The notes beneath the pieces are model-generated. The model saw only the letters and a program-made list of their open reading frames with translations. It had not been told where the DNA came from and made no database searches. Made by a program: the position numbers and the translations under genes. A stretch of DNA of 64,000 nucleotides, taken from contig NC_088873.1 of NCBI RefSeq assembly GCF_032884065.1, positions 32,894,227 through 32,958,226 of the forward strand. The letters are read 5' to 3'. Source of the DNA: Artemia franciscana. Its lineage: Eukaryota > Arthropoda > Branchiopoda > Anostraca > Artemiidae. Below, piece after piece: positions 1 through 64,000 of the stretch (positions are counted from its first letter, which is position 1; the number at the start of each line of letters is the position of its first letter).

Positions 1-926
1 CATCCTGGGTCCTATTCTTTTTCTAGTTATGATTAATAATATTGCTAATGATTATGAAGTCCGTTGGAAATATGTTGATGACCTTACCCTTGGAGAAATT
101 TATGAAGCAAATGAATGTAGCAAAGCTCAAATTTTAATTGATAATGTGAAGACTAAAGCTTCCGTTTGAAATATGACAGTAAATCTTCTATTTTAACTAT
201 TTCATTTTTAAATTCTTCTGAACCTAATTTCCTACCAACTATCTCTGATTCTCTTAAAGTCAGTAAGATTAGACTCTTGGGAGTTATTATAACCAGTGAT
301 TTAAAATGGGAAGCAAACACAAATAGTCTAGTAAAAAGGGATCATGTTGGGCTGCAGATGCTCAAGCTTATGTCGAAACATAGCGCCCCTCCAGATCACC
401 TCCTCCGAATATTTACATCTTTTTTCACCCAATTCTGGAATATGCAGCTCCTGTATGGCATTTCCTGTATTGGCGCTGAGCAAAGCGCCAGGCTCGAAAG
501 AGTTCAAAGAAGAGCTCTAAAATAGTTTCGAAGCAGGCAGAAATGTCGTTTGAAGAGCTGCTGACAAAGTTTAAAATACAAACTCTGGAAAAAAGAAGAA
601 AGGAACTCTGCATGGATTTCGGAAGAAAATCTTTGATCCAGCCAATCCACAAAACCCTTTCCCCCCGCAATCCACAGCAAAACGACTCCTGCGCAGGGTT
701 GCAGTGCCTGTTGACAAACTTCAGCCGGTACGCTGTGCCCACCAGCGGTTAGCGAAGAGTTTTATGCCTAGTTTTGTAAAAATGTATAACGAAAATCAGG
801 AGGACTAATAAGTGTTTTGTTTTCTTTTTTTTCTTTTGCGTCGCTTTTTAATGTGACTATACCAAAGAAATTTGGCAGTGCCACGAAAATTTCAGTAAAA
901 ATAAAATCTTATCTATCTATCTACCT
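1..926 (+). pseudogene. 3' part of a non-LTR retrotransposon (LINE) reverse transcriptase, degenerate
   Basis: Translation from base 2 reads into a reverse-transcriptase palm: a GPILF-like block, then the catalytic YVDD motif at about 92-103, stopping at a TGA near 167. The thumb and connection region follows in another frame (166-525), with the typical LLGVIITSDLKW block, so at least one frameshift separates the two parts. The remnant continues to an AATAAAA-like signal and a short TATC-repeat tail near 901-926, as expected at the 3' end of a LINE. The 5' part lies outside the window. It resembles the CR1/Jockey group; the clade is not certain. It is not functional as read. Confidence 0.72.
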
Positions 927-1376
927 GGCGACAGCGTTTCTATTGTATGTTAATTGACTACTGGTAAAAAAAAATTTAAATCAAAACAGCAAAAGCGATT
1001 GACTTCCTGTGCCTCTGGAGTCCTTTCTGTTTCACTGTAGCCTATCTTGAATACTTCGCATTCAAGATGGGCCAGGGCTCTTGGCTAATTTTGGGCACTT
1101 GTTATAGTTTCCTGTGCTCCAGGTTATTTTCTTACGATGTGTAAAACAAAAAGTGATTCGTCTTGGTTGCTGATGGGAAGTGCCTTTATGTGTTCGGTTT
1201 ACAGCAAAATGCTAAGATGTGGAAAAGGTTTTCAGACGCTGAGCAGTAGGCTAAGAGTGACAGGCACAAAAATCAAGCTACGCTGAAACTGAACTCAAGT
1301 CAAAAACGATTATCTGTTATTCTGAATGTAGATCGAGGCTTTGGAAAGTCAGTGAAGTCCTTGAGTTTATCCTGAT
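927..1376. other. No recognisable feature
   Basis: AT-rich sequence between the LINE tail and the hAT-like remnant. No convincing coding, RNA or repeat signal was seen. Confidence 0.4.
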
Positions 1377-2860
1377 ATGGGCTGTAGACTCAAAGCTTTC
1401 TGTAACTTCATGTCAGAATATTTTTCGAGCAATATTTGGATCAGGAGTACCGGGGTAAATGAAGCACTTTACCCCTACTTTACAGAGCTCCTGCTAACCA
1501 AACTGAGAGAATCTTGTAAACAACGAGACAACAAACAAAAAGTCAGAAGAGACTGTAGATACGTCTGGTTTTGGTCTGAGGCGGGTGGGAAGGTTTTCGA
1601 CAGACATTTGAAGACTTTTAAATTTCCATGCTACAGCTGATGATCTCGCAGGCGAGTTGATTAATGTATGTCTGAGAATTATTTGCCATTAGAAAATATG
1701 CATTCTTTCAGTTCTGACGGACCTGGTGTCAATAAGAATTGCTTAAAATTCTTGATAAAATACGAGGATTAATAATTGCCGAAGTGGCTTGGTGAACATA
1801 ATGACTTGCAAAATCTACTACAAACACAATACAGTCTAGAAGGCTATGGAAGAGCGAGGAATAGTTCCTCTAAGCCATTCGTTTCGTTGCGATACTTCTT
1901 TTACCAATGGCGTAGCAGAATAGATGACCTGCAGAGAATTAAAAAGAAAAGAGGTTTACCAAAACACGTCTCAATGCGCTGGGTTACACTTGGCTCAACT
2001 ACTGGGTTATAAGCGGATCAACTGCTAGAGCAGTGGTCAGCCAACATGGATTTTCCCCTCAAATCCATTCTCAACAGAATTCTGCTCTTATGAAGTCGCT
2101 AGCGTCTTTAGAGATTGCAAAAATTTTAAAGCGAGAGACAATGAAGGCGGAATTCCAGATTATTTCAGACAGTTCTGCAGTCTTTCCTGTATCAACTACT
2201 ACCATTTAACGTGATGAGCCTCTTATCCACTTGCTTTATGATAAGTTCAAGTTAATTTTTGTGGCACTAAATTGGAGGCTTCTCAACGAAGAGCTCTCTA
2301 CCTTCTTAGAGCGCTTGACTGTTTCAATACTGGATCACAGAAATTTTTTACGCTTTATTTTCGGACAATTTCGTCAGTGAAGTAGTGGGACAACATATTA
2401 GACGCATAGATGAAACTCTCAAGCAGAATCGTTTGCTAAGATTAACGGAGTACCTCAAGGCCGCAGCCAAACAAATGGAAATTTCCGCCGATAGCCAAAC
2501 TGGCTAAAGCTATTCTTTATTTTTTTCTTTCTTTTGCACGGGAGTGTTGGCGTTGGGCGAGGTCTCTCGACAACAGTTCAGATTCTAAATGATGAGAGAA
2601 ACAGAATGAACGTGAAGTAACTGAATGCTCGACTCACTATTGCGAATGTTTACCTAATTTACCCAGAGGGTCAAGGAATAGCTTCCAGGCTCTCCTCGAG
2701 CAAGAAGTCAAAAAGAAAAGGGTGAAACAAGAAACAAGCGAGAAACTATTATCAGCCACAGAGAAATTGAAGAAAAGAAACAGAAGTTGAGAACTCGCAA
2801 AAAGAATTGAGGAACAGAAAGCTACTTTTCTGCAAAATAGAAACATTCAGATAAGTTACT
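1377..2860 (+). pseudogene. Degenerate hAT-superfamily transposase-like gene (FAM200/ZMYM type)
   Basis: Around 1930-2060 the plus strand reads LPKHVSMRWVTLG followed, past a stop, by ADQLLEQWSA. That order matches the S/TRW-x-LG...LLEQW block of domesticated and transposon hAT proteins of the FAM200/ZMYM kind. Further on (about 2220-2290) PLIHLLYDKF fits the conserved P-L-x-H-x-LYDE block of the same proteins. A lysine/glutamate-rich stretch follows to about 2860. The reading frame is broken by many stops and shifts, and no single ORF exceeds about 90 codons. The 5' limit (1377) is a guess from an adjacent open stretch. No terminal inverted repeats were identified. This is a fossil, called from conserved blocks read by eye. 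Confidence 0.5.
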
Positions 2861-3983
2861 TTAAGCTGGATTTGAGAGTGTAAAACTGGGTTTTGATAGT
2901 ATGAACTCTTCGACTTTGAATTGGCTAAAACAATGTTGGGATCGTATATAACGACTAGAGGAGAAGAAAAAGTGTCAGAAAATTGTTTACTTCATCAGCA
3001 ACTGGGTCGAGAAACGAAAACGGATTTAAATTGATTGTTTGGCCAAAAAATTAGTTTGATTTCCATTTTACGTGTTGTATTCAAGCTATGATTATTATTT
3101 TGTTTTGTATGCCAAATAAATGAAGTAAAGGAAAGGAATAGCCGCAAATTGGTCATGAAGGGTCATTAGAGATATACTAGGAAAAGTAGAAAATCAATAT
3201 TTACCAGTTTTCCAACTACTTCTGATCCAAAGGATCTTTGGAGTTATTCAGTTTTTGCATATCTAAAAGCCATTAAATTCACTATTCTCAACGAGTTTAC
3301 CCCGCACGATCCTTATAAGTAGTCTAGCCAAATAAAATGACGAGGCTTTATCATATGTCATTGAAGGGTTATTACGTATCTGATGAACGAGTGGTCGCCA
3401 AAAAGAAAATAATAATAAGGGAAAATTGATTTAAACCATGATTCATGGGAGACTGATGATGTAGAGGTCCGGTGTCTCCACAAAAAAACAACACCATCTA
3501 GGGTTTCCGATTAGAATGCTAAAACTGCTTATCATACTTAATTTCACTCAGTAACTCTCTAGCTCCAGTTCTCTAACTTTTTTGAATGTATCTAGGTAGA
3601 AGGTTACAAAATTTTTACGACCCCCACACCTATGCAAAAATAGCATTTAATTATAAATTGTAAAAAAACTTATTTGTTTGCTTATTTCATACAAAAAACT
3701 TCAAAATAATTGTAAAAGACAAATACATTCATTCAAAACTTTCATAAAGGAAGAAAAAATTGTTTCGTCTGCGATGGATGACTTTATTTGTCACTAGACA
3801 TAGATTTCAGATTATCAGTAACGACATTAGTCCTACTCCCAAATTCACAAACACCAAAAACGTGAAGAACAATAGGAAATTTTTTTTTTTGCAAGACAGT
3901 GGGAGACAAGTTAGAATGAATATTTCGGTCCCATTTCCAAGGGTCGTCCTCAGCAAGACATGTATATATAAGAAGAAAAAGAC
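2861..3983. other. No recognisable feature
   Basis: AT-rich sequence with short ORFs only. I found no exon, repeat array or element ends that I could support. Confidence 0.35.
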
Positions 3984-6066
3984 CTAAGAGCTCATATGGC
4001 ACTTGTGACGAGGGTGGAAGAGCCAAGAGCCAAGAGGTCATATGGTATGAGCTCTAGCAAAATTCTAAGAATCAATAGATTGATTTAAAAGGAAAATCAG
4101 AGGCTTAATGCCGATGGGGATTTAAAATAAGAGCTCTGAATCACGAGGTCCTTCTAAATATCAAAATTCATTAAGATCCGATCACCCACTCGCAAGTTAA
4201 AAATACCTCAATTTTTCCTCCCCCTTCAGCCCCCCAGATGGTCGAATCGGGGAAAACGACTTTATTAAGTCAATTTGTGCAGCTCCCTGACACGCCTACC
4301 AATTTTCATCGTCCTAGGACGTCCAGAAGCACCAAACTCGCCAAAGCACTGAACCCCACCACCTAACTCCACCAAAGAGAGCGGATCCAGTCCGGTTACG
4401 TCAACCACGTATCTACGACATTTATAAGCGTTTTCCAAGATTTCCGGTTTCCCCCTCCAACTCCCCCCAATGTCAAAAGATCTGGTCGAGATTTGAAACA
4501 AGAGCTCTGAGACACGAGTTCCTTCTAAATATCAAATTTCATTAAGATCCGGTCACCCGTTCTTAAGTTAAAAATACCTCAATTTTCCTGATTTTTCCAA
4601 ATTAACAACCCCCAACTCCCTCAAAGAGAACGGATCCGTATCAATTATGTCAATCTCGTATCTATAACTTGTGCTTATTCTTCCCATCAAGTTTCATCCC
4701 GATCTCTCCACTCTAAGGGTTTTCCAAGATTTCCCGTTTCTAAGACTTCTGTTTCCCCCCTTCAGCCCGCTATGTCCCCGGATCCGATTCGAATTGAAAA
4801 TGGAGCATCTGAGACATAAGATTCTTCTATATATCAAGTTTCATTAAGATCCGATCACTCATTCGTAAGATACCTCGATTTTCACGTTTTCCAAGAATTC
4901 CGGTTTCCCCCTCCAACTCCCTTCAATGTCACCGAATCTGGTCGAGATTTAAAATGAGAGTTCTAAAGCACAAGATCCTTCTAGATATCAAATTTCATTA
5001 AGATCTGATCACTCGTTCGTAAGTTACAAATACCTCATTTTTTCTAATTTTTCCGAATTACTCCCCTCTCCAACTCCACCAAAGAGAGCGGATCCGGTCC
5101 GGTTATGTCAGTCACCTATCTTGGACTTGTGCTTATTCTTTCCACCAAGTTTCATCCTGATCTCTCTGCTTTAAGCGTTTTCCAAGATTTCCGCCCCCCC
5201 CCCTAATGACACTGGATCCGGTCAGGATTTAAAATAAGAGATCTGAGTTTCGAGGTCCTTCTAAATATGAAATTTCATTAATATACGATCACTTTTTCGT
5301 AAGTCAAAAATACCTCATTTTTTCTAATTTTTTTTAGAATTAACCCTCCCCCCAACTCCCGCAGAGAGAGCATATCCGTTCCGGTTCTGACAATCCCGTA
5401 TCTAGGACTTGTGCTTATTTTTCCCCACCAAGTTTCATCCTGATCCCTCCACTCTAAGCGTTTTCCAAGATTTTAGGTTCCGCCCCCCCAACTTCCCCCA
5501 ATGTCACCAGATCCGGTCGGGGTTTAAAATAAGAGCTCTGAGACACGATATCCATCTAAACATCAAATTTCATTAAGATCCGATCACTCCTTCGTAAGTT
5601 AAAAATACCTCATTTTTTTAATTTTTCAGAATTGACCCTCCTCCCCCAAAGAGAGCGGATCCGTTCCAGTTATTTCAATCACGTATCTAGGACTTACGAT
5701 TATTTTTACCACCAAGTTTCATCCCGATCCCTCCACTCTAAGCGTTTTCCAAGATTTTAGGTCCCCCCAACTCCCCCAATGTCATCGGATCCGGTCGGGA
5801 TTTAAATTAAAGCTCTGAGACACGATATCCTTCCAAAAATCAAATTTCATTAAGATACGATCACTCTTTCGTAAGTTAAAAATACCTCATTTTTTCTAAT
5901 TTTTCAGAATTAATCTGGTCCGGTCCCTGATACGCCTGCCAAATTTCATCGTCCTAGCTTACCTGGAAGTGCCTAAAGTAGCAAAACCGGGACAGACAGA
6001 CAGACAGACTGACAGAATTTACGATCGCTATATGTCACTTGGTTAATACCAAGTGCCATAAAAAAC
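3984..6066 (+). mobile_element. Repeat element with internal tandem units of about 290 bp (copy 1)
   Basis: The element opens with GAGCTCATATGGCACTTGTG and closes with a hairpin, CACTTGGT-TAAT-ACCAAGTG, then CCATAAAAAAC (about 6036-6066). The ends share the inverted match TATGGCACTTG. The interior is a degenerate tandem array: each unit has a phrase like CAAATTTCATTAAGATCCGA, then CGTAAGTTAAAAATACCTC, a C-rich tract, GAGAGCGGATCCG and AAGTTTCATCCCGATC. The FCATTAAGAT-type core recurs near 4157, 4531, 4840, 4993, 5268, 5565 and 5847. A short CAGACAGA tract precedes the final hairpin. A second copy lies at 45384-47345 in the same orientation. There is no protein-coding capacity, and I could not assign a family. 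Confidence 0.7.
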
Positions 6067-6289
6067 TTACAACAGGATAAAGTCAATACAAATAAAACGA
6101 AATTTTTTTCACAAAACAGTTTCAGCATCTTTACCTCAGCGATGTTCAACCAGGACGTCATTATTTACGACTCCCAAGTTCGCGTCCAATGTTATCGAAT
6201 AAGTATCAAATTGTTTTGATAGTTTTCTTTTAATCTACGAAGGCTGAGAAAACAGCTTTACACGAATAAGTCGTGATAAAAAGCATAAA
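6067..6289. other. No recognisable feature
   Basis: Short AT-rich spacer between the repeat element and the LINE tail. Confidence 0.4.
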
Positions 6290-6660
6290 AATTTGTATTG
6301 GTTTTCGCTTACGCTTGGATACTTCTTTTAACATTACTACTACTACTAACAACTCACAACAGCACCAAGTCGCCTGAGGCCAACACAGCAACCCACGCTC
6401 CTCCTCCATTCCAATCTATTCAAACCGTTCCGCTTTACATTCTCCTAAGGAGTTCCAATTTCCTCAAATCTTTCCTTACCACTACTTCCCATCCCATTCG
6501 GGAACGACCTACTTTTCGTTTGGCCCTAGATGGTTCCCCGACAAGGACAATCTTTGGTAACCTGTCATCCGCAGAAATTGTCCGAGCCACCTCGACTTTT
6601 TTCTCATCATAGCCCTATACGCTTTCGCAGAGCTTATTATTTGAGATACAATTAGTCAGA
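6290..6660 (-). pseudogene. 3' end of a LINE, minus strand (copy 1 of a family seen three times)
   Basis: The reverse complement reads EVARTISADDRLPKIVLVG followed by RAKRKVGRSRMGW. This is the W-LGHV-RM-D-RLPK...GKR--GR-- block found at the C-terminus of many LINE polymerases. The sequence after it on the minus strand matches the plus-strand region 19640-19760 closely (a shared GGATGGAGGAGGAGCGTG word), so the two are one family. It ends in a simple TAGTAG tail. The frame is short and truncated at its 5' side. The plus-strand ORF over this stretch is its antisense shadow. Confidence 0.6.
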
Positions 6661-7049
6661 CAGGTTCCCAAAATAATCCACAGACAATTCTCTGGAAAAC
6701 ATCTAATAAATCCTCCATCTTTCGGAGCGTCTACCCTTCAGAACCATGCTTTATCACTGTCATCATTATAGCTTCCAATATTCCAATCTTGGTTCGCAGA
6801 CTTATTATGGTAAGAGTGCTAAATATGTTTTTCTCTTCAATGTCCTCTTTTCTTTGCTATGAACTTTTAAGTCACATTTTCTGGGAATACTAACAAATGC
6901 ACATACATAATTTACGTTTGGACAACCGAGTTCTTTTCTAGAGACTACTGTGTCGTAAAACTTAAAAAACTTTTTCGCATACTGACCAAGGATCTGCGTT
7001 GCGCAGGTACCGATCTCATGATTCGATGTCTTCGGCCAGGAATGCAATG

Positions 7050-7230
7050 CGTAGTTAGAGGCAAATCATCCGACACTTGTCGTGTTCCCCCCCCCCCCGA
7101 TTTCTCCAGGTACCCATTCAGAGCTGGGTCAACTCTGGCTGAGCTTATAGGGTCAGACCATTGAACCACGTTCCAAACTAAATAACCAGCTACAACAGGA
7201 CTCGAACCTTCGACAGGACAGTGAACAGGA
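7050..7230 (-). mobile_element. tRNA-derived SINE-like fragment
   Basis: Read on the minus strand, GGTTCGAGTCCTGTTGTAGC (about 7189-7208) fits a Pol III B box (GGTTCGANTCC). A stretch containing AGCTCTGAATGGGTACCTGG follows, of the kind found in the body of arthropod SINEs. A clear A box and tail were not located, so the limits are approximate. Confidence 0.4.
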
Positions 7231-7827
7231 CTCGAATAGCTTGTCGTAAAAGCTATTCAACATATCAGTACCATGAGCACATGAAAAAGTTATTTTTCGT
7301 AGTCTAATTGTACTGTTTCAAACATCCCCATCTTTGTTTAAATTTTTAAGATAGTAACGGTGTATTTGAAATTGCCCCAGAAAGAAAATATGAGCTTTTC
7401 CGAAGAAAGATTTTGGGGTTGGATTTTTTTTTTGTTTAGAAGTCGATTGCCATCCCTGCGACGTATCCCTCTTTAGTTCTAGTTTGGCGCATAGCCAAAC
7501 TAGACTTTGCGCTGTTCTTTCCTTCGTATTGTCCTTAGCTAGGAGATAGCTAAGAGAAACGTGAAGAATAGGAAACAAACTAATACAAAGTTTTGCTGTT
7601 TATTAAATACAAAGATATATAAAAAACACTACAAAACACGATAAAGCTTTGAATTAGCCTACAGTGAAAAGTTTTGTGTTTTAAATGCTCAATTTGCATA
7701 TTAGTATATACTACTTAAATAGTTTGGTCTAATTCAACATCCGGCTTTTCATGTTTCACTCTTTTACTGCTTTTTATGTTTATATGGAATTTTTTTTTAA
7801 ACTAACAAAAAAATCACAGAATTTAAT

Positions 7828-7837
7828 TTTATTTATT
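7828..7837 (-). promoter_or_regulatory. Candidate polyadenylation signal for HDAC1
   Basis: Two overlapping TTTATT words on the plus strand give AATAAA on the minus strand, about 335 bp beyond the HDAC1 stop codon. The spacing suits a 3' UTR. Only the motif supports this. Confidence 0.4.
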
Positions 7838-8170
7838 TAATTTATCGAAGACCATACGAACATAATTTCAGCTTCCCACCAATGAGCAAAATTTACTAGG
7901 AAAACTGTACAATTCTACTACAAAAAACAATAAAAACAGCCATGATCAGATGTTCCAATGTTGGCAGTTTACCACTGACCGTGAGCAGATCAGATACCAC
8001 ACCAGGACGGGCAAAATTATTTCAAATAAAATACAGTTTTACAATTATTGTTAAGCAATGATGCTATACTCTCTAATTTAAGTAACAATATACTTCTTTC
8101 GATCTTTTTCTTGAAACTAAGGGGATAATTCACTAATTTAAGATGACCTGGATTCAGACGAAATGAAGAT

Positions 8171-8279
8171 TCATTTGGACATCTCTTCCATTGTTTCTAT
8201 CTTTGATTCTGAGTCAACTTTATGTTCCGTCATAACAACTTCTTCTACATCTCCTTTGGCTTTCTTCTTTTTGTGTGTT
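8171..8279 (-). CDS. HDAC1: HDAC1/Rpd3 histone deacetylase, last coding exon
   Basis: This exon encodes the C-terminal tail of a class I histone deacetylase, the zinc enzyme that removes acetyl groups from histone tails in Sin3, NuRD and CoREST complexes. On the minus strand a TTTCCAG acceptor precedes base 8279. One base completes an AGA codon with the AG left by the exon at 14003-14159. The frame then runs THKKKKAKGDVEEVV...EEMSK to a TGA at 8171-8173. The Lys-rich then Glu-rich composition is usual for this tail. Identity rests on splice phase and continuity with the two upstream exons, because the tail alone is poorly conserved. The intron of about 5.7 kb upstream carries the 240-bp tandem array. 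Confidence 0.78.
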
Positions 8280-9835
8280 CTGGAAATTGGAAAAATATGC
8301 CATGAAAAACTCAAACAATTACACGAGTCTGTTTCTTAATGCGCTCACATCATGCCAGTACAGAGGGCTGATTTCCCCCAAGCTTTATAGAGAATGACAG
8401 AGAAATGGGTTTAAGTGTTGTCATTAATTTTGTATAAATTAAACAAAATAGTTCTGGTTGTTATTTTAACACCAAGAATTACAAAAATGATCCAAGATCA
8501 TTTTTATTCACCTGTTCATTATTTTTACATTAGCTTCAAAGGGTTAATTTGGCCTGCGTAATATGAAGCCTTCGGGCCACTTAAGACTGCGACCCAAGAA
8601 GGCTTTTGTTGACAAAAAATATCTTGGATTGAAATTTAAAATAACATCTTTTTGTTATTTTAAAAATTCTATGAATGAAACGAAAAAGATAAAAATATAA
8701 CAGTTACGACGTTCTTCGTAATATACATATGAAAAAAAATCTATTAGGAAAAAAGCACGCCGGTAGCAGTTGTTTGGAAAAAATCTTGGTACACGGGAAA
8801 TAATATAATATAAAATTTGAGCTGCTGCTTTTCGATTTATTTATTACATTTTTTGTGTGTTCCTTATCGTTTTGCCACTAACTCAATCATCACTGAACTA
8901 GATTTATATGAAAAGCCAATACTTACTTTCTCTCATTAGCAGGCGTTAGGATTTGGTTCCATCTTTTCTGACAACAAAGGATTTCCGGCGATTGATCAAA
9001 GTATTCGTTATAAAGCTAATTATTATCGATCTTTGGTAACAGAAAAGACGGAATCTAGTCCCATAAATCCCCACTTATTTGTCCATATTTATGAATTCAA
9101 TATATCCATGCGCTCAATTGATTATGAAACTCAGTTGCCAAACTAACAATTTTTGAGTTACTTTACAAAAAACAAAGAATGAAGTTTGCTATACGGGAAT
9201 AGTAGTTACTCCCATCACTGAAAATCCCCAAAAATAGATATTCATAGTTGAAAGCTGAAATATTTGATTTAGACGACTTTACAAAACGACGAAGCTAGAA
9301 ATGTAGCAAAGGCAGCTGAAATTATGCCCCAAAAACAACACTGTTCACAACTACTGTTAAGATCCAACGACGACAAGGCGTATATAGTAGAAAGTACTAG
9401 TTTACAAGTTTAACTATAAAATCAACAACTTTAAAGGTGAAAGAGCGTTCCGAAAAAAAAGAGCTCTCTTTATCAATTCATAAACATTGATTTACTCCAA
9501 TAAGAGCGCGCCCTAGCATGACTGTTCAGCGTATAGGGAAACAACCACATGCCAACAGAATATCTCTAGAACAGCAAACAGGCCGAATCATTATTAATAA
9601 ATTTTAATACCTAACAAAACACTACAATAGCTGAAACTATAGAACAAATTCTTTTTACATAGTGATAATACCTTGAAAAGTGTTTTTGTTACTTTCCAAA
9701 ATATTCATTTTCTGTCTAAATGTATCGGTCCCTATAGTACAAGTAGAATGGAGCAGGGATACATTCGATTAATCAAATATTTGCATATCTGCAAGCCATT
9801 TCAAGTTTCCATTGAAATTGTAATCGATTCTCTCC

Positions 9836-9840
<5 letters not shown>
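8280..9840. other. HDAC1 intron, no separate feature seen
   Basis: AT-rich intron sequence. No exon, RNA gene or element ends could be supported. Confidence 0.45.

Positions 9841-9881
<41 letters not shown>
9839..9881 (+). repeat. Poly(A) tract of about 40 bases
   Basis: An almost pure A run. It could be the tail of an old retroposed sequence on the plus strand, but no recognisable body precedes it. Confidence 0.8.
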
Positions 9882-9882
<1 letters not shown>

Positions 9883-11620
9883 GTTACAAATCCTACTTGT
9901 CTATTTCTTAACACTTAATTTGCGAACTGCATCAGAGGAACATAATAAACCTTAGCCATTTAAGGGTCAACGCACCGTAAGCGTTGATTTAGAGTGGGCC
10001 TTGACACAAGCGTCCTTCTAGCCTCAAATTACTTTAATAGCATAAACTATTATTTAAAAAGTTTCTAGGGGCATTTCAAAATTCACCAAATTTATTTCAT
10101 TCTACTACCAGGCATTCAAACGTACTGGAACTCCAGCTAGTGACCATTAGTTCACATTCAAGATCCCCACAGGTATTCTTTTAAGAACACGTCAAAAGTC
10201 AAATAGAATTAACTTCAAACGACTCTTTTTCTTCAAAATCTAGTGTCACTGGTCGAGCCTCACTGAAAAACTGACAATCATAACTCCGTCCAAACAACGA
10301 GACGGGTCGTGTATTTTTACCCCGTCTATAATATAATTTTATGAGCTTACTTAGGCTAGAGTCAGAGAGCTATACATATAAGGGGTTTGTTCCTGTTTCT
10401 TGCCAATTCACTAAAAAGTGGCCATGATCATAATATCGTTAAGTCATAAGAGTGGTAAGAACTTTATCCTGGCAGAAATACCGCTCGTTTTGGCCGAGAA
10501 GAGGAAAAGTGTTCCTATATAAAAAGCTTTTGAATCCGCACCATGGACGAGGACCTGGTAAGGGTCCTACAAATAAATATGTTCAATCGCCCGCAAAACA
10601 TCCTTGCTTTTTGTGTGTCACATCGAAACACATGCAATCCGAGTCTCTCAATACAAGAGCTATCAGACGAGGAAGCCCAATGATCTAATGGGAAGAACCC
10701 ATAGGCAAATATACTACATTTGCGTCTTAAGAAAAAACACTAAAATATCACGGCATTGTTGGCGGGGGTTGAGAGCTTTCACTGTTATAGGGAAGATTTT
10801 GGCCCCAAAAGGGGAAACATTGAAGCAAAACAAATACAAAATCTTATGCCTAGAAGCGCTATTTTTGACCGGTTTGCTACAGTTTTTAGCATGTTTTAAT
10901 CTTTTTACAAACTGAAATAAACTTTTAGTTGAATTAAAGTAGCTGTATTCGAATCGTAGTTGCTTGAAAACCAATTAAAACAATTATTGGATTGTGTTTG
11001 CTTGAAAATGGCAAGTCTAATCCCAGAATTGACACAATCAATGAAGTATACAACTGCGTGTCCCTAGGCTGAAGAAACAAACGTAAAACCCCGGTATGTT
11101 CTTTTTTTTTTATTGGAGAAAAAGTAGCCATTATTTTTAACAGTGCCCGTGTCTGTTTATTTTCTGTTCTCTTTTTATTTTCAATCTGCTCACTTTTTTT
11201 CTTTTTGTTATGGTCAACTTAAATCACTACAAAGATATTAGCATTCTAGTGAATCTGGATGAAACATAAAACTAAAATTATATAATTTATTTTATTTGTG
11301 GTAATTGAGAGTTTTCATATACCCACTATTATGTCTTCTCCGCTCCAGGGCACTAACTTTTCCTGAACTTGGAAAAATTTTGCTTCAGAGGAAATACTTT
11401 CAGAAATGAATCTATATTCCATGACCGAATCTTGAGATCGGCTTTCCCAAGGCCTGCAGTCCAAGAGAGTCAGATTCTTGTGCCAAACTCGAAATCCTTT
11501 TTCTCCAAAATCTTTCTTTATTCATACCAATCTTTAGGAAGATGTGGAAGATAGGAGCTTGAAAATAAGTCCAGGGCCCTAATTTTGGCTGAAAATATAA
11601 TCTTGGAAATTTCTTTTTCG
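9882..11620. other. HDAC1 intron, no separate feature seen
   Basis: Several ORFs of 60-105 codons occur here, but none has a recognisable domain, and they overlap on both strands as expected by chance in intron sequence. Confidence 0.4.
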
Positions 11621-13287
11621 TACCTCAACGGATTCTCCTAGCTCAGTAGCTTTCCAGGTCAGCGGAAAGCTACTGAGCTACAATTACTGAAATTTTTTTA
11701 TAACCTCTTTTAAAAAAAACTGCAAATATTTCTCAATGAGAGAGTATGTACACATGCAAGTATGCACACATCAGTGACTGCTATGGAGGGATTCATCAAA
11801 ATACTTATGCGAAAAGTCATTATGTCTGGAGATACGACTAATAAACCAAAGGATTCTTGGTACCTCAACGGATTCTCCTAGCTCAGTAGCTTTCCAGGTC
11901 AGCGGAAAGCTACTGAGCTACAATTAATGCACTTTTTTTTATATCCTCTTTAAAAAAAACTGCAAATATATCTCAATGAGAGAGTATGTACACATGCAAG
12001 TATGCACACATCAGTGACTGCTATGGAGCGATTCATCAAAACACTTATGCCAAACATTATGTCTGGAGGTACGACTAATATACCACCGGATTCTTGGTAC
12101 CTCAACGGATTCTCCTAGCTCAGTAGCTTTCCAGGTCAGCGGAAAGCTACTGAGCTACAATTAATGAATTTTTTTTTTATATCCTCTTTAAAAATAAACT
12201 GCAAATATTTCTCAATGAGAGAGTATGTACACATGCAAGTTAGCACACATCAGTGACTGCTATGGAGGGATTCATCAAAATACTTATGCCAAAAGTCATT
12301 ATGTCTGGAGATACGACTAATACACCACCGGATTCTTGGTACCACAACGGATTCTCCTAGCTCAGTAGCTTTCCAGGTCAGCGGAAAGCTACTGAGCTAC
12401 AATTAACGAAATTTTTTTTATAGCCTCTTTTAAAAAAAAAACTTGAAATATTTCTCAATGAGAGAGTATGTACACATGCAAGTATGCACACATCAGTGAC
12501 TGCTATGGAGGGATTCATCAAAATACTTATGCCAAAAGTCATTATGTCTGGAGATACGACTAATACACCACCGGATTCTTGGTACCTCAACGGATTCTCC
12601 TAGCTCAGTAGCTTTCCAGGTCAGCGGAAAGCTACTGAGCTACAATTAATGAAATTTTTTTATAACCTCTTTTAAAAACAACTTCAAATATTTCTCAATG
12701 AGAGAGTATGTACACATGCAAGTATGCACACATCAGTGACTGCAATAGAGGGATTCATCAAAATACTTATGCCAAAAGTCATTATGTCTGGAGATACGAC
12801 TAATACACCACCGGATTCTTGGTACCTCAACGGATTCTCCTAGCTCAGTAGCTTTCCAGGTCAGCGGAAAGCTACTGAGCTACAATTAATGAAATTTTTT
12901 TATAGCCTCTTTTAAAAACAACTTCAAATATTTCTCAATGAGAGAGTATGTACACATGCAAGTATGCACACATCAGTGACTGCTATGGAGGGATTCATCA
13001 AAATACTTATGCCAAAAGTCATTATGTCTGGAGATACGACTAATACACCACCGGATTCTTGGTACCTCAACGGATTCTCCTAGCTCAGTAGCTTTCCAGG
13101 TCAGCGGAAAGCTACTGAGCTACAATTAATGAAATTTTTTTATAACCTCTTTTAAAAAAAACTTGAAATATTTCTCAATGAGAGAGTATGTACACATGCA
13201 AGTATGCACACATCAGTGACTGCTATGGAGGGATTCATCAAAATACTTATGCCAAAAGTCATTATGTCTGGAGATACGACTAATACA
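11621..13287 (+). repeat. Tandem array: seven units of about 240 bp, each with a 17-bp perfect hairpin
   Basis: Units start near 11621, 11861, 12098, 12341, 12581, 12821 and 13061 and are very similar. Each contains TAGCTCAGTAGCTTTCC, an 8-base loop AGGTCAGC, and the exact reverse complement (first unit 11639-11680). Each then has a T-rich stretch, CTCAATGAGAGAGTATGTAC and CATCAGTGACTGCTATGGAG. The hairpin arms appear unchanged in all units, while the poly-T and poly-A parts vary. The array lies in the last HDAC1 intron. Confidence 0.93.
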
Positions 13288-14002
13288 CTTGGCTTTCATA
13301 CATTCTTTCAAATGTCTCTTTTATGGGTTAGTCTAAACTTGGTTCAATTCAACTCATGCACCATTGAAACAGGCAATAGTAAACAAATTCAAAAGTCAAT
13401 CCAGATTAAGGAAACCTGCCAACACTCAGCTTATCAAAAATTAATCCAAACAAAAATTAAACATTCAAAATCCGATTTCCCGACAGCCCGTGATACGAAC
13501 TGGTCAAGGGCATAAGGGCTGTATCTGAAAGGGTTTGGCTGACTTTGTCGCGTTCTATGTTTTTGGGATTGAGTTTGCTGGATCAAATTTTCTGTGAACA
13601 TCCCCCATCCCCCTTTGCAAACACTAATACACTTTTTTATAATATTTTGGCCAGATGCAAGAAGTAAAAAATATAACTGTTAAAGGAAAAATAAAACACT
13701 TAAAGGAAAAACAAAATGAAGGAATAAACCAGAGATTAGGCTGCATCACTCATTTCGAAATACACAATTAATAAAAAACTATTTTTGTTTTGGACAAAAG
13801 GGGTCTAAGAGACATCCCACCTTGAGCAGAATCCCTTTATTAAGTTTTAAAGAAGTTTTGGAGATTAACTATTAGCAGTCTTTCAGAATGATTTGTTCTG
13901 AGCGTTATTTACACAACGGATAAACTGAAGGGCTTCATCGCTGCTATTGCAAAACTTGGACAGAGGCGAGGTAGATAAGAAGGGAAAGAAGGTTACACCT
14001 AC
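13288..14002. other. HDAC1 intron, no separate feature seen
   Basis: Non-repetitive AT-rich sequence between the array and the HDAC1 exon. The 103-codon ORF that begins in the last array unit has no recognisable domain. Confidence 0.4.
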
Positions 14003-14159
14003 CTTTGATCTTTTCTTCCGCCTTCACCTTCGTCTTCAGAATCAGAGAATTCATTGTCTGGTTGCACTCGCTTATCAGAGGCTCTGATTGAAATCCTTTC
14101 ATCCGAATTTTGTTTTTCTTCGTCATCTGATTGTTCGTTGATCGCATCCTCAGGTATTG
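14003..14159 (-). CDS. HDAC1: HDAC1/Rpd3 histone deacetylase, penultimate exon recognised
   Basis: On the minus strand, GTCTTAG|CA opens the exon and CAAAG|GTAGGT closes it. With the G left by the exon at 17727-17785 the junction reads VQMQA-IPEDA, exactly the join found in animal HDAC1/HDAC2. The 51 codons continue with an acidic stretch, then [12 protein letters not shown] and [15 protein letters not shown]. Both are signature blocks of the HDAC1/2 C-terminal region, and the [10 protein letters not shown] part holds the acidic casein-kinase-2-type sites known in that family. The exon is open throughout and leaves AG to complete an Arg codon at the next exon. This is the strongest evidence for the gene's identity. 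Confidence 0.93.
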
Positions 14160-14521
14160 CTAAGACATTCATATTTTCAATTTAGAACCAAACTTATAAA
14201 ATTGATAACAATTATTATGTATTCTCATCAGGACTCTTGAATTTAAGCTTCTCAATCCCCTAACAATTCATTTTTTTTTTCGTTTTCTGTACTACTATGT
14301 ACGTTTTTTAGCCCCTCCCTCGTAATCCAAGCTCTTCTTTTTATTTCATAACACTTTTAAATTGATAAAAAATAATCTTTCAGTGACAATAATTACTAGA
14401 ACTGTAACTAATTGTAGTTGAAGACTCGGTGTAATGACAGTAAAAATCTCTACTTTCTATTAGTCCTTTCCACATGCAAAAATCATTACGATACTGGTTA
14501 GTTTATCATTGTCTTTCGTTA
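14160..14521. other. HDAC1 intron start, no separate feature
   Basis: AT-rich intron sequence before the 160-bp array. Nothing further is recognised. Confidence 0.45.
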
Positions 14522-16275
14522 CAGGGAAAGTTTTTAATCCGTCAAATATTTTTTTAAAAGTATCTGAAACCTGCTGTTTACAATAACGGTATGTAACAAA
14601 GTATAAAACTATACATGAAATTTCGAGAAGAGCAACAGCATAGCCTACATTCTACTGCTAATACATACCATACAAACATACAGGGAAGTTTTTAATCCGT
14701 CAAACATTTTTTTTTAAGTATCTGAAACCTGCTGGTTACAATAATGGTAAGTAACAGAAAGTATAGAACTATACATGAAATTTCGAGAAGAGCAACAGCA
14801 TAGCCTACATTCTACTGCTAATACATACCATACAAACATACAGGGAAGTTTTTAATCCGTCAAACATTTTTATTTAAGTATCTGAAACCTGCTGGTTACA
14901 ATAATGGTAAGTAACAGAAAGTATAGAACTATACATGAAATTTCGAGAAGAGCAACAGCATAGCCTACATTCTACTGCTAATACATACCATACAAACATA
15001 CAGGGAAGTTTTTAATCCGTCAAACATTTTTATTTAAGTATCTGAAACCTGCTGGTTACAATAATGGTAAGTAACAGAAAGTATAGAACTATACATGAAA
15101 TTTCGAGAAGAGCAACAGCATAACCTACATTCTACTGCTAATACATACCATACAAACATACAGGGAAGTTTTTAATCCGTCAAACATTTTTTTTTAAGTA
15201 TCTGAAACCTACTGGTTACAATAATGGTAAGTAACAGAAAGTATAGAACTATACATGAAATTTCGAGAAGAGCAACAGCATAGACTACATTCTACTGCTA
15301 ATACATACCATACAAACATACAGGGAAGTTTTTAATCCGTCAAACATTTTTTTTTAAGTATCTGAAACCTGCTGGTTACAATAATGGTAAGTAACAGAAA
15401 GTATAGAAGTATACATGAAATTTCGAGAAGAGCAACAGCATAGCCTACATTCTACTGCTAATACATACCATACAAACATACAGGGAAGTTTTTAATCCGT
15501 CAAACATTTTTTTTAAGTATCTGAAACCTGCTGGTTACAATAATGGTAAGTAACAGAAAGAATAGAAGTATATATGAAATTTCGAGAAGAGCAACAGCAT
15601 AGCCTACATTCTACTGCTAATACATACCATACAAACATACAGGGAAGTTTTTAATCCGTCAAACATTTTTTTTAAGTATCTGAAACCTGCTGGTTACAAT
15701 AATGGTAAGTAACAGAAAGTATAGAACTATACATGAAATTTCGAGAAGAGCAACAGCATAGCCTACATTCTACTGCTAATACATACCATACAAACATACA
15801 GGGAAGTTTTTAATCCGTCAAACATTTTTTTTTAAGTATCTGAAACCTGCTGGTTACAATAATGGTAAGTAACAGAAAGTATAGAACTACACATGAAATT
15901 TCGAGAAGAGCAACAGCATAGCCTACATTCTACTGCTAATACATACCATACAAACATACAGGGAAGTTTTTAATCAGTCAAACATTTTTTTTAAGTATCT
16001 GAAACCTGCTGGTTACAATAATGGTAAGTAACAGAAAGTAGAGAACTATACATGAAATTTCGAGAAGAGCAACAGCATAGCCTACATTCTACTGCTAATA
16101 CATACCATACAAACATACAGGGAAGTTTTTAATCCGTCAAACATTTTTTTTTAAGTATCTGAAACCTGCTGGTTACAATAATGGTAAGTAACAGAAAGTA
16201 TAGAACTATACATGAAATTTCGAGAAGAGCAACAGCATATTCTATATTCGACTGCTAAAACATACCATACAAACT
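14522..16275 (+). repeat. Tandem array: about eleven units of about 160 bp
   Basis: Units begin with CAGGGAAGTTTTTAATCCGTC near 14523, 14681, 14841, 15001, 15161, 15321, 15481, 15640, 15799, 15958 and 16117. Each ends ACATACCATACAAACATA. The first and last units are more diverged than the inner ones, as expected if inner units are homogenised by unequal exchange. The array sits in the HDAC1 intron between 14160 and 17726. No gene or hairpin of note lies within a unit. Confidence 0.93.
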
Positions 16276-17726
16276 TTACTGAAAGTCCATTCAAGCCACT
16301 ATTGTGAAACTCCTGAGTCTTTGACAGGGAGGATAATTTACTTAATCCTACCGGACAAAACCTACCAAAACCTAACAACATTCTGCTCTCTTTTCTGTGA
16401 ACCCAAAAACGCTTATTGTACATTATTTTTAAGGCAATTGGCTATGTTGGTAACTATCAACTGTAAAATCAATCATGTGACGTTGTACGACACCTGAATA
16501 TACTAAACAAGTATTTTCTTTTATTATATTACTTTACAGCATTTTCTTTTATTATTCTTTTTTTATTATTTTATTATTTCTAAGTATTTTCTTTTATCAT
16601 TTTACTTTATAGGTTTCGGATCCTCAAAAAAGACTATACAGTTTTTTTTTTTTGAAGGCCATTTTCTTTTTGGAGCCATTGTTATTAACAGCCCAAGAGG
16701 CACTGTTACTGGCAAAGTTGTAGTTTTTTAAGCAGACAGAGCACAAATTTTTGCACGTTTGCTTACAATTTCCACGATAACCTGCAAGGTTTACCGCTAT
16801 TGGTAATAACAGAACAGGTAAATGCATCTAAATTAGCATAAAAGCTGATTTTTGGAAACTGTCAAATGACCTTGGAACTGGGCACGATCTGCAGAGGCCT
16901 CGCAACGCCAAAAGAACAATGCAATTATTTACCAAAAAATTTTCTTTTAAATTTCAAAAATAGCTTTTTTAATTCTGAATAATCTCATTAACAAAAGATT
17001 TAAAAAGAATCATCCCAAAAACATCTTTTCGTTTTAAAACTACTAGTTATCCGAAATTGACAAATTTGCCATCACTATTTATTCAGAAAACACCTCAATT
17101 GGGCAATGGGCATGAAATGGCATTTAGTTTTATTTTATTTTTTATTAGCTCAACATTCATTTGTCAATACAGCACGCCTTCACCTTAATCCTCAATAACA
17201 TGAATTTTTTCATTTTTTTAGACCCATGGACTAGGTATCAGTCCATATCAGGTCCAGGTCCATATCAGGTATCAGGTCCCATGGACTAGTACCCCTCCTA
17301 GTGCATCAGGTGGCAGCAAGATTAATTTATCAAATTAATTATCAGTTTTGACTGACTACTGAATTGACTTCTCATGGGAAGTGATTTTTCACAGCTAGCT
17401 TTCAAGCAGTACCAAAATTCCACTTAAGGAATTTTTGTGGGACTATGATAAACAACGACCATTTTGACCAACAAAAACAGTACTTATGAGCAAATTGTGC
17501 ACTTCCCTAATTTGCTTATGCAAGAAAAATTTGCATATGTATGTTTACTTACCAGCTAAATTTACAAATAATTAAATTGGTATTTTCGTTAAGCGCAACA
17601 GTTGAAAAAAAAAATATAAATAAATACAGCATAGCCTGTTTAACAGCAAATGCTGTAAATGTCTGTTTAACAACAAATTAATCTTTTTAACAGTAAATTT
17701 CTAAACATAAATATTCTGTTAATTAC
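16276..17726. other. HDAC1 intron; short GGTCCATATCAGGT repeats near 17226-17290
   Basis: AT-rich intron. A small cluster of imperfect direct repeats of TATCAGGTCC and CCATGGACTAG lies at 17221-17293. Nothing else is recognised. Confidence 0.5.
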
Positions 17727-17785
17727 CTTGCATTTGAACTCCAGGTGCACAGGGCAACATTCTCAAATTCTCAAAAAGCCTTGTC
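17727..17785 (-). CDS. HDAC1: HDAC1/Rpd3 histone deacetylase, short exon after the catalytic domain
   Basis: This is a 59-bp exon bounded on the minus strand by TCTCTTACAG and by AAG|GTAATT. It encodes TRLFENLRMLPCAPGVQMQ, the conserved segment that follows the deacetylase domain in HDAC1, HDAC2 and Rpd3 (RLFENLRMLPHAPGVQMQ in relatives). Its phases (one base before, one base after) join exactly to the exon at 14003-14159. The catalytic domain, about 370 residues upstream, should lie in exons to the right on the minus strand. I found none between 17786 and the window end, so it is either beyond the window or lost at an assembly gap. Confidence 0.93.
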
Positions 17786-18379
17786 CTGTAAGAGACAAAA
17801 TACGCCATGCCATAATCACAATACATGTATAAATTTTATAAAGGGCAATACAGACGAAAAAAAGAAAGAAAAAATATGATAAAGCAACTGAAAATCGTTT
17901 CAACAAATACGAAAATATTAAATTCTCTTAAGAGAATTAAAGAGACGCGATTGAGCGTCTCTAGATAGATAGAAAATATCTATCAATGTAATTGTCTATA
18001 TCTGTCAATCTTAGCCTATTACTAATCTTCAGCTCTGGAAACAATTGAGTGCCGTATACAACGCTTACCTGAAGTTAAGCGAGTATTTCTAATTGGTCAG
18101 TAGCCTTCATCAAAGTAATCCTAATTTTATATGCAGTTTCAGGAAGTTCAGGCTGTTTCGTCTCAAGGCTTGGGGATCGTAAAACTTTGATAGGTTTTTT
18201 AGAGTAGGAAAATGGAAGGACTTGGAAATTCGTGTTGAGGGGAAGGGGGCAATATACTCTTCTTGTAGTTCTCACAAAAAAGGCATGCGCTTTGATTTTT
18301 CTTTTATGTCTGTCATGAGTTCTAACCCAAGGTCTAACAATCTATAAGAAGCACTACCTAACGAGTTCAACGTCATTTA
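17786..18379. other. No recognisable feature
   Basis: AT-rich sequence upstream of the last recognised HDAC1 exon. A 66-codon minus-strand ORF is present but unrecognised. Confidence 0.4.
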
Positions 18380-18690
18380 CGTGAAGCAATCCGTGCTTGG
18401 ATTTATGGTGAAACAATTCCTAGTTTTGTACTACGATAATGCATCAGCTCACACTTCATCCTCCGTATTCACCTTATAAGGCTGCGATGTTCTGTTGACA
18501 AATATTATGAAAAGCTCAAAGGACCGTCGACAGAAATAAAAAAAGAGATGAAAAGTGCATCACTGAGACAGCTGAACGCAGTATCAAAGATCGAATTCCC
18601 GAAGTGTTTCAAGAATTGGAGTGGCATTTGTGCATATGTATAGTGAAGGCTATCTTGAAAGGGGCAGCACCGATGTAAACAAAAAATAAT
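18380..18690 (+). pseudogene. Tc1/mariner-like transposase remnant
   Basis: Plus-strand frames read VLYYDNASAHTS (the DNA-x-x-HT block carrying the second catalytic Asp of mariner transposases), then HPPYSPYKAA (the HPPYSPDLAP block). A further region reads SLRQLNAVSKIEFPKCFKNW, then SEGYLE (the C-terminal block ending in G-x-Y-x-E). Order and spacing fit the family. Frames change and stops intervene, so it is dead. No terminal inverted repeats were found. Confidence 0.58.
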
Positions 18691-19479
18691 CTTTCTTAAT
18701 TTTTTTTTTAACACATCTAGTATGCCACTTCTATGGTTGGAGAAAACGGGGTTTCATGCGAAAACTGAAAACATGCAAACTTCCAACAATACGTCAAAAA
18801 GTTATGACCAGTTATTTAAGATGACTGATAAGAAGAAAAAAAAGACGCAGCTAAAGTCTGCGACAATTTGAAATTCATCACTGGGTTCACTACACTCATT
18901 TAGCAGAAAAATAGTAGGATTGTTGACAGTCTAATCTCTGGTAAATGCGCTAACACAGAAGGCAAAACTGGAAACAAAGAATTAAAAAAAAAAAGTTTCT
19001 TGGAGAGGTCCTAGTTTTCATCATGAATAGCATATCACAATAAAAAGTATACATCCTACAGATTTTACATCTATAAAAGTATAAATTCTATAGACTTTGA
19101 AGAAAACTAACTCCCTTTTAAATGTATTAAATAAAATACTTCAATGTAGTTGCTCAAATAAACTAGAGGTGAAACCTGAAACAAAAGAGAACAAAATACA
19201 ATAAGTGAACCTAAAGTGTCAGTACAGGCGAGCAATACAACAAATGAGTCTAAAGTATCAGTACAGGTTCATAATCTTGTATCCATTATATAATTTATCC
19301 GAAATTCAAAAAGCACCTATGCGAAAATCTTTTTCAACTATTGAGAAGCAATAGTTATTAGCATGACACAAATCTGCAGACTAGCATAGGCCTATATGAA
19401 AAGATCATTATCTTTTCTCTATTCCTACTTGAAAAATATAGCCTAATATATTCCTACTTGGGAAATTATAGCCTAGTAA
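18691..19479. other. No recognisable feature
   Basis: AT-rich sequence. A short partial direct repeat (CTAAAGTGTCAGTACAGG / CTAAAGTATCAGTACAGG) lies near 19210-19270. Confidence 0.4.
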
Positions 19480-19770
19480 ACGACACAGCATTCGCACGCG
19501 ATTCTGAGTTGAGATGGTTAGGGCAGGTTCTGCGGATGAAGGATGGCAGATTGTCGAACATGTTTTTTTCGCCAACCGTCTAGGGTTAAAGGGAAAGCGG
19601 GTCATCCGCAGTTGGGGTGGAAGCCATAAAGAATTTAAAAGAAATAGGAACTTCCAATGAGGGTTTAAAGAGGAAGGTTTTGAATAGATTGGGATGGAGG
19701 AGGAGCGTGTGTAGCTGAGGTAGTCTCAGGCGGCTTGGTACTGTGTTGTCAGTATTATCTTTTCTATTAT
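19480..19770 (+). pseudogene. 3' end of a LINE, plus strand (same family as 6290-6660)
   Basis: ELRWLGQVLRMKDGRLSN is readable from about 19505, then GLKGKRVIRSWGG in a shifted frame. This is the conserved C-terminal block of LINE polymerases. The following GGATGGAGGAGGAGCGTG stretch is shared with 6290-6660 in inverse orientation. It is short and frameshifted. Confidence 0.6.
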
Positions 19771-19804
19771 CTATTTATCCGACACTGTGATTTACAAAAC
19801 GAAA

Positions 19805-20480
19805 TCTATATATATAAAAATAAGTTGTCTGTGTGTGTGTGTGTGTGTGTCGACTGACGTCATGTTTGTCGACTGACGTCATTATAAGGATTGAGCTGTA
19901 TGCGTCATGAAGTTGTTTGTCGACTGACGTCATGTTTATCAACTGATGAAACTACATACCGGGAAACAAATGACGACCGGGAACCTCAAAGAGAAATTAC
20001 AGACTGGGACACCCGGACACAAATCACGACCGGGACACAGGGAATATAAATGACGACCGGGACATAGGGACACAACTACAACGGGGACTCCGGGGGCACA
20101 GGCGGGATATATAAATGACGACCGGGACACAGGGATTGTTTGAATAGAAATTACAGACCGGGACACAAATGACGACCGGGACACCGGGACACAGGGAATA
20201 TAAATGACGACCGGGACACTCAAAGAGAAATTACAAACTGGGATACCGGGACACAAATGACGACCGGGACACAGGGAATATAAATGACGACCGGAACACA
20301 GGGACACATCATTAGAATAATGAGGTATAGATCTGAATACGGATTGTTTTTCCCATGGACAATTATATGTTGCATGTTCAAGAGTCAGTAAACCTGACAA
20401 TCTATTTATATGCACAGACAATGGGACAGCGAAGAATGGTGTATATTCGCATGTTTTACGTAGTTAAAAACATATATCTA
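19805..20480 (+). mobile_element. Helitron 5' end and partial body, cut by an opposite-strand Helitron
   Basis: It starts at A|TC with TCTATATATATAAAAATAAG and a GT run, then several GTCGACTGACGTCAT repeats. A minisatellite of GACCGGGACACAGGGAATAT-type units follows (about 19975-20310). The last 120 bp (20345-20465) are a decayed end of the Pif1-like helicase gene (the CCCATGGACAATT...TTTTACGTAGTTAA stretch). No plus-strand CTAG hairpin end follows; a minus-strand Helitron 3' end begins at 20481 instead. Confidence 0.75.
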
Positions 20481-21976
<1,496 letters not shown>

Positions 21977-22825
21977 AGTTTTTTTTTTTTACTTATGTCC
22001 TGGTCGTCATTTATACTCCCTGTGTCCCGGTGCTTTGTTGATTGCTAATCGAACATTCCTTTTGTCCTGGTCGCTTTCTCTTTGAGTTTCGTCATTTATT
22101 TTTTTCTTTTTTAGTTCTTTTAGTTTTTACCTTTTTTAGTTTTTTTTAGTTTTTTAGATGAAAATTTTTTTTAGTTTTTTCCTTTTTTTCTTTTTAGTTT
22201 TTTATTGGTTTTTACCTTTATTTTAGCTTATTTTGCAGTTTTTTCCTTTTTTTTAGTTTTTTTTTATTTTTTATTTTTTTTAGTTTTTTACCTTTTTTTA
22301 GTTTTTTTAGTTTTTTAGCTTTTTTACTTTTTTTATTAGTTTTTAGTTTTTTTTGTAGTTTTTGCCTTTTTTTAGTTTTTTCAGTTTTTTTTTTAGTTTT
22401 TTATTGGTTTTTACCTTTATTTTAGCTTATTTTTCAGTTTGTTCCTTTTTTTTTAGTTTTTTTTAGTTTTTAGTTTTTTTAGTTTTTTACCTTTTTTTAG
22501 TTTTTTTAGTTTTTTTAGTTTTTTAGCTTTTTTATTTTTTTTATTAGTTTTTAGTTTTTTTTGTAGTTTTTGCCTTTTTTTAGTTTTTTTAGTTTTTTAG
22601 CTTTTTTATTAGTTTTTAGTTTTTTTTGTAGTTTTTGCCTTTTTTTAGTTTTTTTAGTTTTTTAGCTTTTTTATTTTTTTTATTAGTTTTTAGTTTTTTT
22701 TGTAGTTTTTTCCTTTTTTTAGTTTTTTCAGTTTTGACGTCACCTGATCCAGTTTTTTCAGGTGACGTCACCTGATCCATCCATCCACAGACAGACAGAC
22801 AACTTATTTTTATATATATAGAAGA
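21977..22825 (-). mobile_element. 5' half of a second minus-strand non-autonomous Helitron
   Basis: The sequence repeats the AGTTTTTT-rich tract and the TCAGGTGACGTCACCTGA palindrome, and ends with a 5' terminus at 22825. It lacks the 3' hairpin. It abuts the 5' end of the plus-strand element at 22826, giving a near-palindromic junction. Confidence 0.72.
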
Positions 22826-22861
22826 TATATATAAAAATAAGTTGTCTGTCTGTGGATCAGG

Positions 22862-22948
22862 TGACGTCATGTTTCTGTGTCCACTGACGTCATGAAATTA
22901 GTTGTCGTCATTTTTGCTTTGACGGTGACGTCATTCAAGATATTTAAG
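22862..22948 (+). promoter_or_regulatory. Helitron promoter with three TGACGTCA (CRE-type) sites
   Basis: TGACGTCA lies at 22862-22869, 22885-22892 and 22926-22933, followed by a weak TATA-like ATATTTAAG and the ATG at 22975. TGACGTCA is the consensus bound by CREB/ATF bZIP proteins. Function is inferred. Confidence 0.5.
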
Positions 22949-22974
22949 ACATATGTTCACGTAGAAATCTATTA

Positions 22975-23271
22975 ATGTTTAAGTTTACAATGACTGATGA
23001 ACTTACCATGGCAAAAGCCCATGAAGATGCTCAAAGAGTCTATGCCAAAAAACTTGCTACTGATAGAGAAAGTCAGAAAAGAAAGCGTGCCGAGGAATCA
23101 AAAGAACAGCAAGGAAACAGGCTTGAGGCTAAAGAACGCAAAACCGCGCAGTTAGATGAAGATCCACCTGGACAGCGAGAGTCAAAACATATCAAAACTG
23201 AAAATGATAGCGATGATGATTGGGTTTGGGATTTTGACTTGGATAAGGTCATCAATGCCTACCAGATTTAA
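22975..23271 (+). CDS. Small Helitron protein: Rep N-terminus joined to an acidic tail
   Basis: This is a 98-codon ORF starting MFKFTMTDE, the same start as the Rep frame at 58072 in the autonomous Helitron, and sharing [23 protein letters not shown] with it. About residues 11-15 are an insertion relative to that N-terminus. After residue 55 it no longer matches Rep: it becomes acidic (ENDSDDDWVWDFDLDKV) and stops. It has no nuclease or helicase motifs. It has basic clusters suited to nuclear entry and an acidic, aromatic C-terminus. A direct copy at 53166 is broken by one missing C near 53236. It could be a truncated by-product or a small regulator; function unknown. Confidence 0.5.
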   Translation: MFKFTMTDELTMAKAHEDAQRVYAKKLATDRESQKRKRAEESKEQQGNRLEAKERKTAQLDEDPPGQRESKHIKTENDSDDDWVWDFDLDKVINAYQI

Positions 23272-23389
23272 GTTAAAAAAACAAATGTTCGGCGATATGT
23301 ATTTCATAGTGAAGCTGAAAAATAAAGAAGAAAAAGAAAACTGAAAAAAGAAAAATGTAAAAAACTAAAAAATACTAAAAAGAAAAACA

Positions 23390-23550
23390 CTCAAAGAGAA
23401 ATTACAGACCGGGACACAAATGACGACCGGGACAGAGGGAATATAAATAACGACCGGGACACTCAAAGAGAAATTACAGACTGGGATACCGGGACACAAA
23501 TGACGACCGGGACACAGGGAATATAAATGACGACCAGGACACAGGTATTT
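23390..23550 (+). repeat. Minisatellite of GACCGGGACACAAATGAC-type units
   Basis: Repeated words are ATGACGACCGGGACACAGGG, AATATAAATGACGACC and CTCAAAGAGAAATTACAGAC. The same units occur in most Helitrons of the window. The ORFs with repeated VPVVIYIP or CPGRHL peptides are translations of these repeats. Confidence 0.9.
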
Positions 23551-23654
23551 AAGAATATCGTTCAAAGACAAATTTTTAATTGTAAGAAGACCGTTGAAAG
23601 AGAAATTTCTAATTGTAAAATGACTGAAGAACCTACAATGGCAACGGTACCACC

Positions 23655-24975
23655 ATCGAAGTAGATACATAAGCAGTAATGAAGCTGTTTGGCGAATTCT
23701 TTCATTTCCGATACATGAACGTAGTCCAGCTGTTGTTCACTTAGCGGTACATTTACAGAATGGTCAACGTGTTTATTTCTCGGAAACCAACGTGCAACAA
23801 AGAGCCCTGAATCCACCGGATACAAAATTAACAGCTTTTTTTTCGCTTTGCAAAAATGATTCTTTTGCAAAAAAACTGCTGTATACTGAAGTGCCTTCGT
23901 ATTACACGTGGAATACTAAAAATAAAGTATTTGAACGTCGAAAACAGGGTAAGTCAGTCGACGGCCAACCTACCATCTTCAAAGATACCACGATAGGAAG
24001 ACCCTACACCGGTCACCCCAATCAACATGAATGCTTCTTTCTACGCCTGTTTTTGGTGAATGTACCCGGTCCGACATCCTTTGAGTATTTGAGAACTGTA
24101 AACGGTACTATACATGACACTTACCGTAGTGCATGCCAAGCTCTGAATTTATTGGAGAATGACCAACACTGGGATAACTGCATCAATGACGCGTGCGAAA
24201 CGTCAACCCCAAGTGAAATTCGTGCATTGTTTGGCATCATTTTAACAACTTGCTCTCCATCAGCTCCTACAGAGTTATGGGGAAAATATAAGTCAAAAAT
24301 GTCCGTAGATATACTCCATCGAAAACAGTTAGAGACGTCAGATATGACTTTTGATTTTACATCAAAAATTTATAACTACACTTTAGTTATTATAGAAGAT
24401 TTGTGCGTACGTATGGCAAACAAACCTCTTCAGGATTTGGGAATGCCTTCATCTAACCGTATCGCTGCTGTTTCGACATGTGTAGAATTGGATCGTGAAC
24501 AAAGTTACAGTACGAGTGATCTATTGTCGTATGTACAAAATAACATTTCCAAGTTAACGTCGGAACAAAAAGACATTTATGATACGATACTCAATTTCAG
24601 GACGTATACAACTACCTGCTGATTTCTGTAATTTAGTGACGTCCAAAAATGAATTGATTGAAAAAGTATTTCCGAATATTCTAAAAAATTATAAAACATA
24701 ATAAATGGCTAAGTGAAAGAGCGATTCTCGCACCCAAAAATATAGACGTCCACGAAATCAACAATATTGTTTTGACCAAGATTCGAGACCAGGCAGTCCT
24801 TTACAAGTCAATCGACACAGTTTTGGAACCAAATGAAGCGGTTAAGTATGCATGTTTGTTTGTTTGTAAAAAGAGCGTTTGCATATGACGTCATTATTAG
24901 TACATACGGCTTTGTATATGCACAGACAATGGGAAAGCCAAGAATGTTGTATATTCGCAATTTTTACGTAGTTTA
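23655..24975 (+). pseudogene. RepHel fragments with internal deletions (copy 1)
   Basis: The frame from 23792 to 24622 (276 codons) corresponds to the linker between Rep and helicase of the full gene. It is entered by a deletion at about 23668 that joins GAAGTAGATA to GATACATAAGC through a short shared word. Near 24595 a second deletion joins YDTI to the [11 protein letters not shown] region, removing Walker A (GGTGKT), Walker B and the GDFRQ block. Beyond 24700 the frame shifts, and it ends in unrelated Helitron terminal sequence at about 24848. It cannot encode an active helicase. Confidence 0.85.
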
Positions 24976-25360
24976 ACTCCTGCAGACGAAATGAATGCTT
25001 GCCTGAAAAATTCTAATTTATGGGCACACGTAAAAATATTAAAATTAACTACAAATATGCGTGTCCGATTGCAAAACGATGACTCTGGTCAAACATTTTC
25101 AGATCAATTGATGGCAATTGGAAACGGAAAGCTCCCAGTAGTGGGAAAGCCAAAAATGTTGTATATTCGCAATTTTTACTTAGTTTGAAACACATATATA
25201 AATCTATCTATATTCACAGGTGGGACACAGGGACACAACTACAATGGCGCGTAACTAATATGGCGCGTAACGACTTACGCGCGCGGGGGGGCTTGGGGGG
25301 GCGCGAAGCGCCCCACCAACTAGGTGTTAGGGTGGCGCGAAGCGCCACCCCAACAGCTAG

Positions 25361-27372
25361 TGGTACTATACATGACACTTACCGTAGTGCATGCCAAGCT
25401 CTGAATTTATTGGAGAATGACCAACACTGGGATAACTGCATCAACGACGCGTGCGAAACGTCAAACCCAAGTCAAATTCGTGCATTGTTTGGCATCATTT
25501 TAACAACTTGCTCTCCATCAGCTCCTACAGAGTTATGGGAAAAATATAAGTCAAAAATGTCCGAAGATATACTCCATCGAAAACAGTTAGAGACGTCAGA
25601 TATGACTTTTGATTTTACATCAGAAATTTATAACTACACTTTAGTTGTTATAAAAGATTTGTGCGTACGTATGGCAAACAAACCTCTTCAGGATTTGGGA
25701 ATGCCTTCACCTAACCGTATCGCTGCTGTTTCGACATGTGTAGAATTGGATCGTGAACATGTACAAAATAACATTTCCAAGTTAACGTCGGAACAAAAAG
25801 ACATTTATGATACGATAATGCATTGTGTCGATAACAACGTTGGAGAAATTTTCTTTTTGATGCGCCAGGAGGTACTGGTAAAACGTTTGTGATAAAACTG
25901 ATTCTGGCATCAATTCGATCAAAAAATGATATAGCGTTGGCAATTGCGTCGTCCGGAATAGCCGCAACATTGCTGCCTGGTGGAAGAACTGCTCATTCCG
26001 CTTTGAAATTGCCTCTGAACTTGCATTCTACAGAAACTCCCACGTGCAATATTTCCAAATCATCTGGGATGGGTAAAGTATTGCAGCAATGCAAACTTAT
26101 TATTTGGGATGAGTGCACAATGGCACACAAAAAATCGCTCGAGGCTCTGGATCAATGCTTGAAAGATTTGCGAGGGAAGTCGAAACCCTTTGGCAGCACA
26201 TTAATATTGCTTGCGGGAGATTTCAGGCAAACATTACCTATAATACCTAGATCAACTCCTGCAGACGAAATGAATGCTTGCCTGAAAAATTCTAATTTAT
26301 GGGCACACGTAAAAACATTAAAATTAACTACAAATATGCTTGTCCGATTGCAAAACGATGACTCTGGTCAAACATTTTCAGATCAATTGCTGGCAATGGG
26401 AAACGGAAAGCTCCCAGTAGACTCAATTTCAGCACGTATACAACTACCTGCTGATTTCTGTAATTTAGTGACGTCCAAAAATGAATTGATTGAAAAAGTA
26501 TTTCCGAATATTCTAAAAAATTATAAAAATAATAAATGGCTAAGTGAAAGAGCGATTCTCGCACCCAAAAATATAGACGTCCACGAAATCAACAATATTG
26601 TTTTGACCAAGATTCGAGACCAGGCAGTCCTTTACAAGTCAGTCGACACAGTTTTGGAACCAAATGAAGCGGTTAATTATCCATCTGAATTTTTAAATTC
26701 CATAGATCTTTCAGGGTTTCCACCACACGTGCTACACGTGATTGTTTTTCCCATGGACAATTGTACCTTGCATGTTCGAGGGTCGGTAAACCTGACAATC
26801 TATTTATATACAGCGACAATTGGACAGCGAAGAATGTTGTATATTCGCAAGTTTTACGCAGTTAATTTGTATTTTGGAACCAAATGAAGCGGTTAATTAT
26901 CCATCTGAATTTTTAAATTCCATAGATCCTTCAGGGTTTCCACCACACGTGCTACAACTAAAAATAGGCGTACCAATAATACTTTTAAGAAATATCAACC
27001 CACCAAAGCTTTGCAATGGCACGCGACTTGCCGTAAAAAAAAACAATGGAAAACCTAATAGAGGCCACAATCTTGACAGGGCCTTATGAGGGTGAGGCTG
27101 TTCTTATTCCTCGCATTCCCATGATTCCAACGGATCTGCTTTTTCAATTTAAAAGATTGCAATTCCCAATTCGATTAGCATTTGCAACCACCATCAACAA
27201 AGCTCAAGGGCAATCACTAGAAAAATGCGGTATAGATCTTAATACAGATTGCTTTACCAATGTACAATTGTATGTTGCATCTTTGAGGGTCGGTAAACCT
27301 GACAATCTATTTATACGCACAGACAATGGGACAGCGAAGACTGTTGTATATTCACAAGTTTTACGTAGTTAA
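25361..27372 (+). pseudogene. Pif1-type helicase gene fragment of a Helitron (copy 1)
   Basis: The sequence starts at TGGTACTATACATGAC just after another Helitron's CTAG and covers the helicase half of the RepHel gene. A 36-base deletion lies near 25759. One G is missing before GATGCGCCAGGAGG (about 25858), which breaks the frame just before Walker A. The ORF 25889-26887 keeps WDECTMAHK and [10 protein letters not shown]. At about 26747 the sequence jumps to the gene's 3' end, and from 26870 the last 500 bp are repeated to a stop at 27372. It is dead, but young by sequence identity to the full copy. Confidence 0.85.
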
Positions 27373-27399
27373 TTTGTATTGTATCTATCTATCTATCTA

Positions 27400-27725
27400 T
27401 CTATATAAAAACGAGTTGTGTGTATGCATGTTTGTTTGTTTGTAAAAAGAGCGTTTGCATATGACGTCATTATTAGTACATACGGCTTTGTATATGGACA
27501 GACAATGGGAAAGCCAAGAATGTTGTATATTCGCAATTTTTACGTAGTTTGAAACACATATATAAATCTATCTATATTCACAGGTGGGACACAGGGACAC
27601 AACTACAATGGCGCGTAACTAATATGGCGCGTAACGACTTACGCGCGCGGGGGGGATTGGGGGGGGCGCGAAGCGCCCTACTAACTAGGTGTTGGGGTGG
27701 CGCGAGGCGCCACCCCAACAGCTAG
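27400..27725 (+). mobile_element. Short non-autonomous Helitron of about 326 bp (copy 1)
   Basis: It starts at A|TC with TCTATATAAAAACGAGTTGTG, a 5' end unlike the TATATATAAAAATAAGTTG type. It ends with the same paired GC hairpins and CTAG (27722-27725) as the large elements. The interior contains TTTGTTTGTTTGTAAAAAGAG and one TGACGTCA. It sits directly before the autonomous element. It could also be read as the 3' part of the upstream decayed Helitron. Confidence 0.65.
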
Positions 27726-27774
27726 TATATATCTATATATATATAAATAAGTTGTCTGTGGATCGTGGATCAGG

Positions 27775-27855
27775 TGACGTCATGTTTCGGCTGACGTCAT
27801 GAAATTAGTTGCCATCATTTTTGCTTTGAAGGTGACGTCATTCAAGTTATATAAG
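27775..27855 (+). promoter_or_regulatory. Helitron RepHel promoter with three CRE-type sites (copy 1)
   Basis: Three TGACGTCA words are followed by TTATATAAG and the start codons, identical to the arrangement at 57965-58045. Confidence 0.5.
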
Positions 27856-27903
27856 ACATATGTTCGCGTAGAATTCTATTAATGTTTAAGTTTACAATGA
27901 CTG

Positions 27904-30900
27904 ATGAAGATGCTCAAAGAGTCTATGCCAAAAAACTTGCTGCTGATAGAGAAAGTCAGAAAAGAAAGCGTGCCGAGGAATGAAAGCAGACTTGCTGCTA
28001 AAAGAGAAAGTGAAAAAAGAAGGCGTGCCGAGGAAAAAAGAAGGCGTGCCGAGGAATCAAAAGACCAGCAGGGAAACAGGCTTGAGGCTGATAGAGAAAG
28101 AAAGAACAGAAAGCATGCCGAGGAACTACCAGAGCAACGCAGAAGCAGACTTGCTGCTAAAAGAGAAAGTGAAAAAAGAAGGCGTGCCGAGGAATCAAAA
28201 GACCAGCAGGGAAACAGGCTTGCTGCTGATAGAGAAAGAAAGAACAGAAAGCATGCCGAGGAACTACCAGAGCAACGCAGAAGCAGACTTGCTGCTAAAA
28301 GAGAAAGTGAAAAAAGAAGGCGTGCCGAGGAATCAAAAGACCAGCAGGGAAACAGGCTTGCTGCTGATAGAGAAAGTAAGAAAAGAAAGCGTGCCGAGGA
28401 ATCAGAGCAATCTGAAAGTTATCGCCTGGCATTCAGGTACAACCCAGTCGATGATTATAGCTTGAGTAGATGTGTTCAAATCGGGACAATGTCTAAAATT
28501 TGTCCCTATTGCAAGGCCTTGAAATTCAATGGTGAAACAATGGGAATGTGTTGCACCTCAGGAAAAGTTAAACTTCCTCTATTGGCTGCACCACCAGAGC
28601 CATTGAAGACTTTCCTTACTGGAACTACGTCAGAATCTAAGCGTTTTTTGTCAAAAATCAGACAATACAACTCATGTTTCCAAATGACGTCGTTTGGAGC
28701 CCAAATCGAAAATCTAGATCAATTTATGTCTACTTTCAAAGTAAAAGGGCAAATTTATCATAAAGCAGGGTCCCTTCTACCATTCTCAGGCGAGAATCAT
28801 AAATTTTTACAATTGTACTTCATCAGTGATAGAAATTCTGAATTGAATGCACGTTGCGAAATTTCTCCCAACGTTGAAAGGACAATCGTTTCCCAATTGC
28901 AACATCTTTTCCACGAAAATAATAAGTTAGTGCGTCTGTTCAAAACAGCCATCGATTTGATGCCTACTGATACTCATAAAATTGTTATTTCCGCTGACAA
29001 AACGCCTCCTGGCCAACATGTGCGTAGATACAATGCTCCGACTATCGACGAAGTGGCAATCGTTATGGTCGGTGATCAGTTTTTACCTCGAGATATTATT
29101 CTACATAAGCGAAACGCTCAGTTGTTAAGAATTGCTGAAACTCATCGATGCTACGATGCCCTACAATATCCTATCATTTTTTGGGATGGAGCCGACGGCT
29201 ATCACTTTAATATTAAATTGATGAATCCAGTCACTAACAAAGAAATGAATAAGAAATGCAGTGCAATGCATTATTATTCCTATAGACTAATGATTCGGCA
29301 GGATGAAGAAAATTATATTTTAAAATGCCGTGAATTGTTTCACCAATTTGTCGTGGATATGTATGCTAAAATTGAATCAGAACGTTTGCTATATATCCGC
29401 CTGAATCAGACCAAGCTCCGCTCTGAACAATACATTCATTTGCGAGATGCAGTTATAAATGACGGTAATACCACAAACGTTGGAAGATTAACAATTTTAC
29501 CTTCGTCATATGCTGGCAGTCCCCGTCATATGCATGAATATGCTCAAGATGCTATTGCGTATGTTCGTCTCTATGGTCGTCCAGATTTATTTATTACATT
29601 TACATGTAATCAATCTTGGACGAGATACTGCAGCTTTTACTTCAAGGACAATCGGCGGTTCATAGGCATGACATTACGGCACGTGTCTTCCGGCAAAAGT
29701 TGAAATCACTGATAAACTACCTTGTAAAACATGAAGTGTTTGGGTCAGTGCGATGCTGGATGTACTCAGTGGAATGGCAAAAACGAGGTTTGCCACACGC
29801 ACATATACTAATCTGGCTACATAAAAAAATTACTTCAAACGAAATTGATGATGTGATTTCCGCTGAAATACCTGATAAAAATGTCGATAAGGGGTTACAT
29901 GATATTATTGTAAAAAATATGATACATGGACCTTGCGGTGCACTGAACGAAAATTCACCATGCATGGCCAAAGGAAGGTGCACAAAGCAATATCCTCGAC
30001 TTTTAGTACCCAAAATAATTACTGGCAATGATGGTTACCCACAATATAGAAGAAGATCTACTGAAGATGGCGGTAAAACAGCAATAATAAAGAAGCGTAA
30101 CGGTACCACCATCGAAGTAGATAACCAGTGGGTTGTTCCATATTCCCCTTTATTATCAAAAACATTTAATGCACACATAAACGTTGAATACTGTAACTCC
30201 GTAAAGGCAATCAAATACATATGTAAATACGTCAACAAAGGCAGTGACATGGCAGTTTTTGGCTTGCAGTCCGAAATCAAAGATTTCGATGAAATCGTAG
30301 AATATCAGGCTGGAAGATACATAAGCAGTAATGAAGCTGTTTGGCGAATTCTTTCATTTCCGATACATGAACGTAGTCCAGCTGTTGTTCACTTAGCGGT
30401 ACATTTACAGAATGGTCAACGTGTTTATTTCACGGAAACCAACGTGCAACAAAGAGTCCTGAATCCACCGGATACAACATTAACAGCTTTTTTTTCGCTT
30501 TGCAAAAATGATTCTTTTGCAAAAAAACTGCTGTATACTGAAGTGCCTTCGTATTACACGTGGAATACTAAAAATAAAGTATTTGAACGTCGAAAACAGG
30601 GTAAGTCAGTCGACGGCCAACCTACCATCTTCAAAGATACCACGATAGGAAGACTCTACACCGTTCACCCCAATCAACATGAATGCTTCTTTCTACGCCT
30701 GCTTTTGGTGAATGTACTCGGTCCGACATCCTTTGAGTATTTGAGGACTGTAAATGGTACTATACATGACACTTACCGTAGTGCATGCCAAGCTCTGAAT
30801 TTATTGGAGAATGACCAACACTGGGATAACTGCATCAATGACGCGTGCGAAACGTCAACCCCAAGTCAAATTCGTGCATTGTTTGGCATCATTTTAACAA

Positions 30901-32577
30901 CTTGCTCTCCATCAGCTCCTACAGATTTATGGGAAAAATATAAGTCAAAAATGTCCGAAGATATACTTCATCGAAAACAGTTAGAGACGTCAGACATGAC
31001 TTTTGATTTTACATCAGAAATTTATAACTACACTTTAGTTGTTATAGAAGATTTGTGCATAAGTATGGCAAACAAACCTCTTCAGGATTTGGGAATGCCT
31101 TCATCTAACCGTATCGCTGCTGTTTCGACATGTGTAGAATTGGATCATGAACAAAGTTACAGTACGAGTGATCTATTGTCGTATGTACAAAATAACATTT
31201 CCAAGTTAACGTCGGAACAAAAAGACATTTATGATACGATAATGCATTGTGTCGATAACAACGTTGGAGAAATTTTCTTTTTGGATGCGCCAGGAGGTAC
31301 TGGTAAAACGTTTGTGATAAAACTGATTCTGGCATCAATTCGATCTAAAAATGTTATAGCGTTGGCAATTGCGTCGTCCGGAATAGCCGCAACATTGCTG
31401 CCTGGTGGAAGAACTGCTCATTCCGCTTTAAAATTGCCTCTGAACTTGCATTCTACAGAAACTCCCACGTGCAATATTTCCAAATCATCTGGGATGGGTA
31501 AAGTATTGCAGCAATGCAAACTTATTATTTGGGATGAGTGCACAATGGCACACAAAAAATCGCTCGAGGCTCTGGATCAATGCTTGAAAGATTTGCGAGG
31601 GAAGTCGAAACCCTTTGGCAGCACCTTAATATTGCTTGCGGGAGATTTCAGGCAAACATTACCTATAATACCTAGATCAACTCCTGCAGACGAAATGAAT
31701 GCTTGCCTGAAAAATTCTAATTTATGGGCACACGTAAAAACATTAAAATTAACTACAAATATGCGTGTCCGATTGCAAAACGATGACTCTGGTCAAACAT
31801 TTTCAGATCAATTGCTGGCAATGGGAAACGGAAAGCTCCCAGTAGACTCAATTTCAGGACGTATACAACTACCTGCTGATTTCTGTAATTTAGTGACGTC
31901 CAAAAATGAATTGATTGAAAAAGTATTTCCGAATATTCTAAAAAATTATAAAAATAATAAATGGCTAAGTGAAAGAGCGATTCTCGCACCCAAAAATATA
32001 GACGTCCACGAAATCAACAATATTGTTTTGACCAAGATTCAAGACCAGGCAGTCCTTTACAAGTCAGTCGACACAGTTTTGGAACCAAATGAAGCGGTTA
32101 ATTATCCATCTGAATTTTTAAATTCCATAGATCTTTCAGGGTTTCCACCACACGTGCTACAACTAAAAATAGGCGTACCAATAATACTTTTAAGAAATAT
32201 AAACCCACCAAAGCTTTGCAATGGCACTCGACTTGCCGTAAAAAAAAACAATGGAAAACCTAATAGAGGCCACAATCCTGACAGGGCCTTTTGAGGGTGA
32301 GGCTGTTCTTATTCCTCGCATTCCCATGATTCCAACAGATCTGCCTTTTCAATTTAAAAGATTGCAATTCCCAATTCGATTAGCATTTGCAATCACCATT
32401 AACAAAGCTCAAGGTCAATCATTAGAAAAATGTGGTATTGATCTTAATACTGATTGTTTTTCCCATGGACAATTGTACGTTGCATGTTCGAGGGTCGGTA
32501 AACCTGACAATCTATTTATATGCAGCGAGAATTGGACAGCGAAGAATGTTGTATATTCGCAAGTTTTACGCAGTTAA
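27904..32577 (+). pseudogene. RepHel (HUH nuclease-Pif1 helicase) gene, copy 1, frameshifted
   Basis: This is the same gene as 58094-62768. Relative to that copy, one G is missing in the GGG at about 29617-29619, which splits the reading frame into 27904-29703 and 29616-32294. The break falls in the [13 protein letters not shown] motif of the Rep domain. The HAH nuclease motif, the two-tyrosine motif, GGTGKT and WDEC are intact in the second frame. A run of nine A at 32240-32248 shifts the frame again before the last 109 codons, as in the other copy. If the two loci are one, the missing G is probably a sequencing or allelic difference. Confidence 0.88.
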
Positions 32578-32585
32578 TTTGTATT

Positions 32586-33034
32586 TCGGAACCAAATGAA
32601 GCGGTTAATTATCCATCTGAATTTTTAAATTCCATAGATCCTTCAGGGTGTCCACCACACCTGCTACAACTAAAAATAGGCGTACCAATAATACTTTTAA
32701 GAAATATCAACCCACCAAAGCTTTGCAATGGCACGCGACTTGCCGTAAAAAAAAAACAATGGAAAACCTAATAGATGCCACAATCTTGACAGGGCCTTAT
32801 GAGGGTGAGGCTGTTCTTATTCCTCGCATTCCCATGATTCCAACGGATCTGCTTTTTCAATTTAAAAGATTGCAATTCCCAATTCGATTAGCATTTGCAA
32901 CCACCATCAACAAAGCTCAAGGGCAATCACTAGAAAAATGCGGTATAGATCTTAATACAGATTGCTTTACCAATGTACAATTGTATGTTGCATCTTTGAG
33001 GGTCGGTAAACCTGACAATCTATTTATACGCACA
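32586..33034 (+). repeat. Partial tandem copy of the helicase 3' end (copy 1)
   Basis: After the gene's stop at 32577 the sequence returns to GGAACCAAATGAAGCGG and repeats the last 500 bp of the gene with about ten base changes, until the gap. The equivalent is at 62777-63276. Confidence 0.9.
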
Positions 33035-33134
33035 NNNNNNNNNNNNNNNNNNNNNNNNNNNNNNNNNNNNNNNNNNNNNNNNNNNNNNNNNNNNNNNNNN
33101 NNNNNNNNNNNNNNNNNNNNNNNNNNNNNNNNNN
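33035..33134. other. Assembly gap of 100 N
   Basis: Exactly 100 N, the usual placeholder for a join of unknown length. It truncates copy 1 of the duplicated 10.7-kb block. Confidence 0.99.
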
Positions 33135-33632
33135 TATGCTTGGGAGAAAGGGCAAACTTCATCATTATGGGATTCGGCATAAAGACCAGCGTATTTCTTC
33201 TCGATTTATAACGAAGAGGTCGAGATTTTTACCAAGGAACATCATAACAAGCACATGGATAAAATTTCATACTGTATATGATGATACTAAATCATTTAAC
33301 ATAATAAGACATGAACTTTTAAATTTTTTCCTAGAAATTTTTCACCATTAATCTTTGTTTTTCTCTCTATGGATTTTTTTTAATTCATTGTCTCTGATTG
33401 CTCATGATGTCATTCTCCGTGCACGTTTGTTTGATTGTTTTGTTATTGTGGTAATTATTTTGTCATTCTGCTTTGTGTGTGGGCCGTGGACTTGGGTATT
33501 GGATCTTCAACTAATATTATTTATGTTGTAAATATTGATGGGGTCACCACAATCACGAGCTCTGTCTCTCCATGGTAACCCAGTGTATTTTATTTGTTAT
33601 GCGTATTATGTTAATAAATTGAATTTGAACTT
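33135..33632 (+). pseudogene. 3' end of a LINE of another family
   Basis: The frame 33135-33349 reads HHYGIRHKDQRI...IKFHTVYD, with a C-terminal LLNFFLEIF and a stop. It resembles the YNTRH...P-WN-LP...FK--L--YLL tail of CR1/Jockey-type polymerases. The 3' UTR that follows ends AATAAATTGAATTTGAAC at about 33628, a typical short-repeat LINE tail. The 5' part is lost at the gap. Confidence 0.55.
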
Positions 33633-33698
33633 ACAAGAGGCAAAATAGGACCGTTGCAAATACGCATGAAAAAAAAACAAATTGAAAGAAAAACTCAC

Positions 33699-33883
33699 CA
33701 CCACTCATAATAATTGTCTGGGTCTAAATGAGCTATCTCTACAGCATTTTTGTATACGGCAGATTTTATAGGCTCTAATAAAGAAAACTGGATAACATCG
33801 ACTTTGGGATGTACAGCAATGTAAGAGCCGTGATGTTTGATGAATGTGAGGAAATCTTGGTAGGAGGATTCGTTTCCATTGCC
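33699..33883 (-). CDS. APAF1: Apaf-1/Dark homologue, exon just before the WD40 repeats
   Basis: Minus-strand exon of 185 bp with acceptor ATATTTCAG and donor TGGTG|GTGAGT. It encodes a segment containing SYQDFLTFIKHHGSYI, then IQFSLLEPIKSAVYKNA and ending YYEWW. The pattern (NFQEFL...LGR, QLGLCEP--S-VY--A, LEW) matches the helical segment between the winged-helix region and the first WD40 repeat of Apaf-1. Apaf-1 is the cytochrome-c-responsive scaffold that assembles the apoptosome and activates caspase-9-type proteases. It continues in phase from the exon at 42574-42804. The WD40 exons that should follow to the left are absent before the gap. Confidence 0.75.
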
Positions 33884-34129
33884 CTGAAATATGTTAAAAC
33901 GTGAAAATGTGCTTATTTTTTGCGGCTTCTCCCAAGGATGGTATAAACCTACACATAAGCAGGAAATTCGATTTCAAGCCAATATGAAGAAAACAAGTTA
34001 ATAGTTTCTATTAATACGATGCAGTACTATCTATATCCGACTTCGGATCTATTAGAATATGTGATACACCTTTTGATCTATGTAATATCTTGCCTTGATA
34101 AAAATACGAAAATACACACTATTAAGAAT

Positions 34130-34480
34130 CTTCCTCATTCGAATGACCTTACCTTAGACCTTAGATCCTACTGTGCCACTAGAGGCACTCGCACCATCCA
34201 CAAAGAGTCGCCAGTCATCCCGCATGTGCGCTTCTGCCCAAACATCTTCCCATTCTGGTTCGATCGTCGTGTGAATGTTGGACAATTCTCATTGATAGGT
34301 GCGACACAAGGTGTTCTTTGGTCGACCTCTCCTGCGGTTTCCCTGAGTTTGCCATTCTACACTCTGTCTCGAGACGACATTATCTTTCATACGGATAACG
34401 CGCCCAAGGTATCGCCACCTCTTTTGCTGAATGTCGTCTCTAACCATGGGTTGGTCTGAGATAGGGCGGGTCGACCAGTT
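34130..34480 (-). pseudogene. 3' end of a LINE, minus strand (RTE-like block)
   Basis: The reverse complement reads RWRYLGRVIRMKDNVVSRQS, then GNRRRGRPKNTLCRTYQ and a DDWRLFVDGA ending. This is the W-WLGHV-RM...GKR-RGRPK-TW...W--L--A block found at the C-terminus of many LINE polymerases. One stop interrupts it. It lies in the Apaf-1 intron. Confidence 0.65.
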
Positions 34481-34881
34481 AAATTGGGCTGGCGTGTTGA
34501 ATGGGCGTGGTTTGATATAAAATGTCGTATAGCGTATTTTGTTTTACCACAGTCGAAATTGAAGTATCCATATTTCTTACTTGTCAAAACATGCCTCAAA
34601 AACCATTGGTAAATGGTAAAATAATGCATCTGATATATGTTGTGTAGAAACCGCATCATCTTCATCTTAGCTGCAACCTAGTAAAGAGCGAACCGATGCT
34701 CACAGAAAGAAAATGTGGTTTAACTAAATTTTCCATTCGAACAGAAGCGTTGGACTACTTGAGAGCCAATTGACACTGATTAAGAAAAGGATTTTCTCAA
34801 TAATTTAATTTTTTGTATACATAGCTAGAGCAAACAAATTCACTTGACTTGTCAAAGTTAGCACACAAATTTTGTACAGAC

Positions 34882-36690
34882 TTATGAGCCTTTGTTTGTC
34901 ACCCAAGTTAGATCAGCTACTAAGGAAACATGATCTGAGGGAAATACAACACTAGGAAGTCCAACATTAGCACTAAGCTCTTCTTCACTTGGCAGTGGAA
35001 CTACCTGACTGACATTAAATCTATTCTCTTGGTAAAATATATAGTCCAGACAGTCTTTGAAATCATCAGTATAGTTAGTATAAAGAGGCGTGCCACGTGC
35101 ACTTTCCATTCTTATAGGGTTAATCAGAGGGAGATCTTCAACAGCTTCATCGACATTTGAGGTCCAATCCTTGTGATCAGGAGGAATATGCTGCTTTCGC
35201 ATTAATTCGAGGACACCATTTGAGGGAAAACAGTTGAAATCCCCACAGAAGATTAGGGCAATTTCCTTATCTGGAGCCTTTAATTCCAGTGTGTTAACTA
35301 AGTCTTCAAAATACAGCATTCCTAACCCAGCCTGAAGAAGTCTTATATGATCTGCGTCTTGATGAGAGTATAGGTGAGTGTTCCCAACAATTAGCCAACG
35401 ATCTGGTCGTTCTATTAGCTCAAATACATGCGCCTGAAGAGCATTTGTCCTTTGGAGAACTCTGTTTTTTAACTTTTCATTGCGACATACTGTCTCCCAT
35501 ACTCTCCTGAAAATTGGCCTTTCCTGCAATCCTTCACTTATAGTAAAACTCTCTGTTTGAAGTAACCTCAGTTTATCAGTTCGATAAAAGCAAGCGAGTC
35601 CTTCTGACACTTGGCCTCCTTTTTTGTCAAAGATCCCGGGTAAACCCTCTAAATGGAGCCTTGGTTTTAAGTCACCATCAAACACTTTGGTGTCCACTTC
35701 TTGAAGACACACTAAATCTGAATTGTAACCTATAATTTCTTTCAAGAAAAATTGCTTCCTATAGGCGATTTCTAAAGCATACGGTGGGCAATATGTAAAC
35801 TGCTTATTCACGTACAAGTCAGCCAATAGATTATAAGTCACTACTCTGAGACCAAGATTCGAAACCCTTTCTTTTGTGAACTTATGTCTATCTTCAAATG
35901 GACATTTTCCTGGTCCAGCTGAAACTACAACAGGTGAAACTGTCCTAAAAGGTTGGCCTTCTGTGTCCTTATTCTTTGGTATACATTCTACAAGTAGCCA
36001 ATGATCAACATCTTCAGTTGTTGGCAAGTATGAGGAACTTCCACCAATAAAACACCACTGACTTTCATTTGTTTCATCGGGTGGTGTTATTTTCATGGGC
36101 TTTAGACATTTTTTTCCTCTTTCTGTCCACTGACGTTCATATACAACATTCTTTTGTTGTTCCTTGGAAAGAAAGGTGATGCTTCTAAACCATTTGAATT
36201 TTGCAAGAGATTCGTCAGCGTTTTCAAGCTTAGTCACTGGATAACATGGGAATCCGACCAAAATACATTTGATTATTTTTAAAGAAATAACACTGGGAGT
36301 ATTCCAAACTATTGAATAGGTCTTATTAAAAATTTCTACTGGGTATTCAGAATCTTTAAGTATATCTAAAGTAGAAATGTGTGATTTATTTGGATTATCC
36401 GAAAGTTTAATAGTTATGTTCATTTCGTCTGAAGTCTTTTTCAGCCTTTTATACTGTTTAGCAAGTGTCTTTTCCATAGTGCGCTTAATTTTTAACTCAG
36501 TTGCTTCACAAGTCTCTGCCATAGGTCGAGTAAAATCGAAAATTCGTAAAAAATTACTGTTTGGATCTTCAAGCTGGAAACTTAAGCAAAATTCAGCACT
36601 TGTATATGATATTTTAACATTTAAATAATCCATTCTTGAGAAGCCAGAGTAGATCGAACGGTTTCTTCTGAAAAATTGTAGCAACACCAT
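34882..36690 (-). CDS. PDE12: 2',5'-phosphodiesterase 12 (PDE12), single exon
   Basis: This 602-residue protein belongs to the endonuclease/exonuclease/phosphatase fold. PDE12 is the mitochondrial 2',5'-phosphodiesterase/deadenylase that removes poly(A) from mitochondrial RNAs and degrades 2-5A. Residues 1-20 are basic and free of acids, suited to a mitochondrial presequence. The N-terminal non-catalytic region runs to about 275. Catalytic signatures are VVTYNLLAD (Asn287), LVCLQEVD (Glu331), SEGLACFYR, GNTHLY (His439), FCGDFN (Asp484, Asn486), CLDYIF (Asp549) and PSDH (Asp586-His587); all are present. Length equals that of vertebrate PDE12 (about 609). The first ATG gives the basic presequence, and a second Met at residue 20 is the alternative. 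It is intronless and lies inside an Apaf-1 intron, on the same strand. Confidence 0.95.
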   Translation of the reverse strand: MVLLQFFRRNRSIYSGFSRMDYLNVKISYTSAEFCLSFQLEDPNSNFLRIFDFTRPMAETCEATELKIKRTMEKTLAKQYKRLKKTSDEMNITIKLSDNPNKSHISTLDILKDSEYPVEIFNKTYSIVWNTPSVISLKIIKCILVGFPCYPVTKLENADESLAKFKWFRSITFLSKEQQKNVVYERQWTERGKKCLKPMKITPPDETNESQWCFIGGSSSYLPTTEDVDHWLLVECIPKNKDTEGQPFRTVSPVVVSAGPGKCPFEDRHKFTKERVSNLGLRVVTYNLLADLYVNKQFTYCPPYALEIAYRKQFFLKEIIGYNSDLVCLQEVDTKVFDGDLKPRLHLEGLPGIFDKKGGQVSEGLACFYRTDKLRLLQTESFTISEGLQERPIFRRVWETVCRNEKLKNRVLQRTNALQAHVFELIERPDRWLIVGNTHLYSHQDADHIRLLQAGLGMLYFEDLVNTLELKAPDKEIALIFCGDFNCFPSNGVLELMRKQHIPPDHKDWTSNVDEAVEDLPLINPIRMESARGTPLYTNYTDDFKDCLDYIFYQENRFNVSQVVPLPSEEELSANVGLPSVVFPSDHVSLVADLTWVTNKGS

Positions 36691-36699
36691 TAGTTCAGG

Positions 36700-37149
36700 C
36701 TGTTTTTAATATGGATGCTGAAACGGTCCCACTTGTAAAACAGCTTCAGGAAAGGCCTAATTTTTAACTCACTTTATTTTGAAAACAGCATATGAGTGAA
36801 TATATTTGAAATTTGTTTGTTTTGGAAAAAGTTGAAAAGAGGTAGTTTTGCGATTGCCATAAGCTCATTTATAAACTCCACCGATAAATGGATAACTTGT
36901 TAATTGTAAAATCTACAATATGACGTATGTTTTCCTCCCCAGTTACAACGTGCCACTTTTATCAATATTAGCACCTCCCTCTGTATCTCTTTACTCTTTC
37001 TCCGTTTCTCTTTTTCCACCCACCTCCCTTCCATCAATTATTAGGTTTTTTAACAACAATACATGACTGTTGAAATGCAAATATACTTATCTGGCTTTCA
37101 TTTAGATAAACATTCAGTTTATGCTTTCTGGTTGATCCTTTGCGCATTT
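36700..37149. other. Upstream region of PDE12, no motif claimed
   Basis: AT-rich sequence that must include the PDE12 promoter. No TATA box or clear factor site is called. Confidence 0.4.
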
Positions 37150-37420
37150 TGCAAAACTAGAATTGTCCCAACATTTCTTCAGGAATTCTCAAGAAATGCT
37201 CACAAAATCCAAGGGTTCTTCTATGCACACCAGCCGTTACTCTTATGCTGCACAACGGCAACACCCAGCCGCAGACGACCTACTTTCTGTTTAGCCCTAG
37301 ACGGTGGGCCAAAAAGAGACATTTTTGGCAGTTTTTCATCTTTCATTAGCAGGATGTGCCCTAGCTATCTCAACCTTTCTTTCATTATAGCTCTACAAAG
37401 CGGGTAACTGAACGAGAATA
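37150..37420 (-). pseudogene. 3' end of a LINE, minus strand (third relative of 6290-6660)
   Basis: The reverse complement reads LGHILLMKDEKLPKMSLFG, then RAKQKVGRLRLG. It resembles the blocks at 6290-6660 and 19480-19770, but the sequence diverges after them. It is short and 5' truncated. Confidence 0.55.
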
Positions 37421-38079
37421 AGAAAACTTTTCTTATTTTATTAAGGAATGCTACCAATGACTGATTGGTAATCAGTCGATTAATTCAAAAACCACACCTA
37501 AATAATAGTCCACTTCAAACGCCTTTGCTGGGGGGATAGAAGAAAAATTGTATCGAGCTCATGAAAAATAGCGTTTTGTATGGTCTATTAAGAACTAATA
37601 TGCCTATGAATGGTTCTTAATTTTACCTGAAAGGACTAGTCGCAAGAAAAGACGCTCATGATGAGATGCATACAAATTTGTTGCTATTTCTAAATAAGGT
37701 CATTTTTTAGTTTTAAATTATTTTTAAATGTTTTGAAATAGTTTTTATAGATTAAAATGTTCCAAAAACGTTGTGAAGTTATAAATGACCGAACAATACA
37801 CCATTATAGCCGGAACGACGATGTGCACAAATTACCTCAAGAAGGTGAAAAAAAAATTACATCAAAGAAATTATTACTGGCAACAAATCAATGTACACAA
37901 AATTCGGCATTTGACTTGTATCTATTTCGTCAAACCACTTGGAAAGATAAACTGAGCATTTCAATTGAAAAGGGATGGAATTTCTAAATAAGACCTCAAA
38001 CAAGATAAAATAACTGAGTCAAAAGTTTGTTTAGGTGAATATTAAAGCTTGTTCTACGTTTTTGATTTCAAAAAAAAAA
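37421..38079. other. No recognisable feature
   Basis: AT-rich Apaf-1 intron sequence. A 76-codon ORF at 37757 is not recognised. Confidence 0.4.
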
Positions 38080-38330
38080 AAAAATGGATACTATTGCATA
38101 TCTAGGATATTTGTTAGCTGTTTGAACACGGGCCTCTTATGGACGTTATTATGAAAGATTGTGGTAAACTGAAAGAATCTGGAAAAAAAAACATCACTTC
38201 TGATCTCCAACGTGAACTGGCACACCGCAGAAAAGAACTGCTACCTTTCGGCTGCAATATCCGTACGTCATCTGATACTTCAGCAAAAGTTACTGAAACC
38301 CGACTGATAACGAAAGGGATTAGTGTATGA
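38080..38330 (+). pseudogene. Possible end of a LINE ORF1
   Basis: The 63-codon frame 38139-38330 reads LQRELAHRRKELLPFG...RLITKGISV. This weakly resembles the RK-LLP...- -G--Y end of LINE ORF1 proteins, and it precedes a LINE polymerase on the same strand. Support is weak. Confidence 0.3.
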
Positions 38331-38779
38331 ATAGAAGCGAAAAAGTCTTCTAAGAGTAAGAGTTGTTTACGAATTGAGGACTCGTGTTTCGATCCCTTTA
38401 AACTATCTAGTTATACAGTCTCCGTGTCAGTCGGAGGTGATGAGTAATTGGTGTGATTCATTCATTCTTTAATTATTTGTTTGATAGTTGTTAGTGCTTT
38501 TTTTTTCGTAGATTATGATGCGTAAATTTTTCTCCTTGATTGTGAGATTTAGTTACTTTTTCACTGTTTTTCATTATGTATATAAGTTTTTCTTTTATCC
38601 AAGTTCTGTGTTTCTGGCCTTTATTTTTTCTGTTTCAGTTTCAATTGTCTCAAAAAATGAGTTCATCGTTCTGTTTGCCTAGTTGCTGTCCACATGTCAT
38701 TGTTCTGGAGATACAAAGCTGGATAGTGAGTGGCACGTGATGGATCATAGCATGTAAGCATTTTGAATTTTTCTTACTA

Positions 38780-41635
38780 AAGCTCGGGTGACATCTCCTC
38801 CTTGGGTGAGCGACTACTTCATCTTCAAAATAATCCAATTGATGTTCTTAGTTTGATAAATAATTCAGAAGGTCAGTCTAATAAATCACCATCAAATTCC
38901 CATTTTTCAGTTAGTAGTAAGTATGTATCGGATTTAGATCGAGTATCCAAATCAGATGGTAGTTTCTCTGTGCTCCAACTTAATGTTCAGGGTCTTTGTT
39001 TTTCGTTTGATGAGAAAAAAAATAGTGCGTAGTGGTCACCCTGATTTTATTGGTCATTGTGAGACTTTCCTTGATTCAAAAAATGAATCTCGATTGCATC
39101 GCCGTGAGTACAAGATAGAATACTTGAATTGAAGTGGGATGGCTAAAGGTGGCCTTGCTGTTTATATTTCGGAACATCTTCCGTACTCTGTTAGACATGT
39201 CCTGTCAAGAAATGAAGAATGAATTTTTGAATCCATATTTATTGAGATTAAAACCAAAGCTGATACTTTGATTGTTGGTAATATATACCGGTCTCCTAAT
39301 GGGTCTGTTCCCTATTTCATTGAGGTTCTGATGAGGTTTTATAAAAAATCCAACTTCATTTATGTGAACTTGTCATTATGGGTGACTTCAACGTTAATTT
39401 CTGTGACCAGAGGTCATCCTCGGCCTTGGATTTTCTTTCAACGACGCTCGCTTGTGAAACAATACCTTCTGCATGCAATCCAACTCGCACAACTAACAGT
39501 ACCACTTCTTTGCTTGATAATGCATTTTCATCGTTGACCTTGGTGCAAAATTTTATATTGACGAGTGATATAAAAAATGACGAGGTAATCAATTCTGTTA
39601 ACACGCCATCTTCTCTGCCTCCTTCTGTCCCTTCGAGTGTTGTGATTGACGGCGAAAATGTAGAGGATGATTTAAAAGTTTAAGATGAGTTTGCTTCCTA
39701 TTTTGCTAACATCGGGAAAACAACAACCTATTCTGTAAGTCCTTCTTCTTCTCTACCCAATTTTAGGTCTTACCTTGGACCGCCCTGTCTTATATCAATG
39801 GCATTAGAACCTGTCTCTGGAGCTGAAATAGCCAGAATTGTCAATGGTTTGAGAAGTTCTTCTACTTCTGGCCAAAACTGTATTCCAACTAAGGTTGTCA
39901 AGTTCATTCTTCCTATCATCGTTTCTGCCTTCAAAGAGACTTGTCAATTTTTCTCAAGTGCTTTAAAGAGTGCTCGTGTTATTATTCTTTTTAAAGGTGA
40001 ATCAAGGAATGATCCTGTAAATTATCGTCACAAATCTCTTTTATCAGTGCTTAGTAATATTTTTGACTTCTCGACTTCTTGATTTTCTTAATTCTAAACA
40101 CTTTTTTCATGATTTTCAGTTTGGTTTTAGGGCGAAGCACTCAACTGAGCATGCATGTGCAACTCTCTTGAATTGGTTACATTCAGCTCTTGACTCTGGG
40201 TTGATACCAGCTGCTCCTTTTCTCGATGTTCGAAAAGCATTCGACTAACAAACAAGATTACTCTTTGGAAACTGTCCCATATTGCTATAGAAGAGAATGC
40301 TTATTCTTGATTTCTATCATATTTATCTGGTCGAGTCATCTAGGTTGATCTGCACTTTTCTAACCCTTCTGAAATAGAGTTTGGCGTTACACAAGGATCT
40401 GTCATTGGGCCGATACTCTTTTTAATCTACGCCAATGACCTTATTAATGCGGTTAAAAATTTAAAACCTACCATTTGCTGTCGTCTTTGTCAACCAGCAT
40501 CCGCCACTAATTGTGAAAGAGCATTGTCCTTACCGGATGCACTTATTACTTTTGCTGATGACAGTACTCTTGGCACAGCAGGTAGAACTGAGCCTGATCT
40601 TTGTTCAAAGGTGATAGCCCTTTTTGAAAGAGTTATCGAGTGGTTTGATGTAAATTATCTTGCCTTAAATGTCAGAAAGTCAAGTTTTCTCATTTTCTCC
40701 AGAGTCTCAAAGGCTTGCCCTGACTTAAATAAAATACAAGTATCAAGAGCTTCTCTAAGTAGACCTAATGATCGTTACGTTCGATTCCTATGCATCTTGC
40801 TGGACGAAAATCTTTCCTTCAAGCATCGATATTGACCTGATTAAAATGAAAGTCTCCATGAGTCTCGGAATCCTTAGAAAGCTCAAACACATATTTCCAG
40901 GGTCGATTCTTAGAATCTTCTTCTGCAGCCTAGTTAAGTCTTATGAATCATATTGTTCTGTTATTTGGATGTCAACTTTTCCCTCTTCTCTGAAGCCACT
41001 TTCAAAACTTTATGATAAAACAAGGAATCTTATTCAGGAAACTAACCGATCTTCTCTTAAACCCGTGCTTGATTTGAAATCTCTCTATTTTCTTTCTTGT
41101 TCTTTTTTCATTTTTTTTTTTTTCAGTTGCACGGCCATCTCCCTGCTGTCATATGTAATAATATATCTTTTGTTTGTGATCAATTGACTTATCATCTCCG
41201 CACTTCCAACAGTTTACAGGTTCTTCACACTCCATCAGTGAGGTCTGACTTCAACCCTCTGACAGCTTCCAACAAGATCTGGAACACGCCCTCAGAGTTT
41301 GCACGAAGCTGCCACTCGTTTGGTATGTTCAAAAATTATGTTGGAGAATTTCTAGCAAGTAAATAAGTTTTTTCCTGATTTCCCTTGGAGTTGATGCCTC
41401 TGGATTGTATTGGATATTTAATTGAGTAGGTGAAATCATGCGCTACCCCCGGTATAGCTTGTCATTTTGGGGATTATTAAGGTGGGCGCCTGGATTTTTT
41501 TGGGATTTTGTTTATATTTTTTTGTGTTGGTATTTTTTCTTCCCTGTTCTTTCCCGGCCATGCAGCCTTATGGAGGAGATTGTGTTGAAGTAGTTTTTTT
41601 GTAGATAAAATTTACTGTTAAATAAAGAACTCGGG
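38780..41635 (+). pseudogene. Decayed LINE polymerase (endonuclease plus reverse transcriptase), CR1/Jockey-like
   Basis: The blocks lie in order on the plus strand across many frames. The apurinic-type endonuclease start SVLQLNVQGL is near 38970, IVGNIYRSPNG at 39268 and MGDFNVNF at 39378. RT fingers with NYRHKSLLSVLS are near 40020, QFGFRAKHSTEHA near 40120, and GSVIGPILFLIYANDL near 40400. The catalytic FADDSTL is near 40550, the thumb FLCILLDENLSFKHRY near 40785, and a C-terminal tail (NPLTASNKIWNTP) near 41260. The 3' UTR ends with AATAAAG at about 41620. At least six frameshifts or stops make it inactive. It lies antisense within the Apaf-1 intron. Confidence 0.85.
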
Positions 41636-41639
41636 ACTC

Positions 41640-42386
41640 AGAAGTAAGGGCAAATTTAGGGTATTTTAGGGAACAGCACAATTGCGGGTAGTAATAGAAA
41701 GCATGTGCACTGAAGAAAGAAGGAGAAGATATGATACTTTTTTTTTAAGGAAGAACAGTTTAAGATTGTTTTCAGGGGGAAAGCTCGGTGATGGCACACC
41801 AAAATCGTCTTTAAATGAAAGGACTGACTCAACTCCACTCGGTATTTGAGACCCTTTGCATCATCAATCGCCGTAAGTATCATCGAGAACGACTTAGGCA
41901 GCTTAGGTGTCCCCCAGATGTACAGAAGCCGTTCATAGAGAACGGTCCTACAATGTATCCTGCAAAATCGAAATAAAAAAAAAGGCGTCTCAGAGTGGGC
42001 TAAAAAAAAACAAAATACTTACTTTATTTAACTATACCTGAGAGGAAGGCAAAAACAAAAGTTTTGAATGAGAGTTTTGACGAGCGTTCCCCATTACGTC
42101 AGCCCCAAGCAGCTCAAATGCCAGATCAATATTTTCGAAATAATTATTACTAAGACTTGAAAAAAATATCCCTAGACGGCACTTTCACTTTGAATGTAAT
42201 GAAAAATAATGGACATACTAAACAGCATTTTTTGATAATAAAACTACGAATGTTCAAATTTCTTTTTATACTGATTTTCAAAAACTTCCAATATAAACTT
42301 TTTGTGAACAGTGTTTGGTAAGTAAGATCGAATCCGTATTTTTATATTTTTCATACATAAATGCAGAGTTTTTAGATTTTGATAAG

Positions 42387-42389
<3 letters not shown>
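41640..42389. other. No recognised gene; one open minus-strand stretch
   Basis: The minus strand is open over 41656-41883 (75 codons; contains YRVELSQSFHLKTILVC). A CAG acceptor-like site lies at about 41968. I do not recognise the peptide, and it is not needed to join the two Apaf-1 exons, which already fit in phase. It may be an element fragment. Confidence 0.35.

Positions 42390-42443
<54 letters not shown>
42390..42443 (+). repeat. Poly(A) tract of about 55 bases
   Basis: A pure A run within Apaf-1 intron sequence, close to the exon at 42574. Confidence 0.9.
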
Positions 42444-42445
<2 letters not shown>

Positions 42446-42573
42446 CAATGAAATTTTATAGGAAAATATAATTTCTCTTCAAAGGGTGTAGTGGCATAGA
42501 TTATTAAGGGGGATGCTAATCAGCTGAAAAAGGGGTATATTTCAGTGTAAAAACAGCCTAAAACTGAACTTAC

Positions 42574-42804
42574 ACTGATGTATCGTTCGTATTTGCACAT
42601 ATCATTGAGTAAATCACCCGGTCCGGTTGCTCGAAGCTTAGCTGCTATAAATCTAATATCCAGATATACATCCGGAAATAGTTCGGTTTCGCCACTGCGA
42701 TCCAAATGGTAGCCAATGAAGTAGTAAATATAGTTGTCATCAGGAAATTCATAATATGGCCTATGTCCCTCTTGATATCGTTCGATAATTTTTCGATGTA
42801 GTAC
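42574..42804 (-). CDS. APAF1: Apaf-1/Dark homologue, winged-helix/helical-domain exon
   Basis: Minus-strand exon of 231 bp (77 codons, phase 0 at both ends), with acceptor TTAATTTGTAG and donor ATCAGT|GTAAGT. It reads LHRKIIERYQEGHRPYYEF, then YIYYFIGYHL, LDIRFIAAKLRATGPGDLL and CKYERYI. The KII--Y/Q---H, Y-Y-F-AYH, L-WI-AK----GP--L and EYR-I pattern matches the superhelical region of Apaf-1 just ahead of the WD40 domain. The next part of that pattern is encoded by the exon at 33699-33883. The 8.69-kb intron between them holds PDE12. The CARD and NB-ARC exons would lie to the right and are not seen in the window. Confidence 0.8.
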
Positions 42805-42974
42805 CTACAAATTAATAACAGTGAATATAAACATATATTAAACAAACTTCATGCAGATACATTTTTTGTTGACACAACTTTCTAATAACGTCATTGTTGG
42901 CTTGCTCATGGCTAAGAAAACAAAAAAAACAGAATAGTGCAGGTAAATCAACGTAATCTATATATATATATAAA

Positions 42975-43756
<782 letters not shown>

Positions 43757-43887
43757 GATTGTCAGGTTTACCGACTCTTGAACATGCAACATATAATTGT
43801 CCATGGGAAAAACAATCCGTATTCAGATGAAAGTAAAACAGTTCAAAATAGTGATGAAACCATTTTATTGATATATATATATATAAA
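43757..43887 (-). mobile_element. Helicase C-terminal scrap plus unassigned spacer
   Basis: 43757-43826 repeats the TTGTCAGGTTTACCGACTC...AATCCGTATTCAGAT part of the helicase end. The rest, to 43887, is not matched elsewhere in the window. Confidence 0.6.
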
Positions 43888-44049
43888 CTAGCTGTTGGGG
43901 TGGCGCTTCGCGCCACCCCAACACCTAGTTGGTGGGGGCGCTTCGCGCCCCCCCCCCCCAAGCCCCCCCCGCGCGCGTAAGTCGTTACGCGCCATATTAG
44001 TTACGCGCCATTGTAGTTGTGTCCCTATGTCCCACCTGTGAATATAGAT

Positions 44050-44137
<88 letters not shown>

Positions 44138-45280
44138 TTTAACTACGTAAAACTTGCGAATATACAACATTCTTTGCTGTCCCATTGTCTGTGCATATAA
44201 ATAGATTTTCAGGTTTACCGACTCTTGAACATGCAACATATAATGGTCCATGGGGAAAACAATCCGTATTCAGATCTATACCTCATGATTCTAATGATTG
44301 CCCTTGAGCTTTGTTGATGGTGATTGCTAATCGACCATTCCCTGAGTCGCCATCGTCATTTATATATCCCCCTGTGCACCCCGGCGTCCCCTTTGTAGTT
44401 ATGTCCCTGTGTCCCGGTCGTCATTTATATTCCCTGTGTCCCGGTCGTCATTTGTGTCCCGGTGTTCCAGTCTGTGATTTCTCTTTGAGTGTCCCAGGCG
44501 TCATTTATATTCCTTGTGTCCCGGTGTCCCGGTCGTCATTTATATCCCCCTGTGCCCCCCGGCGTCCCCATTGTAGTTGTGTCCCTGTGTCCCGGTCGTC
44601 ATTTATATTCCCTGTGTCCCGGTCGTCATTTGTATCCCGGTGTCCCGGTCTGTATATACATTCGTTTTTTAGTTCTGTTTTTCTCCTTTATTTTTTTCCT
44701 TTTTTTCTTTTTTAGTTAATTTAGATTTTTAGATTTTTTAGTTTTTTTATTAGTTTTTAGTTTTTTTGTAGTTTTTACCATTTTTTTAGTTTTTTTTAGT
44801 TTTTTTTTTTTTACTTATGTCCTGGTCGTCATTATATATATTTATTCATATTTTTTTAGTTTTCTTTTTCTCTTTTATTTTTCAGTTTTTTCCTTTTTTT
44901 TAGTTTTTTTCTTTTTTAGTTTTTAGTTTTTTTTAGTTTTTTACCTTTTTTTAGTTTTTTTTTTAGTTTTTTTAGTTTTTTAGCTTTTTTATTTTTTTAT
45001 TAGTTTTTATTTTTTTTTGTAGTTTTTGCCTTTTTTTATTTTTTTCAGTTTTTTTTTTAAATATTAGATTTTTACCTTTTTTTAGTTTTTTTTAGTTTTT
45101 CAGCTTTTTTAGTTTTTTTTTCTTTTTAGTTTTTTTTGTAGTTTTTACCTTTTTTAGTTTTTTTCTTCTTTTGTATTAGTGTGAAATAATTCAGACGTCA
45201 TATGCGGACAAACATGACGTCACCTGATCCACAGATCCACACACAGACAATTTATTTTTATATATCTATCTATCTATCTT
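43888..45280 (-). mobile_element. Non-autonomous Helitron, minus strand
   Basis: The 3' end CTAG is at 43888-43891 with both GC hairpins. The interior has a TA run (44050-44134), helicase fragment (44135-44335), minisatellite (44340-44655), AGTTTTTT tract and a GGTGACGTCA-related site. The 5' end CTTATTTTTATA-like sequence is near 45250-45270. It faces the plus-strand element starting at 45287. Confidence 0.8.
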
Positions 45281-45383
45281 CTATATATATAAAAATAAGT
45301 TGTCTGTCTGTCTGTGGATGTGTGGATCAGGTGACGTCACCTGAAAAAACTGGATCAGGTGACGTCAAAACTGAACAAGAGCT

Positions 45384-47345
45384 AAGAGCTCATATGGCAC
45401 TTGTGACGAGGTCGGAAGAGCCGAGAGCTCATATGGTACGAGGTCGGAAGAGCCAAGAGCTCATTTGGACGAGGTCGGAAGAGCCAAGAGCTCATTTGGC
45501 ACTTGTGAGAAGGTCAGAACCTAAAGTTAAACTTTATAGCACAAGATCCTTCTAAATATCAAATTTCATTAAGATCTGGTCACCCTTTCGTAAGTTACAA
45601 ATACCTCAATTTTCAAAATTACCTCCCCCCTCCCAATTCCACCAAAGAGAGCAGATCCGGTCCAGTTATGTCAGTCACGTATCTTAGACAGGTTTCTATT
45701 CTTCCCATCCAGTTTCATCCTGATCTCACCGCTTTAAGTATTTTCTAAGATTTCCGGTCCCCCCAACTGTCCCCCCCCCAATTACGTTTGATCCGGTTGA
45801 GATTTAAAATAAGATATCAGAGTTACGAGGTCCTTCTAAATATGAAGTTTCATGAAGATCCGATCACTCCTTCGTAAGTTAAAAATACGTTATTTTCTTA
45901 TTTTTCAGAATTACCCCCCCCCCCCCCCGCAATTGAGCGGATCCGTTCCAATTATGTAAATTACGTATGCAAGACTTTTGCTTATTTTTCCAACCAAGTT
46001 TCATCCCAATCCTTCCAATCTAAGGGTTTCCCATCATTTTAGGTCTCCCCACCCCAAACTTCCCCCAATGTCACCAGATCCGGTCAGGATTTAAAATAAG
46101 AGCTTTGAGCCACGATATCCTTCTAAAAATCAAATTTCATGGAGATCCAATCACCCATTCGTAAGTTAAAAATACCTCATTTTTTCTAATTTTTCAGAAT
46201 TAACCCCCCCCCCCCCCAACTACCCAAAAGAGAGCGGATCCGTTCCGTTTATGTCAATCATCTATCTAGGACTTGTGTTTATTTTTCCCACCATGTTTCA
46301 TCCCGATCCCTCCACTCTAAGTGTTTTCCAAGTTTTAGGTTTCCCCCTCCCAACTCCCCGCCCCCATCACCAGATCCGGTCGGGATTTAAAATAAGAGCT
46401 CTAAGACACGATATCCTTCTAAACATCAAATTTCATTGAGATCCGATCACCCGTTCGTAAGTTGAAAATACCTCATTTTTCTAATTTTTAAGACTTACTC
46501 CCCCCCTCCCAACTACCCCAAAGAGAGCAAATAAGTTCCGATTATGTCAATCATGTATCTGGGACTTGCGCTTATTTTTCCCATCAAGTTTCATCCCGAT
46601 CCCTCTACTCTAAGTGTTTTCCAAGATTTTAGGTTTCCCCCCCTCCCAACTCCCCCCCAATGTCATCAGACCCAGTCGGGATTTAAAATAAGAGCTCTGA
46701 GACACAATATCATTCCAAACATCAAATTTCATTAAGATCCAATCACCCGCTCATAAGTTAAAAATACTTCATTTTTTCTATTTTTCCGAATTAACCGGCC
46801 CCTTCTCCCCCCCCCAGATGGTCAAATCGGGGGAAAACGACTATTTCTAATTTAATCTGGTCCGGTCCCTGATACGCTTGCCAAATTTCATCGTCCTAGC
46901 TTACCTGGAAGTGCCTAAAGTAGCAAAACCGGGACTTTAGGTTTTCCCCTCCAACTCCCCCCAATGTCATCAGATCCGGTCGGGATTAAAAATAAGAGCT
47001 CTAAGACACAATATCATTCCAAACATCAAATTTCATTAAGATCCAAATACCCGCTGATAAGTTAAAAATACTTCATTTTTTCTATTTTTTGCGAATTAAC
47101 CGGGCCCCCACTCCCCCCCAGATGGTCAAATCGGGAAAACGACTATTTCTAATTTAATCTGGTCCGGTCCCTGATACGCTTGCCAAATTTCATCGTCCTA
47201 GCTTACCTGGAAGTGCCTAAAGTAGCAAAACCGGGACCGACAGACAGACCGACAGACAGACCGACAGACAGACCGACAGACAGACCGACAGACCGACAGA
47301 ATTGGCGACTGCTATATGTCACTTGGTTAATACCAAGTGCCATAA
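45384..47345 (+). mobile_element. Repeat element with internal tandem units of about 290 bp (copy 2)
   Basis: This is the same element as 3984-6066. The opening GAGCTCATATGGCACTTGTG motif occurs as three near-direct subrepeats (45386-45510). Six inner units of about 285-306 bp follow, then a doubled end piece (near 46860-46930 and again 47150-47230), a GACAGACCGACAGA run and the CACTTGGTTAATACCAAGTG hairpin. It lies inside a Helitron, so it moved or was copied after that Helitron formed. Confidence 0.8.
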
Positions 47346-48448
47346 AAAACTAAATAAAGGCAAAAACTACAAAAAAAACTAAAAACTAATAAAAAAAATA
47401 AAAAAGCTAAAAAACTAAAAAAAACTAAAAAAAGGCAAAAACTACAAAAAAAAACTAAAAACTAATAAAAAAGCTAAAAAACTAAAAAAACTAAAAAAAG
47501 GCAAAAACTACAAAAAAAAACTAAAAACTAATAAAAAAAGTAAAAAAGCTAAAAAACTAAATGACGACACTCAAAGAGAAAGCGACCAGGACAAAAGGAA
47601 TGTTCGATTAGCAATCAACAAAGCACCGGGACACAGGGAGTATAAATGACGACCAGGACATAAGTAAAAAAAAAATTAACAAAACTAAAAAGAAGGTAAA
47701 AACTACAAAAAAACTAAAAAGAAAAAAAAACTAAAAACTAATAAAAAAAACTAAAAAATCTAAAAATCTAAATAAACTAAAAAAGAAAAAAAAAGGAAAA
47801 AATAAAGGAGAAAAACAAAACTAAAAAACGAATGTATATACAGACCGGTACACCGGGATACAAATGACGACCGGGACACAGGGAATATAAATGACGACCG
47901 GGACACAGGGACACAACTACAACGGGGACACCGGGGGAAACAGGGGAATATAAATGACGACCGGGACAAAAAAACTAAAAAGAAAAAAAAACTAAAAACT
48001 AATAAAAAAACTAAAAAATCTAAAAATCTAAATAAGCTAAAAAAGAAAAAAAAAAGGAAAAAAATAAAGGAGAAAAACAAAACTAAAAAACGAATGTATA
48101 TACATACCGGGACACCGGGATACAAATGACGACCGGGACACAGGGAATATAAATGACGACCGGGACACAGGGACACAGCTACAACGGGGACACCGGGGGA
48201 AACAGGGGGATGTAAATGACGACCGGGACACCGGGACAGGGAATGGTCGATTAGCAATCACCATCAACAAAGCTCAAGGGCAATCATTAGAATCATGAGG
48301 TATAGATCTGAATACAGATTATTTTCCCATGGACCATTATATGTTGCATGTTCAAGAGTCGGTAAACCTGACAATCTATTTATATGCAAAGACAATGGGA
48401 CAGCAAAGAATGTTGTATATTCGCAAGTTTTACGTAGTTAAAACCATA

Positions 48449-48609
<161 letters not shown>

Positions 48610-48775
48610 ATATTCACAGGTGGGACATAGGGACACAACTACAATGGCGCGTAAACTATTATGGCGCGTAACGACTTACGCGCGCGGGGGGGCTTGGGGG
48701 GGCGCGAAGCGCCCCCACCAACTAGGTGTTGGGGTGGCGCGAAGCGCCACCCCAACAGCTAGTATAGATATATAT

Positions 48776-49150
48776 TTAACTACGTAAAACTTGCGAATAT
48801 ACAACATTCTTCGCTGTCCTATTGTCTGTCCATATAAATAGATTGTCAGGTTTACCAACTCTTGAACATGCAACATAATAATTGTCCATGGGAAAACAAT
48901 TCGTATTCATATCTATACCGCATTTTTCTAACGATTGCCCTTGAGCCTTGTTGATGGTGATTGCTAATCGAACATTCCCTGTGTCCCCGTCGTCATCTAT
49001 ATATCCCCCTGTGCCCCCGGCGTCCCCGTTGAGTTGTATCCCTGTGTCCAGGTCGTCATTTATATTCCCTGTGTCCGGTCGTCATTTGTGTCCCGGTATC
49101 CCAGTCTGTAATTTCTCTTAGAGTGTCCTGGTCGTCATTTATATAGATAT
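48776..49150 (-). mobile_element. Helitron fragment: helicase C-terminal end and minisatellite
   Basis: The fragment is minus strand and starts AACTACGTAAAACTTGCG, as in the other copies, then has TCCCGGTCGTCATTT units. Its own CTAG end is absent; a plus-strand CTAG end stands just before it. Confidence 0.72.
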
Positions 49151-50552
49151 ATAGATACAGTTTCATTTCAGTTTTTTTTCTTTTATAGTTTTTTCTTTTC
49201 TTATTTTTTTCTTTTTTAGTTTTTCTTTTTTAAGTTTCTTCTTTTTATTGATAATAAACCTCAACATTTTGGGTATCTGTTTTAAGGTTTTCGAATTACC
49301 TTAATCTTTTGTCAAAATATATTGAAACATTTGTGGAATTCCCAGTTTTTTTAGTTTTTTCTTTTTTTTTAGCTGTTTAGGTTTTTTTTTCTTTTTAGTT
49401 TTTTACCTTTTTATTTTTTTTACATTTTTCCTTTTTAAGTTTTTTTCTTTTTTTAATTTTTTATTTAGTTTTTTTTTAGTTTTTTCTTTTTAGTTTTGTT
49501 TTTAGTTTTTTACCATTTTTGTTTTTTCGAATTACTTTAACCTATTGTCAAAATATTTCGAAATATTTATGCAATTTCCAGTTTTTACATTCTAGTTTGT
49601 TTTCTTTTATATATATAGAAGATATAATCTGGCGTAATGGACAGACAACTTATTTTTATATATATTGTCAAAATATATTGAAATATTTGTGCAATTCCCA
49701 GTTTGTTTAGTTTTTTCTTTTTTTTTAGTTTTTTAGCTTTTTTAGTTTTTTTTTAGTTTTTTATCTTTTTTATTTTTTTATGTTTTTTTCTTTTTGGGTT
49801 TTTTCTTTTTTTTATTTTTTCAATTTTTAATTTTTTTTTTAGTTTTTTCTTTTTAGTTTTTAGTTTTTTACCATTTTTCTTTTTTCGAATTACTTTAATC
49901 TAGTTTTTCCCTTTTTTAGTTTTTTTTAGTTTTTTAGATGAAAATTTTTTTTAGTTTTTTCCTTTTTTTCTTTTTAGTTTTTTTATTGGTTTTTACCTTT
50001 ATTTTAGCTTATTTTTCAGTTTTTTCCTTTTTTTAGTTTTTTTTTATTTTTTATTTTTTTTTTAGTTTTTTACCTTTTTTAGTTTTTTTAGTTTTTTAGC
50101 TTTTTTACTTTTTTTTATTAGTTTTTAGTTTTTTTTGTAGTTTTTGCCTTTTTTTAGTTTTTTCAGTTTTTTTTTAGTTTTTTATTGGTTTTTACCTTTA
50201 TTTTAGCTTATTTTTCAGTTTTTTTCCTTTTTTTTAGTTTTTTTAGTTTTTAGTTTTTTTAGTTTTTTACCTTTTTTTAGTTTTTTTAGTTTTTTTAGCT
50301 TTTTTTATTTTTTTATTAGTTTTTAGTTTTTTTTTTGTAGTTTTTTCCTTTTTTTTAGTTTTTTTAGTTTTTTCCTTTTTTTTAGTTTTTTTTTTATTTT
50401 TTATTTTTTTAGTTTTTTACCTTTTTTTAGTTTTTTTAGTTTTTTTAGTTTTTTAGCTTTTTTACTTTTTTTTTATTAGTTTTTAGTTTTTTTTGTAGTT
50501 TTTGCCTTTTTTTAGTTTTTTCAGTTTTTTTTTAGTTTTTTTTATATATATA
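49151..50552 (-). mobile_element. AGTTTTTT-rich low-complexity body of one or more minus-strand Helitrons
   Basis: T-rich repeats (AGTTTTTT, TTTGCCTTTTT, TATTGGTTTTTACC) match the inner tract of the 1.5-kb Helitrons. A 5' end (TATATATATAGAAGA) lies near 49608-49623. A three-fold repeat containing TTGTCAAAATAT...CCCAGTTT words (about 49310, 49545, 49670) is not seen in the other copies. Confidence 0.6.
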
Positions 50553-51089
50553 CTAGCTGTTGGGGTGGCGCTTCGCGCCACCCCAACACCTAGTTGGTGG
50601 GGCGCTTCGCGCCCCCCCCAAGCCCCCCGCGCGCGTAAGTCGTTACGCGCCATATTAGTTACGCGCCATTGTAGTTGTGTCCCTGTGTCCCACCTGTGAA
50701 TATAGATAGATTTATATATGTGTTTCAAACTACGTAAAAATTGCGAATATACAACATTTTTGGCTTTCCCACTACTGGAAGCTTTCCGTTTCCAATTGCC
50801 TGCAATTGATCTGAAAATGTTTGACCATAATCATCGTTTTGCAATCGGACACGCATATTTGTAGTTAATTTTAATATTTTTACGTGTGCCCATAAATTAG
50901 AATTTTTCAGGCAAGCATTCATTTCGTCTGCAGGAGTTAAACTACGTAAAAATTGCGAATATACAACATTCTTGGCTTTCCCATTGTCTGTGCATATACA
51001 AAGCCGTATGCACTAATAATGACGTCATATGCAAACGCTCTTTTTACAAACAAACAAACATGCATACACACAACTCGTTTTTATATAGA
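50553..51089 (-). mobile_element. Short-type Helitron with a helicase insert, minus strand
   Basis: The 3' end CTAG is at 50553-50556. The 5' end TCTATATAAAAACGAGTTG (minus strand) ends at 51089. This is the 326-bp type with about 180 bp of helicase sequence (around 50760-50937, encoding the [14 protein letters not shown] region) between two copies of the AATTTTTACGTAGTTT word. The same composite is in the plus-strand element at 24848-25360. Confidence 0.75.
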
Positions 51090-51116
51090 TAGATAGATAG
51101 ATGGATACAATACAAA

Positions 51117-52416
51117 TTAACTGCGTAAAACTTGCGAATATACAACATTCTTCGCTGTCCAATTGTCGCTGCATATAAATAGATTGTCAGGTTTACCGAC
51201 CCTCGAACATGCAACGTACAATTGTCCATGGGAAAAACAATCAGTATTAAGATCTACACCACATTTTTCTAATGATTGACCTTGAGCTTTGTTAATGGTG
51301 ATTGCAAATGCTAATCGAATTGGGAATTGCAATCTTTTAAATTGAAAAGGCAGATCCGTTGGAATCATGGGAATGCGAGGAATAAGAACAGCCTTACCCT
51401 CAAAAGGCCCTGTCAAGATTGTCGCCTCTATTAGGCTTTCCATTGTTTTTTTTACGGCAAGTCGCGTGCCATTGCAAAGCTTTGGTGGGTTGATATTTCT
51501 TAAAAGTATTATTGGTACGCCTATTTTTAGTTGTAGCACGTGTGGTGGAAACCCTGAAAGATATATGGAATTTAAAAATTCAGATGGATAATTAACCGCT
51601 TCCAAAACTGTGTCGACTGACTTGCAAAGGACTGCCTGGTCTCGAATCTTGGTCAAAACAATATTGTTGATTTCGTGGACGTCTATATTTTTGGGTGCGA
51701 GAATCGCTCTTTCACTTAGCCATTTATTATTTTTATAATTTTTTAGAATATTCGGAAATACTTTTTCAATCAATTCATTTTTGGACGTCACTAAACTACA
51801 GAAATCAGCAGGTAGTTGTATACGTCCTGAAATTGAGTCTATCGTATCATAAATGTCTTTTTGTTCCGACGTTAACTTGTAAATGTTATTTTGTACATAC
51901 GACAATAGATCACTCGTACTGTAACTTTGTTCACGATCCAATTCTACACATGTCGAAACAGCAGCGATACGGTTAGGTGAAGGCATTCCCAAATCCTGAA
52001 GAGGTTTGTTTGCCATAAAGTGTCGTTATAAATTTCTGATGTAAAATCAAAAGTCATTTCTGACGTCCCTAACTGTTTTCGATGGAGTATATCTTCGGAC
52101 ATTTTTGACTTATATTTTTCCCATAACTCTGTAGGAGCTGATGGAGAGCAAGTGTACGAATTTGACTTGGGGTTGACGTTTCGCACGCGTCATTGATGCA
52201 GTTATCCCAGTGTTGGTCATTCTCCAATAAATTCAGAGCTTGGCATGCACTACGGTAAGTGTCATGTATAGTACCGTTTACAGTTCTCAAATACTCAAAG
52301 GATGTCGGACCGGGTACATTCACCAAAAGCAGGCGTAGAAAGAAGCATTCATGTTGATTGGGGTGAACGGTGTAGAGTCTTCCTATCGTGGTATCTTTGA
52401 AGATGGTAGGTTGGCC
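51117..52416 (-). pseudogene. RepHel fragment lacking the Walker motifs, minus strand
   Basis: A 299-codon frame runs from 52016 to 51117. It carries the inter-domain segment up to YDTI, then jumps in frame to [13 protein letters not shown], which removes GGTGKT, WDEC and GDFRQ. It continues through [13 protein letters not shown] and [12 protein letters not shown] to the gene's normal stop. Here the A run holds eight A, which keeps the final frame open. From 52017 to the gap at 52417 the upstream part continues, broken by small deletions (for instance near 52015 and 52160). A helicase without Walker A cannot hydrolyse ATP. Confidence 0.85.
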
Positions 52417-52516
52417 NNNNNNNNNNNNNNNNNNNNNNNNNNNNNNNNNNNNNNNNNNNNNNNNNNNNNNNNNNNNNNNNNNNNNNNNNNNNNNNNNNNN
52501 NNNNNNNNNNNNNNNN
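52417..52516. other. Assembly gap of 100 N
   Basis: Exactly 100 N. The duplicated 10.7-kb block restarts at the first base after it. Confidence 0.99.
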
Positions 52517-53016
52517 TACTTTTTTTATTAGTTTTTAGTTTTTTTTGTAGTTTTTGCCTTTTTTAGTTTTTTCAGTTTTTTTTTTAGTTTTTTATTGGTT
52601 TTTACCTTTATTTTAGCTTATTTTTCAGTTTGTTCCTTTTTTTTTAGTTTTTTTTAGTTTTTAGTTTTTTTAGTTTTTTACCTTTTTTTAGTTTTTTTAG
52701 TTTTTTTAGTTTTTTAGCTTTTTTATTTTTTTTATTAGTTTTTAGTTTTTTTTGTAGTTTTTGCCTTTTTTTAGTTTTTTTAGTTTTTTAGCTTTTTTAT
52801 TAGTTTTTAGTTTTTTTGTAGTTTTTGCCTTTTTTTAGTTTTTTTAGTTTTTTAGCTTTTTTATTTTTTTTATTAGTTTTTAGTTTTTTTTTGTAGTTTT
52901 TTCCTTTTTTTAGTTTTTTCAGTTTTGACGTCACCTGATCCAGTTTTTTCAGGTGACGTCACCTGATCCATCCATCCACAGACAGACAGACAACTTATTT
53001 TTATATATATAGAAGA
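52517..53016 (-). mobile_element. 5' half of a minus-strand Helitron (copy of 22326-22825)
   Basis: An AGTTTTTT-rich tract, the TCAGGTGACGTCACCTGA palindrome and the 5' end at 53016, matching copy 1 apart from single-base length changes in T runs. Confidence 0.8.
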
Positions 53017-53165
53017 TATATATAAAAATAAGTTGTCTGTCTGTGGATCAGGTGACGTCATGTTTCTGTGTCCACTGACGTCATGAAATTAGTTGTCGTC
53101 ATTTTTGCTTTGACGGTGACGTCATTCAAGATATTTAAGACATATGTTCACGTAGAAATCTATTA

Positions 53166-53461
53166 ATGTTTAAGTTTACAATGACTGATGAACTTACCAT
53201 GGCAAAAGCCCATGAAGATGCTCAAAGAGTCTATGCAAAAAACTTGCTACTGATAGAGAAAGTCAGAAAAGAAAGCGTGCCGAGGAATCAAAAGAACAGC
53301 AAGGAAACAGGCTTGAGGCTAAAGAACGCAAAACCGCGCAGTTAGATGAAGATCCACCTGGACAGCGAGAGTCAAAACATATCAAAACTGAAAATGATAG
53401 CGATGATGATTGGGTTTGGGATTTTGACTTGGATAAGGTCATCAATGCCTACCAGATTTAA
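53166..53461 (+). pseudogene. Small Rep-N/acidic-tail ORF, copy 2, frameshifted
   Basis: Counterpart of 22975-23271. TATGCAAAA here replaces TATGCCAAAA, and the loss of one C breaks the frame at about codon 24. The rest is unchanged. Confidence 0.8.
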
Positions 53462-53844
53462 GTTAAAAAAACAAATGTTCGGCGATATGTATTTCATAGT
53501 GAAGCTGAAAAATAAAGAAGAAAAAGAAAACTGAAAAAAGAAAAATGTAAAAAACTAAAAAATACTAAAAAGAAAAACACTCAAAGAGAAATTACAGACC
53601 GGGACACAAATGACGACCGGGACAGAGGGAATATAAATAACGACCGGGACACTCAAAGAGAAATTACAGACTGGGATACCGGGACACAAATGACGACCGG
53701 GACACAGGGAATATAAATGACGACCAGGACACATGTATTTAAGAATATCGTTCAAAGACAAATTTTTAATTGTAAGAAGACCGTTGAAAGAGAAATTTCT
53801 AATTGTAAAATGACTGAAGAACCTACAATGGCAACGGTACCACC

Positions 53845-55165
53845 ATCGAAGTAGATACATAAGCAGTAATGAAGCTGTTTGGCGAATTCTTTCATTTCCG
53901 ATACATGAACGTAGTCCAGCTGTTGTTCACTTAGCGGTACATTTACAGAATGGTCAACGTGTTTATTTCTCGGAAACCAACGTGCAACAAAGAGCCCTGA
54001 ATCCACCGGATACAAAATTAACAGCTTTTTTTTCGCTTTGCAAAAATGATTCTTTTGCAAAAAAACTGCTGTATACTGAAGTGCCTTCGTATTACACGTG
54101 GAATACTAAAAATAAAGTATTTGAACGTCGAAAACAGGGTAAGTCAGTCGACGGCCAACCTACCATCTTCAAAGATACCACGATAGGAAGACCCTACACC
54201 GGTCACCCCAATCAACATGAATGCTTCTTTCTACGCCTGTTTTTGGTGAATGTACCCGGTCCGACATCCTTTGAGTATTTGAGAACTGTAAACGGTACTA
54301 TACATGACACTTACCGTAGTGCATGCCAAGCTCTGAATTTATTGGAGAATGACCAACACTGGGATAACTGCATCAATGACGCGTGCGAAACGTCAACCCC
54401 AAGTGAAATTCGTGCATTGTTTGGCATCATTTTAACAACTTGCTCTCCATCAGCTCCTACAGAGTTATGGGGAAAATATAAGTCAAAAATGTCCGTAGAT
54501 ATACTCCATCGAAAACAGTTAGAGACGTCAGATATGACTTTTGATTTTACATCAAAAATTTATAACTACACTTTAGTTATTATAGAAGATTTGTGCGTAC
54601 GTATGGCAAACAAACCTCTTCAGGATTTGGGAATGCCTTCATCTAACCGTATCGCTGCTGTTTCGACATGTGTAGAATTGGATCGTGAACAAAGTTACAG
54701 TACGAGTGATCTATTGTCGTATGTACAAAATAACATTTCCAAGTTAACGTCGGAACAAAAAGACATTTATGATACGATACTCAATTTCAGGACGTATACA
54801 ACTACCTGCTGATTTCTGTAATTTAGTGACGTCCAAAAATGAATTGATTGAAAAAGTATTTCCGAATATTCTAAAAAATTATAAAAAATAATAAATGGCT
54901 AAGTGAAAGAGCGATTCTCGCACCCAAAAATATAGACGTCCACGAAATCAACAATATTGTTTTGACCAAGATTCGAGACCAGGCAGTCCTTTACAAGTCA
55001 ATCGACACAGTTTTGGAACCAAATGAAGCGGTTAAGTATGCATGTTTGTTTGTTTGTAAAAAGAGCGTTTGCATATGACGTCATTATTAGTACATACGGC
55101 TTTGTATATGCACAGACAATGGGAAAGCCAAGAATGTTGTATATTCGCAATTTTTACGTAGTTTA
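53845..55165 (+). pseudogene. RepHel fragments with internal deletions (copy 2)
   Basis: Counterpart of 23655-24975, with the same two deletion joins; the ORF 53982-54812 is identical in length to copy 1. It lacks the Walker motifs. Confidence 0.85.
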
Positions 55166-55550
55166 ACTCCTGCAGACGAAATGAATGCTTGCCTGAAAAA
55201 TTCTAATTTATGGGCACACGTAAAAATATTAAAATTAACTACAAATATGCGTGTCCGATTGCAAAACGATGACTCTGGTCAAACATTTTCAGATCAATTG
55301 ATGGCAATTGGAAACGGAAAGCTCCCAGTAGTGGGAAAGCCAAAAATGTTGTATATTCGCAATTTTTACTTAGTTTGAAACACATATATAAATCTATCTA
55401 TATTCACAGGTGGGACACAGGGACACAACTACAATGGCGCGTAACTAATATGGCGCGTAACGACTTACGCGCGCGGGGGGGCTTGGGGGGGCGCGAAGCG
55501 CCCCACCAACTAGGTGTTAGGGTGGCGCGAAGCGCCACCCCAACAGCTAG

Positions 55551-57562
55551 TGGTACTATACATGACACTTACCGTAGTGCATGCCAAGCTCTGAATTTAT
55601 TGGAGAATGACCAACACTGGGATAACTGCATCAACGACGCGTGCGAAACGTCAAACCCAAGTCAAATTCGTGCATTGTTTGGCATCATTTTAACAACTTG
55701 CTCTCCATCAGCTCCTACAGAGTTATGGGAAAAATATAAGTCAAAAATGTCCGAAGATATACTCCATCGAAAACAGTTAGAGACGTCAGATATGACTTTT
55801 GATTTTACATCAGAAATTTATAACTACACTTTAGTTGTTATAAAAGATTTGTGCGTACGTATGGCAAACAAACCTCTTCAGGATTTGGGAATGCCTTCAC
55901 CTAACCGTATCGCTGCTGTTTCGACATGTGTAGAATTGGATCGTGAACATGTACAAAATAACATTTCCAAGTTAACGTCGGAACAAAAAGACATTTATGA
56001 TACGATAATGCATTGTGTCGATAACAACGTTGGAGAAATTTTCTTTTTGATGCGCCAGGAGGTACTGGTAAAACGTTTGTGATAAAACTGATTCTGGCAT
56101 CAATTCGATCAAAAAATGATATAGCGTTGGCAATTGCGTCGTCCGGAATAGCCGCAACATTGCTGCCTGGTGGAAGAACTGCTCATTCCGCTTTGAAATT
56201 GCCTCTGAACTTGCATTCTACAGAAACTCCCACGTGCAATATTTCCAAATCATCTGGGATGGGTAAAGTATTGCAGCAATGCAAACTTATTATTTGGGAT
56301 GAGTGCACAATGGCACACAAAAAATCGCTCGAGGCTCTGGATCAATGCTTGAAAGATTTGCGAGGGAAGTCGAAACCCTTTGGCAGCACATTAATATTGC
56401 TTGCGGGAGATTTCAGGCAAACATTACCTATAATACCTAGATCAACTCCTGCAGACGAAATGAATGCTTGCCTGAAAAATTCTAATTTATGGGCACACGT
56501 AAAAACATTAAAATTAACTACAAATATGCTTGTCCGATTGCAAAACGATGACTCTGGTCAAACATTTTCAGATCAATTGCTGGCAATGGGAAACGGAAAG
56601 CTCCCAGTAGACTCAATTTCAGCACGTATACAACTACCTGCTGATTTCTGTAATTTAGTGACGTCCAAAAATGAATTGATTGAAAAAGTATTTCCGAATA
56701 TTCTAAAAAATTATAAAAATAATAAATGGCTAAGTGAAAGAGCGATTCTCGCACCCAAAAATATAGACGTCCACGAAATCAACAATATTGTTTTGACCAA
56801 GATTCGAGACCAGGCAGTCCTTTACAAGTCAGTCGACACAGTTTTGGAACCAAATGAAGCGGTTAATTATCCATCTGAATTTTTAAATTCCATAGATCTT
56901 TCAGGGTTTCCACCACACGTGCTACACGTGATTGTTTTTCCCATGGACAATTGTACCTTGCATGTTCGAGGGTCGGTAAACCTGACAATCTATTTATATA
57001 CAGCGACAATTGGACAGCGAAGAATGTTGTATATTCGCAAGTTTTACGCAGTTAATTTGTATTTTGGAACCAAATGAAGCGGTTAATTATCCATCTGAAT
57101 TTTTAAATTCCATAGATCCTTCAGGGTTTCCACCACACGTGCTACAACTAAAAATAGGCGTACCAATAATACTTTTAAGAAATATCAACCCACCAAAGCT
57201 TTGCAATGGCACGCGACTTGCCGTAAAAAAAAACAATGGAAAACCTAATAGAGGCCACAATCTTGACAGGGCCTTATGAGGGTGAGGCTGTTCTTATTCC
57301 TCGCATTCCCATGATTCCAACGGATCTGCTTTTTCAATTTAAAAGATTGCAATTCCCAATTCGATTAGCATTTGCAACCACCATCAACAAAGCTCAAGGG
57401 CAATCACTAGAAAAATGCGGTATAGATCTTAATACAGATTGCTTTACCAATGTACAATTGTATGTTGCATCTTTGAGGGTCGGTAAACCTGACAATCTAT
57501 TTATACGCACAGACAATGGGACAGCGAAGACTGTTGTATATTCACAAGTTTTACGTAGTTAA
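55551..57562 (+). pseudogene. Pif1-type helicase gene fragment (copy 2)
   Basis: Counterpart of 25361-27372. It has the same 36-base deletion, the same missing G before Walker A, and the same repeated 3' end ending at 57562. Confidence 0.85.
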
Positions 57563-57589
57563 TTTGTATTGTATCTATCTATCTATCTA

Positions 57590-57915
57590 TCTATATAAAA
57601 ACGAGTTGTGTGTATGCATGTTTGTTTGTTTGTAAAAAGAGCGTTTGCATATGACGTCATTATTAGTACATACGGCTTTGTATATGGACAGACAATGGGA
57701 AAGCCAAGAATGTTGTATATTCGCAATTTTTACGTAGTTTGAAACACATATATAAATCTATCTATATTCACAGGTGGGACACAGGGACACAACTACAATG
57801 GCGCGTAACTAATATGGCGCGTAACGACTTACGCGCGCGGGGGGGATTGGGGGGGGCGCGAAGCGCCCTACTAACTAGGTGTTGGGGTGGCGCGAGGCGC
57901 CACCCCAACAGCTAG
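57590..57915 (+). mobile_element. Short non-autonomous Helitron (copy 2)
   Basis: Counterpart of 27400-27725: TCTATATAAAAACGAGTTG start, paired GC hairpins, CTAG at 57912-57915. Confidence 0.65.
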
Positions 57916-57964
57916 TATATATCTATATATATATAAATAAGTTGTCTGTGGATCGTGGATCAGG

Positions 57965-58045
57965 TGACGTCATGTTTCGGCTGACGTCATGAAATTAGTT
58001 GCCATCATTTTTGCTTTGAAGGTGACGTCATTCAAGTTATATAAG
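57965..58045 (+). promoter_or_regulatory. RepHel promoter: three TGACGTCA sites and a TATA box
   Basis: TGACGTCA occurs at 57965-57972, 57982-57989 and 58023-58030, then TTATATAAG at 58037-58045, and the in-frame ATG codons at 58072 and 58087. The first site lies within TCAGGTGACGTCA. The order (bZIP sites, TATA, short leader) is that of a Pol II promoter. Binding by CREB/ATF proteins is inferred from the consensus. Confidence 0.55.
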
Positions 58046-58093
58046 ACATATGTTCGCGTAGAATTCTATTAATGTTTAAGTTTACAATGACTG

Positions 58094-61000
58094 ATGAAGA
58101 TGCTCAAAGAGTCTATGCCAAAAAACTTGCTGCTGATAGAGAAAGTCAGAAAAGAAAGCGTGCCGAGGAATGAAAGCAGACTTGCTGCTAAAAGAGAAAG
58201 TGAAAAAAGAAGGCGTGCCGAGGAAAAAAGAAGGCGTGCCGAGGAATCAAAAGACCAGCAGGGAAACAGGCTTGAGGCTGATAGAGAAAGAAAGAACAGA
58301 AAGCATGCCGAGGAACTACCAGAGCAACGCAGAAGCAGACTTGCTGCTAAAAGAGAAAGTGAAAAAAGAAGGCGTGCCGAGGAATCAAAAGACCAGCAGG
58401 GAAACAGGCTTGCTGCTGATAGAGAAAGAAAGAACAGAAAGCATGCCGAGGAACTACCAGAGCAACGCAGAAGCAGACTTGCTGCTAAAAGAGAAAGTGA
58501 AAAAAGAAGGCGTGCCGAGGAATCAAAAGACCAGCAGGGAAACAGGCTTGCTGCTGATAGAGAAAGTAAGAAAAGAAAGCGTGCCGAGGAATCAGAGCAA
58601 TCTGAAAGTTATCGCCTGGCATTCAGGTACAACCCAGTCGATGATTATAGCTTGAGTAGATGTGTTCAAATCGGGACAATGTCTAAAATTTGTCCCTATT
58701 GCAAGGCCTTGAAATTCAATGGTGAAACAATGGGAATGTGTTGCACCTCAGGAAAAGTTAAACTTCCTCTATTGGCTGCACCACCAGAGCCATTGAAGAC
58801 TTTCCTTACTGGAACTACGTCAGAATCTAAGCGTTTTTTGTCAAAAATCAGACAATACAACTCATGTTTCCAAATGACGTCGTTTGGAGCCCAAATCGAA
58901 AATCTAGATCAATTTATGTCTACTTTCAAAGTAAAAGGGCAAATTTATCATAAAGCAGGGTCCCTTCTACCATTCTCAGGCGAGAATCATAAATTTTTAC
59001 AATTGTACTTCATCAGTGATAGAAATTCTGAATTGAATGCACGTTGCGAAATTTCTCCCAACGTTGAAAGGACAATCGTTTCCCAATTGCAACATCTTTT
59101 CCACGAAAATAATAAGTTAGTGCGTCTGTTCAAAACAGCCATCGATTTGATGCCTACTGATACTCATAAAATTGTTATTTCCGCTGACAAAACGCCTCCT
59201 GGCCAACATGTGCGTAGATACAATGCTCCGACTATCGACGAAGTGGCAATCGTTATGGTCGGTGATCAGTTTTTACCTCGAGATATTATTCTACATAAGC
59301 GAAACGCTCAGTTGTTAAGAATTGCTGAAACTCATCGATGCTACGATGCCCTACAATATCCTATCATTTTTTGGGATGGAGCCGACGGCTATCACTTTAA
59401 TATTAAATTGATGAATCCAGTCACTAACAAAGAAATGAATAAGAAATGCAGTGCAATGCATTATTATTCCTATAGACTAATGATTCGGCAGGATGAAGAA
59501 AATTATATTTTAAAATGCCGTGAATTGTTTCACCAATTTGTCGTGGATATGTATGCTAAAATTGAATCAGAACGTTTGCTATATATCCGCCTGAATCAGA
59601 CCAAGCTCCGCTCTGAACAATACATTCATTTGCGAGATGCAGTTATAAATGACGGTAATACCACAAACGTTGGAAGATTAACAATTTTACCTTCGTCATA
59701 TGCTGGCAGTCCCCGTCATATGCATGAATATGCTCAAGATGCTATTGCGTATGTTCGTCTCTATGGTCGTCCAGATTTATTTATTACATTTACATGTAAT
59801 CAATCTTGGGACGAGATACTGCAGCTTTTACTTCAAGGACAATCGGCGGTTCATAGGCATGACATTACGGCACGTGTCTTCCGGCAAAAGTTGAAATCAC
59901 TGATAAACTACCTTGTAAAACATGAAGTGTTTGGGTCAGTGCGATGCTGGATGTACTCAGTGGAATGGCAAAAACGAGGTTTGCCACACGCACATATACT
60001 AATCTGGCTACATAAAAAAATTACTTCAAACGAAATTGATGATGTGATTTCCGCTGAAATACCTGATAAAAATGTCGATAAGGGGTTACATGATATTATT
60101 GTAAAAAATATGATACATGGACCTTGCGGTGCACTGAACGAAAATTCACCATGCATGGCCAAAGGAAGGTGCACAAAGCAATATCCTCGACTTTTAGTAC
60201 CCAAAATAATTCCTGGCAATGATGGTTACCCACAATATAGAAGAAGATCTACTGAAGATGGCGGTAAAACAGCAATAATAAAGAAGCGTAACGGTACCAC
60301 CATCGAAGTAGATAACCAGTGGGTTGTTCCATATTCCCCTTTATTATCAAAAACATTTAATGCACACATAAACGTTGAATACTGTAACTCCGTAAAGGCA
60401 ATCAAATACATATGTAAATACGTCAACAAAGGCAGTGACATGGCAGTTTTTGGCTTGCAGTCCGAAATCAAAGATTTCGATGAAATCGTAGAATATCAGG
60501 CTGGAAGATACATAAGCAGTAATGAAGCTGTTTGGCGAATTCTTTCATTTCCGATACATGAACGTAGTCCAGCTGTTGTTCACTTAGCGGTACATTTACA
60601 GAATGGTCAACGTGTTTATTTCACGGAAACCAACGTGCAACAAAGAGTCCTGAATCCACCGGATACAACATTAACAGCTTTTTTTTCGCTTTGCAAAAAT
60701 GATTCTTTTGCAAAAAAACTGCTGTATACTGAAGTGCCTTCGTATTACACGTGGAATACTAAAAATAAAGTATTTGAACGTCGAAAACAGGGTAAGTCAG
60801 TCGACGGCCAACCTACCATCTTCAAAGATACCACGATAGGAAGACTCTACACCGTTCACCCCAATCAACATGAATGCTTCTTTCTACGCCTGCTTTTGGT
60901 GAATGTACTCGGTCCGACATCCTTTGAGTATTTGAGGACTGTAAATGGTACTATACATGACACTTACCGTAGTGCATGCCAAGCTCTGAATTTATTGGAG

Positions 61001-62768
61001 AATGACCAACACTGGGATAACTGCATCAATGACGCGTGCGAAACGTCAACCCCAAGTCAAATTCGTGCATTGTTTGGCATCATTTTAACAACTTGCTCTC
61101 CATCAGCTCCTACAGATTTATGGGAAAAATATAAGTCAAAAATGTCCGAAGATATACTTCATCGAAAACAGTTAGAGACGTCAGACATGACTTTTGATTT
61201 TACATCAGAAATTTATAACTACACTTTAGTTGTTATAGAAGATTTGTGCATAAGTATGGCAAACAAACCTCTTCAGGATTTGGGAATGCCTTCATCTAAC
61301 CGTATCGCTGCTGTTTCGACATGTGTAGAATTGGATCATGAACAAAGTTACAGTACGAGTGATCTATTGTCGTATGTACAAAATAACATTTCCAAGTTAA
61401 CGTCGGAACAAAAAGACATTTATGATACGATAATGCATTGTGTCGATAACAACGTTGGAGAAATTTTCTTTTTGGATGCGCCAGGAGGTACTGGTAAAAC
61501 GTTTGTGATAAAACTGATTCTGGCATCAATTCGATCTAAAAATGTTATAGCGTTGGCAATTGCGTCGTCCGGAATAGCCGCAACATTGCTGCCTGGTGGA
61601 AGAACTGCTCATTCCGCTTTAAAATTGCCTCTGAACTTGCATTCTACAGAAACTCCCACGTGCAATATTTCCAAATCATCTGGGATGGGTAAAGTATTGC
61701 AGCAATGCAAACTTATTATTTGGGATGAGTGCACAATGGCACACAAAAAATCGCTCGAGGCTCTGGATCAATGCTTGAAAGATTTGCGAGGGAAGTCGAA
61801 ACCCTTTGGCAGCACCTTAATATTGCTTGCGGGAGATTTCAGGCAAACATTACCTATAATACCTAGATCAACTCCTGCAGACGAAATGAATGCTTGCCTG
61901 AAAAATTCTAATTTATGGGCACACGTAAAAACATTAAAATTAACTACAAATATGCGTGTCCGATTGCAAAACGATGACTCTGGTCAAACATTTTCAGATC
62001 AATTGCTGGCAATGGGAAACGGAAAGCTCCCAGTAGACTCAATTTCAGGACGTATACAACTACCTGCTGATTTCTGTAATTTAGTGACGTCCAAAAATGA
62101 ATTGATTGAAAAAGTATTTCCGAATATTCTAAAAAATTATAAAAATAATAAATGGCTAAGTGAAAGAGCGATTCTCGCACCCAAAAATATAGACGTCCAC
62201 GAAATCAACAATATTGTTTTGACCAAGATTCAAGACCAGGCAGTCCTTTACAAGTCAGTCGACACAGTTTTGGAACCAAATGAAGCGGTTAATTATCCAT
62301 CTGAATTTTTAAATTCCATAGATCTTTCAGGGTTTCCACCACACGTGCTACAACTAAAAATAGGCGTACCAATAATACTTTTAAGAAATATAAACCCACC
62401 AAAGCTTTGCAATGGCACTCGACTTGCCGTAAAAAAAAACAATGGAAAACCTAATAGAGGCCACAATCCTGACAGGGCCTTTTGAGGGTGAGGCTGTTCT
62501 TATTCCTCGCATTCCCATGATTCCAACAGATCTGCCTTTTCAATTTAAAAGATTGCAATTCCCAATTCGATTAGCATTTGCAATCACCATTAACAAAGCT
62601 CAAGGTCAATCATTAGAAAAATGTGGTATTGATCTTAATACTGATTGTTTTTCCCATGGACAATTGTACGTTGCATGTTCGAGGGTCGGTAAACCTGACA
62701 ATCTATTTATATGCAGCGAGAATTGGACAGCGAAGAATGTTGTATATTCGCAAGTTTTACGCAGTTAA
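58094..62768 (+). CDS. RepHel: HUH-endonuclease and Pif1-family helicase of a Helitron
   Basis: This is the rolling-circle transposase of the element. The open frame 58094-62485 has 1463 codons. Residues 30-170 are Lys/Arg/Glu-rich tandem repeats of about 42 residues; a zinc-binding CPYC-type segment starts at 200; the Rep motif [12 protein letters not shown] is at 563-574; the metal-binding HAH is at 632-634 within [10 protein letters not shown]; and the catalytic tyrosines are Y772 and Y776 (YICKY). In the helicase, GGTGKT is at 1131-1136, WDEC at 1210-1213, then [11 protein letters not shown] run of nine A (62431-62439) shifts the frame, so the last 109 codons ([25 protein letters not shown]) are read in the next frame to 62768. 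The likely native start (ATG 58072 or 58087, [13 protein letters not shown]) is in another frame, closed by TGA near 58171. It is therefore near-intact, with two frame breaks. Confidence 0.9.
58178..58600 (+). repeat. In-gene tandem repeat of about 126 bp (basic Rep N-terminus)
   Basis: Three near-identical units encode [20 protein letters not shown] followed by [20 protein letters not shown]. The second reading frame over this stretch is also open for 161 codons because of the repeats; that is a shadow. Confidence 0.9.
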
Positions 62769-62776
62769 TTTGTATT

Positions 62777-63276
62777 TCGGAACCAAATGAAGCGGTTAAT
62801 TATCCATCTGAATTTTTAAATTCCATAGATCCTTCAGGGTGTCCACCACACCTGCTACAACTAAAAATAGGCGTACCAATAATACTTTTAAGAAATATCA
62901 ACCCACCAAAGCTTTGCAATGGCACGCGACTTGCCGTAAAAAAAAAACAATGGAAAACCTAATAGATGCCACAATCTTGACAGGGCCTTATGAGGGTGAG
63001 GCTGTTCTTATTCCTCGCATTCCCATGATTCCAACGGATCTGCTTTTTCAATTTAAAAGATTGCAATTCCCAATTCGATTAGCATTTGCAACCACCATCA
63101 ACAAAGCTCAAGGGCAATCACTAGAAAAATGCGGTATAGATCTTAATACAGATTGCTTTACCAATGTACAATTGTATGTTGCATCTTTGAGGGTCGGTAA
63201 ACCTGACAATCTATTTATACGCACAGACAATGGGACAGCGAAGACTGTTGTATATTCACAAGTTTTACGTAGTTAA
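62777..63276 (+). repeat. Partial tandem copy of the helicase 3' end
   Basis: It restarts at GGAACCAAATGAAGCGG, after the stop of the RepHel gene, and repeats the last 500 bp with a handful of base changes and a run of ten A. It ends with its own stop at 63276. The same arrangement is at 26870-27372 and 57060-57562. Confidence 0.92.
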
Positions 63277-63593
63277 TTTGTATTGTATCTATCTATCTAT
63301 CTATCTATATAAAAACGAGTTGTGTGTATGCATGTTTGTTTGTTTGTAAAAAGAGCGTTTGCATATGACGTCATTATTAGTACATACGGCTTTGTATATG
63401 GACAGACAATGGGAAAGCCAAGAATGTTGTATATTCGCAATTTTTACGTAGTTTGAAACACATATATAAATCTATCTATATTCACAGGTGGGACACAGGG
63501 ACACAACTACAATGGCGCGTAACTAATATGGCGCGTAACGACTTACGCGCGCGGGGGGGCTTGGGGGGGGCGCGAAGCGCCCCACCAACTAGG

Positions 63594-63628
63594 TGTTGGG
63601 GTGGCGCGAAGCGCCACCCCAACAGCTA

Positions 63629-63629
<1 letters not shown>
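63594..63629 (+). other. Helitron 3' terminal hairpin and CTAG end
   Basis: TGTTGGGGTGGCGC pairs perfectly with GCGCCACCCCAACA around the loop GAA, followed by G and the terminal CTAG. It is the best-preserved copy of the termination signal shared by all Helitrons here. Confidence 0.92.

Positions 63630-63692
<63 letters not shown>
63630..63692. repeat. (TA)n microsatellite
   Basis: About 30 TA repeats between the Helitron end and a further Helitron 3' fragment. Confidence 0.95.
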
Positions 63693-63694
<2 letters not shown>

Positions 63695-63768
63695 ATCTCT
63701 ATTCACAGGTGTGACACAGGGACACAACTACAATGGCGCGTAACGACTTACACGCGTGGGGGGACTTA
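63693..63768 (+). mobile_element. Truncated Helitron 3' region
   Basis: TATTCACAGGTGTGACACAG...GGCGCGTAACGACTTAC matches the sequence just before the GC hairpins of other copies, then stops before the hairpin. Confidence 0.7.
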
Positions 63769-64000
63769 TAATTGAAATAGATTCTGCACTATTTTATAGT
63801 ATGAAAAATTGCCATGACTATTATTAGCATCAGTAATATTTTATTTACTCTTAGAACATAACTGCCCTGGAGGGTTCTCCATAAAGGATTTTCAAACTAT
63901 AACAGATGCTTGTTTTATGTAAGACTCAAGACTAAAATAATATCAAACGTAAAACATAAAAAAGAGGATTGGATAGCCAATATTTTTTGACAAAATTCTT
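63769..64000. other. No recognisable feature
   Basis: AT-rich non-repetitive sequence. No exon is recognised. Confidence 0.4.

What the first reader, a model, noticed from the sequence alone, without database searches (positions are those of the whole stretch)
22326..63225. Two near-identical 10.7-kb blocks, one ending at a gap and the other starting at a gap
22326-33034 and 52517-63225 align at an almost constant offset (30190-30191), with only isolated differences seen (for example near 23046, 23543, 24697, 29619 and 30024). The first copy ends at the first base of one 100-N gap and the second starts at the last base of the other. A biological duplication has no reason to stop exactly at both gaps. 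Two overlapping ends of neighbouring contigs would. The block 33135-52416 would then have been placed between them in error. Shared breakpoints deep inside nested Helitrons make independent insertion impossible as an explanation.
Basis: partly seen in the sequence, partly recalled or inferred. Interest (0 to 1): 0.85.

Follow-up and report, generated by a model that had tools for sequence, protein, structure and literature searches.

The report
Unmerged contig overlap, not a duplication
The two near-identical 10.7-kb blocks are very probably the same stretch of an animal chromosome assembled twice because two contig ends were never merged, with a foreign contig wedged between them; this is a known kind of genome-assembly error and not new biology.

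Summary
In detail: 22325-33034 and 52517-63225 align over 10,712 columns with 3 substitutions and 5 one-base indels, from the first base after gap 2 to the last base before gap 1. The dovetail alone proves little: the block lies in young Helitrons (38 other near-identical places for each of two probes; lists capped at 40), and such repeats break contigs.
(1) The composite T-rich array | N1 | N2 | E1 matches full length only at these two places (2 of 40 scored). Both share 19 clean private substitutions against 8 and 9 relatives read, and differ by 1 substitution in 4,550 bp of E1, against 10-49 between other copies. This excludes independent insertions, not a real duplication.
(2) The flank pieces tested on either side have one full-length place each.
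(3) Block B's left half matches chromosome contig C2 (0.53% substitutions) and unplaced C2742 (1.32%); both run on past B's left end with the same sequence, so B is probably a misplaced version of a C2 locus.
No reads were available; a real, very recent duplication is not excluded (about 7%). Known kind: 'false homotype duplication' at contig boundaries.

The parts
1..33034 (+). Part of contig 'A' inside the window (no gap), ending inside Helitron E1
   Evidence: no N before 33035; 16300-19900 has one full-length place in the genome (1-16299 not tested)
22325..33034 (+). Copy 1 of the overlap (right end of contig A)
   Evidence: alignment with 52517-63225: 3 substitutions, 5 one-base indels in 10,712 columns
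22325..22816 (-). T-rich array of an inverted Helitron-type element, about 66% T; the copies differ here by three one-base T slips
   Evidence: inverted Helitron 5'-terminus motif at 22796-22815
22825..25360 (+). N1, non-autonomous Helitron; at least 38 other places in the genome; both window copies lack about 196 bp (at 23662) that 8 of 8 fetched relatives have
25361..27725 (+). N2, truncated Helitron related to E1 (E1 3025-4431 and 4721-5708), with its own CTAG 3' end
27732..33034 (+). E1 in copy 1: autonomous Helitron, positions 1-5304 of 5708, cut by gap 1; its Rep/helicase frame is split by a one-base lack at 29617
33035..33134 (.). Gap 1, 100 N
33135..52416 (.). Block B, a 19.3-kb contig placed between the two copies; 33135-42380 matches C2:21198231-21207472 (-) with 0.53% substitutions and unplaced C2742:11216-20567 (two pieces) with 1.32%
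34882..36690 (-). 602-aa ORF of block B, PDE12-like (2',5'-phosphodiesterase 12), open at the same length in all three assembled versions
42950..52416 (.). Repeat-rich right part of block B: Helitron ends, T/A-rich arrays and a satellite; ends at gap 2 inside an inverted truncated Helitron (50553-52416)
52417..52516 (.). Gap 2, 100 N
52517..63225 (+). Copy 2 of the overlap (left end of contig C, which runs to 70728 in window coordinates)
   Evidence: next 100-N gap at L029:6729-6828
57922..63629 (+). E1 complete in copy 2: 5708 bp, 5' TC, 3' hairpin then CTAG
58094..62485 (+). 1463-aa open frame: Helitron_like_N, PIF1 helicase and Pif1 2B domains; closest solved relative is the Helraiser transposase

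Best explanation
The two blocks are one genomic stretch assembled twice. Contig A ran rightward through a T-rich array, N1 and N2 into the multi-copy Helitron E1, and stopped there. Contig C (18.2 kb) starts in the same T-rich array, runs through the same N1, N2 and E1 and out into DNA found once in the assembly. Their 10.7-kb dovetail was not merged. Scaffolding then put the 19.3-kb contig B between them with 100-N gaps. B is very probably an extra (allelic) version of a locus on contig C2, so it does not belong there. SHOWN: the dovetail, the uniqueness of the composite among scored places, the shared private states, one full-length place for each outer flank piece tested, and the other versions of B's left half. 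INFERRED: that A and C are one molecule, that B was misplaced, and why the assembler broke there (E1 with many near-identical copies, plus the T-rich array).
For: Dovetail from first base after gap 2 to last base before gap 1, 99.93% identical. A 5,975-bp probe (22326-28300) matches full length at 2 of 40 scored places, the window copies; the 38 others match only parts, chiefly N1. Copy 1 and copy 2 differ at 1 of 4,550 positions in E1; 36 pairs among nine other copies differ at 10-49, and copy 1 differs from each of the nine at 24-36. Private states shared by both copies: N1, 9 substitutions and 3 indels (one of 196 bp) against 8 of 8 relatives read; E1, 10 substitutions beyond 28450 and a 69-bp lack against 9 of 9 read. 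The odd base is in copy 2 at 23045, 23544 and 30021 and in copy 1 at 29617, where all relatives read have the other base (8 of 8 for the first two, 9 of 9 for the last two), as expected of scattered consensus errors. Three T slips in about 490 bp of T-rich array. Outer flank pieces each with one full-length place. B's left half matches C2 and C2742, both continuing past B's left end with one shared flank.
Against: No reads, depth or Hi-C were available. The shared private states and the unique composite exclude independent insertions but fit a real duplication equally well; single odd bases could also be mutations after a real duplication. Three assembled versions of B's locus exist (B-C2 0.53%, B-C2742 1.32%, C2-C2742 1.16%), more than one diploid would give, so B might be a real paralogue that could lie on C11. 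A real duplication longer than the reads could also leave contig ends inside each copy. At 24697 the two copies differ but the 8 relatives have no base there, so that difference cannot be polarised. The right half of B could not be placed: one search was swamped by repeats. Two other gaps looked at (C109; C11 at window coordinate 70729, with only 3.2 kb known to its right) show no such dovetail, so I have no sign that this error is common here.
Confidence: 0.87

Rival explanations
1. A true, very recent segmental duplication: the composite exists twice on C11, about 30 kb apart, and the assembler broke inside both copies because they are near-identical and longer than its reads. B lies between them and is a genuine paralogue of the C2 locus.
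For: Three distinct versions of B's locus are assembled, one more than a diploid should give. Gaps are where real near-identical duplications break assemblies. B keeps an intact 602-aa frame. The shared private states fit a duplication as well as an overlap.
Against: Both gaps would have to hide the true breakpoints. The copies (0.03% substitutions) are about 19 to 47 times closer than the versions of B's locus are to each other (0.53-1.32%), so the duplication would be younger than ordinary allele-like differences. Neither outer flank piece tested is duplicated.
Confidence: 0.07
2. Two haplotypes of one locus (a 'heterotype' false duplication): contig A's end and contig C's start come from different parental chromosomes.
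For: Allelic-looking duplicates do occur in this assembly (B, C2, C2742).
Against: Three substitutions in 10.7 kb is far below the 0.5-1.3% seen between the versions of B's locus, though divergence can vary along a genome. The outer flank pieces tested have no second version in the assembly.
Confidence: 0.05
3. Two independent Helitron insertions or two unrelated contig ends in the same repeat family, matching only because the family is young.
For: A 1-kb E1 probe and N1 each have at least 38 other places, and 3'-to-5' Helitron abutments recur at 38 other places.
Against: The whole composite has no third full-length place among 40 scored. The copies share private substitutions and deletions across N1 and E1, and differ at 1 position of E1 where other pairs differ at 10-49.
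Confidence: 0.01

Closest known systems
False homotype duplication, 'overlapping sequences at contig boundaries' (Vertebrate Genomes Project; PMC8081667, passages read)
   Same: Same-locus sequence duplicated at contig boundaries, dovetail geometry, a gap between the copies; the length (10.7 kb) could be that of a corrected long read (inference).
   Different: There the two copies are adjacent with one gap; here a third contig of 19.3 kb stands between them with two gaps.
Duplicated overlapping contigs (Kelley and Salzberg 2010; PMC2864568, passages read)
   Different: Their cases are ascribed to haplotype divergence; here the copies are far closer than the allele-like versions of block B.
False duplications catalogued by comparing older and VGP assemblies (PMC9516828, passages read)
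   Different: Their read-depth, linked-read and k-mer criteria could not be tested here.
Helraiser-type Helitrons (PMC5876387, passages read; PDB 7lcc)
   Same: E1 has 5' TC, a 3' hairpin and CTAG, and one Rep/helicase frame close to Helraiser transposase; [quoted passage not shown]
   Different: Only the repeat that probably broke the assembly; not itself the finding.

Membership tests
False homotype duplication at contig boundaries | Duplicate runs exactly to the contig ends on both sides (dovetail) | tested here: met
   copy 1 ends at 33034 before gap 1, copy 2 starts at 52517 after gap 2
False homotype duplication at contig boundaries | Both copies come from one locus (not two members of a repeat family, nor a real duplicate) | tested here: inconclusive
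   two family members excluded: composite at 2 of 40 scored places, shared private states, 1 against 10-49 substitutions; a real duplicate is made unlikely but not excluded
False homotype duplication at contig boundaries | A gap lies between the duplicated pair on one scaffold | tested here: met
   two 100-N gaps and an intervening contig
False homotype duplication at contig boundaries | No haplotype-specific variants (homotype rather than heterotype) | tested here: inconclusive
   0.03% substitutions against 0.53-1.32% between versions of B's locus, but no read k-mers
False homotype duplication at contig boundaries | Read depth or k-mer copy number too low for two copies | not testable with these tools
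   no reads held
True segmental duplication | Breakpoints of the duplicate visible against other sequence | tested here: not met
   left end of copy 2 and right end of copy 1 are both gaps
Helitron (E1), Helraiser-like | 5' TC, 3' subterminal hairpin followed by CTRR | tested here: met
   shared 5' TCTATATA in 8 of 9 other copies, L015 reading TATATATA; upstream of it the 9 are unrelated or TA runs (L013 and L019 show only TA in the stretch aligned). Hairpin and CTAG in 8 of 10 right-end loci; in L016 and L028 the match to E1 stops before it
Helitron (E1), Helraiser-like | Rep (Helitron_like_N) plus PIF1 helicase in one protein | tested here: met
   Pfam E 2.2e-57 and 1.3e-66; Helraiser structure 7lcc E 1.2e-233

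The most novel reading that the evidence does not exclude
A real duplication of a nested Helitron cluster so recent that it is younger than ordinary allelic divergence, flanking a freshly acquired third copy of a PDE12-gene block from another chromosome: Helitron-associated interchromosomal duplication caught in the act.
Probability: 0.05. Interest if true: 0.5.

Novelty: not a real feature. Interest (0 to 1): 0.12.

Why it matters
Counted as real, the window would yield a false segmental duplication, a false second Helitron cluster (with a 1463-aa transposase frame split in copy 1), and a PDE12-like gene probably on the wrong chromosome. The case also gives a usable lesson: a dovetail in a repeat is not evidence of overlap by itself; shared private bases across several nested elements, outer flanks found once, and a foreign intervening contig together make it likely, and reads must settle it.

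Tried and rejected
Independent insertions of one family: rejected by shared private states and by the composite having no third full-length place among 40 scored.

Uniqueness of the N2|E1 junction type: I first took it as locus-specific from the flanks of 9 other E1 copies. One search showed the same type at 38 other places (88-97%), so I dropped it as an argument.

Gene continuity across A and C: a Med26-domain ORF lies in C's right flank; for A I only listed open frames (39 of 70-122 aa) and did not scan them, so nothing can be said.

Right half of B (42381-52416) against the genome: swamped by repeats, even the window's own place was not listed; uninformative.

Other gaps as a base rate: two other gaps (C109 and C11 at window coordinate 70729) were tested by self-comparison and show no comparable dovetail; the gap in C2 (L038) was not tested in this way. 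Too few for a rate.

N1|N2 junction alone (25100-25700): not completed; the claim of uniqueness rests. RNA families and tRNAs: none found in the window. Paper search for Helitrons with assembly gaps: listing only, nothing used. PMC5148889: passages seen, not used as evidence.

Full report
The window is C11:32894227-32958226 of an unnamed 1.27-Gb genome in 6468 contigs. Its genes look animal (a PDE12-like ORF in block B; a Med26-domain ORF to the right); no species was identified.

OBSERVATION. Two 100-N gaps, 33035-33134 and 52417-52516, cut the window into A (1-33034), B (33135-52416) and C (from 52517; C goes on to the next 100-N gap at L029:6729, that is window coordinate 70729). 22325-33034 and 52517-63225 align over 10,712 columns with 3 substitutions and 5 single-base indels, three of the indels being T-run slips in a T-rich array. 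The alignment begins at C's first base and ends at A's last base.

WHY THE DOVETAIL ALONE IS NOT ENOUGH. A 1-kb probe from E1 (30000-31000) hits 40 of 40 scored places at about 100% (1708 candidates; two of the 40 are the window's own). Contigs break in such repeats, and any two contig ends lying in one repeat in the same direction look like a dovetail. So I asked whether the overlap holds characters of a single locus.

ANATOMY. The overlap runs: T-rich array of an inverted Helitron-type element; N1, a non-autonomous Helitron (22825-25360); N2, a truncated Helitron (25361-27725); and E1, an autonomous Helitron (27732 to the gap in copy 1; complete, 57922-63629, in copy 2). E1's ends were fixed from other copies: a shared 5' TCTATATA in 8 of 9, preceded by unrelated sequence or TA runs; and a hairpin followed by CTAG in 8 of 10 right-hand loci (in the other two the match to E1 stops earlier). 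Copy 2 holds a 1463-aa open frame with Helitron_like_N, PIF1 and Pif1 2B domains, closest among solved structures to Helraiser; in copy 1 it is split at 29617.

SAME ORIGIN. A probe of 22326-28300 matches full length at 2 of 40 scored places (9644 candidates), both in the window; the other 38 match parts, chiefly N1. Against 8 fetched N1 relatives (of at least 38), both window copies share 9 private substitutions and 3 private indels, one a 196-bp lack. Against 9 E1 relatives they share 10 private substitutions beyond 28450 and a 69-bp lack, with further states in a tandem-repeat stretch that aligns less surely. Of the 11 other E1 places fetched, two on small contigs were left out of this comparison because only one side had been fetched. 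The two window copies differ at 1 of 4,550 compared positions of E1; the 36 pairs among the nine others differ at 10-49, and copy 1 differs from each of them at 24-36. Where the window copies differ outside T runs, the odd base is in copy 2 three times and in copy 1 once, and none of the relatives read has it; one site (24697) cannot be polarised because the relatives have no base there. This fits scattered consensus errors in two assemblies of one stretch. It would also fit a few mutations after a very recent real duplication: these data exclude independent insertions, not duplication.

FLANKS. 16300-19900 (left of copy 1) and the first 6.7 kb right of the window (right of copy 2, still in contig C) each have one full-length place in the assembly, their own; short inner parts match dispersed repeats. 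Contig A left of 16300 was not tested. In what was tested, nothing outside the composite is duplicated.

BLOCK B. In contrast, 33135-42380 matches full length C2:21198231-21207472 and, in two pieces, unplaced contig C2742. Substitutions: B-C2 49 of 9,234 (0.53%), B-C2742 122 of 9,224 (1.32%), C2-C2742 107 of 9,221 (1.16%), besides 11, 20 and 20 indel events. C2 and C2742 run on past B's left end with one shared flank (634 bp, 1 mismatch), so B's left end is a cut inside a locus assembled elsewhere. All three versions keep a 602-aa PDE12-like frame. B's right end lies in an inverted truncated Helitron. The simplest reading is a haplotig of a C2 locus put on C11 by error. Against this: three distinct versions are one more than a diploid gives, so pooled DNA, a chimeric consensus or a true paralogue must be considered. 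B's repeat-rich right half could not be placed.

VERDICT. One stretch assembled twice plus a misplaced contig is the best explanation (0.87 for the overlap; about 0.75, my estimate, for B being misplaced from C2). A true duplication (0.07) would need both breakpoints hidden in gaps and an age below that of the allele-like differences seen at B's locus. In the terms of PMC8081667 (passages read) this is a false homotype duplication with 'overlapping sequences at contig boundaries'; PMC9516828 (passages) lists gaps between duplicated pairs among the characteristics of false duplications, and PMC2864568 (passages) describes duplicated overlapping contigs. What differs here is the extra contig between the copies. 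Read depth, spanning reads and Hi-C, which would settle it, were not available. Two other gaps that I could look at show no such dovetail.

IN PASSING. The Helitron 3'-end/5'-end abutment seen at 27725-27732 recurs: the other 38 of 40 scored places span it at 88-97% (3330 candidates). I read 14 of those 38: 8 show a 5' TC after the CTAG, with spacers, read by eye, of 0 (L044, L053), 4 (L052, L057), 6 (L046), 11 (L050) and 12 bp (L045, L051); the other 6 have no TC and run on as TATATA. The variable spacers suggest several separate events, though TA slippage could add to the variety. Head-to-tail junctions and tandem arrays are already described for plant and bat Helitrons (PMC5876387, passages).

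Noticed in passing
27717-27760 and 57907-57950; L044-L057: Helitron 3' ends (hairpin, CTAG) closely followed by a Helitron 5' end: the other 38 of 40 scored places span such an abutment; 14 of 38 read, 8 with a clear 5' TC and spacers of 0-12 bp. Frequent head-to-tail Helitron tandems in an animal genome.
   Followed up: partly
57922-63629: Young autonomous Helraiser-like Helitron with an open 1463-aa frame; nine other copies differ from each other by 0.2-1.1%, so the family was probably active recently.
   Followed up: partly
L010, L012, L020, L022, L026: In 5 of 10 right-end loci further Helitron ends follow E1's 3' end, some inverted, often across TA runs, as if TA runs next to Helitrons were preferred targets.
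   Followed up: no
33135-42950; L042, L043: PDE12-like locus assembled three times (C11, C2, unplaced C2742) with 0.5-1.3% differences; in the ORF 2 synonymous and 2 non-synonymous changes (B-C2), 9 and 11 (B-C2742), 9 and 13 (C2-C2742).
   Followed up: partly
11620-13288 and 14520-16274: Tandem arrays with 240-bp (about 7 copies) and 160-bp (11 copies) units, 95-97% alike.
   Followed up: no
45546-47237 and about 4425-6016: Satellite of about 300 bp in block B with a relative about 82% alike at best in contig A.
   Followed up: no
L038:1264-3763 (C2): A 2500-N gap beside the C2 version of block B, in the Helitron-rich part, unlike the 100-N gaps of the window.
   Followed up: no
L020:8548-8647 (C109): Another 100-N gap: the left contig ends in an inverted copy of its own Helitron stretch and the right one starts in the same kind of T-rich array as copy 2, so these repeats may be habitual break points.
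   Followed up: no
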